From NCBI RefSeq assembly GCF_002797935.1, contig NZ_PGER01000001.1:1054001-1118000 (forward strand): a DNA stretch of 64,000 bases. The letters run 5' to 3'. This DNA comes from Flavobacterium sp. 1 (GTDB lineage Bacteria; Bacteroidota; Bacteroidia; Flavobacteriales; Flavobacteriaceae). A program made the translations under genes and the position numbers. The notes beneath the pieces were generated by a model. The model did no database searches. It had not been told where the DNA came from and worked only from the letters and a program-made list of their open reading frames with translations. Below, piece by piece: positions 1-64,000 of this stretch (position 1 is its first letter; each line of letters starts with the position of its first letter).

Positions 1-1
1 T

Positions 2-2152
2 AATTATGATGCAAATGTTGAGATAACAGGAGGAAATAAATCGGCAAAATACTATACAGTAGTTAATTTTTCGTCTCAGCAGGATCCTCTGCAAAGTTTT
101 GGAGAGGCGGCAAATAACAACAGTAATAGATTTAATGTTAGAGGAAATGTAGATCTTCAGATTAATGACCGCTTTTCAGCAACAATTGGTGCAAATGCTA
201 TTTATAGTACTTCCAGAGGAGTAAATACAGATTACTGGGGCAGCGCTGCTACATTGAGACCATATTTATTTAGTCCATTAGTGCCAATCAGTATGATTGA
301 ATCTAGTGATGATGCATCAATGGCTCTTGTAAATAACAGTAATTATATAGTTGACGGACAGTATTTATTAGGTGGTACACAGCTTAATCCTACTAATCCT
401 TTTGCAGCTATATATGCTGGAGGACATAACACTTATTCAAGCCGTCAGTTTCAGTTTAATACGGGGATTAATGTAGAGTTAGGCGACGTCATTGACGGGC
501 TGACATTTCGTACTGATTTTGCGGTTGATTATTCTAATGCGTACAGTCAATCCTATAATAACAGTTATGCGACTTATGAGGCATCTTGGAATAACTATGC
601 AGGCATTGACCAGATTACTTCTTTAACGAAGTATGGAAAAGATTCAAAAACAGGTATTGAGAATTTAAGCGGAAGCTCTCTTTTTCAGACGGTTGCTTTT
701 TCCGGGCAATTTAATTATGTAAAAAAAATAAAAGAACAGCATAATTTATCGGCAATGCTTATTGGTTCAGGATATCAGCAAAGTCAGTCTGCTGTTTATC
801 ATAAAACAAGCAATGCTAATTTAGGTCTAAATTTATCTTATAATTTTGATCAAAAATACTACGCAGAATTTAATGGAGCATATGTACATTCTGCCAAATT
901 TGCAGAAGGTAACCGTGAAGGATTTTCTCCTACAATGTCTATTGGATGGAAATTATCTGAAGAAGATTTTATGAAGGATGTGACAGCTGTCAATAATTTA
1001 AAATTAAGTATTTCAGGAGGTATCTTAAATACAGATTTAGATGTTTCAAATTATTATTTATATGAAAGTATATATACTCAAACTGACGGACAATGGTTCA
1101 GCTGGAGAGACGGTGCTCTTAACAGAAGTACTGACGTTAGAAGAGGTGAGAATTTAGATTTAAGCTTTGCAAAAAGAAATGAGCTGAATGTTGGATTAGA
1201 AGGAGCATTCTTTAAAAACCTGATTACCTTAAATACTAACTTTTTTGTTAATGAAATTACAGGAAATGTTATTCAGGCTTCAAGTTTATATCCAAATTAT
1301 TTTGTTACGGGCTTTCCTAACACTTCATTCCTACCTTATATTAATTATAATAATGATAAACGTATTGGATTTGATTATGATGTAAGATTCAATAAAAAAA
1401 TTGGAAATGTTGATTTAGCTCTTGGATTAACAGGGACTTATGTGGATTCAGAAGCAACTAAAAGAGCTGAATTATTTGATGACAGTTATCAAAACAGACA
1501 AGGCAGACCTTTAGATGCACTTTGGGGTCTAAGAAGCAATGGCTTTTTTATGGATGCGCTTGATATTACGAATTCACCTTCACAGACTTTTGGACAGGTT
1601 AAACCAGGAGATATAAAATACATTGATCAGAATGGTGATGGCATTATCGACAATAAAGACGAAGTTTATTTAGGTAAAGCAGGCTGGTATGGAGCTCCAT
1701 TTACATTTGGTATTAATTTTACTTCAAAATGGAATAATTTCACATTTTTCACAATTTTCACAGGACAAACAGGTGCTAATGCAATGAAAAACAACACCTA
1801 TTTTCAAATGGATGGAGAAGATAAATATTCTATTAACGTAAGAGACAGCTGGACAGAAGAAACTAAAGAAACAGCAATTTATCCAAGGGTATCTTCATTG
1901 AGCAGTGATAATAATTTCCGTTCGTCAGATTTCTGGATGTATAGTACTAACAGAGTAAATCTTTCGAAAGTGCAGCTTACTTATGATTTTCCTAAAAAGA
2001 TGCTTCAAAAAACTTTTTTTACTGAGCTTAGTGTTTATGCACTTGGATCTAATCTGTTGACTATTTCTGAAAACAGAGATGTTATGGAATTAAACATCGG
2101 AGGCGAACCACTAACCAGATATTATAATCTGGGTGTTAAAGCATTATTTTAA
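2..2152 (+). CDS. SusC/RagA-family TonB-dependent outer-membrane receptor, 3' part
   Basis: This frame is open from the first bases of the window, so the gene starts upstream and only its last ~716 residues are visible; the signal peptide, TonB box and most of the plug are missing. The visible part is the outer-membrane beta-barrel of a SusC-like glycan importer. Supporting features are the alternating aromatic strands, the acidic loop with a DQNGDGIID calcium-binding-like motif (bases ~1624-1653) that recurs in SusC proteins, and a C-terminus ending in an aromatic residue (KALF). It is followed after 29 bases by a SusD gene, the invariant partner that forms the lid of the importer. An internal ATG at 254 is not a real start. 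The neighbouring GH10 gene suggests xylan oligosaccharides as cargo, but this cannot be read from the receptor itself. Confidence 0.95.
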   Translation, partial: NYDANVEITGGNKSAKYYTVVNFSSQQDPLQSFGEAANNNSNRFNVRGNVDLQINDRFSATIGANAIYSTSRGVNTDYWGSAATLRPYLFSPLVPISMIESSDDASMALVNNSNYIVDGQYLLGGTQLNPTNPFAAIYAGGHNTYSSRQFQFNTGINVELGDVIDGLTFRTDFAVDYSNAYSQSYNNSYATYEASWNNYAGIDQITSLTKYGKDSKTGIENLSGSSLFQTVAFSGQFNYVKKIKEQHNLSAMLIGSGYQQSQSAVYHKTSNANLGLNLSYNFDQKYYAEFNGAYVHSAKFAEGNREGFSPTMSIGWKLSEEDFMKDVTAVNNLKLSISGGILNTDLDVSNYYLYESIYTQTDGQWFSWRDGALNRSTDVRRGENLDLSFAKRNELNVGLEGAFFKNLITLNTNFFVNEITGNVIQASSLYPNYFVTGFPNTSFLPYINYNNDKRIGFDYDVRFNKKIGNVDLALGLTGTYVDSEATKRAELFDDSYQNRQGRPLDALWGLRSNGFFMDALDITNSPSQTFGQVKPGDIKYIDQNGDGIIDNKDEVYLGKAGWYGAPFTFGINFTSKWNNFTFFTIFTGQTGANAMKNNTYFQMDGEDKYSINVRDSWTEETKETAIYPRVSSLSSDNNFRSSDFWMYSTNRVNLSKVQLTYDFPKKMLQKTFFTELSVYALGSNLLTISENRDVMELNIGGEPLTRYYNLGVKALF

Positions 2153-2181
2153 ATTTAAAACACACACTTAATTTAATTATT

Positions 2182-3918
2182 ATGAAACTAAAAATAGTAT
2201 TATTTCTATCCGTTCTGTTTGTTTTTTACAGCTGTGATGATTTGATTGATCCGGCAATAGAAAACAATAGAGGGCTTGAAGATATGTATGCAGAGGCTGA
2301 ATACGCACAAGGAATTCTTCTTAATGCTTATACAAGACTGCCTGGGAATAGCTGGTCATTTAATGATGTAGCAACGGATGATGCTGTAACAAATAATATA
2401 TCCAGCAATTATCTTAAGGTAGCAACAGGTCAATGGACTTCAAACTTTAACCCGTTAGATCAATGGTCAAATTCAAGAGCAGCCATTCAGTATTTGAATA
2501 TTTTTCTTTCTGAAGCTGGTAAAGTGCAATGGGCAAAAGATGAAAAAGTAAGTCTTTTGTTTAGAGACCGTTTGATGGGAGAGGCTTATGGGCTAAGAGC
2601 TTTATACATGTATTATCTGCTGCAGGCTCATGCAGGTACAGCTACTAATGACCAGCTATTGGGAGTGCCAATCCTTTTGGAGCCGGAAACGGCTAGTTCA
2701 AACTATAATGTTGGACGTTCCTCTTTTGAAGATTGTATGAAACAATTGTACAGTGATGTAAAAAAAGCTACGGAATTGCTTCCATTAGATTTTGAAGATG
2801 CTTCAACGTTACCTCCTGGATACGATAATTTAAGTGATTATAACCGTGTGTTTGGTCAATATGCCAGACAAAGAATGTCTTCTAGAATTGCACAAGTGGT
2901 AAGAGCACAAGCGGCCTTATTAGCAGCTAGTCCAGCTTTTAGTGCAGGAAACACAACAACTTGGGAAGTTGCGGCTAAATATGCCGGCGAATTGCTGAAC
3001 CTGAATGGTGGAGTTTCTGGTATTGCTTCTAATGGATTGAACTGGTACAGCGATGTCGAAGAGTTAAAAGCAATGGGCGCTGGGATCAATCCGCCGGAGA
3101 TTCTTTGGAGAGGCGATATAGCTGATAGTAATACTTTAGAAAGCGATAATTTTCCTCCAACTCTTTTTGGAAAAGGACGTGTCAATCCAACACAGAATTT
3201 AGTGGATTCTTTCCCAATGGCAAATGGTTATCCTATTACTGCTGCGGGCAGTAATTATGATGCTGCAAAGCCTTATGATAACCGTGATCCTCGTTTGAAA
3301 AAATTTATTTTAGTAAACCAGTCAACTGCCGGAGTGAGTAATACTGTAATTACTACAGCTAGTGATGGTACTACAAATGACGCATTAAACAAGGTTGGTA
3401 CATCGACTCGTACGGGTTATTATATGAGAAAATTATTGAGACAGGATGTGAATTTGAATCCAACGTCTATTAATAATCAGAGACATTATAAACCAAGAAT
3501 GAGATATACTGAATTGTATCTTATTTATGCAGAAGCTGCAAATGAAGCATGGGGACCAACAGCTACAGGATCTATAGGATTCTCTGCCTATGATGTTGTT
3601 AAAGCGTTAAGAAAAAGAGCTGGAATAGTACAGCCTGATCCTTACTTGGAGTCAATTAAAGCAGACAAAACGGAAATGCGCAACTTAATTAGAAACGAGC
3701 GTCGTTTGGAACTATGTTTTGAAGGATTTAGATTTTGGGATTTACGCAGATGGAATTCAAATTTAAATGTTTCAGCTGATGGGGATAAGATCCAAGGAGG
3801 TATTCATCAAAAAATCACTGTTGAAAGCAGACTTTATAAAGACTATATGAAATTTGGACCAATTCCATATTCAGAAGCCCTTAAGTTTAACGCTTTACTG
3901 CAGAACAAGGGATGGTAG
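2182..3918 (+). CDS. SusD/RagB-family surface glycan-binding lipoprotein
   Basis: This 578-residue protein is a SusD homologue, the cell-surface lid that captures oligosaccharides for the SusC receptor encoded just upstream. The N-terminus is a lipoprotein signal with Cys18 in FYSC followed by acidic DD, which fits the Bacteroidetes surface-export signal. The N-terminal helical TPR-like part (about residues 30-290) and the C-terminal RagB/SusD region are visible. The latter has the typical RYTELYLIYAEAANEA and RNERRLELCFEGFRFWDLRRW stretches, the second at about residues 505-525. Length is normal for the family. It is co-transcribed with the SusC gene (29-base gap) and with the following surface protein. 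Substrate specificity is inferred only from the GH10 neighbour. Confidence 0.97.
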   Translation: MKLKIVLFLSVLFVFYSCDDLIDPAIENNRGLEDMYAEAEYAQGILLNAYTRLPGNSWSFNDVATDDAVTNNISSNYLKVATGQWTSNFNPLDQWSNSRAAIQYLNIFLSEAGKVQWAKDEKVSLLFRDRLMGEAYGLRALYMYYLLQAHAGTATNDQLLGVPILLEPETASSNYNVGRSSFEDCMKQLYSDVKKATELLPLDFEDASTLPPGYDNLSDYNRVFGQYARQRMSSRIAQVVRAQAALLAASPAFSAGNTTTWEVAAKYAGELLNLNGGVSGIASNGLNWYSDVEELKAMGAGINPPEILWRGDIADSNTLESDNFPPTLFGKGRVNPTQNLVDSFPMANGYPITAAGSNYDAAKPYDNRDPRLKKFILVNQSTAGVSNTVITTASDGTTNDALNKVGTSTRTGYYMRKLLRQDVNLNPTSINNQRHYKPRMRYTELYLIYAEAANEAWGPTATGSIGFSAYDVVKALRKRAGIVQPDPYLESIKADKTEMRNLIRNERRLELCFEGFRFWDLRRWNSNLNVSADGDKIQGGIHQKITVESRLYKDYMKFGPIPYSEALKFNALLQNKGW

Positions 3919-3919
3919 A

Positions 3920-3941
3920 ACATTAAGATTCTACTTAATGT
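3920..3941 (+). other. Intercistronic hairpin after susD
   Basis: An 8-base perfect inverted repeat (ACATTAAG / CTTAATGT, 6-base loop) sits directly behind the SusD stop codon and before the next gene of the same operon. There is no T-run after it, so it looks more like an RNA-stability or processing hairpin than a terminator. SusC/SusD genes are often more strongly expressed than downstream genes, and such a hairpin would fit that, but this is inference. Confidence 0.35.
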
Positions 3942-3967
3942 ATTAGGAAATTTAATAATTAAAGAAA

Positions 3968-4999
3968 ATGAAAAACAAAATATTTTTAATGCTAACAGCT
4001 GTACTTGTCTCTATGGTTTCATGTACTAATCAAGATGCTGAGTTTGATAATTTTGATCATCAGTCGGTTTATTTTGCTTATCAATACCCTGTCAGAACTA
4101 TAACATTGGGAGAAGACATATTTGATACTACTTTGGATAATCAGCACAAGTGTAAAATAATGGGGACTTTAGGCGGTGTTTATAGTAATGATAAAGATGT
4201 AACCATTGATATCGCAGTTGCAAATTCGCTGCCTGCCGGTTTCTTATTTAATGCTGGCGAAAATGAAATTGTTGCTATGCCAAGCAGCTATTATACACTT
4301 TCAAGCAATCAGATTGTTATTCCAAAAGGCCAGATTACTGGAGGTGTAGAGGTACAATTGTCTGATGCTTTTTTTGCAGATCCTCTTTCAATAAAAAAGA
4401 CCTATGTTATTCCTATTGAAATGAAAAAAGTAGTTAATGCTGATACTATTCTTTCTGGAAAGGCTCTAGTGTCTAATCCATTAAAACTATTAAGTACAGA
4501 CTGGAGTGTTGCACCAAAAGATTATGTTTTATATGCTGTAAAGTATGTAAATCCTTGGGATGGCAATTATTTAAGAAGAGGTAAAGATGTCATTGTTGGA
4601 AATAATGGAAATACGGCTCTTAATAAAACACTTGTAAGACATACAACTTATGTAGAAACTGATCAAGTTTCTAAAATTAATACTCGATCATTAAATACTA
4701 TTGATTTTCCAGTTACTGTAAAAGATGCTTTTGGGGTTAATATCAATTTTAATCTGACACTAACATTTGATAACGAAAATAAATGCATAGTCTCCGGAAG
4801 CAGTGCATTGTTTACAGCAAGCGGAACAGGTAAATTTGTGAAAAAAGGAGAAAAAAATAGTTGGGGAAGTAAGGACAGAGATGCCCTTTATCTTGATTAT
4901 AAAGTAAATTTCCAAGATTTTAATGTAGCTACAAAAGACACATTAGTATTGCGTGATAGAGGAGTAACTGCAGCTGTTTACAGCCCGGTTAAAAAATAA
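3968..4999 (+). CDS. Surface glycan-binding-like lipoprotein (DUF1735/DUF5627 type)
   Basis: This is a 343-residue predicted lipoprotein with Cys19 in the lipobox MVSC. The first ~165 residues resemble DUF1735 (BT_3987-like beta-sandwich). Typical elements are a phrase like SSNQIVIPKGQ and a repeated pattern of 'value, tolerance, step-up' strands. The C-terminal half resembles DUF5627, an all-beta domain commonly found in proteins coded directly after SusD. By position (third gene in a SusC/SusD operon, before the xylanase) it is probably a surface glycan-binding protein holding the polysaccharide at the cell surface. No catalytic motif is seen. The domain assignment is from pattern recognition and should be confirmed by a profile search. 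Confidence 0.75.
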   Translation: MKNKIFLMLTAVLVSMVSCTNQDAEFDNFDHQSVYFAYQYPVRTITLGEDIFDTTLDNQHKCKIMGTLGGVYSNDKDVTIDIAVANSLPAGFLFNAGENEIVAMPSSYYTLSSNQIVIPKGQITGGVEVQLSDAFFADPLSIKKTYVIPIEMKKVVNADTILSGKALVSNPLKLLSTDWSVAPKDYVLYAVKYVNPWDGNYLRRGKDVIVGNNGNTALNKTLVRHTTYVETDQVSKINTRSLNTIDFPVTVKDAFGVNINFNLTLTFDNENKCIVSGSSALFTASGTGKFVKKGEKNSWGSKDRDALYLDYKVNFQDFNVATKDTLVLRDRGVTAAVYSPVKK

Positions 5000-5035
5000 T
5001 TGAAAATTTTATTAAAAATTAAAGATTTAAAGAAG

Positions 5036-6709
5036 ATGAATAAATTATATAAAATATCGCTATTGTCTTCAGTTTTGATGATGGCTGCATCCTGTACAAA
5101 CGATAATGCTTTAAAGTACGATTATGAAAAACCCGCCAGCATTGCCAATCAGGAAGGAATTGATGTCTATTCTGATTTAAAAACCTATGTAGACAGAACG
5201 GCTAATCCTAATTTTAAATTAGGTGCTGGTATTTCATTGAATGATTATACAAGTAAAAGCTTGATGTATAGATTAGTTAACAAGAATTTTGATGAGATTA
5301 CTTTGGGCTATGAAATGAAACATGGCGCAATAGTACAGGCAGATGGGAGTCTTGCTCTTGACAATGTCAATAAATTGCTAACCACAGCCAAAGAAGCTAA
5401 TGTTTCTGTTTTTGGTCATACACTCTGCTGGCATGCGAATCAAAATGCAGCATATCTTAAAAAACTAATTGCTCCAGATGTTCTGTCATCAACAGGTCCA
5501 GGCTGGGATGTGATAACTGCAAATGATTTTGAGACTGCTGATGCATCAAATTATCAGTTCAATGGAAATGTAACATCATCGTTTACAGCAGCAGGGCAGG
5601 GTGCTAAGGGAGTGGGAAGAGCACTTAAATTAACAAATGCCAGTGTGCGTGCTAATGAATGGGATGCACAGTTTTACGTTAAGTTTTCTCCAGGGGTACA
5701 AATAGGCGAAAAATATAGGCTTACTATGGATATTCGTGCTGATGCTCCAGCAACTTCTCCGACACAGGCACAATTAAATGTAGGAGGTTATAAGCATTGG
5801 GATTTCTTTGGTAACCTTTCTTATACTACCGCATGGACAACTTATATTAAAGAGATTACCGTTTCTACAGAAATGGCAACTTGTAATACAATCGCCTTTA
5901 ATCTTGGGAAAACTGCCACTAGTTTTTACTATGATAATCTCAAAATAGAAAAGTATAGCGCAACCGGCAGTATTCAGACAAAAGATAAAACACCGGAACA
6001 GAAGAAAACTATCATTGGTGATGCACTGGATAAGTGGATAACGGGTATGGTTAAAAATTGTGCTCCGTATGTCAATGCATGGGATGTTGTCAATGAGCCA
6101 ATGGATGACGGAAAACCGTATGAATTAAAAACAGGTGTGGGTAGAACAAATATGGCCGCCGATGAATTCTACTGGCAGGATTATCTAGGGAAGGATTATG
6201 CAGTTGAGGCATTTAGACTTGCCAGAAAGAGTGGCAATCCAACCGATAAATTATTCATCAATGACTACAACCTTGAGTATAGTATGGATAAATGTAAAGG
6301 CCTTATTCAGTTTGTAAATTATATTGAAAGCAAAGGACAAAAAGTGGATGGAATAGGTACGCAGATGCATATTACGATCAATTCAGATAAAGCCAAAATT
6401 GAAACAATGTTTCAATTACTTGCCGCTACTGGCAAACTTATAAAAGTTTCTGAACTGGATGTGGCAGCAGGTCTTAAACCTACAAAACTGGATCTTCAAT
6501 TGCAGTCGGATATGTATAAATATGTTGTGGATATGTACATGAAATACATTCCGGCAAATCAGAGATATGGTATTACTGTTTGGGGATTAACAGATAGTAA
6601 AGCTGATTCTTCATGGCTGCCTGGTCAAAATCAAGGTTTATGGGATCTTAAGTTTACTCGTAAAGCATCTTACGCTGGTTTTGCTAATGGTCTTAAAGGG
6701 AGTAAATAG
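5036..6709 (+). CDS. GH10 endo-1,4-beta-xylanase lipoprotein with an internal CBM
   Basis: Predicted surface endo-beta-1,4-xylanase that cuts the xylan backbone. I choose ATG 5036 because it gives a clean lipoprotein signal (Cys20 in AASC) with a purine-rich AAGAAG just before it; an in-frame TTG at 5000 would only add a charged leader. The GH10 barrel begins at about residue 55 (FKLGAGISLNDY) and includes HTLCWH (about 130-135). It is interrupted at about residues 150-308 by a beta-sandwich of CBM4/CBM22 type, then resumes. Acid/base is Glu354 in DVVNEP and nucleophile is Glu473 in KVSELDV. Insertion of CBMs inside a GH10 barrel is known for surface xylanases of gut Bacteroidetes xylan loci. 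It sits in the SusC/SusD operon and ends six bases before the GH5 gene. Confidence 0.95.
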   Translation: MNKLYKISLLSSVLMMAASCTNDNALKYDYEKPASIANQEGIDVYSDLKTYVDRTANPNFKLGAGISLNDYTSKSLMYRLVNKNFDEITLGYEMKHGAIVQADGSLALDNVNKLLTTAKEANVSVFGHTLCWHANQNAAYLKKLIAPDVLSSTGPGWDVITANDFETADASNYQFNGNVTSSFTAAGQGAKGVGRALKLTNASVRANEWDAQFYVKFSPGVQIGEKYRLTMDIRADAPATSPTQAQLNVGGYKHWDFFGNLSYTTAWTTYIKEITVSTEMATCNTIAFNLGKTATSFYYDNLKIEKYSATGSIQTKDKTPEQKKTIIGDALDKWITGMVKNCAPYVNAWDVVNEPMDDGKPYELKTGVGRTNMAADEFYWQDYLGKDYAVEAFRLARKSGNPTDKLFINDYNLEYSMDKCKGLIQFVNYIESKGQKVDGIGTQMHITINSDKAKIETMFQLLAATGKLIKVSELDVAAGLKPTKLDLQLQSDMYKYVVDMYMKYIPANQRYGITVWGLTDSKADSSWLPGQNQGLWDLKFTRKASYAGFANGLKGSK

Positions 6710-6715
6710 TAGTAT

Positions 6716-7951
6716 ATGAAATTCAATTTAATAATTACAGGAATAATTTTACTTGTATTTTTAAGTTGCGGAAAGGACGATGTTCCTGCAAAAGAAACAT
6801 CTCCAACTGAGGCTGCGGTATCGTGGCCTCAAAAAACGCCGCGGCTAAAAGTAGAAGGCAGGTTTTTGAAAGATCCTTGCGGCAATAAAGTTATATTGCA
6901 TGGAGTAGCAATTACGCCCAGCCCTTGGTTTAATGGTGGTGCTGTAGGTGAATGGCGCTGGAATAATTATGATGTTGCAGGCTGCTTGCAATATAATAAT
7001 GCAATAATGGATAAATTATCTGATGCAAAACAAGGTTGGTATCTTAATTATGTAAGATTGCATATAGATCCTTATTGGACAAACAATTTAGGAGTTTCTG
7101 GAATATCTGAAAATGATATTTCTCAATTTAATTTTGATAGATTTAAGCAAGCTGTTGATAAAGTTATTCTGCCGCTTATTGCACATGCAAAAACAAGAGG
7201 AATGTATGTTATTTTACGTCCGCCCGGTGTTTGTCCAGAACAGATTGCGGTTGGCGGAGCGTATCAGGATTATCTAAAATTAGTTTGGGATTATGTATCG
7301 AAACACCCATCGCTGAAAAATGCTGAAAATGTAATGTTCGAACTAGCTAATGAACCAATAAAGATTAAGTTGACCGATGGTTCAGTTGGTGCAAATACTC
7401 AGGCTCATTTTGATCAATTAAAATTGTTTTTCCAGCCAATTGTTAATATGATTAGGACTAATGGAGCCAATAATATTCTTTGGATCCCAGGTTCAGGCTG
7501 GCAGTCTCAGTATAAAGGTTATGCAGTTAATCCTATTGAAGGGACAAATATTGGTTATGCAGTACATATCTATCCGGGATACTGGGGCAGAGACAATAAT
7601 GATCCTATGGTTTTTAGAGCAAATTGGAACGAAAATATTAAGCCAGTTGAAAACTTCGCCCCTATAGCAGTTACAGAAATTGATTGGGCTCCTGAGCAAT
7701 ATGCAGTATGGGGCAAAGGCGGGGTTACTGGAAAAGCCGGACAAAGGGGATTTGGTGCTAATTTTAAAGTTTTAGTCGATGAGTCAGGAAATGTAAGCTG
7801 GAATTTATTGTCTCCAGAAAATCTTATCGATAAAGGATCTTTGAATGGCGGTATTGCTTACAATAGTGATCCTGAAGCTTGTGCATTTCCAGTTCATAAT
7901 TGGTTTAAAGAATATGCAAAGAGCTTAGCCATTTGTAATTCAGGCAAATAA
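6716..7951 (+). CDS. GH5-family endoglycanase lipoprotein
   Basis: This is a 411-residue predicted lipoprotein (Cys18 in FLSC, followed by GKDD) with a GH5-type (clan GH-A) barrel starting at about residue 45. Visible family features are the early RLHIDPYW strand, VILRPP, the acid/base Glu213 in ELANEP, HIYPGYW, and the nucleophile Glu321 in AVTEIDW. Six bases separate it from the GH10 gene, so it is the last gene of the SusC operon, and a strong terminator follows. It could be a xylanase, mannanase or glucanase. The operon context favours a xylan-active subfamily, but I cannot fix the subfamily by eye. The region between the catalytic residues is intact and the length is normal. Confidence 0.88.
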   Translation: MKFNLIITGIILLVFLSCGKDDVPAKETSPTEAAVSWPQKTPRLKVEGRFLKDPCGNKVILHGVAITPSPWFNGGAVGEWRWNNYDVAGCLQYNNAIMDKLSDAKQGWYLNYVRLHIDPYWTNNLGVSGISENDISQFNFDRFKQAVDKVILPLIAHAKTRGMYVILRPPGVCPEQIAVGGAYQDYLKLVWDYVSKHPSLKNAENVMFELANEPIKIKLTDGSVGANTQAHFDQLKLFFQPIVNMIRTNGANNILWIPGSGWQSQYKGYAVNPIEGTNIGYAVHIYPGYWGRDNNDPMVFRANWNENIKPVENFAPIAVTEIDWAPEQYAVWGKGGVTGKAGQRGFGANFKVLVDESGNVSWNLLSPENLIDKGSLNGGIAYNSDPEACAFPVHNWFKEYAKSLAICNSGK

Positions 7952-8600
7952 TAATTCTATTTGCTTTTCCAATTGTATTCAGAAATAATGATTTAGAGAT
8001 TCCATATTAAATCCAATTATTGAATTTGAATACTAGTAGAATCAAAAAAGAACTGCGTTTTTATTTTTTTAACGCAGTTCTTTTTAATTTAGAACTAACA
8101 TTTTTTCTCTATTTTTTTTACCACTATAACTCACAACTTTTTTCAAACTGGTTGGCAGTACAATAGTAAACTTTCGGTTCAGTAACATCCTTTAATATAT
8201 CACTCCTTTCTATTTGAAAGAATTAATTTCTTTGATGCATCTTTCTTTCCATAGAAAATCATTTATGGATAGAAAGCTTTTTCATTGCTGTAGGTAGGTA
8301 TTAAACTCATTTTCATAAAGGGTAAAAGACCTGTTTGCACCAAGGCATATTTTTATCTCTAGATTTTCCAGTTTTTTTAGTAGCAAATTGTACTTGGTAG
8401 TCAATAGCAATAATTGTTCCTGATAGATGAACAATGCTCTCATAAATCTGTGCAATAAATAGATAGTAAATTGTTTTCGTTTATTAGATATTTGATGAGG
8501 ATGAAAAAACAGACTTGTTTTAGAAAATAAAATTAAGTAAAGAATTCAGACAGATAGTTGGTTCCGATACCCACTGAAACTGAGATTACCATGGCTGCTA
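7952..8600. other. Gene-poor interval between convergent GH5 and HTCS genes
   Basis: About 650 bases without a recognisable gene. It contains the terminator at 8045-8085. The only longer open frame is on the reverse strand (stop at 8282-8284, ATG at 8441-8443, 53 codons, open further upstream to about 8560). It has no recognisable domain and no clear ribosome site. It may be a decayed gene or chance. Confidence 0.5.
8045..8085 (+). terminator. Strong bidirectional rho-independent terminator
   Basis: A perfect inverted repeat of 15 bases (core AAGAACTGCGTT / AACGCAGTTCTT) with an 11-base T-rich loop is flanked by A-runs on the left and a T-run on the right. It can therefore stop transcription from both sides. 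It ends the SusC-SusD-GH10-GH5 operon and could also stop read-through from the reverse-strand HTCS gene. Confidence 0.9.
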
Positions 8601-11600
8601 TTAAATACCATCATCTTCAGCATCATCTTGATTATCTTCATTTTTTTTAAGATTTTTTACCATGTATGATTTTGGAGACAGACCATAAAATTGCTTAAAA
8701 CATGTCGAAAATTTTGAGATACTCGAAAAACCAACAAGGTAAGCCACTTCAGAAATATTAGTCTGTTTCGAAGCCAATAATTCACCTGCTTGTTTTAATC
8801 TTATATTGCGAATAAGATCCCGTGATGATTGATTCGTCAGTTCTTTTAATTTTCTATGTAGATGGACACGGCTAATACCAATTTCAGCAGCAATCATTTC
8901 TACATTCAGACTGGAATTATTTAGGTTATTATTGATAAAATGCATTATTTTATGGATAAGCTTTTCATCGACTGATTCCATTGTTATTTTTTTTATTTTG
9001 TCTTCCTGTGCCTGATTGCCACTATAATTGTTTTTTAATAATTCTCTTGTTCGGATAAGATTAAGAGCAGTCTTTTTCAAAATTTCCATATTAAATGGTT
9101 TAGTGATATAAGCATCTGCACCAATATTAAGACCTTCCAATTGATCGTGTTCGTGCGATTTTGCAGTTAACAAAATAACGGGAATATGATTCAGATTAAT
9201 GTTTTTCTTTACTTTTCGGCAAAATGTGACCCCATCCATTTTTGGCATTTTGACATCACTGATAATTAAGTCCAAAGGTTCTTTTAGAACTATATCCAGA
9301 GCATCTTTTCCATTGGAGCTGGTAAGTACCCTGTAGTGAGTTGATAATTCTTTATAGATATACTCTCTGATTTCTTCATTGTCATCAACAATCAATACTT
9401 TTCGTTTACTGGTTGTATTATTGACAAGCAGTTTATTTTCCTCTTCTAGTGTAATAGTCTCTATACCAGACTCGAAAGAATTGTCGTTAATTTCTTGACT
9501 ATCTGTTATTATTTCTTCTTTTATATGTTCTTTTTGCACTGGTATGCTAATGATAAAACGGCATCCCGGGGCTTCAGTATTGTTTTCGGCTGTGATGCTT
9601 CCGTTATGAAGCTCAACTATGGATCTCGTTAAGTGTAAACCAATACCAGTACCTTCTGAGTATTGAGGTTTATTGTGTTTAACCTGATAAAACCTGTCGA
9701 ATATTTTGGATATTTCTTTCTCAGCGATGCCTATTCCATTATCGGCAATGGTAATGACAAAATTAGACACATGATCATCTATGAAAATATCAATCTTTCC
9801 GCCATTATGAACAAACTTAATGGCATTGGAGAGTACATTTTGTATTATACGATCAAAATATTTCGGATCTACGCAAGCATATAAATTTGGCTTTAGATAA
9901 TGTAATTCTAATTGGATGCTTTTTGCTTGAACCTGATCTTCAAATAATAAGCAGAGTTCTTCAATGGAACCAATAATATCTGTTCTTTCAAAGTGTAAAG
10001 AAATTTGTCCCTGATCAATTTTACGAACATCCATAGCTTGATTTACAAGTTGAAGAATTTTCTCTGAATTTCGGCGCATTACTTGATAATATTTTTGCCT
10101 TGCAGTATCCTGATCTGAATTTATTAATTTAATCAAGGGGTTAATAACCAGTGATATTGGAGATTTTATATCATGTGAAATGTTTGTTAAGAATTGAAGC
10201 TTAGCTTCATTTATCTGCTTATTTTGTAAATGCTCCTGTATTTTCTTTTTAGTTTTTTCCCTTTGTCTGGCTTGATGGACTACTGCATATATGACAGCTA
10301 GAAGCAGAATCCAATAGATGCATTTTGCCCAAAACGAAAAATACCAAACTGGATGTATTGTGATGACAAGCTGACGCACATCTGAATATTTACCGTAGAT
10401 TTCTGCTTTGACCTGAAAATTATAGGTTCCTGGTTCAAGATTATCGAATGTTACATTATTAACACCTTGTTGTAATTTGTTCCATTTGTTATGTTCCAAA
10501 GAATAAAAATAGGTGATGTGCTGCTGCGTATTAAAATCCATGGTTGAAAACTCAATACTAAAAGAATTGTCGTCATAACCCAGATCTACTGTTTTAGCAT
10601 CAATAAGAGCGCTGTTGACAATATTAAACTGATCCGATTTCATTCCTTTCTTTACAGACTTGTCTTGAATATAAAATCCTGTAATATAAACAGTAGTACA
10701 TTTAGCGTTGTCTTTTATTTTAGCGGGATAAAAAGAAGTAACGCCTTTCATTCCGCCAAATATAATTTGGTCCTCTTTATCTATAAATGAAGCATTTTTA
10801 CTGAACTCATTCCCCTGAAGTCCGTCATCAAAATAAAAATTAAAAAATTTCTTGCTGTGCAGATTGAATTTCGAGATACCGTGGTTAGTGCTAATCCATA
10901 AATTATCACTTTTATCTTTTTCTATTGCACAAATTATGTTGCTGGGTAAATTATTTTCTGTCGTATAGAGAGTGGCAGGCGACCCTCCCTTTGGCTGATA
11001 TATTAAGCCTTCAGATGAACCGATCCATAAATTACCCTGATCATCTTCCTCTAAAGCATAAATAACTTTGTTTTCTAAAGTATGATTTAATCCGTTTTTT
11101 TTAATATAACTTTTGGTTTTAAGATCTAGGCAATAAAGTCCGTCATAGGTTCCAACATATAATGTATTGTTTTTAGCAAATAAGAGACAGTTGACATACC
11201 AATTTGTTAGTACGTTGTCATTATTTTTTGGCTTTGAATCATTATTAATCACCTGATGTGTTTTCAAATCCATTGTATAGAGACCTGAGCCTAATGTCCC
11301 AATCCATAAATGCTTGTCACGGTCTTCGGTAATGCTGTATATACTCTCTACAGGTTTGTTTTCTTTGTCCAATATATTGTGGATAAAATCAAACTTATTA
11401 GTGCTTCGATTGAGTTTTGCCATTCCATGCAAATAAGTTCCGATCCACAGGTCATTATTAGAATCCTCAAAAATGCACATAATAGTCAATCGTCCGAAAC
11501 CGTTTTTTTCAATATTATAATGATATTCTTTTTTGTTTTTTGATGAAATGCCATACAAACCATCACCATCCGTTCCTACCCATAAAATGCCTTTTTTATC

Positions 11601-12677
11601 CTTGTAAACTGACATAACACAGCTGGAACCAATAATATTATTGGCCACGGATTGGAATCCTAAATAATTAAAATTATTCTCTTTGGGAGGTAATAACAAT
11701 ACTCCTTTTTGAAATAAACCCATCCAAAGATTCCCAGCTCTATCTTCCAAAATTGTATGTACTTTGGACATTGAGAAATCAAAATTTGGAACATTATAAT
11801 TCACAAAGGAGAGTTTCTTCTTTATCGGATCATAAGAATACAGCCCCATTCCGTCTGTACCAACTAATATTTTATTATTTTTATCCAGAAACAATTTTTT
11901 TATAGGAAGGGGAATTGAAGGATTAAAAGAATCAAATTTTTGTTCAGACTTGCTGTAAATAAAAAGCCCGGAGTTTAGTGTGCCAACAAAAAGATTCCCT
12001 GCTTTATCTTCACAAATGCTGGTAACATTCGTCAAGTGTTCTTTTGAAAGGAAAAACTGTTTTACATTATTGTTGATATCAATTCTCCACAGTCCTTTAT
12101 CTTGTGTCAAAATCCAAAGATTCTGATCTCTATCCTCATAAAGTTCATAAATAAGCGTACTTGATATACCGACAGATAATGGTTTAGCGATGGGTTTAGC
12201 TTTTTTTAAATCAGCTTTGAAAATTCCAAAACCAGAAGTACCTATTAAAATATCTCCATTTCTTTTCTGAAGCATGCAGCTTACATGAGGATTAAATTTT
12301 CTGTTTATAGAGCCTGTTATCGGGACATCACTGAAGGAATCCGTTGCATGATTATAGATTTGTAATCCATTAATGAAACCAAAAAATAAATTTTTGTCTT
12401 TATCTTCAAAGATTGATTTTATGTAATTGTTGAGGGGAGAACCGGGCGTGTTTTTTTTGCTTTTGTAAATAACAAATTTTGCTCCGTCATATCTGTTTAA
12501 TCCATCCTCTGTAGCAACCCAAATATATCCTTTACTATCCTGAAATATAGAGTTAATTAAACTGCTTGACAGCTGTAAATCAGATGTGTATAACTTACCT
12601 GATTGAGATCTTGCAGTATAAGATATCAAAAGGAGGATAGCTGTTATTATTTTTAAGTTTTTCAAAATGAAACACAA
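8601..12677 (-). CDS. Hybrid two-component system sensor/regulator (HTCS)
   Basis: This 1358-residue protein combines sensor kinase, response regulator and DNA-binding domain in one chain, the standard regulator of Bacteroidetes glycan loci. Order: signal peptide (about 1-24); two Reg_prop beta-propellers (about 30-640) with repeated 'DxxGNLWIGT'-like blades; a Y_Y_Y domain (about 695-770); one membrane helix (about 785-805); HisKA with phospho-acceptor His835 in NISHDIKSP; HATPase (about 945-1055, DNGIGI and GTGIGLHL); a receiver domain with phospho-acceptor Asp1141 in ISDVKMP; and a C-terminal AraC-type HTH (about 1255-1345). The periplasmic propellers bind oligosaccharides released from the polymer. 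It lies convergent to the xylanase operon and is probably its activator. Its upstream region carries a copy of the NUDIX-regulator operator, so it may itself be under pentose control. Confidence 0.97.
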   Translation of the reverse strand: MCFILKNLKIITAILLLISYTARSQSGKLYTSDLQLSSSLINSIFQDSKGYIWVATEDGLNRYDGAKFVIYKSKKNTPGSPLNNYIKSIFEDKDKNLFFGFINGLQIYNHATDSFSDVPITGSINRKFNPHVSCMLQKRNGDILIGTSGFGIFKADLKKAKPIAKPLSVGISSTLIYELYEDRDQNLWILTQDKGLWRIDINNNVKQFFLSKEHLTNVTSICEDKAGNLFVGTLNSGLFIYSKSEQKFDSFNPSIPLPIKKLFLDKNNKILVGTDGMGLYSYDPIKKKLSFVNYNVPNFDFSMSKVHTILEDRAGNLWMGLFQKGVLLLPPKENNFNYLGFQSVANNIIGSSCVMSVYKDKKGILWVGTDGDGLYGISSKNKKEYHYNIEKNGFGRLTIMCIFEDSNNDLWIGTYLHGMAKLNRSTNKFDFIHNILDKENKPVESIYSITEDRDKHLWIGTLGSGLYTMDLKTHQVINNDSKPKNNDNVLTNWYVNCLLFAKNNTLYVGTYDGLYCLDLKTKSYIKKNGLNHTLENKVIYALEEDDQGNLWIGSSEGLIYQPKGGSPATLYTTENNLPSNIICAIEKDKSDNLWISTNHGISKFNLHSKKFFNFYFDDGLQGNEFSKNASFIDKEDQIIFGGMKGVTSFYPAKIKDNAKCTTVYITGFYIQDKSVKKGMKSDQFNIVNSALIDAKTVDLGYDDNSFSIEFSTMDFNTQQHITYFYSLEHNKWNKLQQGVNNVTFDNLEPGTYNFQVKAEIYGKYSDVRQLVITIHPVWYFSFWAKCIYWILLLAVIYAVVHQARQREKTKKKIQEHLQNKQINEAKLQFLTNISHDIKSPISLVINPLIKLINSDQDTARQKYYQVMRRNSEKILQLVNQAMDVRKIDQGQISLHFERTDIIGSIEELCLLFEDQVQAKSIQLELHYLKPNLYACVDPKYFDRIIQNVLSNAIKFVHNGGKIDIFIDDHVSNFVITIADNGIGIAEKEISKIFDRFYQVKHNKPQYSEGTGIGLHLTRSIVELHNGSITAENNTEAPGCRFIISIPVQKEHIKEEIITDSQEINDNSFESGIETITLEEENKLLVNNTTSKRKVLIVDDNEEIREYIYKELSTHYRVLTSSNGKDALDIVLKEPLDLIISDVKMPKMDGVTFCRKVKKNINLNHIPVILLTAKSHEHDQLEGLNIGADAYITKPFNMEILKKTALNLIRTRELLKNNYSGNQAQEDKIKKITMESVDEKLIHKIMHFINNNLNNSSLNVEMIAAEIGISRVHLHRKLKELTNQSSRDLIRNIRLKQAGELLASKQTNISEVAYLVGFSSISKFSTCFKQFYGLSPKSYMVKNLKKNEDNQDDAEDDGI

Positions 12678-13018
12678 TTAATTAAAATAATTTTGATCTA
12701 AAAAAGCAACTAACAGCGATTTTAAAAATGATATTTGGAGTATTTTTAAATATAGTGCAGTTGACTACAAGTTTAAGAGATATATTTTATTCCAACAAAT
12801 TTTTTCTAAAAAAAATAGTTACATATTTTATATTTCATTCATTATTTTGACATTTAAATTTTATTTTAAATAGTAAAATAGTAAAAACTTTAAATTTTAT
12901 TCAAATTTAATTATTAAATGTGTAAAGCACATTTAATTTATGCGATAACTTTATTAATTTATTAAAAATTGTGTAATTCTCTACAAAATATCTTTTTTGT
13001 AAGGTAGATTATGTTTAA

Positions 13019-13039
13019 AATTGTCTTTATGACTATAAT
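13019..13039. promoter_or_regulatory. Putative NUDIX-regulator operator, copy 1
   Basis: The site reads AATTGTCTTTATGACTATAAT and is an imperfect version of the palindrome seen twice more nearby (consensus ATTGTCATnATGACtATaAT). It is about 340 bases upstream of the HTCS start codon. Repetition of the same long palindrome only around the NUDIX regulator gene makes it the likely binding site of that protein. Confidence 0.6.
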
Positions 13040-13286
13040 GAAGTTCTTTGTAATAGCAGACTAAATTTTAGAGGCGGGTAATATTGTGAAATCAAAAATT
13101 TTGAAGTAAAATTTGTTAATGGGATTTAGTATAAACACTTGAAAGTGCAGGATCATGTATTATCAAATGACAATATGATCTCCTGTGGTGTCAATACTGC
13201 GCTGGTATCTTTTGATAAATCTTATTTTGGTAAACGTGTGAAGAGGGGGTGTATGGAGAAAGCTCAATTCTTAAATTTAATTTTTA

Positions 13287-13308
13287 TTATTGTCATGATG
13301 ACTATAAT
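13287..13308. promoter_or_regulatory. Putative NUDIX-regulator operator, copy 2
   Basis: The core ATTGTCATGATGACTATAAT is a near-perfect palindrome of GTCAT half-sites and matches copy 3 at 17 of the core positions. It lies just past the 3' end of the NUDIX regulator gene, in the long leader region of the HTCS gene. Confidence 0.65.
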
Positions 13309-13323
13309 ATATTGGTTAGCATG

Positions 13324-14043
13324 TTAAAATTCGAAACTGAATCCTTTTTTAGTCAGCTTTTGATAAATCTCAGGGTCAAATTCATAAAGCTGGGCAGCTC
13401 TGTATTTAACATTTTGCTGTTTTTCAGACAGAGGCTTTAGCAGTTTCATGTTAAGAAATTTACGCCTGAAATTAGGTTTGTCCATTTCGTATCCTAAAAT
13501 TTCTTCATATAAACGCATAAGTTCAAGCAAAGTGAATTTTTTTGGAAGCAATGAAAAACCTATAGGTGTTTTTTTAACTTTTTTCCGAAGTCTTTTGAGG
13601 GCATATTTCAATATTTTACTGTGATCGAAAGCTAGTTCAGGCACATCATTAATACTATACCATTGCGCGTCAGAGGCGCTGCCACCTGCTGTGATGCTGT
13701 AGTCAGTGCGTTTGATTATGGCATAGTAGCCTATTGTGACAATTCGGGCTGCGGGATAACGATCAGGAGCACCGAAAGCTTTTAGCTGCTTGAGATAAAT
13801 GTTATCAAGTCCTGTGACTTTTTTTAGCAGTCTGTAAGCGGCTCCTTTTATATGTTCTTTCTCCGTAATCCAACCTCCAGGAAGCCCCCATTGGTTCATT
13901 GATACTCCTTCGCCATGCTGGACTAAGAGTATTTTAAGGCTTCCATTGTCATATCCAAATACTGCACAGTCAATGGTTATGTCTCTCATTACCCATGTAG
14001 TATCATTGCTCACAAACTTGTTTTTAATTTTATTTTCTGCCAC
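13324..14043 (-). CDS. NUDIX-domain transcriptional regulator (AraR/XylR/NrtR-like), degenerate Nudix box
   Basis: This 239-residue protein has an N-terminal NUDIX fold (about 20-150) and a C-terminal winged-helix region (about 160-230), the architecture of NrtR-type regulators and of the Bacteroidetes arabinose/xylose regulators derived from them. The Nudix box is recognisable (Gly57 to Leu79, with WGLPGGW), but the catalytic REuxEE core is replaced: R71-L72 and K75-V76 stand where RE and EE should be. Hydrolase activity is therefore unlikely and the domain probably senses a sugar or sugar phosphate. The longest frame starts at GTG 14043; ATG at 13987-13989 (Met19) is an alternative. A palindromic operator about 75 bases upstream suggests autoregulation. 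Proposed role: pentose-responsive repressor of the surrounding xylan/arabinan genes. Confidence 0.85.
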   Translation of the reverse strand: MAENKIKNKFVSNDTTWVMRDITIDCAVFGYDNGSLKILLVQHGEGVSMNQWGLPGGWITEKEHIKGAAYRLLKKVTGLDNIYLKQLKAFGAPDRYPAARIVTIGYYAIIKRTDYSITAGGSASDAQWYSINDVPELAFDHSKILKYALKRLRKKVKKTPIGFSLLPKKFTLLELMRLYEEILGYEMDKPNFRRKFLNMKLLKPLSEKQQNVKYRAAQLYEFDPEIYQKLTKKGFSFEF

Positions 14044-14363
14044 AATATGCTTTTTTAAAGATATAATCGGTATTTTCTCTCAATTTATTTCGCAAAAATA
14101 TTAAAAATGATACATGTATTGTCATAATGACTATTTTATTATTCAAATTCGTTTTTTTTCTGCTGAGAATATAGTAATTGTAAAAAAATACACTTAATTT
14201 TTTTATTTTTATAGAAAATACGATGTTTTTACACAAACGATTGTGTGAAGAATATTTTTTTTGAAATATTTTATACAGAGTTTTTTATTGATTTGTCTAC
14301 TGAATGTTTTAAGTCAAGAAAATTTTGTTAGTGAATTGTAAGAAAATTAATTAAATAAAATTT
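14044..14363. other. Divergent promoter region between NUDIX regulator and GH97
   Basis: About 320 bases of AT-rich DNA between the reverse-strand regulator and the forward GH97 gene. It contains operator copy 3 at 14118-14134. No gene is seen; a short reverse frame at 14030-14236 overlaps the regulator start and has no domain. Confidence 0.6.
14118..14134. promoter_or_regulatory. Putative NUDIX-regulator operator, copy 3
   Basis: ATTGTCATAATGACTAT, a clear GTCAT/ATGAC palindrome, lies in the divergent region. It could control both the regulator gene (about 75 bases away) and the GH97 gene (about 230 bases away). Confidence 0.68.
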
Positions 14364-16301
14364 ATGAAATCAAAAATTATTTTAGTTCTAGTTGTTATAT
14401 TTTGTTCTGGTTTTTCTTGGTCACAAAAAGCAGTACTGCAATCCCCCAATCAAAAAATTGTGGCAGCATTGTATGCTATCAATACTAATAATAATGGGGA
14501 ATGGTATTTGAAAGTGTCATATCATGCAGATAAAAACACATCCGAGATTCTTCCCAAAGTAAAACTTGGGCTTTCTCGAAGCGATCAAGATTTTTCGAAA
14601 GAACTCATTTTTTTAAAAGCCAGTAAGCCAAAAATAATAAAGGAACATTATATGCTTCCTTTTGGTAAAAAGTCATTACGGGACAATACAGCAAATGAAA
14701 TAACGATTTCATTTGAAAATCCAAATAAAGCAAAATTGAACCTTATTATTAGAGCCTATAACGACGGGCTTACTTTTCGATATGAATTTCCAGAAAAACA
14801 AGGCTCGTTTAGTATAATAGATGAATTTACTGCTTATCAAATACCAAAAGGAAGCGAGCGATGGCTGGAAAAATGGAATACTGCAAATGAAGGTTTATAT
14901 GCTGCTTCCAGCGACGATAAAATACTTCAGCAAGAATGGTGTTATCCTGCACTATTCAACTCTGCCGACAAAGCATGCTGGTATTTGCTTCATGAGGCAG
15001 ATTTAAGCCGAACGTATTGCGGAACAAAGTTAAGTAATACTCAAGATATAAATACTTATAAGCTTACTTTTCCAGACCCTAAAGATGGTAGAGGCACTGG
15101 AGAATCAAATCCAAGTATTTCGCTTCCATGGCAATCGCCTTGGAGGGTAATCAGCATTGGCAGTTTAGCCGATATTGTGGAAAGCACTTTGGTTGAAGAT
15201 GTGTCAGCTCCCACTAGTTTCAAAAGCGTTGATTGGATAAAACCTGGTAAAGTGTCTTGGAATTATTGGTCAAGTAATCACGGAACCAAAGATTATAAAA
15301 CCGTATGCGAATTTACCGATTTGGCTGTAAAAATGAATTGGCCTTATACTCTTTTAGATTGGGAATGGGATGCTATGGCAAATGGCGGAAATCTTGAAGA
15401 TGCTTTAAAATACATACATTCCAAAGGAATAAAACCTCTGATGTGGTACAACTCTGGAGGTAATCACACCTGGGTTTCATCTACTCCAAAAGATCGTATG
15501 CTTACTCATGAAAACAGGGTTGAAGAATTTACCAAACTCAAAAAAATGGGAGTTGCTGGGGTCAAAATTGATTTTTTTGAAAGCGAAAAACAGGATATGA
15601 TTAAATATTATCTTGACATTTTAGAAGATGCAGCACAATTCGAAATGATGGTATATTTTCATGGCTGTATTGTACCGCGCGGATGGTCACGCACTTATCC
15701 TAATTTAATGACTTATGAAGCAGTGCGAGGAGCAGAATGGTATAATAACGGTCCGGAATTTTCGATTACAGCACCAGAGCATAATACAGTTTTGCCTTTT
15801 ACAAGAAATGCAGTTGGAGCAATGGATTATACTCCAGTTACCTTTACCAATTCTCAATTTCCACATCATACCTCTTATGGACATGAGCTGGCTCTTTCCG
15901 TGATTTTCGAGTCTCCTTTACAGCATTTGGCAGACAGACCGGAAGGTTATTATGAACTGCCAGATGAAGCTAAAACTTTTTTGAAAGAAGTACCGACAGC
16001 TTGGGATAATACAAAACTTATTGATGGTTATCCAGGACTGGAAGTTACTATGGCACGCCAAAAAGGTGATTCATGGTTTGTTGGAGGCATTAATGCCTCA
16101 GAGCGCCAAGAAAAGACAAAAAAAATCAAGCTAGATTTTTTGAAAGAAGGGGTTAACTATCGTGCAGTGATCATTGCCGATGGTAATCATGATAAGGATT
16201 TTAATTCACAAGTAATGGCAGTAAATAAAAATAGCACTATTGAGGTAAAACTGCTTCGCAGAGGAGGTTTTGTCATTTCTTTAAACCCAATATATAAATA
16301 G
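14364..16301 (+). CDS. GH97 glycoside hydrolase (retaining, alpha-galactosidase-like)
   Basis: A 645-residue secreted enzyme with a signal peptide ending at FSWSQ (about residue 21). The order is the N-terminal GH97 beta-sandwich (about 25-275), the catalytic barrel from about 290 (IKPGKVSWNYW), and a small C-terminal beta-domain. The motif GVKIDFFE carries Asp403 at the nucleophile position of the retaining GH97 subgroup (BT1871-type alpha-galactosidases); the inverting SusB-type alpha-glucosidases lack this Asp. A conserved APEHNT Glu and the MDYTP segment are also present. It is transcribed divergently from the NUDIX regulator. The substrate is probably an alpha-galactoside or a beta-L-arabinopyranoside-like linkage, the second being known for some GH97 members. 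It is about 29% longer-spaced from the second GH97 of the window and clearly a separate paralogue. Confidence 0.92.
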   Translation: MKSKIILVLVVIFCSGFSWSQKAVLQSPNQKIVAALYAINTNNNGEWYLKVSYHADKNTSEILPKVKLGLSRSDQDFSKELIFLKASKPKIIKEHYMLPFGKKSLRDNTANEITISFENPNKAKLNLIIRAYNDGLTFRYEFPEKQGSFSIIDEFTAYQIPKGSERWLEKWNTANEGLYAASSDDKILQQEWCYPALFNSADKACWYLLHEADLSRTYCGTKLSNTQDINTYKLTFPDPKDGRGTGESNPSISLPWQSPWRVISIGSLADIVESTLVEDVSAPTSFKSVDWIKPGKVSWNYWSSNHGTKDYKTVCEFTDLAVKMNWPYTLLDWEWDAMANGGNLEDALKYIHSKGIKPLMWYNSGGNHTWVSSTPKDRMLTHENRVEEFTKLKKMGVAGVKIDFFESEKQDMIKYYLDILEDAAQFEMMVYFHGCIVPRGWSRTYPNLMTYEAVRGAEWYNNGPEFSITAPEHNTVLPFTRNAVGAMDYTPVTFTNSQFPHHTSYGHELALSVIFESPLQHLADRPEGYYELPDEAKTFLKEVPTAWDNTKLIDGYPGLEVTMARQKGDSWFVGGINASERQEKTKKIKLDFLKEGVNYRAVIIADGNHDKDFNSQVMAVNKNSTIEVKLLRRGGFVISLNPIYK

Positions 16302-16326
16302 CTCATAATTTTTAAAAACAATTTAT

Positions 16327-16626
16327 ATGCGGAGATTCATATACATTTTATTCTTAGGATTGCTGTCTGCATCCATTAGTGCACAGCAATATAAAAATTA
16401 TGTTTTAATGAAAGATAGATTATCTATAGATTTATCAGAAGAAGTGCTAAGTATAATTCCTCTTACCAACAAATCAATAGGGGTACAATATCAAATTGGA
16501 GATGTAAAAGAAGTAAGAGTTTGTCTTAATAAACAAACCTAATGCCCCCAGTTTTACATTGAAAGAAAGCGCAGCAAATTTACAGCTTATCACAATAATC
16601 CACATCCTGCTGGATAGTAACGCTTT
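16327..16626 (+). pseudogene. Frameshifted N-terminal remnant of a GH31 glycosidase
   Basis: The first frame (16327-16542) encodes 71 residues with a signal peptide and then QQYKNYVLMKDRLSIDL and IIPLTNKSIGVQYQIG. These align with the start of the intact GH31 at 55483 (VVKDYKKYIDKVIITL, LSPLTENSVRVQYGLE). After the stop, homology resumes in the +1 frame from 16541 with APSFTLKESAANLQLIT, matching VPDFKVSESSSLIEIT of the intact gene. It then fades at about 16626. The rest of the ~870-residue enzyme is missing, so this is a decayed GH31 gene that once followed the GH97 gene in the same operon (25-base gap). Confidence 0.8.
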
Positions 16627-16889
16627 TTTGCTTATTATATTTATGTTTCTAAGACAGTTGTTTCATTTATTCTTTAAAAACTCACAAAATATTCAATTTA
16701 AGATAATATAGTATTTGGTTAGGATAAAATATGGTTGTCCAAATTATAATAATTGCCTTTAAATTTACATATATTAATAATGTAAAAAACACACTCATTG
16801 AATATTAGGTGACAAGTATTAATTTATGAGGTTTTAAAAATAAAAAACAAAGACTGCAAGGTTTTATAAATATTGAAAATTAATTAATT
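16627..16889. other. AT-rich leader before the GH127 gene
   Basis: About 260 bases between the GH31 remnant and the GH127-family gene. No gene, operator copy or clear terminator is seen. The promoter of the following five-gene run presumably lies here. Confidence 0.4.
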
Positions 16890-19800
16890 ATGAAATTACA
16901 CAAGCTTTTTATATGTGCAATGTTAGGTTTTGGTTCTCTGAATACAGCATCCGTTTGGGCACAAGATGGTGACCAGATTTTAGATGGTATTGGCGAAACT
17001 GGATTAATTGCCCGTTATGTGTTTGATGGAGATGCAAAGGATTGGTCACGAAATAATTTACACGGCAAATCGGAATCGAAATTAAATTTTATAAATGACG
17101 ATCTGTTTGGTAAAGTACTTTCCTTAACACCAGATAATAAAACTTTTGTTGCAATTCCGGGAGAGGCGTTTGCTGGTGAAGAATCACTTAGTATCTCAGG
17201 ATGGATATATTTGCGTTCGGTGCAGCGCAATCAGCATTTTTTTGATTTTGGAAAAAATGCTAAATCACATTTTTTTGTTGTACCAGCGGGAATCAATAAT
17301 GATGCTGGCTTTCATTCTGAAATTATCACAGGTTCAGGAGGAAAATATAAAACGGATTCACCAATTTTAGAAGCTAATAAGTGGAATCATGTAGCAATTG
17401 TTATTGATATTCCTTCACAATCATTAAATGCTTATGTAAATGGTGTCCTTGTAAGTACAACTAAGAATGTAAATCTCAAATTAGAACAATTATTCGATAG
17501 TAATGCGGGTAAAAATAATATGCTTTATATAGGGAAATCGTTTTTATCTGAGGGTTCTTATCTAAATGCAAAATTGCATGATTTCAGATTGTATAGAGTT
17601 CCTTTAAATGAAAAACAAATTGGAAAAATTTACCATAATTCCTTGAAAGAAGAAGGGGAAGAGGAAGAAGAAACAGAAGAGGCTGTAGGCGATTTACCAA
17701 AGTTCTCCAAAACTACTCCTCAATTATATAATCAATATCTCACTAGTGTGTCCGACGTTAAAATAGAGACAGTAGTTGGCAGTCTTCCAAGATTACCGCG
17801 ATATGTTAAGGGGGTTTATCGAAATGGAATTGAGGGACCAGAAGTACGGGTTATTTGGCCAGCTCCAACAGATAACAATTCAGTGCTTAATGCTGGGCAA
17901 TATACGGTAATAGGGAGTGTAGCAGGTACTGATTTAAAGCCGAAAGCCGTTGTTACAGTAAAAGTTGCCAAAGAATCTGCCACACCAGAACTTAAGCTGA
18001 AAGCTTTCCATTTGGATGAAGTATCATTGGACTCAGATCTCCATGGGCACAATACAAAATTTATTGAAAATCGTAATAAGTTCATAAAAAATCTCGCTAA
18101 GACAAATCCGGATTCTTTTCTCTATATGTTTCGAAATGCCTTTGGACAAAAACAGCCCGAAGGAGCAGATGCATTAGGAGTATGGGATACTCAAGATACC
18201 AAATTACGTGGACATGCCACAGGACATTACTTGACAGCAATTGCTCAGGCCTATGCCAGTACTGGATATGACAAGGAATTACATGCTAATTTTGCTAATA
18301 AGATGGAGTATATGGTCAATACGCTTTATCAATTGGCACAGATGTCTGGACAACCGCAAACCGCTGGAGGAACTTATGTATCTGACCCTACCGCAGTTCC
18401 TAAAGGACCAGGCAAAGCAGATTATGATTCGGATTTGAGTAATGAGGGTATTCGTACTGATTACTGGAATTGGGGAAAAGGTTTCATTAGTGCCTACCCG
18501 CCAGATCAGTTTATAATGCTGGAAAAAGGCGCAACTTATGGTGGTCAGAAAATACAAATTTGGGCACCTTACTATACTTTGCATAAAATTCTTGCGGGTC
18601 TAATGGATATTTATGAGGTGAGTGGCAATAAAAAAGCCCTTGAAACGGCCAAAGGCATGGGAGATTGGGTTCACGCAAGAATGAAACAGTTGCCAAATGA
18701 AACGCTTATCAGTATGTGGAATCGATACATTGCGGGAGAGTTTGGAGGAATGAATGAAGCTATGGCACGTCTTTACAGAATAACAAATGAACATCGCTAT
18801 CTGGAAGTAGCCCAATTATTTGACAATATTAAAGTGTTTTATGGAGATGCTAAGCATTCCCACGGGTTGGCCAAAAATGTTGACACTTTCCGTGGATTGC
18901 ATGCTAATCAGCATATACCCCAAATTATGGGAGCACTGGAAATGTATCAGGATTCTAATGCTCCTGATTATTACCGCATAGCTGACAATTTTTGGTACAA
19001 AACCACAAATGATTATATGTACAGCATTGGGGGAGTTGCCGGAGCAAGCAATCCCGCAAATGCCGAATGCTTTATCAGTCAGCCTGCTACAATTTATGAA
19101 AACGGTTTTTCGGCAGGGGGGCAAAATGAAACTTGTGCAACGTATAACATGCTGAAATTGACCAGTAACTTGTTTCTTTATGAACAGCGCGGGGAATTAA
19201 TGGATTACTATGAGCGCGGGCTGTATAATGACATTCTTGCTTCTGTAGCAGAAAATACGGCTGCAAATACGTATCATATACCATTGCGTCCAGGTTCGAT
19301 AAAACAGTTTGGTAATGCAAAAATGAATGGTTTTACGTGCTGTAATGGAACGGCTTTAGAAAGCAACACGAAATTCCAGAATTCAATTTATTTTAAAAGC
19401 ATTGATAACCAGGTTCTCTATGTTAATCTGTATGTACCCTCAACACTAAAATGGACTGAAAGGAATGTGACAATTGTGCAAAAGACAGATTTTCCAAATG
19501 AAGACCATACACTTTTAACAATAAAAGGCGAAGGAAAATTTGATGTTAATGTGCGTGTCCCAAATTGGGCCACTAAAGGTTTTTTCGTAAAAATAAATGG
19601 TAAGGAAGAAAAAGTAAAAGCTGTTCCGGGAAGCTACCTTACATTAAGCCGTAAATGGAAAGATGGGGATACAATTGAGCTGCGTATGCCATTTCAATTT
19701 CATTTGGATCCAGTAATGGATCAGCAAAATATTGCCAGTTTATTTTACGGACCTATTTTGCTGGCGGCTCAAGAATCAGAACCATTAAAAGAATGGAGAA

Positions 19801-19946
19801 AAGTAACATTAGATGCTAAAGACATAAGTAAATCGATAAATGGTGATCCAGAGAAATTACAATTTGTTATTGATGGAGTTATTTTTAAGCCTTTTTATAA
19901 CACCTATGGACGTCATTCGGTTTATTTGGATGTTACGCTAAAATAA
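16890..19946 (+). CDS. GH127/GH146-family beta-L-arabinofuranosidase with LamG and Ig-like modules
   Basis: A 1018-residue secreted modular enzyme. Order: signal peptide to about residue 24 (VWAQ); a LamG-type concanavalin-like module (about 35-250); an acidic linker (EEEGEEEEETEEA); an Ig-like module (about 270-365); and a DUF1680 (PF07944) catalytic domain (about 370-1015). The zinc and nucleophile residues of the HypBA1-type enzymes are present: Glu747 and Cys749 in NETCATYN and the double Cys817-Cys818 in FTCCNGT, one of which is the thiolate nucleophile in this family. Known members release beta-L-arabinofuranose from hydroxyproline-linked arabino-oligosaccharides (GH127) or from pectic/arabinan side chains (GH146). 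Family placement between the two cannot be settled by eye. It is first gene of a run of five secreted proteins. Confidence 0.93.
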   Translation: MKLHKLFICAMLGFGSLNTASVWAQDGDQILDGIGETGLIARYVFDGDAKDWSRNNLHGKSESKLNFINDDLFGKVLSLTPDNKTFVAIPGEAFAGEESLSISGWIYLRSVQRNQHFFDFGKNAKSHFFVVPAGINNDAGFHSEIITGSGGKYKTDSPILEANKWNHVAIVIDIPSQSLNAYVNGVLVSTTKNVNLKLEQLFDSNAGKNNMLYIGKSFLSEGSYLNAKLHDFRLYRVPLNEKQIGKIYHNSLKEEGEEEEETEEAVGDLPKFSKTTPQLYNQYLTSVSDVKIETVVGSLPRLPRYVKGVYRNGIEGPEVRVIWPAPTDNNSVLNAGQYTVIGSVAGTDLKPKAVVTVKVAKESATPELKLKAFHLDEVSLDSDLHGHNTKFIENRNKFIKNLAKTNPDSFLYMFRNAFGQKQPEGADALGVWDTQDTKLRGHATGHYLTAIAQAYASTGYDKELHANFANKMEYMVNTLYQLAQMSGQPQTAGGTYVSDPTAVPKGPGKADYDSDLSNEGIRTDYWNWGKGFISAYPPDQFIMLEKGATYGGQKIQIWAPYYTLHKILAGLMDIYEVSGNKKALETAKGMGDWVHARMKQLPNETLISMWNRYIAGEFGGMNEAMARLYRITNEHRYLEVAQLFDNIKVFYGDAKHSHGLAKNVDTFRGLHANQHIPQIMGALEMYQDSNAPDYYRIADNFWYKTTNDYMYSIGGVAGASNPANAECFISQPATIYENGFSAGGQNETCATYNMLKLTSNLFLYEQRGELMDYYERGLYNDILASVAENTAANTYHIPLRPGSIKQFGNAKMNGFTCCNGTALESNTKFQNSIYFKSIDNQVLYVNLYVPSTLKWTERNVTIVQKTDFPNEDHTLLTIKGEGKFDVNVRVPNWATKGFFVKINGKEEKVKAVPGSYLTLSRKWKDGDTIELRMPFQFHLDPVMDQQNIASLFYGPILLAAQESEPLKEWRKVTLDAKDISKSINGDPEKLQFVIDGVIFKPFYNTYGRHSVYLDVTLK

Positions 19947-20011
19947 TTAGCGATAAAACTTCTAAGAAGTTATTACGATATTAACCAAAAACTAAAAAGT
20001 ATATAAACACA

Positions 20012-22711
20012 ATGAAAATGCAAATCACAAAAAAGTTTAGTTTATTATTGATTTTGATAGGAACCATGAGTGTTCAAGCTCAAGATTACTGGAGCAGAAT
20101 TGAAAAAAAAGAACCCACTTTGGGTATTGCCGAGGTGTATCAAAAATTCAGCACACCCACTTTTCAATTAAAATTAGTGAAAGCATCACAAACGGTCGCA
20201 GGTTTAAGATCTAATAAAAACCTGAATTTTGATTTTACGCCTAGTGACAGACTTGAAATTAGAGACAAAGATGGTTTGTATCATTTAGGTGATATAAATT
20301 TAAGAATTAAAGAAACTAACAGTGATTGGAAAAGTTATTCAACGGCTGCAAAACGTGGAGTAATTACACCTTTAGAAACTTCTCAAAAAATTTTAGCGGC
20401 TGCTGATCTAGCCAATACATTGCCTGCAGATATTCCGGTTACGATTAAAAGATATTATGAAACCAATGGAAATGATTTAATATTAAGATTTGTAATTACT
20501 AATAAAACTGCTAATAATATTGAGATAGGAGCTTTAGGTATTCCTATGATATTCAATAATATTTTAGAAGGGAGATCACTTAATGAAACGCATGCTCAAA
20601 ATGTGTTTTTCGATCCATACATTGGAATGGATGCTGGGTATTTAGAGGTTAAAAGATTAAGCGGAGAAGGACCAGCATTAGTTGTTATGCCTGAAGAAAA
20701 TATGGCTTTTGAAGCGTATCGTCCCCTAAATGATGATCCAACACCAAGAAGCATCGTTTTTGAAGGATTTCATGAATGGATGGTGTATAGCAAAGCCTAT
20801 GCTGATAATGAATGGAAAGGTGCGGAGCAATGGAACAAGCCGACATCATTAATTTTGAAACCTAACGAATCCAAAAGTTTTGCTTTAAAAATGGCATTGT
20901 CAGAAGGGATTGAGGATATCCAAAATACGCTTGTAAAAGAAGAAATTCCTGTAGCGACAAGTATACCTGGATATGTTCTTCCTCAAGATATCAAATCGCA
21001 GTTATTTTTAAATTACAAAAGCGATGTAAGCTCATTTGAAATTGAACCTAAAGGCACACTTCAAATAAAAGAAGATGGAAAAACGGCTAAAGGTCTAAAA
21101 AAATATACAGTTAGTGGTGTAAAATGGGGAAGAGTTAGATTAACTGTCAATTATAAAAATGGAGTAAAACAAACCATAAATTATAAAGTTATCAAGCCTG
21201 AAACCGAAGTTATTAAAGATTTTGGACATTTCTTGACAACGGCACAATGGTTTGACCAGCCCGATCCAATTTTTAAAAGAAATCCTTCGGTAATCAGTTA
21301 CGATTACGAAACCAAAAAACAATTAACTCAAGACAGCCGAGCTTGGGTTGCAGGTTTAAGTGACGAAGGCGGAGCAGGAGGCTGGTTAGCGGCTATAATG
21401 AAACAGCTTATCCAACCAGATAAAGAAGAAATTAAAAAGTTAGAGCAATTTGTAGATAAAACGCTTTGGGGTAATATTCAATACAGCGAAGGCAAAAATA
21501 AATACGGAGTTAAGAAAAGCGTATTTTATTATGAGCCAGATTCATTGCCAAAAGGTACTTACAGCAAAGATATAGATTATTCTACTTGGGCGGCTTGGAA
21601 GCATAAAGATGCAAATGATCCGGGAAGATCGTATAATTATCCCCACGTCGCTGCTGCCTATTGGACATTGTATCGTTTAGCACGATATAATACAGGTTTA
21701 GTCAATAGTAAATCTTGGGATTGGTATTTAAAGCAAGCGTATTATACATCGATAGCAATGACTGAGCAAGCTCCATATTATGCTCAGTTTGGTCAAATGG
21801 AAGGTTCTGTGTTTTTATTGATTTTAGAGGATTTGAAAAATGAAAACCTTACTGATATGTCATCCAGCTTAGAATCAAAGATGAAAGAAAGAGCGAATCA
21901 CTGGAGAGCACTCGAATATCCTTTTGGCAGTGAGATGCCATGGGACTCAACAGGTCAGGAAGAAGTATATATGTGGTCTGATTATTTTGGTTATGAAGAA
22001 AAGGCAGATGTAACTTTAAACGCAATTTTGGCTTATATGCCTACAATGCCGCACTGGGCTTATAATGGCAATGCCCGCAGATATTGGGATTTTTTATATG
22101 GAGGAAAATTATCAAGAGTAGAACGCCAGATTCATCATTACGGGTCTTCATTAAATGCTATTCCAGTGTTGAAACAATACAGAAAAAAACCGGAAGATTT
22201 GTATCTGTTAAAAGTGGGTTACGGAGGTCTTTTGGGCGGTATTTCAAACATTACCGAAGATGGATTTGGTCCAGCAGCATTTCACTCTTATCCTTCAGAG
22301 TTAAGAATTGACTATATATCTGGAGATTATGGTTCTGGTTTTTATGGCTATGCAGTCAATACAGCTACCTATATTACAAAAGAAGATGATTTAGGATGGT
22401 TGGCTTTTGGCGGTAATATCACTGCAAAAGGAGATATAGTGGAAGTAAAATTAACAACTGCGGCAAAATCTAAAGTATTTATTGGTCCAAAACAGTTGTG
22501 GTTAACATTGGATGCAGGAACTTTTGAAAAAGTAACTTATAATACTAAAACAGATGAGGTAGAGATTACCTTAAATAGTGAAAATGAATTTACTCCAAAT
22601 GCCTATTTGAGAATTAACAAAGATATCACGTTGCCTTATGCTAAAGTGCGAGGTGCATACGAAATACCTTTGCAAAAGAAAAGTATTCAAATAAAATTAC
22701 AGCAAAAATAA
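20012..22711 (+). CDS. Secreted DUF5695-like protein, putative glycoside hydrolase
   Basis: An 899-residue secreted protein with a signal peptide ending at SVQAQ (about residue 24). The N-terminal third is beta-rich (about 30-310) and resembles the sandwich domain that precedes (alpha/alpha)6 glycosidases. The central and C-terminal part (about 410-790) has many Trp/Tyr-rich helical segments such as DSRAWVAGLSDEGGAGGWL, YNYPHVAAAYWTLYRLARY, EEVYMWSDYFGYEEKAD and MPHWAYNGNARRYWDF, which look like helices around a carbohydrate cleft. I take it for DUF5695, a family without assigned chemistry to my knowledge. It sits between a beta-arabinofuranosidase and a GH43, so a role in trimming the same glycan is likely. 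It is followed by a strong terminator. Confidence 0.6.
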   Translation: MKMQITKKFSLLLILIGTMSVQAQDYWSRIEKKEPTLGIAEVYQKFSTPTFQLKLVKASQTVAGLRSNKNLNFDFTPSDRLEIRDKDGLYHLGDINLRIKETNSDWKSYSTAAKRGVITPLETSQKILAAADLANTLPADIPVTIKRYYETNGNDLILRFVITNKTANNIEIGALGIPMIFNNILEGRSLNETHAQNVFFDPYIGMDAGYLEVKRLSGEGPALVVMPEENMAFEAYRPLNDDPTPRSIVFEGFHEWMVYSKAYADNEWKGAEQWNKPTSLILKPNESKSFALKMALSEGIEDIQNTLVKEEIPVATSIPGYVLPQDIKSQLFLNYKSDVSSFEIEPKGTLQIKEDGKTAKGLKKYTVSGVKWGRVRLTVNYKNGVKQTINYKVIKPETEVIKDFGHFLTTAQWFDQPDPIFKRNPSVISYDYETKKQLTQDSRAWVAGLSDEGGAGGWLAAIMKQLIQPDKEEIKKLEQFVDKTLWGNIQYSEGKNKYGVKKSVFYYEPDSLPKGTYSKDIDYSTWAAWKHKDANDPGRSYNYPHVAAAYWTLYRLARYNTGLVNSKSWDWYLKQAYYTSIAMTEQAPYYAQFGQMEGSVFLLILEDLKNENLTDMSSSLESKMKERANHWRALEYPFGSEMPWDSTGQEEVYMWSDYFGYEEKADVTLNAILAYMPTMPHWAYNGNARRYWDFLYGGKLSRVERQIHHYGSSLNAIPVLKQYRKKPEDLYLLKVGYGGLLGGISNITEDGFGPAAFHSYPSELRIDYISGDYGSGFYGYAVNTATYITKEDDLGWLAFGGNITAKGDIVEVKLTTAAKSKVFIGPKQLWLTLDAGTFEKVTYNTKTDEVEITLNSENEFTPNAYLRINKDITLPYAKVRGAYEIPLQKKSIQIKLQQK

Positions 22712-22740
22712 TTCTTAGTGGTTTGAGAGTTATACTGAAG

Positions 22741-22777
22741 CAAAGGCAATTTTAATATTAATTGCCTTTGTTATTTT
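22741..22777 (+). terminator. Rho-independent terminator inside the secreted-enzyme run
   Basis: A perfect 10-base stem (CAAAGGCAAT / ATTGCCTTTG) with a 10-base loop is followed by TTATTTTT. It lies 30 bases behind the DUF5695-like gene and before the GH43 gene, so the run may be split into two transcripts or attenuated here. It also shows that the TTG at 22762 cannot be the start of the GH43 gene. Confidence 0.85.
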
Positions 22778-22827
22778 TAAGAATAAAAATTGACCAAATG
22801 GCTAGGGCTTTAAAAATTAATAATAAA

Positions 22828-24990
22828 ATGATTAAAAAGAACACGTTATTCATCTGCTTTTTACTCTTTTTTATAGTAAGCAGTTATGCTCAAGAAAAAG
22901 TAAATGTTAACTTAGTTAATGCTGGAAATCCAATTTTACCAGGCTATTTTGCTGATCCCACTATTAAAAAATTTGGTGATATTTATTATATCTATGCTAC
23001 TACCGATAATGAAATGCTGGCTTCTGGAACTCCAACGGTTTGGTACAGCAAAGATTTAAAAAACTGGTATAATTATACGATGGAAATTCCTCCGTTTACA
23101 TCAAAGCCAATTACTAATTTTTGGGCTCCGGATATTTTAGTAGGCAATGACGGTAAATATTATTTGTATTTTGGCAACTGCGAAATTGGCTGTAATATAT
23201 ATGGTTACGTATCTGATACGCCGATTGGGCCATGGAAAAAATTAGACGAAAATGATAAGCCAGTAATTTCTAATGGATACCCAAGAGAAGGTTTTCCATC
23301 ATTAGACGCACAGTTTTTTACAGATACCGATGGTAAAATATATGGCTATTGGGGGACTTGGGTGCACTATAATGGAGGATATGCTGTGGGCGAGCTAAAT
23401 GGTGCTACGATGAAAGACATGGTGAATTCAAAAAATATTCCTTTGAGCCAGACTCCTAAGCCTTTTGAAGCGGCTTATATGATGAAAAAGGGCAGTAAGT
23501 ATATCCTAATGTATTCTGGTGATTCCTGCCACGATGAAACCTATAATGTGAGATATTCTTATGCAGATACACCTTACGGGCCTTTTACAGAAGGCGCTAA
23601 TAACCCAATTTTAAGTACAACCGAAGATAAAACCACGCATGGTCCCGGACATCATTCGGTTTTACAAGATGGTAATGATTATTATATTGTTTACCATAAA
23701 CACGATTACCCGATGACTCGTGGCGGTCTTGCAAGGCAGGTTTGTATTGATAAAATGATTTTTGAAAATGACTCTACTATAAAAGCGGTAGTTCCTACTT
23801 CTAAGGGGATTGACAATATTGTAAAATCAAATGTGCCTGAAAACATTGCTTTAAACGCAAGTGCAGCCGCATCATCTTATTATCATTTGCAATCTTTACA
23901 ATACGATTATAAGTACGAACCCAACTTTGCTGTTGATAATAATAATGCAACAATGTGGAAAGCAGGTAATAATACATTTCCACAAGATTTAACGATAGAT
24001 TTAGGCAGTGCAAAAGAAATAAAAAGGGTAATGACCCAATTTGAGTTTGCAAGCTATTACTATCAATATAAATTGGAATATTCGGCAGATGGCAAAAACT
24101 GGAAAGTATATGCTGACAAGTCCCAAAATCATACGTCTGGCAGTCCTATGATCGATGATAATGCTATTTCGGCACGTTATTTAAAGCTAACAGTATTAGG
24201 TACGGAAAAAACAGGGCTTTATGCTGCAGTTTGGAATATTAAAGTATATAGTTCTTTGTTTGAGATTCCTTTGCAATTAGAAAATAAAAAATCAAATAGA
24301 GAACCTGCTGCTGTAAGTTCTCATAAAATGCTGATTGACCTTGATATTATTGGAGAAAAACAAACAAACTCTTTGGTTAAATTACCTAATAAAGGTTCTA
24401 TTGGAGGCACTTTTGCAAAAGAGGGAAAAGTAACTTTAGAAACAGATGATGAAGGTATAAAAGCAATCAAGTTTACCAATGGCACTTTAGTATTAGACAA
24501 ACCTGTTCCAAAAAGTTTAGCTTGGAATGGATCGTATACTGTTGCAACTTGGGTAAAGAATCCGGAAGTTGACAAAGAGGGAGAAATTTTAGCATCATGG
24601 TGTGACAGAAATCAATACAATCTGGCAAATTCATACAATGCATTAGCTTACAATAGTGGTCATTATGGTGCTGCGCCACATTTGGACGGGCATTTTGATA
24701 TGAAATACAATCAAGTTCCTGAACAAAATAAATGGCATCATATTGTATTGACTTTTGATGGAGTTGTAGAGAAAATTTATGTTGATGGCGTACTGGATAA
24801 TTCGCAGAACATGATGCTGTCATCTGCAATTGATAAAGCTAAAATTATAATTGGTGCTTCAGATGTTGGAGAAAATTACACTGGTTATATGGTTTCATTA
24901 AAGATGTATGATTATGCACTCGGCAAAGAGGAAATAACTAATCTGATGAAAATATCGATGCCAAAAAAGGATAAAGATTCAAAGAAATAA
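22828..24990 (+). CDS. GH43-family glycosidase with discoidin-like and LamG modules
   Basis: I choose ATG 22828 because it begins directly with a signal peptide (MIKKNTLFICFLLFF, cleavage after SSYAQ). The in-frame ATG 22798 is an alternative, and the TTG at 22762 falls within a terminator. The GH43 five-bladed propeller spans about residues 35-325 and shows the catalytic triad: Asp43 in FADP (base), Asp102 in APDI (pKa modulator) and Glu214 in PFEAAY (acid). It is followed by an F5/8 type C (discoidin-like) module (about 345-480) and a LamG module (about 510-725). Usual GH43 products are arabinose, xylose or galactose from plant glycans. A 29-base gap links it to the next GH97 gene. Confidence 0.92.
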   Translation: MIKKNTLFICFLLFFIVSSYAQEKVNVNLVNAGNPILPGYFADPTIKKFGDIYYIYATTDNEMLASGTPTVWYSKDLKNWYNYTMEIPPFTSKPITNFWAPDILVGNDGKYYLYFGNCEIGCNIYGYVSDTPIGPWKKLDENDKPVISNGYPREGFPSLDAQFFTDTDGKIYGYWGTWVHYNGGYAVGELNGATMKDMVNSKNIPLSQTPKPFEAAYMMKKGSKYILMYSGDSCHDETYNVRYSYADTPYGPFTEGANNPILSTTEDKTTHGPGHHSVLQDGNDYYIVYHKHDYPMTRGGLARQVCIDKMIFENDSTIKAVVPTSKGIDNIVKSNVPENIALNASAAASSYYHLQSLQYDYKYEPNFAVDNNNATMWKAGNNTFPQDLTIDLGSAKEIKRVMTQFEFASYYYQYKLEYSADGKNWKVYADKSQNHTSGSPMIDDNAISARYLKLTVLGTEKTGLYAAVWNIKVYSSLFEIPLQLENKKSNREPAAVSSHKMLIDLDIIGEKQTNSLVKLPNKGSIGGTFAKEGKVTLETDDEGIKAIKFTNGTLVLDKPVPKSLAWNGSYTVATWVKNPEVDKEGEILASWCDRNQYNLANSYNALAYNSGHYGAAPHLDGHFDMKYNQVPEQNKWHHIVLTFDGVVEKIYVDGVLDNSQNMMLSSAIDKAKIIIGASDVGENYTGYMVSLKMYDYALGKEEITNLMKISMPKKDKDSKK

Positions 24991-25019
24991 AATAATGTTT
25001 AAGTAACAGATTCAAAATA

Positions 25020-26981
25020 ATGAAAAAAAGACTATTCGTTTTATGTGGTTTATTATTAGCTATATATCAAGTTTCCTCTCAAACGTATGAGATTAAATCT
25101 CCGGACGGACGCATTCAGATTAAAATAAATAATTCGGGCAAAATTTCATGGACTGCTTCATTAAATGGAAATCTGATTATTGAGAATTCTGAAGCTGGAA
25201 TGGATTTTTCAGTCAATACTGATTTTGGTTCTAATCCAAAGGTAAAAAAGCATACTATTAAGAGTGTGTCTGAAAATATTCATGCTATCGTATCACACAA
25301 GGATGCACAAATAAAAGATGAATATACAGAGCTTTCGATTACGTATCAAGGGAATTACAAACTTAATTTTCGTGCTTATAATGATGGTGTGGCCTATCAG
25401 TTTATAGATGAAGCCAAAGTGAAACGCGAGGTGATTTCAGAAAAAGTATCTTTTACATTTCCAAAGGGATCACGTTCTTTATTTCCTCAGGAAGAATCAA
25501 TGTATTCGCATAACGAGCGTCTGTATTTAGATAAATCTTTACCTGAAATTGCTTCTCAGGATTTTTGCAGTTTGCCAGTTTTATTTACGACTGATAAAGC
25601 AAAGGTTTTATTTACTGAAACTGCACTTCACGATTATCCAGGCTTGTTCTTAAAAGGTAATGGCAATACAACTCTGGACGCTATTTTTCCAAAATATGTT
25701 TTAGAAGCGGTGGATAAAAACGGAAATTCAGACCGTGTGCAGACCATTACAAAAGAAGCTGATTATATAGCTAAAACAGCTGGAGATAGAGCTTATCCTT
25801 GGCGTGTATTTATGATAAGTGATGATGACCGCACATTTGTAGAAAGTAACCTGACGTACCAATTGGCAAAACCAAATGTGATAAAAAATACAGATTGGAT
25901 AAAACCTGGAAAAGTTGCATGGGATTGGTATAATGCTAACAATATTTTTGGTATTGACTTTAAAGCGGGTCTAAACACAGAAACCTACAAGTATTTTATT
26001 GATTTTGCTTCAAAAAATAAAATAGAATATGTTATTCTGGATGAAGGCTGGACAAAATCGACTACTCAAATTCTTGACTTTAACCCATCCATGGATGTCA
26101 AAGAACTGATTCAATACGGTAAAGAGAAAGGCGTTGGAATAATACTTTGGGTACTTTGGAAACCCTTAGATGCAAACTTGCTTCAGATTTTAGAGACATA
26201 TAAAAGCTGGGGAGCAAAAGGAATTAAAATTGATTATATGCAGCGAAATGATCAGTATATGGTAAATTCTTATGAGCAAATTGCCAGAGAATGTGCTAAA
26301 CTTGAGCTGTTGGTTGATTTTCATGGTGCATTTAAGCCTTCAGGTTTAGAGCGTATGTATCCCAATGTTTTGAACTACGAAGGAGTAAGAGGAAATGAAA
26401 ATAATAAATGGAGTGATGAAATTACGCCAGAGCATACAGTAACTATTCCATTTATCCGTATGGCTGCAGGTCCAATGGATTTTACGCCAGGTTCGATGGT
26501 TAATAAAGAGCCTAATAATTTTGCCATTAGTTTTGAACGCCCCATGAGTTTAGGTACGCGTGCGCATCAGGTAGCGATGTATGTAGTGTATGAAGCACCA
26601 TTGCAGATGATGTGTGAATCGCCTTCGATTTATTATAAAGAACAGGAAACAGTTGATTTTATTGCACAAATACCAACTGTTTGGGACGAGACAAAAGTAC
26701 TTCATGGTTCTGTTGGGAATTATATTGTAGTTGCTAGGAAAAAGGCAGATAAATGGTTTATCGGAGGTATGACTGATGCCGATGCAAGAGAGTTACCGAT
26801 AGATCTTTCTTTCCTTGGCGACGGGTCTTTTTCGATGGAACTATTTGCAGATGGCATTAATGTTGACACATTTGCACAGGATTATAAAAAGGAAATTTTG
26901 GAGGTGAATAAAAACTCTAAAGTGACAGCTAAAATGGCTTCAGGAGGAGGCTGGTCTGCAATTATTACCCAAAAGCAATAA
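25020..26981 (+). CDS. GH97 glycoside hydrolase (retaining, alpha-galactosidase-like), second copy
   Basis: A 653-residue secreted enzyme with a signal peptide ending at QVSSQ (about residue 21). The GH97 N-terminal sandwich (about 24-270), barrel (from IKPGKVAWDWYN at about 292) and C-terminal beta-domain are complete. The motif GIKIDYMQRND contains Asp405 at the nucleophile position of retaining GH97 enzymes; TPEHTVTIPF carries the conserved Glu. This is the pattern of BT1871-type alpha-galactosidases, not of the SusB alpha-glucosidase. It is a distant paralogue of the GH97 at 14364. The next gene begins only three bases after its stop, so the two are tightly co-transcribed. Confidence 0.92.
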   Translation: MKKRLFVLCGLLLAIYQVSSQTYEIKSPDGRIQIKINNSGKISWTASLNGNLIIENSEAGMDFSVNTDFGSNPKVKKHTIKSVSENIHAIVSHKDAQIKDEYTELSITYQGNYKLNFRAYNDGVAYQFIDEAKVKREVISEKVSFTFPKGSRSLFPQEESMYSHNERLYLDKSLPEIASQDFCSLPVLFTTDKAKVLFTETALHDYPGLFLKGNGNTTLDAIFPKYVLEAVDKNGNSDRVQTITKEADYIAKTAGDRAYPWRVFMISDDDRTFVESNLTYQLAKPNVIKNTDWIKPGKVAWDWYNANNIFGIDFKAGLNTETYKYFIDFASKNKIEYVILDEGWTKSTTQILDFNPSMDVKELIQYGKEKGVGIILWVLWKPLDANLLQILETYKSWGAKGIKIDYMQRNDQYMVNSYEQIARECAKLELLVDFHGAFKPSGLERMYPNVLNYEGVRGNENNKWSDEITPEHTVTIPFIRMAAGPMDFTPGSMVNKEPNNFAISFERPMSLGTRAHQVAMYVVYEAPLQMMCESPSIYYKEQETVDFIAQIPTVWDETKVLHGSVGNYIVVARKKADKWFIGGMTDADARELPIDLSFLGDGSFSMELFADGINVDTFAQDYKKEILEVNKNSKVTAKMASGGGWSAIITQKQ

Positions 26982-26984
26982 CGA

Positions 26985-28298
26985 ATGAACAACTTTATAA
27001 AAAGCATCGTTTTTCTTTTTTTATCATTTATTAGTTTTGTGAATGCTCAAGAAAATGCTTTAGTTAAAAAATTATACATTCCTGCTAAAGTTTGGTCTGT
27101 TCCGGATAATAACAATTATGATTCTCCAGACAGCGATTACAGTTATAGCCGAATGATAGAATCGGATAATATTGCTATTTTTTGGCACAAAGAATACGGC
27201 AATGATCCCATGCTAAACGCAGATGTCACAAAACGTTTTGACCCTAAAACAGCGATAGCTGAATGTGAGCGCTTTTATAGTTTTTATGTAAATGACTTAA
27301 AATTAGTTCAAAAAGGACAATCAGTAAGCGATAAATTCAAATTGCTGATCTATGTTTTTGGTGGTGATGAAAATACTGCTTTTGGCGGTGGAGAAGAGGA
27401 AGTAGGGATTTTGTGGACACCAGCAGCACGAATAAATAAAACTCCTTACGGGGCTTTGGCACATGAAATTGGACATTCCTTTCAATACATAAGTCAAATT
27501 GATACTAAAACCGGATTCGATGGGACAATTATGGAAATGTCTGCACAATACATGCTTTGGCAAGTATATCCAGAGTGGATGACATTTGAAAATTATCATC
27601 TAAAAGATTTCTTGAAAGGTACTCATTACGCATTTCTGCATCCTGCAAATATGTACCATTCTCCTTATGTGCTTGAATATTGGTCTAACAAATATGGTAT
27701 AGAATTTTGGGGTAAATTAAACAGATCAACCCAAGCAGGAGAAGATTTAGTTATGACCTATAAAAGAATTAATGATTTATCACAAGAGCAATTCAATGAT
27801 GAGATGTTTGATGCATCTCGAAAGTTCATTACTTGGGACATGAAAAGGGTAGAGGATGTGGCAAAACCATATCGGAATTTGCATACAACAAAATTGAACC
27901 AAACGGAAGATGGATGGTACCAAATAGATGCCTCTAATTGTCCGCAGGATTATGGTTACAATGGCATAAAACTTAGTGTGCCGGTAACAGGAACAAAAAT
28001 AAAATTAAACTTTAAAGGTTTGGCTGGAGCCAAAGGATATAATGCTGTTTTAAAAGATAAAGCGGGCTGGCGCTATGGTTTTGTTGCATCACTAAAAGAC
28101 GGAAATCGAATTTATGGCGAAGCTTTTAAGAACAATGAGGGTAAAGCTGAATTTGTAGTTCCAGAAAATACAGAATATTTATGGTTAGTAGTTAGTGGCT
28201 CTCCAAATGGGCATGAAAAACATTCTTGGGATAATGAAAAAGAAGTGTATAGAGATTTTCCTTATAAGGTGAAATTCGTAAATACAAAGCCTCTTTAG
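26985..28298 (+). CDS. Secreted DUF6055-like protein with an HExxH zinc motif
   Basis: A 437-residue secreted protein with a signal peptide ending at FVNAQ. The middle part has a zinc-peptidase-like motif, HEIGHSFQ (His160, Glu161, His164), preceded by AFGGGEEEVGILWTP and followed by MEMSAQYMLWQVYPEW, where a third ligand could be Glu. The C-terminal ~120 residues are a beta-rich module with KLNFKGLAGAKGY. I take it for DUF6055, a family found beside glycosidases in plant-glycan loci. It might be a peptidase acting on glycoprotein or only a glycan-binding protein with a peptidase-like fold. Translation is probably coupled to the GH97 gene (three-base gap). A terminator follows. Confidence 0.65.
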   Translation: MNNFIKSIVFLFLSFISFVNAQENALVKKLYIPAKVWSVPDNNNYDSPDSDYSYSRMIESDNIAIFWHKEYGNDPMLNADVTKRFDPKTAIAECERFYSFYVNDLKLVQKGQSVSDKFKLLIYVFGGDENTAFGGGEEEVGILWTPAARINKTPYGALAHEIGHSFQYISQIDTKTGFDGTIMEMSAQYMLWQVYPEWMTFENYHLKDFLKGTHYAFLHPANMYHSPYVLEYWSNKYGIEFWGKLNRSTQAGEDLVMTYKRINDLSQEQFNDEMFDASRKFITWDMKRVEDVAKPYRNLHTTKLNQTEDGWYQIDASNCPQDYGYNGIKLSVPVTGTKIKLNFKGLAGAKGYNAVLKDKAGWRYGFVASLKDGNRIYGEAFKNNEGKAEFVVPENTEYLWLVVSGSPNGHEKHSWDNEKEVYRDFPYKVKFVNTKPL

Positions 28299-28314
28299 AA
28301 CTATAAGATTACAA

Positions 28315-28342
28315 AAAAATGGAGCTCTAAAGCTCCATTTTT
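28315..28342. terminator. Bidirectional terminator between convergent operons
   Basis: A perfect stem (AAAAATGGAGCT / AGCTCCATTTTT) with a 4-base loop lies between the forward secreted-enzyme run and the reverse-strand peptidase gene. A-run on one side and T-run on the other let it work in both directions. Confidence 0.9.
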
Positions 28343-28378
28343 GTATAAACTAATTTAATAATCTTTTCCAAACTCCGT

Positions 28379-29767
28379 TTAATAGTTTCTTAATGACTCA
28401 ATATCTTCTGCTTTTTTGGCAAGAGGCTTACCTAATAACCTATAGCTATCTTTTGTAATTAAGAAATCTTCTTCAATGCGAATACCCCCAAAATTTCTGT
28501 ATGCCTGCACTTTATCGTAATTAATAAACTCGCTGAATTTCTTTTCAGCCTGCCACTGGTCTATCAATTCTGGGATGAAGTAAATACCGGGTTCTACTGT
28601 TAGGACAAATCCTTCTTCAAGTTCTTTTCCAAGACGCAATGATTTTAGCCCAAATTCGGTGCTCTTTTTTAATGTATCGGTATAGCCTATGTATTCTTCG
28701 CCAATATTTTCCATATCATGTACATCCATTCCCATCATGTGTCCTAAACCGCATTGAAAGAACAGCGTGTGAGCACCTGTGGCAACGGCTTCGTCTAAAT
28801 CTCCTTTTACTAAACCAAGTGATTTCAATCCAATTAAAATTTCTTTGCAGGCAACGAGATGCGAATCTCTAAATAAAGTTCCCGGTTTAAGAGTTGTTAT
28901 TGCAGTTTTTTCAGCCTGTAGAACAATGTTGTATATTTCTTTTTGCTGTGCTGTAAAAGTATTGGAAACAGGGAAAGTTCTTGTCATGTCTCCTGCATAG
29001 TGCATGTTGTTTTCGGCACCGCAATCACACAAAACCATTTGACCATGCTGTAAAATGTTACCGCCTGCATGATTATGTAAATATTGTCCATTTACAGTTA
29101 AAATAGTTGGAAACGCAAGATGACCGCCAAGGCCAGTTGCAGTGCTTTCTACTTGTGCAGCAACTTCGTATTCAGCCATTCCTGGGCGGGCTGTTTGTAT
29201 TGCTTTCAAATGCATTGCTGCTGTTATATCAATTGCTTTTTCAATTTCAGCAAGTTCTTCATTTGTTTTATAAGAGCGCTGCGCAACTATAGCTTTTGAT
29301 AGTTTTACAGAAGCTTTTTCTGCCAATGACAACGGAGAAATTTCAAGCCAATTGCTTAGTTTTAAGGTTAGAGCCGAACGGTATGGAGGCAGAAAATGTA
29401 TAGCCTTTTTTTGCTGTACTCCTTTTTTAATTATCGCTTCCGCAAAAGATAATGGCTGAACCGCACTAATACCTGATTTTTCGGCAGCAATATTCAATGA
29501 TTCCTGAGGTCCTGTCCAAACGGTTTGCTCGATTGTCAAATCATTTCCAAACAATATCTCAATATTTGCATCGACATCTATTAATAAAAATAGGGAAGGA
29601 CGGTCGATTCCTGAATAATACAAAAAACTGCTGTCCTGCCTAAAGTGGTAGATATTGTCTCGGTAATTCATGCCAACCTCTTCATTCCCGGGAAATATAA
29701 TTAGGCCGCTTCCAACTGCTTTTTTTAGGACTTGCCTTCTATGGATATAAGTTTCTTTGCTAAACAT
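28379..29767 (-). CDS. pepP: Xaa-Pro aminopeptidase, M24B family
   Basis: A 462-residue cytosolic enzyme that removes the N-terminal residue from peptides with proline (or hydroxyproline) in second position. It has the aminopeptidase-P N-terminal domain (about 1-160) and the pita-bread metallopeptidase domain (about 170-450). All five metal ligands can be placed: the two Asp in DCGAENNMHYAGDMTR, the His in GHMMGMDVHD, the Glu in VEPGIYF and the Glu in GIRIEEDF. There is no signal peptide. It is the distal gene of a reverse-strand group of prolyl-directed peptidases and faces the secreted glycosidases across a terminator. In this context it would finish the degradation of imported Pro/Hyp-rich peptides. 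Confidence 0.93.
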   Translation of the reverse strand: MFSKETYIHRRQVLKKAVGSGLIIFPGNEEVGMNYRDNIYHFRQDSSFLYYSGIDRPSLFLLIDVDANIEILFGNDLTIEQTVWTGPQESLNIAAEKSGISAVQPLSFAEAIIKKGVQQKKAIHFLPPYRSALTLKLSNWLEISPLSLAEKASVKLSKAIVAQRSYKTNEELAEIEKAIDITAAMHLKAIQTARPGMAEYEVAAQVESTATGLGGHLAFPTILTVNGQYLHNHAGGNILQHGQMVLCDCGAENNMHYAGDMTRTFPVSNTFTAQQKEIYNIVLQAEKTAITTLKPGTLFRDSHLVACKEILIGLKSLGLVKGDLDEAVATGAHTLFFQCGLGHMMGMDVHDMENIGEEYIGYTDTLKKSTEFGLKSLRLGKELEEGFVLTVEPGIYFIPELIDQWQAEKKFSEFINYDKVQAYRNFGGIRIEEDFLITKDSYRLLGKPLAKKAEDIESLRNY

Positions 29768-29800
29768 TTTTTTTGTGCTATTTGTGTGTGTGAACTAGAT

Positions 29801-31948
29801 TTATCTGCCTCCGCCAGGGCAGTGTTCTCTTAAATATTGAGTGAATAATTGCGCTAGATGTTCAGAGGTTCCTTCTCCTTCATTGATGCTGTGCGTGCGA
29901 TTTGGATAACTCATCATTTGAAAATATTTACCGTTTTTTACTAATTCGTTGATAAGCATTTCAGCTCCTTGATAATGTACATTATCATCGCCGGTGCCAT
30001 GAACAAGCAATAGGTTGCCTTGAAGATTTTTAGCATAAGTAATCGGAGAACCTTTTATAAAAGGTGCTGCGTTTTCCTGCGGTAAACCCATGTAGCGTTC
30101 CTGATAGATGTTATCATACAATAATTGGTTGGGTACAGATGCAATGGCTATTCCGGTCTTATAAATCTCAGGATATTGAAACAAAAGATTTAAGGTGGTC
30201 GATCCGCCGCCGCTCCATCCCCAAACGGCAATTCGGTCGGAATCCACAAATGACCATTTTAATATTTCTTTGGCCGCCATTGCCTGATCCCTAATGTTTA
30301 AAATCCCTATTTTTTGATATATAGATTTTCTCCATTCTGCACCTTTTGGAACTGGAGTTCCTCGGCCATCTAAACTTATTTGAATATATCCGTCTGCTGC
30401 AATATCTCCATTGTATAAAAAGGTGCTTGCATAACCAGCGGCATCTTTTACGGTTGCTCCTGCGGGTTCGGTATAAACATAAAATACAACAGGATATTTT
30501 TTTGTTTCGTCAAATGGAGTTGGTTTAATCATCCATCCGTCAAGAGTTATGTTGTCACTTGTCGTAATCTGAATCATTTCTACATTGCCGCTAGGAGTCT
30601 TGTTACTGCTTATTTCCTTAATCGTTTTGTGGTAAGAAAGATTTACCCATTCTGATACTTGCTGGTTTTTATGATTAGAAAAATTATGCATTCCATATTT
30701 TGCATCAGCCGATAAATTATAATCATGCGTGCCAATCTCATCGCTAGGAGATACTTTTATTAATTCTCCTTTTCCGTTTAGCAATGTTTTATATAAGTAC
30801 TGTTGTGTCGCATTTTCAGGCGAAGCTAAAAAATAAGCAAAACCATTCTTTTCATCTATTGCTTCAAGACTTATTATGTCATATTTTCCATTAGTAATTA
30901 AAACTTCTTTGCCAGCTTTGTCAATACGGTACAACTGGCGCCATCCACCTTTCTCTGATAGAAAGAGGAAATCTTTTCCGTTATTGATCCATTTCCAGCC
31001 TTCATTTTCAGTTGGTAATACATCAATCCATGAATTATTTTGTTCGGAGTAAATTTGTTTTGCTTCACCATTTTTAGGATTACATAAAAAAAGTTTAGCT
31101 TCATTTTGTTTTCGGTTTAGCTGTTCAACCAGTATAGAAGAACCATCCGGCACCCATTGCATAAGCGGGATATAATGTTGCTTTGAATCACCGGGAATAG
31201 CCATCCAAGTTGTTTGCAGTGTAGGTATATTTGCTACCCCTATTTTGCAGGCAGAAGGGTCTTCACCCACTTTTGGATATTCAACAGGAATTGTGTACGA
31301 GTATATAGAATCGGTATTATTGATTAACAGGAAGTTTTTAATTTTAGTAGCATCAATCTGCCAAAACGCAATATTTTTTCCGTCAGGGCTCCAGCGAAAA
31401 CCATCTCTGCAGTCGAATTCTTCTTCATAAGCCCAGTCAAAAGTTCCATTAATTAAACGGTCAGTCCCATCTGTGGTCAAAGGAGTTATTTTTCCCGAAG
31501 CAATATCTTCAACATATAAATTATGCTTGCTCACATAAGCGACAGAATTGTTGTCTGGAGATAGTTTAGCAAACATCAGGGAAGATTCTGGTTTGCCTTT
31601 CCCTATCTGATGCAGCTCATTTGTTTCTTTATTGAAAAGCCAGTAATCGCCTCTGGTTTCTCGCCTCCATACTTTTTTTGAATTGGTATAGATTAAAACC
31701 AATTTTTCATTTTGACTGAACTCAAAATCTTTAATAGCTAATGATTTTCCGTTTCCTTTTGGAACAAGCTGTGATGCATCAATTATTTTTGTTTGAGTGA
31801 AATTTGGTAATTGATACTTGATGATTTCTCCTTTTTCTACAGAATAATAACTGCTGTTGTCATTGCTCCATTTTATTTTTTGTGCATTGGCTGTAATAAA
31901 AAACAGATTAAGCAGTAAACAGAAAAATAGATGAGTTAATTTTTTCAT
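29801..31948 (-). CDS. Dipeptidyl peptidase IV-like S9 serine peptidase
   Basis: A 715-residue exported enzyme (signal peptide ending at TANAQ, residue ~23) expected to cut Xaa-Pro dipeptides from peptide N-termini. The N-terminal part (about 40-480) is a DPP-IV beta-propeller, including the EEEFDCRDGFRWSPDGK stretch with the Glu pair that binds the substrate N-terminus in DPP-IV. The C-terminal alpha/beta-hydrolase has the nucleophile in GWSGGGS (about residue 579), Asp in GTGDDNVHYQ and His in NRTHSI. Length is standard for bacterial DPP-IV. It lies between the M24 and M1 peptidase genes with short gaps, forming a Pro-peptide degradation set. Confidence 0.95.
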   Translation of the reverse strand: MKKLTHLFFCLLLNLFFITANAQKIKWSNDNSSYYSVEKGEIIKYQLPNFTQTKIIDASQLVPKGNGKSLAIKDFEFSQNEKLVLIYTNSKKVWRRETRGDYWLFNKETNELHQIGKGKPESSLMFAKLSPDNNSVAYVSKHNLYVEDIASGKITPLTTDGTDRLINGTFDWAYEEEFDCRDGFRWSPDGKNIAFWQIDATKIKNFLLINNTDSIYSYTIPVEYPKVGEDPSACKIGVANIPTLQTTWMAIPGDSKQHYIPLMQWVPDGSSILVEQLNRKQNEAKLFLCNPKNGEAKQIYSEQNNSWIDVLPTENEGWKWINNGKDFLFLSEKGGWRQLYRIDKAGKEVLITNGKYDIISLEAIDEKNGFAYFLASPENATQQYLYKTLLNGKGELIKVSPSDEIGTHDYNLSADAKYGMHNFSNHKNQQVSEWVNLSYHKTIKEISSNKTPSGNVEMIQITTSDNITLDGWMIKPTPFDETKKYPVVFYVYTEPAGATVKDAAGYASTFLYNGDIAADGYIQISLDGRGTPVPKGAEWRKSIYQKIGILNIRDQAMAAKEILKWSFVDSDRIAVWGWSGGGSTTLNLLFQYPEIYKTGIAIASVPNQLLYDNIYQERYMGLPQENAAPFIKGSPITYAKNLQGNLLLVHGTGDDNVHYQGAEMLINELVKNGKYFQMMSYPNRTHSINEGEGTSEHLAQLFTQYLREHCPGGGR

Positions 31949-31994
31949 TATTTAGGACATTGTAAATTATTAATAGTTATCAAATGATTGGTTT

Positions 31995-33668
31995 CTATTT
32001 TACGACTGTTTTCAAAATTGGATTTATATAATACATTTTGGTAATTGCTTCTGCATTGAATAATGTTTGTTGTTCTTTACTTGCAGAAATATTTTGCCAA
32101 TCATCAGAAGGTATTATCTTTATTTTTACAGCGTCATTTTTTAAAGTTAAAGGCAGATTAAATCCCTTTACGCAGTTAGTGTAACGATAGAAAATTTTAG
32201 TCTTGTCGGCATTAAAATAAAACTCAAAATTTGGAATTTGCGTAGTTCTAAGATATTGGTCGAATACCTTACTATAATCGAAATTAAGGTGTTTTGAAAC
32301 GTAATTTTCTACCTGTTTAGAAGTAACAGTCTGATGATAAAAATCTTTTCCCAGACTTCTTATTATATTTCGAAACAAGCTGTCGTTATCAATTCCATGG
32401 CGTATTGAATGCAGCATATTGCCAGCCTTAGGGTACATATCACCACTTCCTTGAGCATTAACATTGTAGCTAGGGGTGATGGGTCTGTCATTTTTTATTC
32501 CTTGTCGAGTCCCAGCATTGTATTCATTTCCAGCTTGTTCTCCAAAAATGTAATCTACAAATAAAGTTTCACTATAATTTGTAAATCCTTCGTGAACCCA
32601 CATATCTGCCAAGTCATTTGTTGTTATATTATTTCCAAACCATTCATGCCCGCTTTCGTGGATGATGATAAAGTCCCATTTCATTCCCCATCCAGTTCCT
32701 GAGAGATCTCTATCTCTATATCCAGGTTTATAATGGTTGCCATAAGAAACAGCACTTTGATGTTCCATTCCAGTATGCGATGTTTCAATGAGCTGATAGC
32801 CGTCTTCATAAAAAGGATAAGGTCCCATCCAGTATTCAAATGCATTTAGCATATTATGAACTTCCGTTGGCATATAGTTTTTAGCCTTTTCTAAGTTGTA
32901 GTCCAGTACCCAATAGGTCAAGTCTAAATTTCCTTTTACCCCTTTATAGTTTTCCTTAAAGTTTACATACTTGCCTATATAAGGAATAATGCAATAATTG
33001 CTGATAGGATTTACAACAGCCCATTTGTATGTTGCAGTTCCATCGTTATTGTCTTTCTTGAATTCTAATCTTCCGTTGGCAATAGCTACTAATGTATCAG
33101 GAACGATCATCGTAAGGCTGGCGCCTTGATTAGGTTCGTCGCTTTGATGGTCTTTACAAGGATACCATACTGATGCTCCAAGTCCCTGACAAGCCACTGT
33201 CATCCAGGGACGGCCTAATGCATCTTTGGTCCATATCCATCCGCCATCCCAAGGGGCATTAATAGCTTCATGAACCTTTCCGTGATAAAAAATGTCTATT
33301 TTATGAGTTATTGCTGTTTTAGATTTAGGCGTTTCAATATACCAGACACTGCCTTCTTTTTTGAAACTTAATTTTTTTCCAGATTGGATTACGCTGTCTA
33401 TAACCAAAGGATTCTGCAGGTCGATCTGCATTTTGGTGTTGTTTTTTCCATTAGTTACTTTATAGGTTATGGAGTTGCTTCCTTGAATTATTTTGTTGCT
33501 GTAATCCGGTTTTACAGTGATGTCATAGCGCAAAACATCCCACCATTGTCTTTCTTTAGTAATGCTTCCTCTTAGTGTATCAGCAAGAGTATACACTTTT
33601 GAATTTTGCCCAAAAGAGAGTAGATTTAAACTGAGAAAAATAAAAACCAATATGTGCTTTCTATCCAT
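31995..33668 (-). CDS. Secreted M1-family metallo-aminopeptidase
   Basis: A 557-residue exported protein (signal peptide ending at LSFGQ, about residue 21) of the M1 gluzincin family. An N-terminal saddle of beta-strands (about 40-240) precedes the thermolysin-like catalytic part. The zinc motif is HESGH (His337, Glu338, His341), with the third ligand Glu in WVHEGFTNYSE. The family's GAMEN-type exopeptidase motif appears as GMEHQSAVSYG. Length is shorter than classical PepN because the C-terminal helical domain is missing, as in many Bacteroidetes M1 proteins. First gene of the reverse-strand peptidase group; a minus-7 box TACTTTTG lies about 45 bases upstream. Confidence 0.93.
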   Translation of the reverse strand: MDRKHILVFIFLSLNLLSFGQNSKVYTLADTLRGSITKERQWWDVLRYDITVKPDYSNKIIQGSNSITYKVTNGKNNTKMQIDLQNPLVIDSVIQSGKKLSFKKEGSVWYIETPKSKTAITHKIDIFYHGKVHEAINAPWDGGWIWTKDALGRPWMTVACQGLGASVWYPCKDHQSDEPNQGASLTMIVPDTLVAIANGRLEFKKDNNDGTATYKWAVVNPISNYCIIPYIGKYVNFKENYKGVKGNLDLTYWVLDYNLEKAKNYMPTEVHNMLNAFEYWMGPYPFYEDGYQLIETSHTGMEHQSAVSYGNHYKPGYRDRDLSGTGWGMKWDFIIIHESGHEWFGNNITTNDLADMWVHEGFTNYSETLFVDYIFGEQAGNEYNAGTRQGIKNDRPITPSYNVNAQGSGDMYPKAGNMLHSIRHGIDNDSLFRNIIRSLGKDFYHQTVTSKQVENYVSKHLNFDYSKVFDQYLRTTQIPNFEFYFNADKTKIFYRYTNCVKGFNLPLTLKNDAVKIKIIPSDDWQNISASKEQQTLFNAEAITKMYYINPILKTVVK

Positions 33669-33710
33669 GCTGTTTTAATTTTGATATGTTTTTATTAAGT
33701 TGGCTGCTTT

Positions 33711-33718
33711 CAAAAGTA
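33711..33718 (-). promoter_or_regulatory. Bacteroidetes-type minus-7 box for the peptidase operon
   Basis: On the reverse strand this reads TACTTTTG, an exact match to TAnnTTTG, about 43 bases before the M1 peptidase start codon. No well-placed TTG minus-33 box is seen. Confidence 0.45.
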
Positions 33719-33840
33719 TGTGGTTTTTTATAGAGTGGATTAGATTTTATTATCAATATCGAATACTATATTACTTGTTTAAGTTTTAAAATTAGAAATT
33801 TTGGATATTTTTTATAATGCAGATCTGGCGTCAATTACTT

Positions 33841-34695
33841 CTATGGATTGGAAAGTGAATTTTTAAATTCAAAAGGCGTTTTCTTTTTTATTTCCTTAAA
33901 TTTTCTGTTGAAATTTGAAATGTTATTGAATCCGCAGAGTTCTGCTATTTCAATCACGGAGAGTTCCTTGTTTTTTATTAATAGTTTGGCAGCCCGCTCT
34001 ATTCTTATTTCGATCAGAAACTGAAAAAAGGTTTTGTTTGTTCGGACTTTAAAATATTTGCAGAAAGCATTTTTGGTCATGTTTGCAATTTCGGAGATTT
34101 CCTGCAGCGTAATGTTTTTCTGGTAATTTGTCATTACAAAATCAAAAACCATCTGCATTCTTTTACCTTCAGCATCTGTAAATGGTTTGTCGTATACTGA
34201 ATTAGATAAAGGCTGTTTATCTGCTTGGTCAAATAATTTTAAAAGGTTGAAAAAAATAATAAAGCGGTCAAAGCTATTCGCATTTTTAAATTTATCAAAC
34301 TTCCTTTTAATAGAAGAAGGGGCGTTTTTAATAAGGATTCCATTTTTTATATCTTTAAAGAAACCATTTGTTTTTTTTAATTCAGGAAGATCAAAAAAAT
34401 CTTTGCCAAATGCATTTTTCGAAAAAAATATGGTAAGCATAACGGAGAGTGACTGATTTTCTGTTTCTTCAGACCGAAAGACATGAGGCAGATTAATTCC
34501 CATTATAAGGATGTCGCCTTTTTCATATTCGGTAATCGTATCACCAACCAAAACTGTTCCTTCTCCTTTTTTTATTAAGCTGATCTGAATTTCTTCATGC
34601 TGATGGTATTTGTCATAAAAAACAAATTCTCTGTCTTCTTGATATAAGAATGCTTCTTCGTTAGATTTTGGTATTTTAAACGGAAATACTTTCAT
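33841..34695 (-). CDS. AraC-family regulator, probably of hydroxyproline use
   Basis: A 284-residue protein with an N-terminal cupin-type sensing domain (about 15-100; HQHEEIQISLIKKGEG and a GDILIMGINLPHVF strand) and a C-terminal AraC HTH (about 185-280) with the second-helix signature VIEIAELCGFNNISNFNRKF. It is divergent from the DapA-family gene and next to the peptidase operon. It is the only regulator gene in the hydroxyproline/peptide region, so control of both operons by hydroxyproline or a derivative is the natural inference. No autoregulatory site could be defined in the 180-base gap. Confidence 0.88.
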   Translation of the reverse strand: MKVFPFKIPKSNEEAFLYQEDREFVFYDKYHQHEEIQISLIKKGEGTVLVGDTITEYEKGDILIMGINLPHVFRSEETENQSLSVMLTIFFSKNAFGKDFFDLPELKKTNGFFKDIKNGILIKNAPSSIKRKFDKFKNANSFDRFIIFFNLLKLFDQADKQPLSNSVYDKPFTDAEGKRMQMVFDFVMTNYQKNITLQEISEIANMTKNAFCKYFKVRTNKTFFQFLIEIRIERAAKLLIKNKELSVIEIAELCGFNNISNFNRKFKEIKKKTPFEFKNSLSNP

Positions 34696-34844
34696 ACAGA
34701 TTTATATTTATTTGCGACTAAGTTATAATTAAAAAGTTAGGTAAGGGATAAAGTTAGCCTATTTTTAATTTAATTTGATATAAAATGATAATATAGTATC
34801 AAATGTAGATAACAAACCTAATAAAAATATTTGCAGTAACCCTT

Positions 34845-34852
34845 TACCTTTG
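34845..34852 (+). promoter_or_regulatory. Minus-7 box of the hydroxyproline operon
   Basis: TACCTTTG, an exact TAnnTTTG match, is 24 bases before the start codon of the DapA-family gene and gives a short leader. A TTG at 34831 is too close for the usual 17-23 base spacer, which would fit an activator-dependent (AraC) promoter. Confidence 0.55.
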
Positions 34853-34876
34853 GAATAAATATTTAAAAAAAAAGAT

Positions 34877-35791
34877 ATGAGTATTCAATGGAAAGGGGTA
34901 ATGCCAGCCGTTACCACTAACTTCACATCAGAAGATTGTTTAGATTTCAAAATGTTTGAAATCAACCTAAAAGCACAATTAAATGCAGGTGTTGAAGGGA
35001 TTATTTTAGGTGGTACTTTAGGAGAAGCCAGTACACTTTTAGAAGAAGAAAAAAAAGAATTAGTGCTTGAAACTGTTCGGATTGTTGATGGAAAAGTTCC
35101 TGTTATAATGAATATAGCGGAGCAAACCACAAGAGGAGCAATTGATGCAGCGCAAAAAGCAGAATCGTTTGGAGCAAAAGGACTGATGATGTTGCCGCCA
35201 ATGCGCTACAAAGCTACAGATCATGAAACAATTGTTTACTTTTCGGAAGTAGCAAAAAGTACTTCACTGCCGATAATGATTTATAATAACCCAGTTGATT
35301 ATAAAATAGAGGTTACTTTGGATATGTTCGAAGAGCTTTTAAAACTGGATAATATTCAAGCGGTAAAAGAATCAACAAGAGATATTTCGAACGTTACGAG
35401 AATAATCAATCGTTTTGGAAGCAGACTGAAAATACTTACTGGTGTAGATACATTAGGACTGGAAAGTTTATTGATGGGAGCTGACGGATGGGTTGGAGGT
35501 CTTGTAGATGCGTTCCCAGAAGAAACTGTTGCAGTATACAAATTGGCTAAAGCCGGCCGAATTCAGGAAGCGCTTACTATTTACAGATGGTTTCTGCCTT
35601 TATTAGAATTGGATATTAATGCACAGCTTGTTCAGAATATAAAATTAGCAGAGGTTGGAGCAGGTTTAGGAACAGAATATGTAAGAGCACCTAGAATTCC
35701 TTTGATTGGAAAAGAAAGAGAAAGAGTTCTTGCTATTATTGACGAAGGTTTAAGAACAAGACCAACTCTTCCTGATTATAAAAGCTTGTAA
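34877..35791 (+). CDS. DapA-family 1-pyrroline-4-hydroxy-2-carboxylate deaminase (predicted)
   Basis: A 304-residue cytosolic aldolase-fold protein of the dihydrodipicolinate synthase family. The Schiff-base Lys164 (QAVKEST) and Tyr136 (MIYNNP) are present, as is GGTLGEASTL in place of the usual GTTGE motif. In hydroxyproline catabolism a DapA-family member deaminates and dehydrates 1-pyrroline-4-hydroxy-2-carboxylate to 2-oxoglutarate semialdehyde. That role is assigned here from the neighbours: semialdehyde dehydrogenase, 4-hydroxyproline epimerase and D-amino-acid dehydrogenase in the same operon. A true lysine-biosynthetic DapA is less likely in this setting. Confidence 0.88.
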   Translation: MSIQWKGVMPAVTTNFTSEDCLDFKMFEINLKAQLNAGVEGIILGGTLGEASTLLEEEKKELVLETVRIVDGKVPVIMNIAEQTTRGAIDAAQKAESFGAKGLMMLPPMRYKATDHETIVYFSEVAKSTSLPIMIYNNPVDYKIEVTLDMFEELLKLDNIQAVKESTRDISNVTRIINRFGSRLKILTGVDTLGLESLLMGADGWVGGLVDAFPEETVAVYKLAKAGRIQEALTIYRWFLPLLELDINAQLVQNIKLAEVGAGLGTEYVRAPRIPLIGKERERVLAIIDEGLRTRPTLPDYKSL

Positions 35792-35891
35792 TAAATAAAA
35801 TTTAGAATTTGAACTTTAAAAATTTAAAGTGAATAATAAATTTATTATATATTGAAGCTGTATTCAATTTAATCAAATAATAATTAAAAAA

Positions 35892-37478
35892 ATGATTACT
35901 GGAAAAAATTATATAGGGAGTCAGCTGCTAGCGAGTGGAGATAAAGTTTTTAAAACGTTTAATCCACAGCTTAATGTCGAAAACCCTTGGCAGTTTATCG
36001 AAGCAACTGCAGATGAAATTAAATTGGCTACAACAATTGCTGATAAAGCTTTTTTATCGTTTCAGAAGTGTTCGGGTCAGGAAAAAGCACTCTTTTTAAA
36101 AACCATTGCCGATGAAATATTGGCTTTGGGAGATGCCTTGTTGGACGTATATTGTCAGGAATCGGGTTTGCCAAGAGGAAGAGCAGAGGGAGAGCGAGGC
36201 AGAACTATAGGCCAGCTAAATGCTTTTGCAGAATTAGTTGCCGATGGTTCTTGGGTAGAAGCTACAATTGATACAGCCATTCCTGACAGAATTCCATTGC
36301 CTAAAGTTGATATTCGTAAAATGATGCGGCCATTAGGAACTGTAGTTGTGTTTGGTTCCAGTAATTTCCCTTTTGCTTATTCTACAGCAGGAGGGGATAC
36401 AGCATCAGCATTAGCGGCAGGCTGTCCAGTGATTGTAAAAAGCCACCCGATGCATGCGGGTACTAGTGAAATGGTTACTTCGGCAGTTATTAAAGCGGCG
36501 CAAAAAGCAAACATGCCCGAAGGTATTTTTTCTAATTTGAACAGCAGCGGTATTGAAGTTGGGGTTCAGCTAGTACAAGATCCTTTGGTAAAAGCAGTTG
36601 GATTTACAGGAAGCATAAAAGGAGGCCGTGCATTGTATGATTTAGCAGCAAAGCGCCCAGAACCAATTCCTGTATTTGCCGAAATGGGAAGCATAAATCC
36701 TGTTATAATATTACCACAAGCGCTAAAACAAAATGCAGAAAAATGGGCGAATGCCTGTGCAGGTTCTGTAACTCTTGGTGCGGGACAGTTTTGTACTAAT
36801 CCAGGGTTAATACTTGCAGTGAAAAATGAATATTTAAAAGTATTTACTGACCAACTTGCAAGTGAAATTTTAAAAATTGCACCTACATGTATGCTGAATC
36901 CATCAATTCATCTAAATTATAAGATAAACAATCAGGAATTAAGTTCTCAAATTGGAGTACAAGTTATTGCTGCTTATGATGAAAGTGAGAATCCGAATTT
37001 TGCATTGCAAAAAATACTTACGGTATCTGGTAAGGACTTTTTAGAAAACCCTGTTTTGCACAAAGAAGTTTTTGGACCTTTTTCAATTGTAGTGCAGTGT
37101 GAAAATGAAGCCGAGTTAGTTGCTATAATAAATAAATTAGAAGGGCAGCTGACAGGTACAATCATAGCTGAAGATAATGAAATTAATAATTTTGATGCCG
37201 TTGTTGATGCTTTAGGAAATCGTGTTGGACGGATAATTTTTAACGGAATGCCTACAGGTGTTGAAGTGTGTCCGTCAATGGTGCATGGAGGACCTTATCC
37301 ATCTTCGTCTGATTCTCGATTTACTGCCGTTGGAATTAATTCCATCAAACGATGGGTTAGACCTTTTAGTTACCAAAATTGGCCTGATGCAAATTTGCCG
37401 GCAGCACTTCAAAATGAAAATCCTCTGGGGATTTTACGATTAGTAAACAACAAACAAACAAATCTCCCTGTAGTATAA
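35892..37478 (+). CDS. 2-oxoglutarate semialdehyde (2,5-dioxovalerate) dehydrogenase
   Basis: A 528-residue aldehyde dehydrogenase that would oxidise 2-oxoglutarate semialdehyde to 2-oxoglutarate with NAD(P)+. Visible features are the cofactor region (VVFGSSNFPFAYSTAGGDTA at about 155-175, and VGFTGSIKGGR), the general-base Glu in FAEMGS, and the catalytic Cys in GAGQFCTNPG (about residue 303). The long form with a 'SSDSRFTAVG' C-terminal section is characteristic of the 2,5-dioxovalerate dehydrogenase group. Its stop codon is separated by one base from the ATG of the proline-racemase-family gene, so translation is coupled. Confidence 0.93.
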   Translation: MITGKNYIGSQLLASGDKVFKTFNPQLNVENPWQFIEATADEIKLATTIADKAFLSFQKCSGQEKALFLKTIADEILALGDALLDVYCQESGLPRGRAEGERGRTIGQLNAFAELVADGSWVEATIDTAIPDRIPLPKVDIRKMMRPLGTVVVFGSSNFPFAYSTAGGDTASALAAGCPVIVKSHPMHAGTSEMVTSAVIKAAQKANMPEGIFSNLNSSGIEVGVQLVQDPLVKAVGFTGSIKGGRALYDLAAKRPEPIPVFAEMGSINPVIILPQALKQNAEKWANACAGSVTLGAGQFCTNPGLILAVKNEYLKVFTDQLASEILKIAPTCMLNPSIHLNYKINNQELSSQIGVQVIAAYDESENPNFALQKILTVSGKDFLENPVLHKEVFGPFSIVVQCENEAELVAIINKLEGQLTGTIIAEDNEINNFDAVVDALGNRVGRIIFNGMPTGVEVCPSMVHGGPYPSSSDSRFTAVGINSIKRWVRPFSYQNWPDANLPAALQNENPLGILRLVNNKQTNLPVV

Positions 37479-37479
37479 T

Positions 37480-38490
37480 ATGGCTAGAAAAACATTTTTT
37501 TGTGTAGATGCACACACTTGTGGCAATCCAGTTCGTGTTGTTGCTGGTGGAGGCCCTAATTTGATAGGAGCAAACATGAGCGAGAAAAGGCAGCACTTTT
37601 TGAAGGAATACGATTGGATTCGAAAAGGATTAATGTTCGAGCCTAGAGGACATGACATGATGAGCGGGAGTATATTATTTCCGCCGAGTAATCCTGATAA
37701 TGATTTTGGTATTTTATTTATTGAAACTTCTGGATGTCTGCCAATGTGCGGCCACGGAACTATAGGCACTATAACTATTGCAATCGAAGAAGGCTTGGTT
37801 ACGCCAAAAACACCTGGCAAAATAAACATGGAAGCGCCTGCTGGTTTGGTAAAAATTGAATACAAGCAGGTAGATAAAAAAGTGGAATGGGTTAAGCTGA
37901 CCAATGTAAAATCATATTTGGCAGCCGAAGGATTAACCATAGACTGCCCAGAATTAGGCGAATTAGTTTTTGATGTTGCCTACGGCGGGAATTACTATGC
38001 CATTGTAGATCCACAAAAAAACTTCTCTGGAGTTCAGAATTTTACAGCGAGCAAGATTGTTCAGTACAGTCAGGAAGTTAGAAAAAGGATTAATGAAAAA
38101 TATCCCGATCTGTTCATTCATCCAGAAAATGACACCATTCGTGATGTGAGCCATTTATTGTGGACAGGAAGTCCTTTAGATCCTACTTCTTCAGGACGAA
38201 ATGCTGTTTTTTATGGTGATAAAGCCATAGACCGTTCGCCATGCGGTACTGGAACTTCGGCAAGAATAGCGCAATTGCATGCCAAAGGACTTTTAAAAAT
38301 GGGCGAAGAATTTATTCACGAAAGTTATATTGGAAGTAAGTTTATTGGCCGTATCGAAGAAGAAACAAATATTGGCGACATTAAGGCAATTGTCCCAAGC
38401 ATTCAAGGCTGGGCAAAAGTGTATGGTTACAATACAATCATAATCGATGATGAGGATGATCCTTATGCACATGGATTTCAAGTATTGTAG
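37480..38490 (+). CDS. 4-hydroxyproline 2-epimerase (proline racemase family)
   Basis: A 336-residue cytosolic enzyme predicted to convert trans-4-hydroxy-L-proline to cis-4-hydroxy-D-proline, the first step of the pathway. Both catalytic Cys are present: Cys90 in PMCGHG and Cys255 in SPCGTGT. Having two Cys separates it from trans-3-hydroxyproline dehydratases, which carry Thr at the second place. The operon with a DapA-family deaminase and the semialdehyde dehydrogenase favours hydroxyproline over proline as substrate. Confidence 0.93.
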   Translation: MARKTFFCVDAHTCGNPVRVVAGGGPNLIGANMSEKRQHFLKEYDWIRKGLMFEPRGHDMMSGSILFPPSNPDNDFGILFIETSGCLPMCGHGTIGTITIAIEEGLVTPKTPGKINMEAPAGLVKIEYKQVDKKVEWVKLTNVKSYLAAEGLTIDCPELGELVFDVAYGGNYYAIVDPQKNFSGVQNFTASKIVQYSQEVRKRINEKYPDLFIHPENDTIRDVSHLLWTGSPLDPTSSGRNAVFYGDKAIDRSPCGTGTSARIAQLHAKGLLKMGEEFIHESYIGSKFIGRIEEETNIGDIKAIVPSIQGWAKVYGYNTIIIDDEDDPYAHGFQVL

Positions 38491-38535
38491 TTTGCAGAAG
38501 ATTGATAAATATTCCAGCCTTTTTATCTAATAATT

Positions 38536-40830
38536 ATGAAAAATAATTTACCCATTGTTACTTTTTTGATGTTATTTCTAAGTTGTAATTTTTATGCACA
38601 AAACAAAGAAATGACAGCTTATCAGCCTTCAAAAGCTGAAATTTTGGAGCGGTACAAACAAGCATTAAAATTGGATGATGCGGTTAAAAATAAAGTTTTT
38701 AAAACAAGAGTAAATGCACATTGGCAAAAGGATGGAAGTACATTTTGGTATTGCAATATTCTAAAGGACAGCGTCAGAGAATATATCTTGATTGACGCTT
38801 CAAAAGGTGTAAAAAAGAGGTTATTTGATGAGGTTAAACTAAAAAAAGCTTTAAGTGAAATTACAGGAAAATCAGTTCCTTCAAAAAGTTTGCTTATTGA
38901 TAGTTTAAATTATGATTCTAAGGCGTACTCAATAGCTTTAAAGTATGACAAAAGCTATTTTGAAGTGTCGTTATCAGATTATGGTATTAAAAAAGTTAGC
39001 TCATTAGCAAAAGATCTTAAAAAATATCCAAGTTTAAATAATCAATGGGCGAGATGGGAATCTTTTAAAACAGACAGTATTTCGCCCAATAAAAAGTGGC
39101 TGGGTTTTATCAAAGAGAATAATGTTTTTGTTAAACCGGTTAATGGAGGAGAAGCAATTCAATTCACAAAGGATGGCACTAAAGAGAAACCTTATGGTTC
39201 TTTGGCGTGGTCTCCCGACAGTAAATATATTGTTGGGTATCATATAACTCCTGTTGTTGATTTACCGGTTCATTACGTTTTGTCTTCGACAGCAAATACT
39301 GCCCGCGGGCAACTGCATTCACAACCCTATAAACAGCCAGGCGATCCTTTTACAACTTATGAGATGTTTTTGTTTCAAATTGAAAATCAAAAAGTATTAA
39401 AAGTAAATACACCTATAATTGATTTTTTTGACGCGCCCGAATTGCATTGGAGGCAGGGTGATGCAGATTATTTTATGTATGAAAAAGTAGATCGTGGACA
39501 TCAGCGGTTTCGAATAATTGAAGTTAATGCTCAAACTGCCGAAACCCGTTCAATCGTAGATGAAAGCACTAAAACTTTTATTTATGAATCCCGATTATTT
39601 ACACATTATCTGAAAAAAAATAATGAAGTTGTTATGTCTTCAGAGAAAGATGGTTGGAGACATCTCTATTTGGTTGATGCTTTGAATGGTAAAGAAAATC
39701 AAATTACTAAAGGAGAATGGGTTGTAAGAAGTGTTGATAGTATTGATGAAAACAAAAGAGAAATATGGTTTTCAGCAAGCGGGGTGAATACAAACGAAGA
39801 TCCATATTATGTGCATAGCTACCGCATTGGTTTTGATGGAAAAAAACTAATCAATCTTACTTTGCCAAAAGGAAATCATAATGTTGCTTTTTCGCCAAAT
39901 AAACAATATTACTTAGATTCTTATTCAGAGCCTAATGTTCCAACAATTATTGAGCTTCATCGCACTTCTGATGGAAAAAAAATATTAGATATTGAAAAAT
40001 CAGATGCTGCAGCATATTTAGCAACCGGGATGTCGCTTCCGGAACCATTTCATGCAAAAGGCAGAGATGGAGTTACTGATATTTGGGGGATAATATGCCG
40101 CCCGGCTAATTTTGATCCCAATAAAAAATATCCTGTAATTGAGAGTATTTATGCCGGTCCGCAGGATTCTTTTGTTCCCAAAAATTTCATGGACCGATAT
40201 ACTACCGAAATGCAGAGTATGGCTCAGTTAGGATTTATTGTTGTGCAGATTGACGGTATGGGAACTGCTAATCGTTCTAAAGCATTTCATGATGTTTGCT
40301 GGAAAAATTTGAAAGATGCAGGTTTTGAAGATAGAATCCTTTGGATAAAAGCTTTGGCAAAAAAATACAGTTATGTTGATGATTCCAGAGTAGGATTGTA
40401 TGGAACTTCGGCTGGAGGACAAAATGCTTTGGGCGGATTGTTGTTTCATCCTGAGTTTTACAAAGCAGGAGTTTCTGCTTGCGGATGTCATGATAATAGA
40501 GTTGATAAACAATGGTGGAATGAACAATGGATGGGATATCCGCTTGACAAACATTATGAAGAGCAGTCTAATGTTACCAATGCAGGCAAATTATCGGGTG
40601 ATTTATTACTGATTGTTGGCGAAGCCGATGAAAATGTACCGCCAGAATCTACCTATCGTGTTGCTGATGCATTAATTAAATGCGGTAAAACTTTTGAATT
40701 TCTGCCTTTGCCAGGTGTTGGACATAGTGATGGAGGACCTTATGGAAGAATGAGAAAGCGTGATTTCTTTGTGAAGCATTTATTAGGGGTTGATCCTCCG
40801 CAGCGCAACAGCAATGAGCTAAATCAATAA
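38536..40830 (+). CDS. S9 prolyl-type peptidase (DPP-IV family)
   Basis: A 764-residue exported peptidase with an N-terminal signal (MLFLSCNFYAQ; the SC could alternatively make it a lipoprotein). The propeller domain (about 100-510) contains WSPDSKYIVGY, and the alpha/beta-hydrolase domain has nucleophile Ser625 in GTSAGGQ, Asp in GEADENVPPE and His in GVGHSDGG. The nucleophile elbow is GxSxGG, as in the DPP-IV branch. It is the second S9 enzyme of the region and is embedded in the hydroxyproline operon, so it probably releases Hyp/Pro-containing dipeptides outside or in the periplasm. Confidence 0.93.
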   Translation: MKNNLPIVTFLMLFLSCNFYAQNKEMTAYQPSKAEILERYKQALKLDDAVKNKVFKTRVNAHWQKDGSTFWYCNILKDSVREYILIDASKGVKKRLFDEVKLKKALSEITGKSVPSKSLLIDSLNYDSKAYSIALKYDKSYFEVSLSDYGIKKVSSLAKDLKKYPSLNNQWARWESFKTDSISPNKKWLGFIKENNVFVKPVNGGEAIQFTKDGTKEKPYGSLAWSPDSKYIVGYHITPVVDLPVHYVLSSTANTARGQLHSQPYKQPGDPFTTYEMFLFQIENQKVLKVNTPIIDFFDAPELHWRQGDADYFMYEKVDRGHQRFRIIEVNAQTAETRSIVDESTKTFIYESRLFTHYLKKNNEVVMSSEKDGWRHLYLVDALNGKENQITKGEWVVRSVDSIDENKREIWFSASGVNTNEDPYYVHSYRIGFDGKKLINLTLPKGNHNVAFSPNKQYYLDSYSEPNVPTIIELHRTSDGKKILDIEKSDAAAYLATGMSLPEPFHAKGRDGVTDIWGIICRPANFDPNKKYPVIESIYAGPQDSFVPKNFMDRYTTEMQSMAQLGFIVVQIDGMGTANRSKAFHDVCWKNLKDAGFEDRILWIKALAKKYSYVDDSRVGLYGTSAGGQNALGGLLFHPEFYKAGVSACGCHDNRVDKQWWNEQWMGYPLDKHYEEQSNVTNAGKLSGDLLLIVGEADENVPPESTYRVADALIKCGKTFEFLPLPGVGHSDGGPYGRMRKRDFFVKHLLGVDPPQRNSNELNQ

Positions 40831-40870
40831 TAGCATTAATGAGTATGTAATTATAATTCAAAAATCATTT

Positions 40871-42661
40871 ATGATAAAATTATTTAAAAGTAAAATCGCT
40901 TTATTCTTCACGATGCTGTTTCTAATGGTATGGGCATCTGCACCTGTTTTTGCTCAGAATTTCAAAAATGACTTATATCTGCAGACAAGTGAAGTAAATA
41001 ATACAATGGTGCACTATGAAGCGGATAAAGGAAGCATCATGCGTTTTTATTCGACTAATAGTACAGCGTATACTTTTGGAATTAATAATGACGAGAATAA
41101 TTACAATACCCCAGAGCGAAGAACACGCCTCCTGCAGCTAATAAGTGATTATAAAAAAGAACTTAAAAGTTTAGATTTTGATGCCATGAGTAACAATGGC
41201 AAAGTGGATTATATTTTATTCAATCGAAATTTAAAAAATGAGGAATATGAGTTGCAGCAACAGCAGAAAACTTATGAAAGTATAAAGAAATATTTTCCTT
41301 TTGAAGAAAGAATATATGCGCTGGAAAAACCTCGCCGCAGAGGAATTAAAGTAAATGCCGAGGGTGTCGCCAAAGAAATGGATGATTTACGCAAAGTAAT
41401 TACAGAACAGATAAAAATTGCAGATAAGGCAGAAGGTCTTGATAAAAGAGCTTCAGAATTTGCTGTCTCACACGCAAAAGGACTACAGAATATTTTAAAA
41501 AATTATTTTGATTTTTATAATGGTTATGATCCTTTATTTTCTTGGTGGGTACCAAAAACCTATGCTGAAGTTGATGCAGTATTACAAGAATATGGAACTT
41601 TATTAAAGTCAAAAAGAAAAGAAACCAGTACCCAAAAAGATGATGGCAGCGGTATTATAGGAAATCCTATTGGGAGAGAGGAAATAATCCGTCAATTGGA
41701 GACAGAATTTATTGCTTACTCACCAGAAGAGCTAGTTGCTATCGCCAATAAAGAATTTGCGTGGTGTGATGCTGAATTATTGAAAGCTTCTCGTGAAATG
41801 GGTTATGGAGATAATTGGAAGACAGCACAAGAGAAAGTAAAAAATTCATTTGTTGCTCCTGGTGATCAACCACAGGCAATGTTGGATTTATACAATCAGT
41901 CAGTAGATTTTTTAAAAAAGAACGATCTTTTAACGATTCCTCCAATTGCTGAAGAAACTTGGAGAATGTACATGATGTCTCCAGAGGCGCAAAAAATAAA
42001 TCCATTTTTTCTGGGAGGTGAATCGCTTATCATATCTTATCCTACGAGCAGTATGTCGTATAGTGATAAAATGATGAGCATGAGAGGCAATAATCCCAAC
42101 TTTTCTAGAGCAACAATTCATCATGAGCTAATAGCAGGTCATCATCTGCAGCAGTTTATGAGAGACAGATACAAAGCATATCGTCATTTTGATACTCCGT
42201 TTTGGGTAGAAGGGAACTCATTGTATTGGGAAATGCTGTTATGGGATTTAAAATTCCCTCAAACTCCTCAAGACAAAATAGGAATGCTGTTTTGGCGCAT
42301 GCATCGCTGCGCCCGAATTATTTTTTCTTTAAATTATCATTTGGGGAAATGGACTCCGCAGCAGTGTATTGATTTTTTAGTGGACAGAGTGGGACACGAA
42401 CGAGCCAATGCTGAAGGAGAAGTGCGCCGCTCATTTGTGGGTGGATACAGCCCATTATATCAAATTGCCTATATGATTGGAGGATTACAATTTACAGCAT
42501 TAGAAAATGAATTGGTTGTAAATGGGAAAATGAGTTATAAGGAATATCATGATGCAATTTTACGCGAAAATGCCATGCCAATTGAGTTATTAAGGGCATT
42601 ATTGACCAATCAGCCTTTGCAGAGAGATTTTAAAACCAATTGGAAATTTTATAAATTTTAA
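40871..42661 (+). CDS. DUF885-family metallopeptidase-like secreted protein
   Basis: A 596-residue exported protein (signal peptide ending at APVFAQ, about residue 29) that matches DUF885, a family related to zinc carboxypeptidases. The HELIAGHHLQ stretch (His418, Glu419, His424) is the expected HExxxGHxxQ motif. The second half has the usual WVEGNSLYWEMLLWDL and a Glu-rich RANAEGEVRRSF segment. It lies between an S9 peptidase and a D-amino-acid dehydrogenase in the hydroxyproline operon. A role in final breakdown of proline-rich peptides is inferred from this position. Confidence 0.85.
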   Translation: MIKLFKSKIALFFTMLFLMVWASAPVFAQNFKNDLYLQTSEVNNTMVHYEADKGSIMRFYSTNSTAYTFGINNDENNYNTPERRTRLLQLISDYKKELKSLDFDAMSNNGKVDYILFNRNLKNEEYELQQQQKTYESIKKYFPFEERIYALEKPRRRGIKVNAEGVAKEMDDLRKVITEQIKIADKAEGLDKRASEFAVSHAKGLQNILKNYFDFYNGYDPLFSWWVPKTYAEVDAVLQEYGTLLKSKRKETSTQKDDGSGIIGNPIGREEIIRQLETEFIAYSPEELVAIANKEFAWCDAELLKASREMGYGDNWKTAQEKVKNSFVAPGDQPQAMLDLYNQSVDFLKKNDLLTIPPIAEETWRMYMMSPEAQKINPFFLGGESLIISYPTSSMSYSDKMMSMRGNNPNFSRATIHHELIAGHHLQQFMRDRYKAYRHFDTPFWVEGNSLYWEMLLWDLKFPQTPQDKIGMLFWRMHRCARIIFSLNYHLGKWTPQQCIDFLVDRVGHERANAEGEVRRSFVGGYSPLYQIAYMIGGLQFTALENELVVNGKMSYKEYHDAILRENAMPIELLRALLTNQPLQRDFKTNWKFYKF

Positions 42662-42681
42662 TAAACTAAATAAGAATAATT

Positions 42682-43932
42682 ATGAAACATGTTGTAGTTA
42701 TTGGTGGAGGAATCATTGGGCTTAGTTCTGCATTTTATTTGCAGCAAAGCGGTTGTAAAGTCACCGTTATCGATAAAGATAATTTTGAAGATAACTGTTC
42801 TTACGGTAATGCTGGATATGTATGTCCAAGCCATTTTATACCATTGGCAGCTCCTGGTATTATTTGGCAGGGTTTCAAATGGATGTTTAATCCAAAAAGC
42901 CCATTTTATGTAAAGCCATCATTGAATAAGGCTTTAATAGATTGGGGATTTAATTTTGCAAAAAGTGCTACTCAAAAAAATGTAATTAAGTCTGCCATAC
43001 CGCTTTGTGATATTTCTTTATTAAGTCAGCATGAATTTGAGCAATGGGCAAAAATTCCAGGTTTTGAATTTGGTTATGAACACAAAGGAATGCTTGAAGT
43101 TTTTCAGACAGAAGCCGTAGCCAAACATGCACATCATACGATTGAAAAAGCTCATGAATTAGGGCTGGATGTAAGTTTACTGAATTATGATGATCTGCAG
43201 TTATTAGAGCCTCAGACAAAAATCAATGCTATTGGTGCTTTACAGTTTAAATGTGACGCTCATGTTTATCCTGATAAGCTGATGAAAGTTTTGAAAGAAC
43301 ATTTATTGGCTCAAGGCGTTACTTTTCAATACGGAGAGACAGTTGTTTCTTTTGAAAAAGAAAATGGGGCAGTTACAAAAGTAATTACTGATAAACAATC
43401 CTATTTAGCAGACGAGCTTGTTATTGCGGCTGGAGCATGGAGTAAAGAAATGGCTGAATTGGTAGATGCTAAAATATCATTAATGCCGGGAAGAGGCTAT
43501 TCTTTAACATTGGAAGATTCTATTTATAAAGTAAATCATCCCATGATTCTCGCCGAAGGCAGAGTAGCAATTACGCCTATGGACGGTAATAAAATTAGAT
43601 TTGGAGGCACAATGGAAGTTGTTCCTACAACCGCAAAGCCACAGTATCACCGTATTGAAGGCGTACTGAGAGCGGTGAAAGACTTTTTACCGGAATTTGA
43701 TATTCAAAAACCATTGGAAGAAAATATTTGGTACGGTTACAGACCTTGTTCTGCAGACGGGCTGCCTTACATTGGTAAAATAAAAAAATACAATAATGTT
43801 GTTGTTGCTACAGGACATTCAATGATGGGGCTTAGTCTTGGTCCTGGTACGGGAAAATTAGTTTCACAATTAATTAATAGAGAACCGACCAGTATCGATA
43901 TTAAAGCATTTGAGGTAGAAAGATTTAATTAA
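42682..43932 (+). CDS. FAD-dependent D-amino-acid dehydrogenase, probably D-hydroxyproline dehydrogenase
   Basis: A 416-residue flavoprotein of the DadA/D-amino-acid oxidase type. The FAD-binding VVVIGGGIIGLSSAF motif is at the N-terminus, and the C-terminal part has YGYRPCSADGLPYIG and GHSMMGLSLGPGTGKL, which close the FAD site. It would oxidise cis-4-hydroxy-D-proline to 1-pyrroline-4-hydroxy-2-carboxylate, the step between the epimerase and the DapA-family deaminase. There is no signal peptide. With this gene all four steps to 2-oxoglutarate are present in one operon. Confidence 0.9.
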   Translation: MKHVVVIGGGIIGLSSAFYLQQSGCKVTVIDKDNFEDNCSYGNAGYVCPSHFIPLAAPGIIWQGFKWMFNPKSPFYVKPSLNKALIDWGFNFAKSATQKNVIKSAIPLCDISLLSQHEFEQWAKIPGFEFGYEHKGMLEVFQTEAVAKHAHHTIEKAHELGLDVSLLNYDDLQLLEPQTKINAIGALQFKCDAHVYPDKLMKVLKEHLLAQGVTFQYGETVVSFEKENGAVTKVITDKQSYLADELVIAAGAWSKEMAELVDAKISLMPGRGYSLTLEDSIYKVNHPMILAEGRVAITPMDGNKIRFGGTMEVVPTTAKPQYHRIEGVLRAVKDFLPEFDIQKPLEENIWYGYRPCSADGLPYIGKIKKYNNVVVATGHSMMGLSLGPGTGKLVSQLINREPTSIDIKAFEVERFN

Positions 43933-44103
43933 AAAGGGTGGTTCCTTTCATACTGATTTCCTTTCTGGTTTAAATTAATTATAAATATTAACCATCATCG
44001 TTGTTCCATAGTAAAGGATTTAGGGATCTTTAAATCTAATTTAAAAAATAATTCTATCCCTTTTTAGAAATATAATAACTAATCAAAACTAATCAACCTA
44101 CGA

Positions 44104-45513
44104 ATGAAATCTTCAACAAAGAAAAATAATTTTAAACGATCGCTAGGTTTATTAGATGCCACTATGATTGTTGCCGGTTCCATGATTGGGTCGGGAATTT
44201 TTATTGTGAGTGCAGATATTGTCCGTAATGTTGGATCGGCAGGCGCTTTATTGCTTATTTGGCTGCTAACCGGTTTTTTAACAATTGCGGCTGCATTAAG
44301 TTATGGAGAATTAAGCAGTATGTTCCCTAAAGCTGGAGGGCAGTATGTTTATTTGAGAGAATCTTTTAATTCGCTTACTGGGTTTTTATACGGCTGGAGT
44401 TTTTTCGCAGTGATACAAACAGGTTCTATTGCTGCAGTAGGTGTCGCTTTCAGTAAATTTGCAGCCTATGTTTTTCCTTCGTTGAGTGAAAATAATATCA
44501 TTCTGAATTTAGGACTTTTGCAGATATCGGCAGCACAATTGACGTCTATAATTCTTGTTGTTTTTCTGACTTACATAAATACAAGAGGAGTGAAAGAAGG
44601 AAAAACGATTCAGACAGTTTTTACATTGGTAAAACTAATTGCATTGTTTGGGCTTATTATTTTTGGTTTTGTTTTAGCTGCAAAGGCAGATATTTGGAAA
44701 GCCAACTGGAGTACTGGTTTTTCAATAAATAAATTAGAAGGGAATACACTTATTCCTTATTCAGGATTTGCGATAATGGGAGCTGTAGCAGCGAGTCTTG
44801 TGGGCAGTTTGTTTAGCAGCGACTCATGGAACAATGTAACTTTTATTGCGGGTGAAATTAAAAACCCATCAAAAAATATTGGCAGAAGTCTTTTTCTTGG
44901 GACACTGATTGTAACAATTATTTATATCGCTGCTAATATGATGTACCTATCGGTACTTTCTTTAAATGAAATTGCGAATGCCGAAAATGACCGCGTTGGT
45001 GTTGTGGCTTCGCAGCATATTTTTGGAGATTCAGGAACTTATATTATTGCTGTATTATTGATGATTTCTACTTTTGGCTGTAATAACGGGCTAATACTTT
45101 CTGGAGCTCGTGTTTATCATACTATGGCAACGGATGGGCTTTTTTTTAAGAAATTAGGACAGTTAAATAAAAACGGAGTACCGGAAAAAGCGTTATGGAT
45201 GCAATGTGTTTGGGCTTCTGTACTTTGTTTAAGCGGAAAATATAATGAACTGCTGGATTATGTAATATTTGTTGTTCTGATCTTTTACATCTTAACAATT
45301 GCTGGTATTTTTAGGCTTCGAAGAACAAAACCAGATTTAGACAGACCTTACAAGGCAATAGGCTATCCAGTGCTGCCATTTATTTATATTGTTGCAGCAT
45401 CCAGTATCTGCATTATGCTTTTGGTATATAAATGCAGCTCTTCTTTACCAGGATTAGCAATAGTGTTATTAGGAATTCCGCTTTATTATTATTTTGTAAA
45501 TAAAGAGAAATAA
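44104..45513 (+). CDS. APC-superfamily amino-acid permease
   Basis: A 469-residue inner-membrane transporter with about 12 membrane helices. The first helix motif MIVAGSMIGSGIFIV is the classic APC substrate-binding segment. The following regions (MFPKAGGQYVYLRESF, FIAGEIKNPSKNIGRSLFLG and FRLRRTKPDLDRPYKAIGYP) are typical of the family. In this operon, hydroxyproline, proline or short related amino acids are the likely cargo. A 171-base gap precedes it, so it may have its own promoter, while the next gene follows after four bases. Confidence 0.92.
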   Translation: MKSSTKKNNFKRSLGLLDATMIVAGSMIGSGIFIVSADIVRNVGSAGALLLIWLLTGFLTIAAALSYGELSSMFPKAGGQYVYLRESFNSLTGFLYGWSFFAVIQTGSIAAVGVAFSKFAAYVFPSLSENNIILNLGLLQISAAQLTSIILVVFLTYINTRGVKEGKTIQTVFTLVKLIALFGLIIFGFVLAAKADIWKANWSTGFSINKLEGNTLIPYSGFAIMGAVAASLVGSLFSSDSWNNVTFIAGEIKNPSKNIGRSLFLGTLIVTIIYIAANMMYLSVLSLNEIANAENDRVGVVASQHIFGDSGTYIIAVLLMISTFGCNNGLILSGARVYHTMATDGLFFKKLGQLNKNGVPEKALWMQCVWASVLCLSGKYNELLDYVIFVVLIFYILTIAGIFRLRRTKPDLDRPYKAIGYPVLPFIYIVAASSICIMLLVYKCSSSLPGLAIVLLGIPLYYYFVNKEK

Positions 45514-45517
45514 TTTT

Positions 45518-47101
45518 ATGAGAGATTTGTCATTCTTAGGTGAAAAGTACTGCCGTATTTTCCTTTTTGTTTTTCTATTGAATATAATGGCTGTAAAGAA
45601 TAATTCTGTACAGGCACAATCCGTAAATTCTGTACTGCAATATACTGTTTCAATGCCAAACCCTGATAGTCATTATTTTCATGTTGAACTTAATTGCTCT
45701 GGATGGAAAGATGACACTATTGATTTTAAAATGCCAAATTGGATGCCAGGTTATTACCAAATAATGAATCACAGTAAAATGGTTGAAAATTTTGCTGCAA
45801 AAAGCAATAACAAAATTCTAGCTGTAAAAAAAGTAAATGAAAATACTTGGCAGATAAAAGCGGCTAAGAACAAACCACTCACATTGAGTTATGATGTAAA
45901 AGCCGATAAGCAGTTTGTAGCCAACAGCTATTTAGATGCTTCACATGCTTATATCATTCCAAATAGTTTGTTTTTATATATAGACAAACATATAAATATT
46001 CCCGTTACTGTAAAAATTTCAGGACTTAAAGCAGGATTTAAAATAGCGACCGGTTTAGAATCTGCTGCGGGAAAAAGTAATGAATTTACAACTCCAAATT
46101 TTGATATTTTATACGATTGTCCAATACTGATCGGGGATTTAGAAGAATTGCCTTCTTTTAAAGTAAATGGAATCCAACACCGTTTTATAGGTTATAAAAT
46201 GGGTAATTTCGATAGGATAACATTTATGAATAATTTAAAAAAAGTGGTCGAATCGGCAGTAGCGATTATTGGTGATATTCCTTATAAACAATATACATTT
46301 ATAGGAATTGGTCCGGGGCAGGGAGGTATTGAACACTTGAATAATACAACGGTAAGTTTTGATGGAACTGGATTAGATAATCCCGAAGGGATGAATACGA
46401 TGATGAGTTTTTTGGCTCATGAATATTTTCATCATTACAATGTAAAACGGATTAGGCCTTTTGAATTAGGACCTTTTGATTATGACAAAGGAAATAAGAC
46501 AAACCTTTTGTGGGTAAGTGAAGGACTGTCAGTTTATTACGAATATCTGATTGTCAAAAGAGCGGGGCTTGTGAGTCAGCAGACTTTGTTTAATAATTTT
46601 GAGAGCAGCATCAACGCTTTTGAAAACAGTCCTGGCCGATTCTATCAGTCATTAGTTCAGTCAAGTTTTGAAACATGGAACGACGGACCTTTTGGAAAAC
46701 AAGGGGAGAATGCTAATAAATCTATTTCGTATTATGACAAAGGACCAGCTGTAGGGCTTATTCTTGATTTTGCCATTCGTCAGGCAGCACAAAATAGAAA
46801 ATCCTTAGATGATGTGATGCGGTTTTTATATTGGGAGTATTATAAAAAACTACAGCGCGGATTTACCGATGCTGAATTTCAGAATGCCTGCGAAACTGTA
46901 GCAGGAATCTCATTAGCAAATGTGTTTGAATATGTTTATACAACAAAAGAGATTGATTATAATTCGTATCTGTCTTATGCTGGTTTAAGGATGAATACAG
47001 AATTGGATTCAAATTCTAAAGCCAAAAAATATTCATTCAAACTTTTGGAATTAATAAATCAAACACAGCAAAAAACACTGGATTTATGGCTGGATAAATA
47101 A
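45518..47101 (+). CDS. M61-family (glycyl-aminopeptidase-like) peptidase
   Basis: A 527-residue exported protein with a signal peptide ending at SVQAQ (about residue 34). The M61 N-terminal domain (about 40-210; PNWMPGYYQI) precedes the catalytic domain with HEYFHH (His301, Glu302, His305) and the Glu ligand in WVSEGLSVYYEY. Family members often end with a PDZ domain; here the chain stops soon after the helical DVMRFLYWEYYKKL region, so the PDZ is missing or very divergent. Last gene of the hydroxyproline/peptide operon, four bases after the permease. Confidence 0.88.
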   Translation: MRDLSFLGEKYCRIFLFVFLLNIMAVKNNSVQAQSVNSVLQYTVSMPNPDSHYFHVELNCSGWKDDTIDFKMPNWMPGYYQIMNHSKMVENFAAKSNNKILAVKKVNENTWQIKAAKNKPLTLSYDVKADKQFVANSYLDASHAYIIPNSLFLYIDKHINIPVTVKISGLKAGFKIATGLESAAGKSNEFTTPNFDILYDCPILIGDLEELPSFKVNGIQHRFIGYKMGNFDRITFMNNLKKVVESAVAIIGDIPYKQYTFIGIGPGQGGIEHLNNTTVSFDGTGLDNPEGMNTMMSFLAHEYFHHYNVKRIRPFELGPFDYDKGNKTNLLWVSEGLSVYYEYLIVKRAGLVSQQTLFNNFESSINAFENSPGRFYQSLVQSSFETWNDGPFGKQGENANKSISYYDKGPAVGLILDFAIRQAAQNRKSLDDVMRFLYWEYYKKLQRGFTDAEFQNACETVAGISLANVFEYVYTTKEIDYNSYLSYAGLRMNTELDSNSKAKKYSFKLLELINQTQQKTLDLWLDK

Positions 47102-47591
47102 TTTGCCTTAAAATAGATGAAAAAGCATTGATTTTTTTAAATTTTCGAGTAGCATAAAACTAAAAAATCAAATTAAAATAAGATATTGGCCACCACTGAT
47201 TATTTCCTGATATGATGTGTTGGCCTATGTTTTTTGTGTTGATCTTTTTTTGAGTTAAACTGTTTTAATTCAGTATTTTATGGCAGGTTTATGGCGTTGT
47301 ATGTGATGTGATGCCGACTAGTTATTTTTCCAGGTGCAACTGTGTTATTATAGTTTAAAAGTTGATTATGGTGTAGTATTTCTACAGAATTAACATTATT
47401 TTTTTTGTTAGTGCTAAATTTAATCAATTTTGCGTTAAAAAATACAATAAATGGATAATATACTATTGGTTTCGGATAAATTGTTGTCTGCCGTTATTTT
47501 GATTATGATTTAATTTTACAAATGTTAAAAGCACACATTTTAATCTGTGTATTAACTAAAAGTAATTTTTAACCAAACCAAAACTAAAGCT
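47102..47591. other. Leader region of the second SusC/SusD operon
   Basis: About 490 bases without a gene. A weak inverted repeat (about 47128-47171, TTGATTTTTT / AAAAAATCAA) may end the upstream operon. A minus-7-like CAATTTTG at 47425-47432 with a TTG 17 bases upstream is a possible promoter, but one position differs from consensus. Nothing else is recognised. Confidence 0.35.
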
Positions 47592-50585
47592 ATGAATTTA
47601 ATCAACCTTTCAGTAATGCAAATTTTTGAAGGTAAATTTTTGAAGAGAAAAATGGGATTTGCCACTTTTTTACTTTTAACTTTTTTTACCTCCTTTGCGC
47701 AAAAAAAGATCCAAGGTTCTATTAAAGATATTAATGGAATACCTCTTTCCGGGGTAACGATAATGGAAAAGAATGCATCAGCTGGTGGTGTATTGTCTGA
47801 TTTTGATGGAAAATTCCAGATTCTTGTTAAAGACCAGAATTCTAAATTGGTTTTTACTTACTTAGGATTTAAAACTCAAGAAGTCGCTATTTCAGGCAGT
47901 GATAATATAGAGGTTGTTCTTAAAGAGGATACCCAAGAATTGACCGAAGTAGTTGTTGTGGGCTATGGGACACAAAAAAAATCAAGAGTTACCAGTGCCA
48001 TTGCCAGTATAAAAGAAGTAAATTTTACTAAAGGGGCAATTCGTGACGCTTCTGATCTTATTAGGGGTAAAGTGGCAGGTTTGACGATTAGTAATGGCTC
48101 AGGTGATCCTTCTGCATCACCTAATATATCATTGCGTGGAATTTCTACTTTAAAGGGAGGGACTGGTCCTCTGATATTAATTAATGGTGTACCAGGAAGT
48201 ATTGATACCGTTGCTCCAAATGAAATTGCTTCTATAGATGTATTGAAAGATGCATCGGCAGCGGCGATCTATGGGACAAGAGGAGCGAATGGTGTTATTC
48301 TCATTACTACAAAAACGGTGAATAAAGAGATGGCGCCAACAATCACTTATTCTACTTTTGCATCAATATCAAATTTTGCTAATAAGGCAAAATTTTTGGA
48401 TGCTAGTCAACAAAGGAGTTTACGTTCTCAAGGAGTTAAAATTCCCTTTGCTGAGGGAGGGGCTGATACAGATTGGCTGGATGAAATTTCTGGAAGCGGA
48501 TTTGCTCAAAATCATAATTTAGCTTTTAAAGGTGGAACCGCTAAAACTAATTATGTAGCAAATCTTAACTATGTAGATCAATCGGGCGTTTTTAATCATA
48601 CATTTAATAAAGAATTTCGATTTTCATTTGATGTGAATCATAGTATGTTTAATGATAAGTTAAAAATCAACTTGAATTTATTAAATGGAACGCAAAAAAT
48701 GGGCCTGTCCGAAGGCACTGCTGCTTATGCTTATAGACAAGCGATGATACGAAACCCTACGGCTCCTGTATATAATCCAAATGGAACTTATAATGAGGAT
48801 ATGAATAAACTTCAGTACTATAATCCAGTTGCTATTATGAACGAAACAAAAGAAGACAGAGAAAATACATGGCAAAGATTTACGGCTAATTTGACTCTAG
48901 ATTTATTGCCTGGTTGGGATGTAGGTACACAACTTACGAAAAATAAAAACACTGGGTTAAATGGCTATTCTGAAACCAAAAAACACTATTCAAATACCAT
49001 AAATAAGCGAAATGGTGTTGCTTCAAGAAGTACAGGAACTACTGATAACGATTATGTAGAAATAACGTCTAAGTATAATAAAAAATTGGAAAAGCAGGAA
49101 TTTACAATATTGGGAGGTTATAGTTATCAGTACACTCTTAATCAAGGTTTTTCAGCTAGTAATTATGATTTTCCAACAGATGCTTTTTCGTATAATAATT
49201 TAGAATCAGGTAATGCTTTAACTGATGGAAAAGCTGGAATGGGAAGCTATAAAAATGATAGTAAATTAATCGGATTTTTTGGTAGAGCTAACTATAATTT
49301 TAATAGTAAATATGATCTTTTATTTAGTATCAGAAGAGAAGGTTCTTCCAAGTTTGGTGCTAATTATAAATGGGGGAATTTCCCAGCAGCTTCTGCAGGA
49401 TGGAGTATAAACAAGGAGTCTTTTCTAGATGATGTTTCGTCTGTTAATAGCTTAAAATTAAGAGCTGGTTATGGTATAACAGGAGTAATTCCAGGTGCAT
49501 CTTATCTGTCTAAAACATTGTATGTATATGATGGATACTTTTTTGATAATGGAAAATGGGTGAAAGGTTTACAGCCAGATAGTAATCCTAATCCTGATTT
49601 GCGTTGGGAAAAAACGGCTGAGGTAAATATTGGTCTTGATTTTGGATTTTTAGATAATAGAATTAGCGGAAGTTTTGATGTTTATAGTAAAAAAACGAGT
49701 GATATGCTTTGGGATTATAACGTTCCAACTCCTCCATATTTGAAAAATGTTATTACTGCGAATGTTGGTAAAATGGAAAATAAAGGATTTGAAATTCTTC
49801 TTAATGTAGTTCCTATTAAAACGGAAAATTTTGTTTGGAACTCTTCAATGACTTTTTCACACAATGAAAATAAGCTAACTAGTCTTTCAAATGATTTATA
49901 CAAAATTGAGGGAGATTATTTAAATACGGGAAACACAGGGGATCCGGTATCATTTGAGACGCATAGATTAGAAGTTGGGCAGTCAATAGGTAATTTTTGG
50001 GGATTAAAATCGGTTGATATTACTGATGAGGGGAAATGGATTGTTGAATTACCCGATGGTACAAGAAAAACGCTAACAACTGATTTGTATAACGATGCTA
50101 GTAAGCAATATTTAGGGAATGGTATTCCGCAATATTATGCGGGTTGGACAAATACTTTTACCTACAAAAAATTTGATTTGAGTATGGTATTGACAGGGGC
50201 TTTCGATTTCCAAATACTAAATACGCAACGCATGTTTTATGACAATCCTACGATTGCTTATAATATGTTAGACAGTGCTTTCGATAAAGTGTATGGTAAG
50301 TCAGTATTAAGTTATAATCAAACCTATGTAAGTTATTATATTGAAGAGGGAGATTATGTAAAGGTTGATAACATAACGTTATCTTATAATTTTGATGTTA
50401 AGCCATTTAAATTTATAAATGCAATGCGATTGTATGTATCTGGAAATAATTTAGCCACATTTACAAAATACAAAGGCTTAGATCCAGAGATAAAAAGAGA
50501 GGATCCTTTGTCGCAAGGAATGGATAATAGAGATAAATATCCATCTACTACAGCTTTTACTTTAGGACTAAATGTAACTTTTTAA
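47592..50585 (+). CDS. SusC/RagA-family TonB-dependent receptor
   Basis: A complete 997-residue SusC-type outer-membrane importer. Order: N-terminal extension and signal peptide (ending near SFAQ, about residue 36); a carboxypeptidase-like regulatory domain (about 38-115); the TonB plug (about 120-240), with EVVVVGYGTQKK at its start and the family signature ISTLKGGTGPLILINGVPG and DASAAAIYGTRGANGVI; then the barrel to a terminal aromatic VTF. Met21 (MGFATF) is an alternative start that gives a more ordinary signal peptide. SusD follows after 11 bases. Nearby fucosidase and GH31 genes suggest fucosylated xyloglucan or related oligosaccharides as cargo. Confidence 0.97.
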   Translation: MNLINLSVMQIFEGKFLKRKMGFATFLLLTFFTSFAQKKIQGSIKDINGIPLSGVTIMEKNASAGGVLSDFDGKFQILVKDQNSKLVFTYLGFKTQEVAISGSDNIEVVLKEDTQELTEVVVVGYGTQKKSRVTSAIASIKEVNFTKGAIRDASDLIRGKVAGLTISNGSGDPSASPNISLRGISTLKGGTGPLILINGVPGSIDTVAPNEIASIDVLKDASAAAIYGTRGANGVILITTKTVNKEMAPTITYSTFASISNFANKAKFLDASQQRSLRSQGVKIPFAEGGADTDWLDEISGSGFAQNHNLAFKGGTAKTNYVANLNYVDQSGVFNHTFNKEFRFSFDVNHSMFNDKLKINLNLLNGTQKMGLSEGTAAYAYRQAMIRNPTAPVYNPNGTYNEDMNKLQYYNPVAIMNETKEDRENTWQRFTANLTLDLLPGWDVGTQLTKNKNTGLNGYSETKKHYSNTINKRNGVASRSTGTTDNDYVEITSKYNKKLEKQEFTILGGYSYQYTLNQGFSASNYDFPTDAFSYNNLESGNALTDGKAGMGSYKNDSKLIGFFGRANYNFNSKYDLLFSIRREGSSKFGANYKWGNFPAASAGWSINKESFLDDVSSVNSLKLRAGYGITGVIPGASYLSKTLYVYDGYFFDNGKWVKGLQPDSNPNPDLRWEKTAEVNIGLDFGFLDNRISGSFDVYSKKTSDMLWDYNVPTPPYLKNVITANVGKMENKGFEILLNVVPIKTENFVWNSSMTFSHNENKLTSLSNDLYKIEGDYLNTGNTGDPVSFETHRLEVGQSIGNFWGLKSVDITDEGKWIVELPDGTRKTLTTDLYNDASKQYLGNGIPQYYAGWTNTFTYKKFDLSMVLTGAFDFQILNTQRMFYDNPTIAYNMLDSAFDKVYGKSVLSYNQTYVSYYIEEGDYVKVDNITLSYNFDVKPFKFINAMRLYVSGNNLATFTKYKGLDPEIKREDPLSQGMDNRDKYPSTTAFTLGLNVTF

Positions 50586-50596
50586 ATTAAATCAAA

Positions 50597-52192
50597 ATGA
50601 AAAATAAAAATATAATATATAAAGTTCTTGCTTTGGGTTTATTTCTTTTAGCAACAGGATGCACAGACTTGGATGAAACAGTGTATGATAAAGTAGTTGC
50701 TGAGGATACTAAATTTACAGCTGAAGATTTGAATAGTATTATTGCCCCTGCATATACTTCATTTAGAGAAATTTATTGGGGCTGGGATGCTGCATTTTGT
50801 TTGTATGAAGAATCATCGGATTTGATGGTAACACCGCAAAGAAATGGTATTGGCTGGGGAGATTACTATATAACAATGCATCTGCATACTTGGGGAGCCT
50901 CACTGCCACATGCGGATGGAAACTGGACTTATTTGTTTAATGGTGTAAATAACGTAAATAAAGCAATTTATCAAATAGAACAAATACCTGAAATTGAGAA
51001 TAAAGAAGCGATTTTTCAAGAATTAAGAGCTTTAAGAGCGATTTACTATTATTTATTATTGGATAATTTTAGAAATGTGCCAATCATGACTAAATATGAT
51101 TTTCCTAAAGGATATTTGCCTCCACAAAATACAGGAAAAGAAGTATATGATTTTGTTGAGAGTGAATTAAAAACAGCTTTACCCTATTTAAGTGATGAGA
51201 ATAATAGCAAAACATATGGCAAGATTACAAAATGGGCTGTCAAAATGACTTTGGCAAAATTATATTTGAATGCCGGCGTATATGTTGGTACTCCTAAATG
51301 GAATGAAGCTTTGGTACAGGTTAATGATGTTATTGACAGCGGGAAATTTAGCTTAACAAGTAATTATTTAGATAATTTTAAGATTGAGAATGAAGGTTCT
51401 CCGGAAGAAATATTATCTATTCCTTTTGATCAAAAAAAAGCAGGGGGTAATTATTGGCCGTTCAAAACATTGGCAGGTCCAAGTCAGGCAACTTATGACT
51501 TGGCTGGAGGGCCTTGGAATGGAACAGGAGGTATTCCTCAATTTATTGATACTTATGATCCAGATGATCAAAGATTAAAAGATTCTTGGTTAGGAGGAAA
51601 ACAGTTTACTAGTAAAGGGGAACCAATAATCGTAGACGGTAAACAATTTGAATATATTAATTATTTGACTAATGTAAATGGATGTGAGCCTAACGAAGGA
51701 TTTAGAATGGTTAAATATGAAATTGGCACAGGTGAAATAGGACAAACAAGTAATGATGTTCCATTCTATAGATATACTGATGCTTTGATGATTAAAGCTG
51801 AATGTTTGTTAAGAACTGGTGATGCTGATGGAGCCGCTGTAATTGTATCACAAATTAGACAAAGAGATTTTAAAAATACCAATCCTAGTAAAGCAACAGT
51901 TACCGGAGCAAAACTTTTAGGAGGAAGTGTTTATAAATACGGTACTTATGAGGCAGGAGTAATTACGAATTACGAGGGTGGAGCAGATATTCAGTATGGT
52001 GGTTTCTTGGATGAATTGGCTTGGGAATTTGTTGGTGAAGCACATAGAAAACAAGATTTAATCCGATTTGGAGTGTATACAACAAAATCTTGGTTTTCTC
52101 ATAAACCTAATGGTGCTTTTAGATCAATTTTTCCGATACCACAGGCTCAAATGGAGACAAATAGTAATTTAAAGCAAAATCCTGGATATTAA
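50597..52192 (+). CDS. SusD/RagB-family surface lipoprotein
   Basis: A 531-residue SusD homologue with Cys22 in ATGC as lipidation site, followed by TDLDE. Typical motifs are ALRAIYYYLLLDNFRNVPI (about 135-155), a TPR-like helical part, and the C-terminal ELAWEFVGEAHRKQDLIRFG followed by IFPIPQAQMETNSNLKQNPGY, a near-universal SusD ending. It forms the surface lid of the SusC receptor upstream. A strong terminator closes this two-gene operon, so no surface glycan-binding protein is encoded with it. Confidence 0.97.
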   Translation: MKNKNIIYKVLALGLFLLATGCTDLDETVYDKVVAEDTKFTAEDLNSIIAPAYTSFREIYWGWDAAFCLYEESSDLMVTPQRNGIGWGDYYITMHLHTWGASLPHADGNWTYLFNGVNNVNKAIYQIEQIPEIENKEAIFQELRALRAIYYYLLLDNFRNVPIMTKYDFPKGYLPPQNTGKEVYDFVESELKTALPYLSDENNSKTYGKITKWAVKMTLAKLYLNAGVYVGTPKWNEALVQVNDVIDSGKFSLTSNYLDNFKIENEGSPEEILSIPFDQKKAGGNYWPFKTLAGPSQATYDLAGGPWNGTGGIPQFIDTYDPDDQRLKDSWLGGKQFTSKGEPIIVDGKQFEYINYLTNVNGCEPNEGFRMVKYEIGTGEIGQTSNDVPFYRYTDALMIKAECLLRTGDADGAAVIVSQIRQRDFKNTNPSKATVTGAKLLGGSVYKYGTYEAGVITNYEGGADIQYGGFLDELAWEFVGEAHRKQDLIRFGVYTTKSWFSHKPNGAFRSIFPIPQAQMETNSNLKQNPGY

Positions 52193-52235
52193 TAAAATAT
52201 TGGAAATAAAGTGTTTTGAGTTAGTTTAGTTTTTT

Positions 52236-52267
52236 AAGGAGGCAATCATTTTGCCTCCTTTTTTTGT
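52236..52267 (+). terminator. Rho-independent terminator after susD
   Basis: A perfect 10-base stem (AAGGAGGCAA / TTGCCTCCTT) with a 5-base loop runs into a T-run. It ends the SusC/SusD operon and stands between it and the convergent AraC gene. Confidence 0.92.
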
Positions 52268-52452
52268 ATGTCGGATATGTTCATATACTAGCAGAGAGCA
52301 GATAATTGTCTGCATACTACATGGCTATAGGAGTGTTCATCAGAGCAGTTTTTTAAGGGTTATGCCATTTTTCAAAAGCGATTTTATTGGGAACTGTTTT
52401 AGGCTATTGTTTTTTTTAACACTGTGTACTAAAAATGTATACACATAGAAAA

Positions 52453-53334
52453 TTACATGTAAAGTTTATTATTCTGATGGCGATATTCTCCTGGAGTCAG
52501 ACTCACTATTTGTTTGAATATTTTAGAAAAGTGAGGCAAATTAGAAAAACCAGTATCTAAGGCAATTTCTAGAAAACTTTTATTTGTTGTTGCAATAAGG
52601 TATTGTGCTCTTTCTATCTTTTTTTCATGAATATAGTTTAAGGGTCTTTGACCGGTATGAATCAAAAATTGTTTCGAAAAATAATCTTGATTTTGATTGA
52701 CTCTTTGGGCTAATTGTGCAACAGTAAGATTCTCACTTAAGTTAAGCTGCACATAACTCATTGTATCCAAAATTTTGGAAGGTACTGATTGTGAATTGTT
52801 TATTTTGAAACCTTTTGAATTCAAAAATCTGGAAATCAACTGAAGAAGAATTCCTTGATTTTCAAATTTAAGATGCGTTTTTATTTCATTATTAAGTGAC
52901 TGATATTCCTTATAATAAGCTTCCTTTTCATAAATTTTGGGATTATTGGATCTGTTAATTCCTCTTCTGGGATTGCCTTGTAGCATTTGTTTGATAAGAA
53001 TAATGTCGATTTCAGTAGCGGGCAATTTCATTACATTTCTATTCTGGTTAAACAACGAAATTCCATCAGGTGATTCCTCAAAAAACTGAATGAAATATTG
53101 ACTCAAATATTTTTCACAATTCAAATTGCAAATGGTAAAACTCGGAATAAGATATAAGTAACCGGGTTCTAAAATTAATTTATCCGAACTATTTGAAATA
53201 GATCCCATTCCTTCATCAATGTAATACAGTCGATAATAAGGACTAATTACATTGTTAAAATTCCATTCGCTGTTAAGTTTTACATAATCAATGTGTAACA
53301 GCGAAAACGAATATTTGAAAGTATTTTTTGACAT
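52453..53334 (-). CDS. AraC-family regulator of the GH29/GH31 genes (predicted)
   Basis: A 293-residue regulator with an N-terminal sensing domain (about 20-130; RLYYIDEGMGSI, LEPGYLYLIPSF) and a C-terminal AraC HTH (about 190-290), including LTVAQLAQRVNQNQDYFSKQF and FLEIALDTGFSNLPHFSKIF. It is divergent from the GH29 gene and convergent to SusC/SusD. Repeated TTTTTGA sites in the divergent region are probable binding sites. It may respond to fucose or another released sugar, by context. Confidence 0.9.
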   Translation of the reverse strand: MSKNTFKYSFSLLHIDYVKLNSEWNFNNVISPYYRLYYIDEGMGSISNSSDKLILEPGYLYLIPSFTICNLNCEKYLSQYFIQFFEESPDGISLFNQNRNVMKLPATEIDIILIKQMLQGNPRRGINRSNNPKIYEKEAYYKEYQSLNNEIKTHLKFENQGILLQLISRFLNSKGFKINNSQSVPSKILDTMSYVQLNLSENLTVAQLAQRVNQNQDYFSKQFLIHTGQRPLNYIHEKKIERAQYLIATTNKSFLEIALDTGFSNLPHFSKIFKQIVSLTPGEYRHQNNKLYM

Positions 53335-53359
53335 AATAATTTAAAAGGATGAAAAAAAA

Positions 53360-53444
53360 ACGTTTTTGAGTAATAAAAAATCGTTTTTGAATAAAAAAGA
53401 TAAGCTACGGCTAAGCTACATTTGTTTTTATTTATTCAAAAATA
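53360..53444. promoter_or_regulatory. Divergent promoter with repeated AraC-type sites
   Basis: CGTTTTTGAg/aTAA occurs at 53361 and again at 53382, a direct repeat 21 bases (two helical turns) apart, and an inverted TTATTCAAAAA copy lies at 53432-53442. A forward minus-7 box TACATTTG is at 53417-53424 and a reverse one (TATTTTTG) at 53437-53444. Two tandem sites just upstream of a promoter is the classic layout for an AraC-family activator. Confidence 0.55.
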
Positions 53445-53588
53445 AGCGATTAAAAAAACTAATAATAAAATTTATATATAAAATAGATATCATAAAAAAG
53501 GTTACAGGCTTATTTTAGTATAAAATAGAACTGTGAAACAAATCGATAAAATCGGAAATGTATAAATTAGTATCCAAATCATAAAAAT

Positions 53589-55232
53589 ATGGACAGAAGA
53601 AATGCTTTAAAACTGGGTGTGTCGGCTCTAGCGGGACTTTATTTATCTCCTTTGTTAGGACAATCTCATATACTTAATATTCCTGCTTTCAAAGGACCTT
53701 TCGAACCTACATGGGATTCGCTTGAAAAATACCAAGTTCCTGATTGGTTTCGTGATGCCAAATTTGGAATGTGGGCACATTGGGGACCTCAATGTGAACC
53801 AGAAGCCGGCGATTGGTATGCAAGAGGAATGTATCAGGAAGATTCTTGGCAATATAAATATCATGTTGAAAAATATGGTCATCCTTCAAAATTTGGTTTT
53901 AAAGATGTAATCAATGTTTGGAAAGCCGACAACTGGAATCCAGAAGAGCTGGTCAATTTATATAAAGATTCCGGAGCCAAATATTTTATGGCCATGGCAA
54001 ACCATCATGATAATTTGGATCTGTATGACAGTAAGTATCAGCCTAATTGGAATTCGACAAAAATGGGTCCAAAAAAAGATATTATTGGAGGTTGGGAAAA
54101 AGCAGCCCGTAAAGCAGGATTGCCTTTTGCGGTAAGTGTTCATGCGGCTCATGCCTGGAATTGGTTTGATACTTCTCAGGGCACTGATAAAAACGGATCT
54201 TTAGCTGGAGTGCCTTATGATGGAAAATTGACTAAGGCAGATGGTGCAGGGACTTGGTGGGAAGGTTTAGACCCTCAGGAATTGTATGCACAAAATCATT
54301 CATTAAGTACAAAACCTTCAGATAAGTCATCTGTACACAGTCAATGGGATTGGGCAGACGGTGCTTCCATACCATCTTCAGCTTATTCTGAAAAATTTCA
54401 TGACAGAACAATTGATCTGATAGATAAATACAATCCGGATTTGATTTATTTTGACGATACTGCATTACCACTTTGGCCAATTAGCGATGCCGGTTTGCGT
54501 ATAGCGGCACATTTGTATAATAAAAGTCTCGAAAAAAACAAAACAGTCCAGACAGTAATTACCGGTAAAATATTAGATGAGCAGCAACGAAAAGCCATAG
54601 TTTGGGATATCGAAAAAGGACAGAGTAACAGCATAGAGCCTTTGCCATGGCAAACCGATACCTGTATCGGCAACTGGCACTATGACCGTGGCGTTTACAA
54701 TGATAAGCGTTACAAATCGGCCAAAACAGTTATTCATACCCTGATAGATGCAGTAAGTAAAAATGGGAATTTAATGTTGAACATTCCGGTAAGAGGGGAT
54801 GGAAGTATTGATGAATTAGAGCGTCAAATTGTAAAAGAAATTGGCGTTTGGATGAAATTAAACAGCAAAAGTATTTATGGTACTCGCCCTTGGAAAATAT
54901 TTGGCGAAGGGCCTCAATTAGGAAGTGCTGGAGCTTTAACCGCTCAGGGTTTTAACGAAGGAAAAGGAAAGCCTTTTACATCAGAAGATATTCGTTTTGT
55001 GCAAAAAGACAAAATACTTTATGCAACGGTAATGGCCTGGCCGGAAAATGGTACTGCAATTATTAAAAGTTTAGGGAAATCATCTCCACATCATACAGAG
55101 AAAATAAGACAAATTAGATTAGTCAGTACAGGTGAAAAACTGAAATTCAAACAGAATTCAGATGCTCTTGAAGTATATTTTCCAAATCAAAAACAGGAAG
55201 CTTCTTATGCGAATGCCTTGGAAATCATCTAA
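53589..55232 (+). CDS. GH29 alpha-L-fucosidase
   Basis: A 547-residue enzyme predicted to release L-fucose. The N-terminus has RRNALKLGVSALAG, a twin-arginine-like or ordinary signal peptide ending near LLGQ. The GH29 barrel starts with WFRDAKFGMWAHWGP (about 52-66) and includes FMAMANHHDNLDLYDS (catalytic-site His pair) and the nucleophile Asp289 in LIYFDDT. A C-terminal beta-sandwich follows (about 445-540). This is the first gene behind the AraC-controlled promoter and is followed by a 190-base hairpin element, then GH31. It probably removes terminal fucose from plant side chains such as xyloglucan. Confidence 0.94.
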   Translation: MDRRNALKLGVSALAGLYLSPLLGQSHILNIPAFKGPFEPTWDSLEKYQVPDWFRDAKFGMWAHWGPQCEPEAGDWYARGMYQEDSWQYKYHVEKYGHPSKFGFKDVINVWKADNWNPEELVNLYKDSGAKYFMAMANHHDNLDLYDSKYQPNWNSTKMGPKKDIIGGWEKAARKAGLPFAVSVHAAHAWNWFDTSQGTDKNGSLAGVPYDGKLTKADGAGTWWEGLDPQELYAQNHSLSTKPSDKSSVHSQWDWADGASIPSSAYSEKFHDRTIDLIDKYNPDLIYFDDTALPLWPISDAGLRIAAHLYNKSLEKNKTVQTVITGKILDEQQRKAIVWDIEKGQSNSIEPLPWQTDTCIGNWHYDRGVYNDKRYKSAKTVIHTLIDAVSKNGNLMLNIPVRGDGSIDELERQIVKEIGVWMKLNSKSIYGTRPWKIFGEGPQLGSAGALTAQGFNEGKGKPFTSEDIRFVQKDKILYATVMAWPENGTAIIKSLGKSSPHHTEKIRQIRLVSTGEKLKFKQNSDALEVYFPNQKQEASYANALEII

Positions 55233-55273
55233 AATTTTAAGTTAATTATACTTAACGGCTATATTAAATAAAA

Positions 55274-55463
55274 CCCGTTGGGTGTAATACATAAAAATTT
55301 AATTAAACACATAGAAACATAGATTTTATGTTTTTGAAAAAAGTAAATCAAAAAGAAACTCGTTTCTTACACATAGCTATGTGTGTTAATGCAAGTGAAA
55401 CGCCTTTTTTCAGTTCAATAATTCTATGTTTCTATGTGTTAAAAAATAATTACACCCAACGGG
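55274..55463. repeat. 190-base hairpin/MITE-like inverted repeat
   Basis: The ends are a perfect 15-base inverted repeat (CCCGTTGGGTGTAAT at 55274-55288 and its complement at 55449-55463). Inside are a second perfect 17-base pair (55306-55322 and 55424-55440, ACACATAGAAACATAG core), GAAAAAAG/CTTTTTTC, CGTTTC/GAAACG and a central palindrome ACACATAGCTATGTGT (55369-55384). The whole element can fold into one long hairpin. No coding capacity is seen. It may be a miniature transposable element or a regulatory RNA hairpin between GH29 and GH31. Confidence 0.8.
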
Positions 55464-55482
55464 CTAAATAAATAAAAAATTA

Positions 55483-58107
55483 ATGAAACGAATAAAGATT
55501 TTATTTATTCTTCTTATGCCAATGCTTTGTATTGGACAGGTAGTAAAAGACTATAAAAAGTACATTGATAAAGTAATTATAACCCTTGATAAAGGTCAAC
55601 TTTATTTGAGTCCTTTAACTGAAAATAGCGTAAGAGTTCAGTATGGTTTGGAAATGAAAAGTAATTTGCCCGAGTTGGTTTTTACTTCAAAAGTTAAAGT
55701 GCCTGATTTTAAGGTTTCAGAGTCCAGTTCACTCATTGAAATTACTATGTCAAAAATGACTGTTGTAGTAGATAAAAAAAGTGGAGCATTGTCTTATCGC
55801 AATTATAAGGACAAGGTTTTTTTAAGCGAAAAACCTGATGGTCGTATTTTTAAACAAAGTTCAGTACAAGGAGAACCATGTTATATTGCTGAACAAGGTT
55901 TTAGTACTTTACCCGACGAATATCTTTTTGGTACAGGTCAGTTTCAGGACGGATATTTGAATATTAAAGGATTACCCAGGAGATTAACCCAAGTAAATAC
56001 ACAAATCTCTATTCCATTTGTTATGTCAAGCAAAGGATATGGTTTGCTATGGCACAATTATGGACTTACTGATTTTAACCCTGCTGATTCTATTGTAAAT
56101 TTAAAGGCTACAGGTACAAGTGGAGAAACCGTTACTGTTGATGTCACTACTACCAACGGAAATCAAAAGGAAACTCGCCAAGACGGTGTATTTGTTGGAG
56201 ATTTTACAATTAAAGATAATGCTGAATATGCTATCCTGCTCGATGTGGGTCAAAAAATGGCCAGAAAATGGCAATTGACAATTGATGGTAACGAGGTTCT
56301 TAATTTTAAAAACCATTGGTTACCGCCAACAACCAGCACATTGGTTAAATTGACAGCAGGAAAACACGAGATTATGGTTACCGGAGAAAAAAATGATCTC
56401 CCAGTAGTATATTATCGCAAAGTAACGAATGAAACTGTCTTTAGATCTCCGGTTGCTGACAAGCTGGATTATGTTGTTTTTGCCGGAAATTCAGATGAGG
56501 TTATTTCAAGCTATCGCAATCTGACAGGAAAGGCTCCGCTTATGCCAATATGGTCATTAGGTTATATTCATTGCCGTGAGCGCTTTAAAACCCAAGATGA
56601 ACTACTTGAGAATGCCAGAGCATTCAGAATCAAAAAAATGCCAATGGATTTAATTGTTCAGGATTGGCAATATTGGGGGAAATACGGTTGGAATTCGATG
56701 AAATTTGATGAAGAGCTGTTTCCTGATCCGTCTGTAATGGTAAAAGAATTACATCAAATGAATATGCGGTTGATGCTTTCCGTTTGGTCCAAAATTGATA
56801 AAGGAAGTGAACTTGGTAAAGAATTTGATAAAAAAAAGTACTATATCCCAAATACCGAATGGGTTGACTTTTTTAATCCTGATGCTGCAAATTATTATTG
56901 GAAGAATTTTAGCGAAAAGCTCTTAAAGCCTTATGATATTGATGCCTGGTGGCAGGATGCTACTGAACCGGAAAATGATGATTTGGTAAATAGAAAAATA
57001 AATAAAGGAACAATTCCCGGAGAGCAAATGCGAAATGTTTATCCGATGTACGTAACAAAAACGGTATACGAGGGTTCCCGCAAGGATGCTCCGGACAAAA
57101 GAGTTTTTATTCTTACCCGAAGTGGATTCTCAGGCCAGCAGCGTTACGCAGCAGCAGTTTGGACTGGAGATATAGGTAACGACTGGGAAACTCTACGTCG
57201 ACAACTAACAGCTGGATTAAATTATTCCATAACAGGATTGCCTTGGTGGACTTTTGATGCAGGAGGTTTTTTCCGTCCTGGAGAAAGTCAATACACAGAT
57301 ACTAAATTTCACGAACGTTTTTTAAGATGGTTTCAGTTTGCCACATTCTGCCCTTTGCAAAGAGTGCACGGATATCAAACGAATACCGAATTCTGGAGAT
57401 ACGGTGAAAATGTAGAAGCGGAATCTTTAAAATATTTAAACTTCCGTTATCGTCTAATGCCATATATTTATTCACAAGCAGCGGACATAACATTTAAAAA
57501 CGGCACCTTGATGCGTCCACTGATAATGGATTTTGCAAATGATACAAAAGCACTTCAGCAAAAGTATCAGTATATGTTTGGATCTGCCTTTCTTGTTGCT
57601 CCTGTTGTTTCAGAAGGCGTGGAGAACTGGGATGTTTACTTGCCGGAAAATCAATCGGGATGGTTTAATTTTTGGACAGGAAAACAATATAAAGGCGGGC
57701 AAACAGTAAAAACAGCTGCGTCTCTTTCAACCATTCCGCTATATGTAAAATCGGGCTCTATAATTCCAATGGATGAGAAAATACAGTACACAAACGAAAA
57801 ACCTGCTGAAAATCTTGAGATTAGAGTATATACAGGTGCTGATGGCAAGTTTGAACTTTATGAAGATGAAGGCGTAAATTACAACTATGAGAAAGGAGCT
57901 TTTTCTATCATACCTTTTGAATGGAATGAACAAAAACAAACGCTTACAATAGGAAAGCGAAAAGGTGGAGTTTTTAATGGATTAATTGAAAACCGAGTAT
58001 TTAATGTTGTTTGGGTTGACGAATCAAACGGTGTTGGTATCGAAAACGGAAAAACAAATATTTCGGTAAAATATAATGGAAATAGTATTGCTATTGGAAG
58101 AAAATAA
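55483..58107 (+). CDS. GH31 alpha-xylosidase-like enzyme with inserted PA14-like domain
   Basis: An 874-residue secreted enzyme (signal peptide ending at LCIGQ, about residue 19). The N-terminal beta-sandwich is interrupted by a PA14-like module (about 205-310; GDFTIKDNAEYAILLDVGQK, LPVVYYRK), as described for GH31 alpha-xylosidases acting on xyloglucan oligosaccharides. The catalytic barrel (about 345-690) has the nucleophile Asp492 in WWQDATEPE and acid/base Asp563 in WTGDIGNDW; the C-terminal beta-domains follow. Co-location with GH29 and a fucose mutarotase points to xyloglucan side chains. It is the intact relative of the remnant at 16327. Confidence 0.93.
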   Translation: MKRIKILFILLMPMLCIGQVVKDYKKYIDKVIITLDKGQLYLSPLTENSVRVQYGLEMKSNLPELVFTSKVKVPDFKVSESSSLIEITMSKMTVVVDKKSGALSYRNYKDKVFLSEKPDGRIFKQSSVQGEPCYIAEQGFSTLPDEYLFGTGQFQDGYLNIKGLPRRLTQVNTQISIPFVMSSKGYGLLWHNYGLTDFNPADSIVNLKATGTSGETVTVDVTTTNGNQKETRQDGVFVGDFTIKDNAEYAILLDVGQKMARKWQLTIDGNEVLNFKNHWLPPTTSTLVKLTAGKHEIMVTGEKNDLPVVYYRKVTNETVFRSPVADKLDYVVFAGNSDEVISSYRNLTGKAPLMPIWSLGYIHCRERFKTQDELLENARAFRIKKMPMDLIVQDWQYWGKYGWNSMKFDEELFPDPSVMVKELHQMNMRLMLSVWSKIDKGSELGKEFDKKKYYIPNTEWVDFFNPDAANYYWKNFSEKLLKPYDIDAWWQDATEPENDDLVNRKINKGTIPGEQMRNVYPMYVTKTVYEGSRKDAPDKRVFILTRSGFSGQQRYAAAVWTGDIGNDWETLRRQLTAGLNYSITGLPWWTFDAGGFFRPGESQYTDTKFHERFLRWFQFATFCPLQRVHGYQTNTEFWRYGENVEAESLKYLNFRYRLMPYIYSQAADITFKNGTLMRPLIMDFANDTKALQQKYQYMFGSAFLVAPVVSEGVENWDVYLPENQSGWFNFWTGKQYKGGQTVKTAASLSTIPLYVKSGSIIPMDEKIQYTNEKPAENLEIRVYTGADGKFELYEDEGVNYNYEKGAFSIIPFEWNEQKQTLTIGKRKGGVFNGLIENRVFNVVWVDESNGVGIENGKTNISVKYNGNSIAIGRK

Positions 58108-58151
58108 AAATAACAAACCTAAGTAAAATAATATCGTATATAATTTAGTTT

Positions 58152-58496
58152 ATGAACTCTAAAAAAATATGTTACGCCTGCGATTTAGTTGATAATCCAG
58201 AGCTAATAGAACTATACAAACAGTATCATTCTCAGGGAAGCGCTTGGCCTGAAATCACTAAAAGTATCAAAGATTCAGGTATTATAGATATGGAAATTTA
58301 CATTCTAGCCAACAGATTGTTTATGATTATGGAAGTAGACGAAAGTTATAGTCCTGAACGCAAGCAGATGATGGATGTTGCCAATCCAAAAGTTCAGGAA
58401 TGGGAAAAATTAATGTGGCAATTTCAACAAGCGCCTCCAGGGGCAAAAGAAGACGAAAAATGGATACTAATGGAACGGATTTATAAACTGCAATAA
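58152..58496 (+). CDS. L-fucose/L-rhamnose mutarotase (RhaM/DUF718 family)
   Basis: A 114-residue cytosolic protein of the RhaM family, which speeds anomer interconversion of 6-deoxy-L-sugars. Visible features are the N-terminal CYACDLVDNPELI strand-helix, HSQGSAWPEI with its conserved His, YILANRLFMIMEVDE and the C-terminal KWILMERIYKLQ. It follows the GH31 gene after 44 bases. With a fucosidase upstream, L-fucose is a more likely substrate than L-rhamnose. The stop codon overlaps a hairpin that may end the operon. Confidence 0.9.
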   Translation: MNSKKICYACDLVDNPELIELYKQYHSQGSAWPEITKSIKDSGIIDMEIYILANRLFMIMEVDESYSPERKQMMDVANPKVQEWEKLMWQFQQAPPGAKEDEKWILMERIYKLQ

Positions 58497-58521
58497 CGGA
58501 CAATCCATGTTTATTGCAGTT
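58486..58521 (+). terminator. Candidate terminator overlapping the mutarotase stop
   Basis: A perfect 11-base inverted repeat (AACTGCAATAA / TTATTGCAGTT, 14-base loop) includes the stop codon of the mutarotase gene. The downstream tract is TCTTCCCT and not a clean T-run, so termination is likely but not certain. Confidence 0.5.
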
Positions 58522-58584
58522 CTTCCCTCAGTAATTTTTAAAAACTAAAAAAAGGTCAGGAATCTAAATTTTATATTATATTTC

Positions 58585-58788
58585 TTATATTTTTTTAATA
58601 TCGCTTTGGATTTCTAAATAAATTTTTACCCGACCGGACTTAATCCATTTCATCAACTCATGCCTGTAAAAATAAATGCGTTTGCCTAGTTTATTAACTG
58701 GAATTTTTCTTTTGCTTACTTTACGATAGATTGTTGATACCGATTTTTTATGGTTCAAAAGTAAAAGAATAAATATCGTTTAATTTCC
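58585..58788 (-). pseudogene. Excisionase/MerR-like HTH remnant (HTH_17 type)
   Basis: Reading from about 58788 down to the stop at 58585-58587, the reverse strand encodes SVSTIYRKVSKRKIPVNKLG followed by KRIYFYRHELMKWIKSGR. This is the pattern of small excisionase-family DNA-binding proteins (helix-turn-helix, 'k.G.r.y.r..dl..Wi'). The N-terminal part with the start codon and first helix is missing or frameshifted. Such genes usually accompany tyrosine-recombinase elements, but no integrase is seen here. Confidence 0.6.
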
Positions 58789-59224
58789 AATTGTGGCGTA
58801 AACAATTTATCGGATTCCTGAATTACAAAAAATGTTTTTCAGAATATTTTTTGTCCATCAATATGCATCAAAAAATAAATATTTGAATTCTTAAGTGTCG
58901 AAATGCGTGTTTGAATGCATTTTCAGATTCCCTTTGATTTTGGAAGTTTTCTTTTGTGATGAATATTTTCTCTCCCTAACCTTTTTTTTTGCACTATTAA
59001 GTTCAAGTAATTTTAGCCGGAACAGCCTAAATATCATAATTGCAACAAATGAGGTAGTTTCTTGATACAAAAGAATACCATGGCATAACGATGTTTTAAT
59101 GAGATTTGCATATACATTTTTTTTTATTAGATGACATGCTGGAATAAGAATATGTTGGTCAGATATACTTTGAGTATGAAAATTTAAAAAATTTGAATGG
59201 TTAAATTTTAAGTTAGTTTACATT

Positions 59225-59265
59225 AGGACTAGGGAGTGTTTGGTCTCCCTAGTTCTATTTTTATT
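59225..59265 (+). terminator. Orphan rho-independent terminator
   Basis: A stem (AGGACTAGGGAG / CTCCCTAGTTCT, one mismatch, 8-base loop) is followed by ATTTTTATTG. No intact forward gene ends within the preceding 700 bases, so it terminates either a lost gene or an unrecognised short transcript. Confidence 0.7.
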
Positions 59266-59404
59266 GTAATTTCTAAATTTAGAGAGAAATAACAATTTTG
59301 GTTTAGAATCAAAATATTGAGGGATATTAAAAGCAAGAAAATTTAAAAATATTTAGAATACCAATAAAAATGCAATTTGAACTTGAAAAAGATCATGTTG
59401 ACAG

Positions 59405-59560
59405 AATGCTGTGGATTACTGGATAACTTATATTACCAAAAAGTCATTAGATAATGGGATCGTGCCATTTTTTTGGGACATAGGTGGTGTTATAGACAGA
59501 AGTAATAATAAAGTGCTTGATCAGCGTACAATTGACGCTATTACTGCAGGAGCAAATTAA
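59405..59560 (+). pseudogene. C-terminal remnant of a GH5 endoglycanase
   Basis: In this frame the DNA encodes about 51 residues, starting NAVDYWITYITKKSLDNG and continuing IVPFFWDIGGVIDRSN to an ordinary stop. This is the typical end of GH5 enzymes: the barrel's last Trp loop (PFFWD.GG), 'DR' and a final 'DQ.T.DAI..G' helix. Upstream, the frame is closed by TGA at 59399-59401 and no homology is seen, so the catalytic part is lost. An ATG-initiated frame at 59370-59426 is only 18 codons in another frame. It probably marks a lost endo-enzyme of the neighbouring locus. Confidence 0.75.
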
Positions 59561-59635
59561 AATTGTCTCACTGACAAATCATGTCTTACTCCTTAGATTT
59601 AAAAAAAATAATAAACACTAACAATAATTTCATAT

Positions 59636-61174
59636 ATGAAAAAGCTCTTTTTATTGGTCTTTATTTCTGTTATTTTTCAAAATGTTTTCTCGCAAAATAA
59701 TGTTACAGAGATAACAATTGTCAAAACAGAAAATAAAACCATCATTAATAAACATATTTATGGTCATTTTGCAGAACATCTGGGAAAATGTATTTACGGA
59801 GGACTTTTTGTTGGAGAAGACAGTAATATTTCAAATACAAAAGGTGTTCGCAACGATATAATTAAGGCATTGAAAGAGTTAAAAGTCCCTAATCTTCGTT
59901 GGCCCGGAGGATGTTTTGCCGATACTTATCATTGGAAAGACGGAGTTGGACCTAAAAAAGGCAGACCAGGTATTGTAAATCGTTGGTGGGGAGGAGTTGA
60001 AGACAATAGTTTTGGAACACACGAATTTTTAGATATGTGTGAAGCTCTTGGAACAGAGCCCTATTTGGCAGGAAATGTAGGAAGCGGATCTCCGCGTGAA
60101 TTAGAAGAATGGGTTCAGTATGTAAATTATGGATCAGGCACTCCAATGTCTGATTTAAGAAAGAAAAATGATAAAGAAAAATCTTGGAAAGTTGCTTTTT
60201 GGGGAGTAGGGAATGAAATGTGGGGATGTGGAGGAAATATGACTCCGGAATATTATTCTAATTTATATAAGCAATATGCAACTTTTATGCCAAATGGAAA
60301 TGGTGGCGAAAAGCTATTTAGGGTTGCCTCGGGTGCAAATGGAGAGGATTATCATTGGACAGAAGTTTTAATGCGGGATATTCCTAAAGGATTAATGGAA
60401 GCTGTTGCCTTACACTGGTATTCAGTTATGAATTGGGAAAAAAAAGGATCATCTACAAAATTTGATGAAAGTCAGTATTTTGGAACAATGAATTCGGCTC
60501 TTAAAATGGAAGAGTTAGTTCAAAAGCATAGTGAAATCATGGATAAATATGATCAGGAAAAGAAAATTGCTTTGGTAGTTGATGAGTGGGGAGGATGGTA
60601 TGATACCGATGAAGGAGCTAATGGTGCTTTATTTCAACAAAATACGATGAGGGACGCCATGATTGCAGGAGTGACATTGAATGTGTTTAATAATCATGCG
60701 GACAGAGTGAGGGGAGCAAATTTGGCTCAAATAGTTAACGTTTTACAAGCAGTAATTTTGACTGATAAAGAAAAAATGGTACTTACTCCCACTTATCACG
60801 TAATGAAAATGTATAATGTACATCAGGACGCTGTACTTATCCCTTTAAAAATCGAATCTCCAAAATATATTTTTGATAAAAAAGAATTACCGGCGATTTC
60901 TGTTTCAGCTTCAAAAGATAAAGCAAATTTAACTCATATTTCACTTGTGAATATTGATTTAAAAAAAGAAAATAAAATTAAAATCGATTTAAAAGAGCTA
61001 GGAATCAAAAATATTAAAGGATACATATTGTCTTCATCGAAAGTTCAGGACTATAATACTTTTGAAAATCCAAACAAGATATCTCCTGTTGTTTTTAATA
61101 AATTTTCGATAAAAAATGATAAATTAGAAGTAACAATTCCACCCTTTTCTGTAGTGGTTTTGGAAGGGAATTAA
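59636..61174 (+). CDS. GH51 alpha-L-arabinofuranosidase, exported
   Basis: A 512-residue enzyme with a signal peptide (ending at NVFSQ, about residue 20), unlike the many intracellular GH51 members. The barrel begins at about residue 40 (HIYGHFAEHLGKCIYGG), with LRWPGGCFADTYHW at about 88-101. The acid/base is Glu194 in GVGNEMWG and the nucleophile Glu317 in VVDEWGGWYD. The C-terminal beta-domain ends with the usual PPFSVVVLEGN. It removes alpha-L-arabinofuranosyl groups from arabinan, arabinoxylan or arabinosylated xyloglucan. Remnants of other glycosidases lie on both sides. Confidence 0.95.
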   Translation: MKKLFLLVFISVIFQNVFSQNNVTEITIVKTENKTIINKHIYGHFAEHLGKCIYGGLFVGEDSNISNTKGVRNDIIKALKELKVPNLRWPGGCFADTYHWKDGVGPKKGRPGIVNRWWGGVEDNSFGTHEFLDMCEALGTEPYLAGNVGSGSPRELEEWVQYVNYGSGTPMSDLRKKNDKEKSWKVAFWGVGNEMWGCGGNMTPEYYSNLYKQYATFMPNGNGGEKLFRVASGANGEDYHWTEVLMRDIPKGLMEAVALHWYSVMNWEKKGSSTKFDESQYFGTMNSALKMEELVQKHSEIMDKYDQEKKIALVVDEWGGWYDTDEGANGALFQQNTMRDAMIAGVTLNVFNNHADRVRGANLAQIVNVLQAVILTDKEKMVLTPTYHVMKMYNVHQDAVLIPLKIESPKYIFDKKELPAISVSASKDKANLTHISLVNIDLKKENKIKIDLKELGIKNIKGYILSSSKVQDYNTFENPNKISPVVFNKFSIKNDKLEVTIPPFSVVVLEGN

Positions 61175-61176
61175 AA

Positions 61177-61440
61177 GTGTCGATTGATAAACTTAATTGG
61201 TATTATGAAATAACTATGATTCTAAATGATAAACTGGAACGAAGCAATCTTACATTAACTGGCTATTTAAATTTCTATGTCGGTTTACCTGCTGATGGAA
61301 GTTTGTTTATCCTTTGTTGGATGAGCTTATGGACGAATTGGGAATTAAGAAGGAGCCTGATGTACCTTTGGGTGTAATGGCAAGACAAATAGGTCAAAAA
61401 CATTTGTTATATTTGAATGTTATAGGTAATTGCAAAAAAC
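61177..61440 (+). pseudogene. Frameshifted C-terminal fragment resembling GH42 beta-galactosidase
   Basis: One frame gives LNFYVGLPADGSLFIL near 61268-61312, and after a shift at about 61312 another frame gives LDELMDELGIKKEPDVPLGV and then MARQIGQKHLLYLNVIG. The succession 'yvG..Pd.sL..lLdel...aGi....dvP.GV...r......lylLN' is the C-terminal pattern of GH42 beta-galactosidases. No catalytic part is present. The match is short and frame-broken, so the family call is tentative. Confidence 0.4.
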
Positions 61441-61456
61441 AACAACACTTAAAAAT

Positions 61457-61924
61457 ATGGAAAACCAACTTGATGAACTTGCGAAAAGTATCGGAAAAGA
61501 AATTAGAAAACTCTTAATAGAAAAAGGAATTTTTGATAATAACATAGATGTCGATTTTAAAATTGGAAAATATACCGTTTTATACGGACGTACAAGTTCA
61601 TCTGTAAAAAAACTTGAACCGTTTGTTAATCTTCCAATTGATTTTTTTGATATACTTAAAAATTGTGTTTTGGAAATGGAAATTTTATGGAAAGAACACG
61701 AAGAAGAAGGAGTATTTGGAGAAGATACAACTTCTGAGTATTACGTAGAATGCATTATTGATGATACTATTGATTTAACAGGAACTGTGGAAGAATTAAG
61801 GACGAGGATTCAAACACTTCGAACTTCTATCGAAATGCATGTTAGGTATGAAGAATATGAAGAAGCAGGAAAACTGCAAAAAATTATTGAAAATATTCAA
61901 GTAAGGATTAACAATGAAGAATAG
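61457..61924 (+). CDS. Small acidic protein of unknown function with a UVR-like motif
   Basis: A 155-residue, highly acidic cytosolic protein. I choose ATG 61457 (MENQLDELAKSIGKEI); an in-frame TTG at 61430 would start within the preceding fragment. Residues about 5-25 form a charged helix, the middle contains FKIGKYTVLYGRTSSSVKKL, and the C-terminus ends with a helix, YEEYEEAGKLQKIIENIQ, like the UVR motif of UvrB/UvrC and Clp proteins. No function is recognised. It stands alone between glycosidase debris and a sensor gene. Confidence 0.65.
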   Translation: MENQLDELAKSIGKEIRKLLIEKGIFDNNIDVDFKIGKYTVLYGRTSSSVKKLEPFVNLPIDFFDILKNCVLEMEILWKEHEEEGVFGEDTTSEYYVECIIDDTIDLTGTVEELRTRIQTLRTSIEMHVRYEEYEEAGKLQKIIENIQVRINNEE

Positions 61925-62134
61925 CAACTACCTATAACAGCCACTACAACGGAATGAACCTGAATTTATTGAAATAAAGCAGGATGCAAAGCATACCTGA
62001 TGAGAAAAATTACAAAACATATCAGATATTATTGATTTCAAATTTTAGAAAATAAAATCCTTTTAAATAAATACAGAAAAAATTCAGCTTACATATTTGC
62101 CCATCTACTCTAATTTTCTATTGGCCATTTTAGT
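61925..62134. other. Leader of the partial sensor gene
   Basis: About 210 bases without a gene. A near-consensus minus-7 box CATATTTG lies at about 62092-62099, roughly 35 bases before the start codon of the sensor gene. No terminator for the small upstream gene is evident. Confidence 0.35.
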
Positions 62135-64000
62135 ATGAAAAAAAATATAAGACAAATCTGCATACATACACTCGTAATATTTTGGATCGTTTCTTTTCAA
62201 AATATTATAGGGCAGTCGTCCTATGTTTTTCATCATTTAGAAACTAATGAAGGTCTTTCAAATAATAATGTGAGGACATTTCTAAGGGATAGTTACGGAT
62301 TTCTTTGGATAGGTACAGAGTCCGGATTAAATAGATATGATGGATATGGATTTAAGGTTTATACGATGCATTCCGGTGTATCTAATGCTCTGTCTTCAAA
62401 TAATATAGTTGATTTGCAGGAAGATGGCCTGGGTAATATCTGGATAGACTTAGGATACTCTTACATGGTATATAAAAGAGATAAAGATTCTTTTTCAGAT
62501 ACAAAACTATTGTTGCTCAATCTGGGGATAGAGGCGGATTTTAATGCTAAAATTTTTGTCGATAAAAATCGTAATCTCTGGGTGCTAAACAAAAAGAAGG
62601 TGTTTTTTTATAATATTAAGAAAAAAAAGACATCTGTATTCCAATTAAAGACTCCTTTAAAAGAGGAGATTTCTATTGCTGATAATGGTAAATTTCTGTA
62701 TGCTATTCAATATGATTCAGGGGGTTTCTGGAAACTGGATAAAAATTCCGGGGTTTTAACCTTTATTGAATTACCTGACTTTATAAAACAGAATGCTATT
62801 AATGCCGCCAATATAGTTTATATAGATGGCAATAACGGGCTGTGGATTTGTTCGGATAAAAGTGAACAGGTTTTTTACAAAAAGAACTCAATTGAAGAGT
62901 GGAAAAGATTTGAATTGCCTTCAAAATTAAAAACTGAAGCCAATCATATAACAAGTATTATAGAAAATCAGCCGGGACAAATCTGGATAGGAACAGACCA
63001 TAAAGGATTGTTTATCTACGACAAAGGAAAAGATTTATTTAAAAATGTTGCATCTGATCCATGGGTTGAGACAGGTCCATCATCGAACAGTGTGAAGTGT
63101 CTGTACAAAGACAACAATGAGACTGTCTGGATTGGATACGATAAAAAAGGACTTTCGTTTTATCATGAAAGCTTCCGGAATTTTATCAATTTCCGACACC
63201 CTGAATGTTCCGATATCATGGCTATAATGGAAGACCATCATGGAAATATTTGGTTGGGTACAGATGGGAACGGATTATATGTAAAAGAAAAAAACACAGA
63301 GACCATCAGGAAACTCCCAGTTCCAAACATTGCGATAATATCCATACTGGAAGACAGGAAGAATCGTATTTGGATTGGGACCTATCAAAAAGGACTTTTT
63401 TGTTATGAAAATGGCAAAATGATCCAGTATACTACAAAGAACAGCAAAATAACCAGTAATAGTATTTGGAATTTAAAAGAAGACAGGTATGGAAATCTGT
63501 GGATAGGATCATTAGGTGGAAAAATTCAGGTATTACAATCAGACTCGGATAATTTTAATGCTGTGATTACCCCATTTGATGATACTGTTTATGCGTTGGA
63601 TATGTTTTATGATGGTGGTGATAGAATGTATGTTGGTACTGTATCTGGCCTTTTGGTAGTAGATATTACGAATTACAAGAAAAAGTTATATCATGGCAAT
63701 AAGAAAGGAAATCAAACTTTTGCCCAAGATCAAATTTCAAATGTTTATAAAGATAAACGTGGTATTATATGGTTAGGCAGTAATGATGGACTAATCATCT
63801 GGAATCAAAAAAAAGACACTATTTATTATTTTAATAAGGAAAATGGATTATGCGATAATTCAATTAAAGGTATAACAGAAGATAATCTCAATAATATTTG
63901 GGTAACAACAAGCAATGGACTTTCAATACTTACTGTTAGGCCGGCATCAAACGGAGGATTTACTTTTTCAAGTAAAAATTACTCGGTCAAAGATGGCCTT
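62135..64000 (+). CDS. Reg_prop beta-propeller sensor (HTCS or two-component sensor), 5' part
   Basis: The frame opens at ATG 62135 and is uninterrupted to the end of the window (622 codons), so the kinase and any response-regulator domains lie beyond. A signal peptide ends near NIIGQ (about residue 26). Propeller blades follow with the repeated pattern DxxGfLWIGTesGLnrYd (first at about residue 56), NIWLGTDGNGLYV, RIWIGTYQKGLF, NLWIGSLGGKI and IIWLGSNDGL. This is the periplasmic double propeller typical of hybrid two-component regulators of glycan loci. The gene's target presumably lies downstream of the window or is the GH51 region. Confidence 0.93.
   Translation, partial: MKKNIRQICIHTLVIFWIVSFQNIIGQSSYVFHHLETNEGLSNNNVRTFLRDSYGFLWIGTESGLNRYDGYGFKVYTMHSGVSNALSSNNIVDLQEDGLGNIWIDLGYSYMVYKRDKDSFSDTKLLLLNLGIEADFNAKIFVDKNRNLWVLNKKKVFFYNIKKKKTSVFQLKTPLKEEISIADNGKFLYAIQYDSGGFWKLDKNSGVLTFIELPDFIKQNAINAANIVYIDGNNGLWICSDKSEQVFYKKNSIEEWKRFELPSKLKTEANHITSIIENQPGQIWIGTDHKGLFIYDKGKDLFKNVASDPWVETGPSSNSVKCLYKDNNETVWIGYDKKGLSFYHESFRNFINFRHPECSDIMAIMEDHHGNIWLGTDGNGLYVKEKNTETIRKLPVPNIAIISILEDRKNRIWIGTYQKGLFCYENGKMIQYTTKNSKITSNSIWNLKEDRYGNLWIGSLGGKIQVLQSDSDNFNAVITPFDDTVYALDMFYDGGDRMYVGTVSGLLVVDITNYKKKLYHGNKKGNQTFAQDQISNVYKDKRGIIWLGSNDGLIIWNQKKDTIYYFNKENGLCDNSIKGITEDNLNNIWVTTSNGLSILTVRPASNGGFTFSSKNYSVKDGL

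What the first reader, a model, noticed from the sequence alone, without database searches (positions are those of the whole stretch)
14364..47101. Possible integrated system for plant hydroxyproline-rich glycoproteins (extensin/AGP)
Seen: a GH127/GH146-type beta-L-arabinofuranosidase (Cys817/Cys818, Glu747/Cys749), two GH97 of the retaining alpha-galactosidase type, GH43, a DUF6055-like HExxH protein, and directly next to them Xaa-Pro aminopeptidase, two DPP-IV-like peptidases, M1, M61 and DUF885 peptidases plus a complete 4-hydroxyproline pathway. Known: GH127 HypBA1 cuts beta-Araf chains attached to hydroxyproline in extensin, and extensin serines carry alpha-galactose. Inference: the organism strips the glycans, cuts the Pro/Hyp-rich backbone and burns hydroxyproline to 2-oxoglutarate. 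I know of no described locus joining both halves in this way. The alternative is chance adjacency of an arabinan locus and a collagen/Hyp-peptide regulon.
Basis: partly seen in the sequence, partly recalled or inferred. Interest (0 to 1): 0.8.

Follow-up and report, generated by a model that had tools for sequence, protein, structure and literature searches.

The report
Regulon for eating plant-wall glycoproteins
A Flavobacterium gene cluster joins enzymes that would strip arabinose and galactose from hydroxyproline-rich glycoproteins (such as plant extensin) with enzymes that cut the protein and burn the freed hydroxyproline, and a shared DNA switch suggests that both halves are turned on together.

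Summary
The genes are as described, and the two halves are joined by more than adjacency. These are the only three exact copies in the 5.35 Mb genome; a weaker copy (2 mismatches) precedes M1-DPP4-M24. (2) In other genera the GH127-family gene sits inside the Hyp operon. (3) In 395 genomes drawn evenly from the class, 39 have 4-Hyp epimerase; in these, 13 GH127-family genes lie within 20 kb of it (0.59 expected; polygalacturonase control 1 against 0.56), from several separate clades. (4) The alpha-galactosidase beside it is GH97, GH36 or GH27 in different lineages. (5) Four genomes with the halves apart carry the site at both. The enzyme classes match extensin's Hyp-arabinosides and Ser-galactose. 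Corrections: GH97a is probably not a member; SusC/D is; GH127 is nearer GH146 than HypBA1; DUF5695 has the fold of an arabinogalactan-protein lyase (recalled). Substrate and regulator are inferred. No paper could be searched.

The parts
16702..16727 (+). Promoter site 1 (GATAATATAGTAT-N8-GATAA), 188 bp upstream of GH127
   Evidence: exact; one of three exact copies in the genome
16890..19946 (+). LamG + Big_4 + GH127-family protein (predicted secreted beta-L-arabinofuranosidase, nearest solved relative 5opj, GH146-type as recalled)
20012..22711 (+). DUF5695 protein: predicted carbohydrate-active enzyme with the fold of lyase BACCELL_00875
22762..24990 (+). GH43 + F5/8C (CBM32-like) + LamG, predicted alpha-L-arabinofuranosidase
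25020..26981 (+). GH97b, predicted retaining alpha-galactosidase
26985..28298 (+). DUF6055: predicted secreted gluzincin-type zinc metallopeptidase with C-terminal beta-sandwich
28379..29767 (-). M24 Xaa-Pro aminopeptidase/dipeptidase, no signal peptide seen by eye
29801..31948 (-). S9 DPP-IV-type peptidase (DPP4a)
31995..33668 (-). M1 aminopeptidase-type protein
33750..33775 (-). Weaker promoter site (2 mismatches) upstream of M1-DPP4a-M24
   Evidence: in F. aquicola one mismatch; in MC2016-06 an exact copy at the corresponding position
33841..34695 (-). AraC-family regulator (AraC1), proposed regulator
   Evidence: homologues beside the site in other genera
34787..34812 (+). Promoter site 2, between AraC1 and the Hyp operon
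34877..35791 (+). DHDPS family, predicted hydroxypyrroline-carboxylate deaminase
   Evidence: (family), context
35892..37478 (+). Aldehyde dehydrogenase, predicted 2-oxoglutarate semialdehyde dehydrogenase
   Evidence: family
37480..38490 (+). 4-hydroxyproline epimerase
   Evidence: NF010578 592 bits against cut-off 376
38536..40830 (+). S9 DPP-IV-type peptidase (DPP4b)
40871..42661 (+). DUF885 protein, putative peptidase
42682..43932 (+). FAD-dependent DAO-family oxidase, predicted D-hydroxyproline dehydrogenase
   Evidence: family
44104..45513 (+). Amino-acid permease
45518..47101 (+). M61 peptidase
47454..47479 (+). Promoter site 3, 138 bp upstream of SusC_B
47592..50585 (+). SusC-like TonB-dependent transporter (SusC_B)
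   Evidence: heads the Hyp operon in several relatives
50597..52192 (+). SusD-like lipoprotein (SusD_B)
13324..14043 (-). NrtR/AraR-type regulator; possible arabinose sensor, membership uncertain
   Evidence: AraR homologues beside GH51 and araBDA in Muricauda loci

Best explanation
A single regulon for using O-glycosylated, hydroxyproline-rich glycoproteins such as plant extensin. Proposed working, in order: the SusC/SusD pair takes up glycopeptides; the DUF6055 metallopeptidase cuts the protein; GH43 removes the outer alpha-L-arabinofuranose and the GH127-family enzyme the beta-L-arabinofuranoses on Hyp; GH97b removes alpha-galactose, as found on extensin serine; DUF5695 acts on a further linkage of the same glycan; DPP-IV-type, M1, M61 and DUF885 enzymes and the M24 enzyme (no signal peptide seen, so probably cytoplasmic) break the Pro/Hyp-rich backbone; a permease brings in Hyp or small peptides; 4-Hyp epimerase, D-Hyp oxidase, deaminase and aldehyde dehydrogenase turn Hyp into 2-oxoglutarate. 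The AraC-type protein at 33841-34695 is proposed to bind the direct-repeat site before each unit. Shown computationally: gene families, shared site, conservation of the coupling, repeated coupling of GH127-family genes to Hyp operons. Inferred: substrate, activities, regulator, order of steps.
For: Site: 13-mer with up to 1 mismatch, 3 in the window against 0.25 expected, 0 of 100 shuffles reach 3; bipartite form exact 3 times in 5.35 Mb, all three here; four exact copies in Flavobacterium sp. MC2016-06, before GH127, DHDPS and SusC_B and, judged by position left of AraC1, before M1. In 73 named loci of other strains, not used to derive it, 44 copies with up to 2 mismatches, none of the reversed pattern, 41 of 44 within 500 bp upstream of a system gene, such stretches being 14% of the bases; copies in 35 of 73 loci. 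Coupling: in 50 DUF5695-bearing genomes 4-Hyp epimerase is within 10 kb of the GH127 orthologue in 23, all on the same strand, within 20 kb in 25; GH127 paralogues of the same genomes 0 of 37 and 1 of 37. Class draw: DUF5695 in 8 of 395, 4-Hyp epimerase in 39 of 395, all 8 among the 39, 7 of 8 within 15 kb; GH127-family matches within 20 kb of 4-Hyp epimerase 13 in 11 genomes against 0.59 expected, 11 in 9 genomes against 0.51 without the window's genus; GH28 control 1 against 0.56. These 13 are spread over the family tree, at least 7 label changes. GH97, GH36 or GH27 beside the system in different lineages. In Maribacter sp. MMG018 the fetched Hyp operon lacks the aldehyde dehydrogenase; an unlinked homologue (47%) has an exact site about 105 bp ahead of it.
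Confidence: 0.75

Rival explanations
1. Same regulon, but the substrate is arabinogalactan protein: Hyp-linked type II arabinogalactan is trimmed here and its protein core used.
For: DUF5695 has the fold of BACCELL_00875, recalled as the PL27 L-rhamnose-alpha-1,4-D-glucuronate lyase of AGP; GH42 in 17 of 80 related loci; GH97a is closest to 5xfm, recalled as a beta-L-arabinopyranosidase/alpha-galactosidase of B. thetaiotaomicron.
Against: Among the Pfam matches of the site-bearing units none is a family that would cut a beta-1,3/1,6-galactan or finish a lyase product (no GH16, GH35, GH105, GH88); GH42 is absent from the window's Pfam matches; the recurrent pair is beta-L-arabinofuranosidase with alpha-galactosidase.
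Confidence: 0.15
2. In nature the substrate is algal Hyp-rich glycoprotein rather than land-plant extensin; extensin is a look-alike.
For: Many carriers belong to genera that I know as marine (Allomuricauda, Maribacter, Leeuwenhoekiella, Galbibacter; record titles), one named after a dinoflagellate host (A. amphidinii).
Against: Flavobacterium with plant or soil names carry it as well (e.g. strain Root420, F. soyae, F. glycines); habitats were read from names only.
Confidence: 0.3
3. Chance adjacency of an arabinan locus and a collagen/Hyp-peptide regulon.
For: Halves lie apart in some genomes (G471, G527, G548, G550); Hyp operons without these glycosidases in the fetched stretch exist.
Against: Shared exact sites; GH127-family genes inside the Hyp operon in other genera; 13 against 0.59 near 4-Hyp epimerase with a flat GH28 control; site at both halves in 4 genomes where they lie apart.
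Confidence: 0.04
4. The regulon's ligand and main role is Hyp or collagen peptide; the glycosidases are passengers.
For: An AraC1 homologue stays with the Hyp operon where none of the glycan genes was found in the fetched 20 kb (e.g. G388, G507).
Against: GH127, GH43/GH51 and alpha-galactosidase recur in separate lineages, with replacement of one family by another; as far as I recall collagen carries no arabinose.
Confidence: 0.06

Closest known systems
Bifidobacterium longum HypAA/HypBA2/HypBA1 locus (GH43, GH121, GH127) and Xanthomonas XehA/XehB/XaeC (recalled, not read)
   Same: Enzyme classes that take apart Hyp-linked arabino-oligosaccharides: alpha- and beta-L-arabinofuranosidases side by side
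   Different: As recalled, no peptidases, no alpha-galactosidase and no Hyp catabolism; here the GH127-family enzyme is nearer GH146, GH121 was not specifically tested for, and DUF5695 takes part
Bacteroidota polysaccharide utilisation loci (SusC/SusD with glycosidases)
   Same: SusC/SusD pair and secreted glycosidases with signs of one regulator
   Different: AraC-type regulator proposed and a shared site before four units; half of the genes are peptidases and amino-acid catabolism
Bacterial 4-hydroxyproline catabolic operons (epimerase, D-Hyp oxidase, deaminase, semialdehyde dehydrogenase; recalled from Pseudomonas and Sinorhizobium)
   Same: Same four enzyme families in one operon
   Different: Coupled to removal of the plant glycan and to cutting of the glycoprotein
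B. thetaiotaomicron arabinogalactan and arabinan loci and PL27 lyase BACCELL_00875 (recalled)
   Same: GH127/GH146, GH43 and GH97 members; DUF5695 shares the lyase's fold
   Different: Galactan enzymes were not seen here; Hyp catabolism absent there, as recalled
Mucin-type O-glycopeptidases (M60, e.g. AM0627)

Membership tests
Polysaccharide utilisation locus (PUL) | SusC/SusD pair adjacent to and co-regulated with glycosidases | tested here: met
   SusC_B/SusD_B 47592-52192, same site as GH127; co-expression not measured
4-Hydroxyproline catabolic operon | 4-Hyp epimerase, D-Hyp oxidase (DAO), DHDPS-type deaminase, semialdehyde dehydrogenase together | tested here: met
   epimerase at equivalog level, the other three at family level
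GH127/GH146 beta-L-arabinofuranosidase | Catalytic domain with conserved ETC and CC motifs | tested here: met
   PF07944 237.6 bits; residues E747, C749, C817, C818
HypBA1 (GH127) orthologue | Closest solved relative is HypBA1 | tested here: not met
   5opj (GH146-type, recalled) 207.6 bits; 3wkw (HypBA1, recalled) 35.7 bits
GH97 retaining alpha-galactosidase (GH97b) | Asp nucleophile and overall similarity to 3a24 | tested here: met
   521 bits, query 27-647; Asp aligned with the residue that is Gly in the otherwise like 5e1q chain
PL27 lyase (DUF5695) | Homology to BACCELL_00875 | tested here: inconclusive
PL27 lyase (DUF5695) | Catalytic residues and lyase activity | not tested
Gluzincin zinc metallopeptidase (DUF6055) | HExxH with a distal conserved Glu | tested here: met
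   H160, E161, H164, E184 invariant in 22 sequences
Gluzincin zinc metallopeptidase (DUF6055) | Thermolysin-like fold | tested here: inconclusive
AraC-type regulon | Direct-repeat site before the units and an AraC gene beside it | tested here: met
   weaker before M1 in the window
AraC-type regulon | Binding of AraC1 to the site and its ligand | not testable with these tools
   needs experiment
Extensin-utilisation system | Activity on Hyp-Araf oligosaccharides and Ser-Gal of extensin | not testable with these tools
   inferred from enzyme classes

The most novel reading that the evidence does not exclude
A previously undescribed, widespread kind of nutrient regulon in Bacteroidota that takes O-arabinosylated, Hyp-rich glycoproteins completely apart, from sugar to hydroxyproline, assembled several times from different glycosidase families, with DUF5695 as a new glycan-cleaving enzyme family and DUF6055 as a new glycoprotein-cutting metallopeptidase family.
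Probability: 0.6. Interest if true: 0.85.

Novelty: new variant of a known kind. Interest (0 to 1): 0.8.

Why it matters
How bacteria digest the Hyp-rich proteins of plant and algal walls is poorly known; glycan removal and Hyp use have been studied apart (as I recall it). This locus makes a direct, testable link, offers a regulon motif by which further members can be found, and gives context for two Pfam families of unknown function, DUF5695 and DUF6055. In some marine strains it may bear on the turnover of algal wall protein.

Tried and rejected
Chance adjacency: rejected by the site, the class draw and the GH28 control. GH97a (14364-16301) as a member: the site lies between it and GH127, and in the seven Flavobacterium loci L013-L019 no GH97a match was listed; weak GH97a matches (31-40%) occur in a few other loci (L039, L070, L077, L079) and in G291 (34%). 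It was left out. GH29, GH31 and GH51 with the second HTCS (53589-64000) and the xylan locus (2-7951): no site there with up to 3 mismatches, left out. A profile search of DUF5695 in the PDB found nothing. Foldseek on the DUF6055 model gave nothing convincing. Rfam and tRNA scans: nothing. A plasmid search with the AraC1/DHDPS promoter stretch: no match. GH36 alone is not significantly near 4-Hyp epimerase outside the window's genus (1 against 0.11, P 0.11). The tree is a quick tree with long-branch warnings; one of 74 rows (G318) was left out by the program. Selection notes: one search kept 80 of 214 relatives; 50 of those 80 genomes were used, picked by me for spread after the 10-kb neighbourhoods had been seen. 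The class draw does not have that bias. The 13-mer was first noticed by eye in two promoters and its bipartite form was derived from 8 Flavobacterium genomes, so those genomes are not independent tests; the other strains are. Matches are profile matches, a few of which share one open frame.

Literature: 12 calls to the paper search or paper reading all failed. No paper was seen; every statement about published work is recalled, and absence from print was not established.
Full report
WHAT IS THERE. The window lies in a 5.35 Mb single-contig genome (G000:C1:1054001-1118000); among the records listed, its DUF5695 gene is closest to that of Flavobacterium aquicola (94% protein identity).

A SHARED PROMOTER SITE. 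Reading the intergenic stretches showed the same 13 bases, GATAATATAGTAT, before GH127 and before the Hyp operon. With up to one mismatch the window holds three copies against 0.25 expected, and none of 100 shuffles reaches three; the third lies before SusC_B. In seven Flavobacterium relatives the three promoters keep it with 0 to 2 mismatches, 88-100 bp before DHDPS, 141-152 bp before SusC_B and 186-378 bp before GH127. The aligned sites give a bipartite form, GATAATATANTAT-N8-GATAA, with GATAA half-sites 21 bp apart, as expected of an AraC-type operator. In the whole genome exact copies occur three times, all at these promoters; a copy with two mismatches lies before M1; five other hits have two mismatches, and the reversed control has ten hits at that level. 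With three mismatches the count in the window is not clearly beyond chance. In strain MC2016-06 four exact copies exist in 6.2 Mb: before GH127, DHDPS and SusC_B, and one that by its position beside AraC1 is the M1 promoter, M1 itself lying outside the fetched stretch. In F. aquicola two of its four exact copies are elsewhere: one upstream of a second DUF6055 gene, one by another SusC operon about 9 kb from GH127.

Outside the strains used to derive it, 73 named loci hold 44 copies with up to two mismatches, in 35 loci, and none of the reversed pattern; 41 of 44 lie within 500 bp upstream of a system gene, stretches that make up 14% of the bases; 24 precede the DPP-IV gene that mostly stands ahead of GH127. 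These strains are related, so the 44 are not independent. For genomes in which the halves are unlinked, distant or on other contigs, 18 Hyp loci were fetched: 8 have the site just before the operon, 10 do not, and in 4 of the 8 (G527, G536, G538, G545) the glycan locus has it as well. In Maribacter sp. MMG018 (G527) the fetched Hyp operon has no aldehyde dehydrogenase; an unlinked homologue (47% identity) has an exact copy about 105 bp upstream.

COUPLING ACROSS GENOMES. A scan for DUF5695 found 214 relatives, of which the best 80 were kept. In Allomuricauda, Galbibacter, Sinomicrobium, Tamlana and a second group of Flavobacterium the order is SusC-SusD, AraC, DHDPS-ALDH-4HypE-DAO-DPP4-GH127-DUF885-(GH51)-DUF5695-(GH43), with some members missing in one or another. 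Within the 10-kb flanks, 64 of 80 loci have the GH127 orthologue, 63 of 80 a peptidase of these families, 27 of 80 a Hyp-pathway gene. In 50 of the 80 genomes, searched whole, 49 have 4-Hyp epimerase and 48 a GH127 orthologue of 63% identity or more; the epimerase is within 10 kb of that orthologue in 23, always on the same strand, within 20 kb in 25 and within 40 kb in 29; for GH127 paralogues of the same genomes 0, 1 and 2 of 37. In 19 of 50 it is not within 20 kb of DUF5695 or GH127, partly because contigs end.

UNBIASED DRAW. Of 395 genomes drawn evenly from the class, 8 have DUF5695 (E up to 1e-50) and 39 have 4-Hyp epimerase (E up to 1e-140); all 8 are among the 39 (hypergeometric about 4e-9, by hand), and in 7 of 8 the two lie within 15 kb (G471: 939 kb). 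In these 39 genomes there are 74 GH127-family matches in 25 genomes; 13, in 11 genomes, lie within 20 kb of 4-Hyp epimerase where 0.59 are expected (Poisson 1e-13; without the window's genus 11 in 9 genomes against 0.51). GH28, a control family of plant-wall enzymes with 71 matches, gives 1 against 0.56. GH27 gives 4 of 29 against 0.24, GH36 2 of 18 against 0.14. The Poisson test treats genes as independent, which relatives are not. The remaining 28 of the 39 genomes have no GH127-family match that near.

REPEATED ASSEMBLY. The 13 Hyp-adjacent GH127-family proteins do not form one clade: in a tree of 73 of the 74, the label needs at least 7 changes along starred branches, and the proteins fall in about five places, some in the LamG-bearing clade of the window and others in two further large groups (quick tree, long-branch warnings). 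Examples: four genomes of family f55 without a DUF5695 hit (G230, G319, G396, G417) have a GH127 gene (46-47% to a Muricauda GH127 with all three GH127 domains) before DHDPS-ALDH-4HypE-DAO, with a GH27 gene between in G230 and G319; G495 has one between 4HypE and DAO, and G153 a facing cluster DPP4-GH127-DUF885-GH127-SusD-SusC. The alpha-galactosidase is GH97 in the window's group, GH36 in 12 of 80 loci of other strains and in G063, GH27 in f55 genomes. Muricauda adds an AraR regulator, GH51 and araB, araD, araA. Such replacement of one family by another with the same activity is what a fixed substrate would produce.

READING. Beta-L-arabinofuranosidase, alpha-L-arabinofuranosidase and alpha-galactosidase together with Hyp catabolism correspond to the extensin decoration, Hyp-linked arabinofuranosides and Ser-linked alpha-galactose (established knowledge, recalled). 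AGP is the chief rival because of DUF5695's fold and GH42 in relatives, but galactan-cutting families were not seen in the units. Marine carriers suggest algal glycoproteins as well. The system is best described as a PUL-like regulon extended to the protein and to its typical amino acid. Whether this has been described could not be checked: all paper searches failed.

Noticed in passing
window 2-7951 and 8601-12677: A xylan-type locus (SusD, DUF5627, GH10, GH5-family; the first frame, 2-2152, looks like the end of a SusC but has no Pfam match) with an HTCS regulator stands next door; no shared promoter site.
   Followed up: partly
window 16327-16542: Short reading frame with a signal-like start just ahead of promoter site 1; by eye it resembles the start of the GH31 protein at 55483, so it may be a decayed gene.
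   Followed up: no
window 53589-64000: GH29, GH31, GH51 and a second HTCS-like gene form a further glycan cluster; a 114-aa frame at 58152-58496 looks like a sugar mutarotase (by eye, recalled).
   Followed up: no
L232:7892-10410 (F. aquicola): A second, 744-aa DUF6055 gene unlinked to the locus has an exact promoter site upstream, suggesting that DUF6055 belongs to the regulon in its own right.
   Followed up: partly
L234:6339-8014 (Maribacter sp. MMG018): Unlinked aldehyde dehydrogenase with an exact promoter site, in a genome whose Hyp operon lacks that gene.
   Followed up: yes
L235:5467-8300 (Muricauda sp. CP2A): Away from the main locus an AraC1 homologue (50%) has a one-mismatch site just upstream, and a DUF885 gene (54%) lies next to it, convergent.
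   Followed up: partly
L217:5387-7117; also G250, G430, G451: In several Hyp operons a gene of about 575 aa sits just before the epimerase; in G250 it has an HExxH motif and looks DUF885-like by eye.
   Followed up: no
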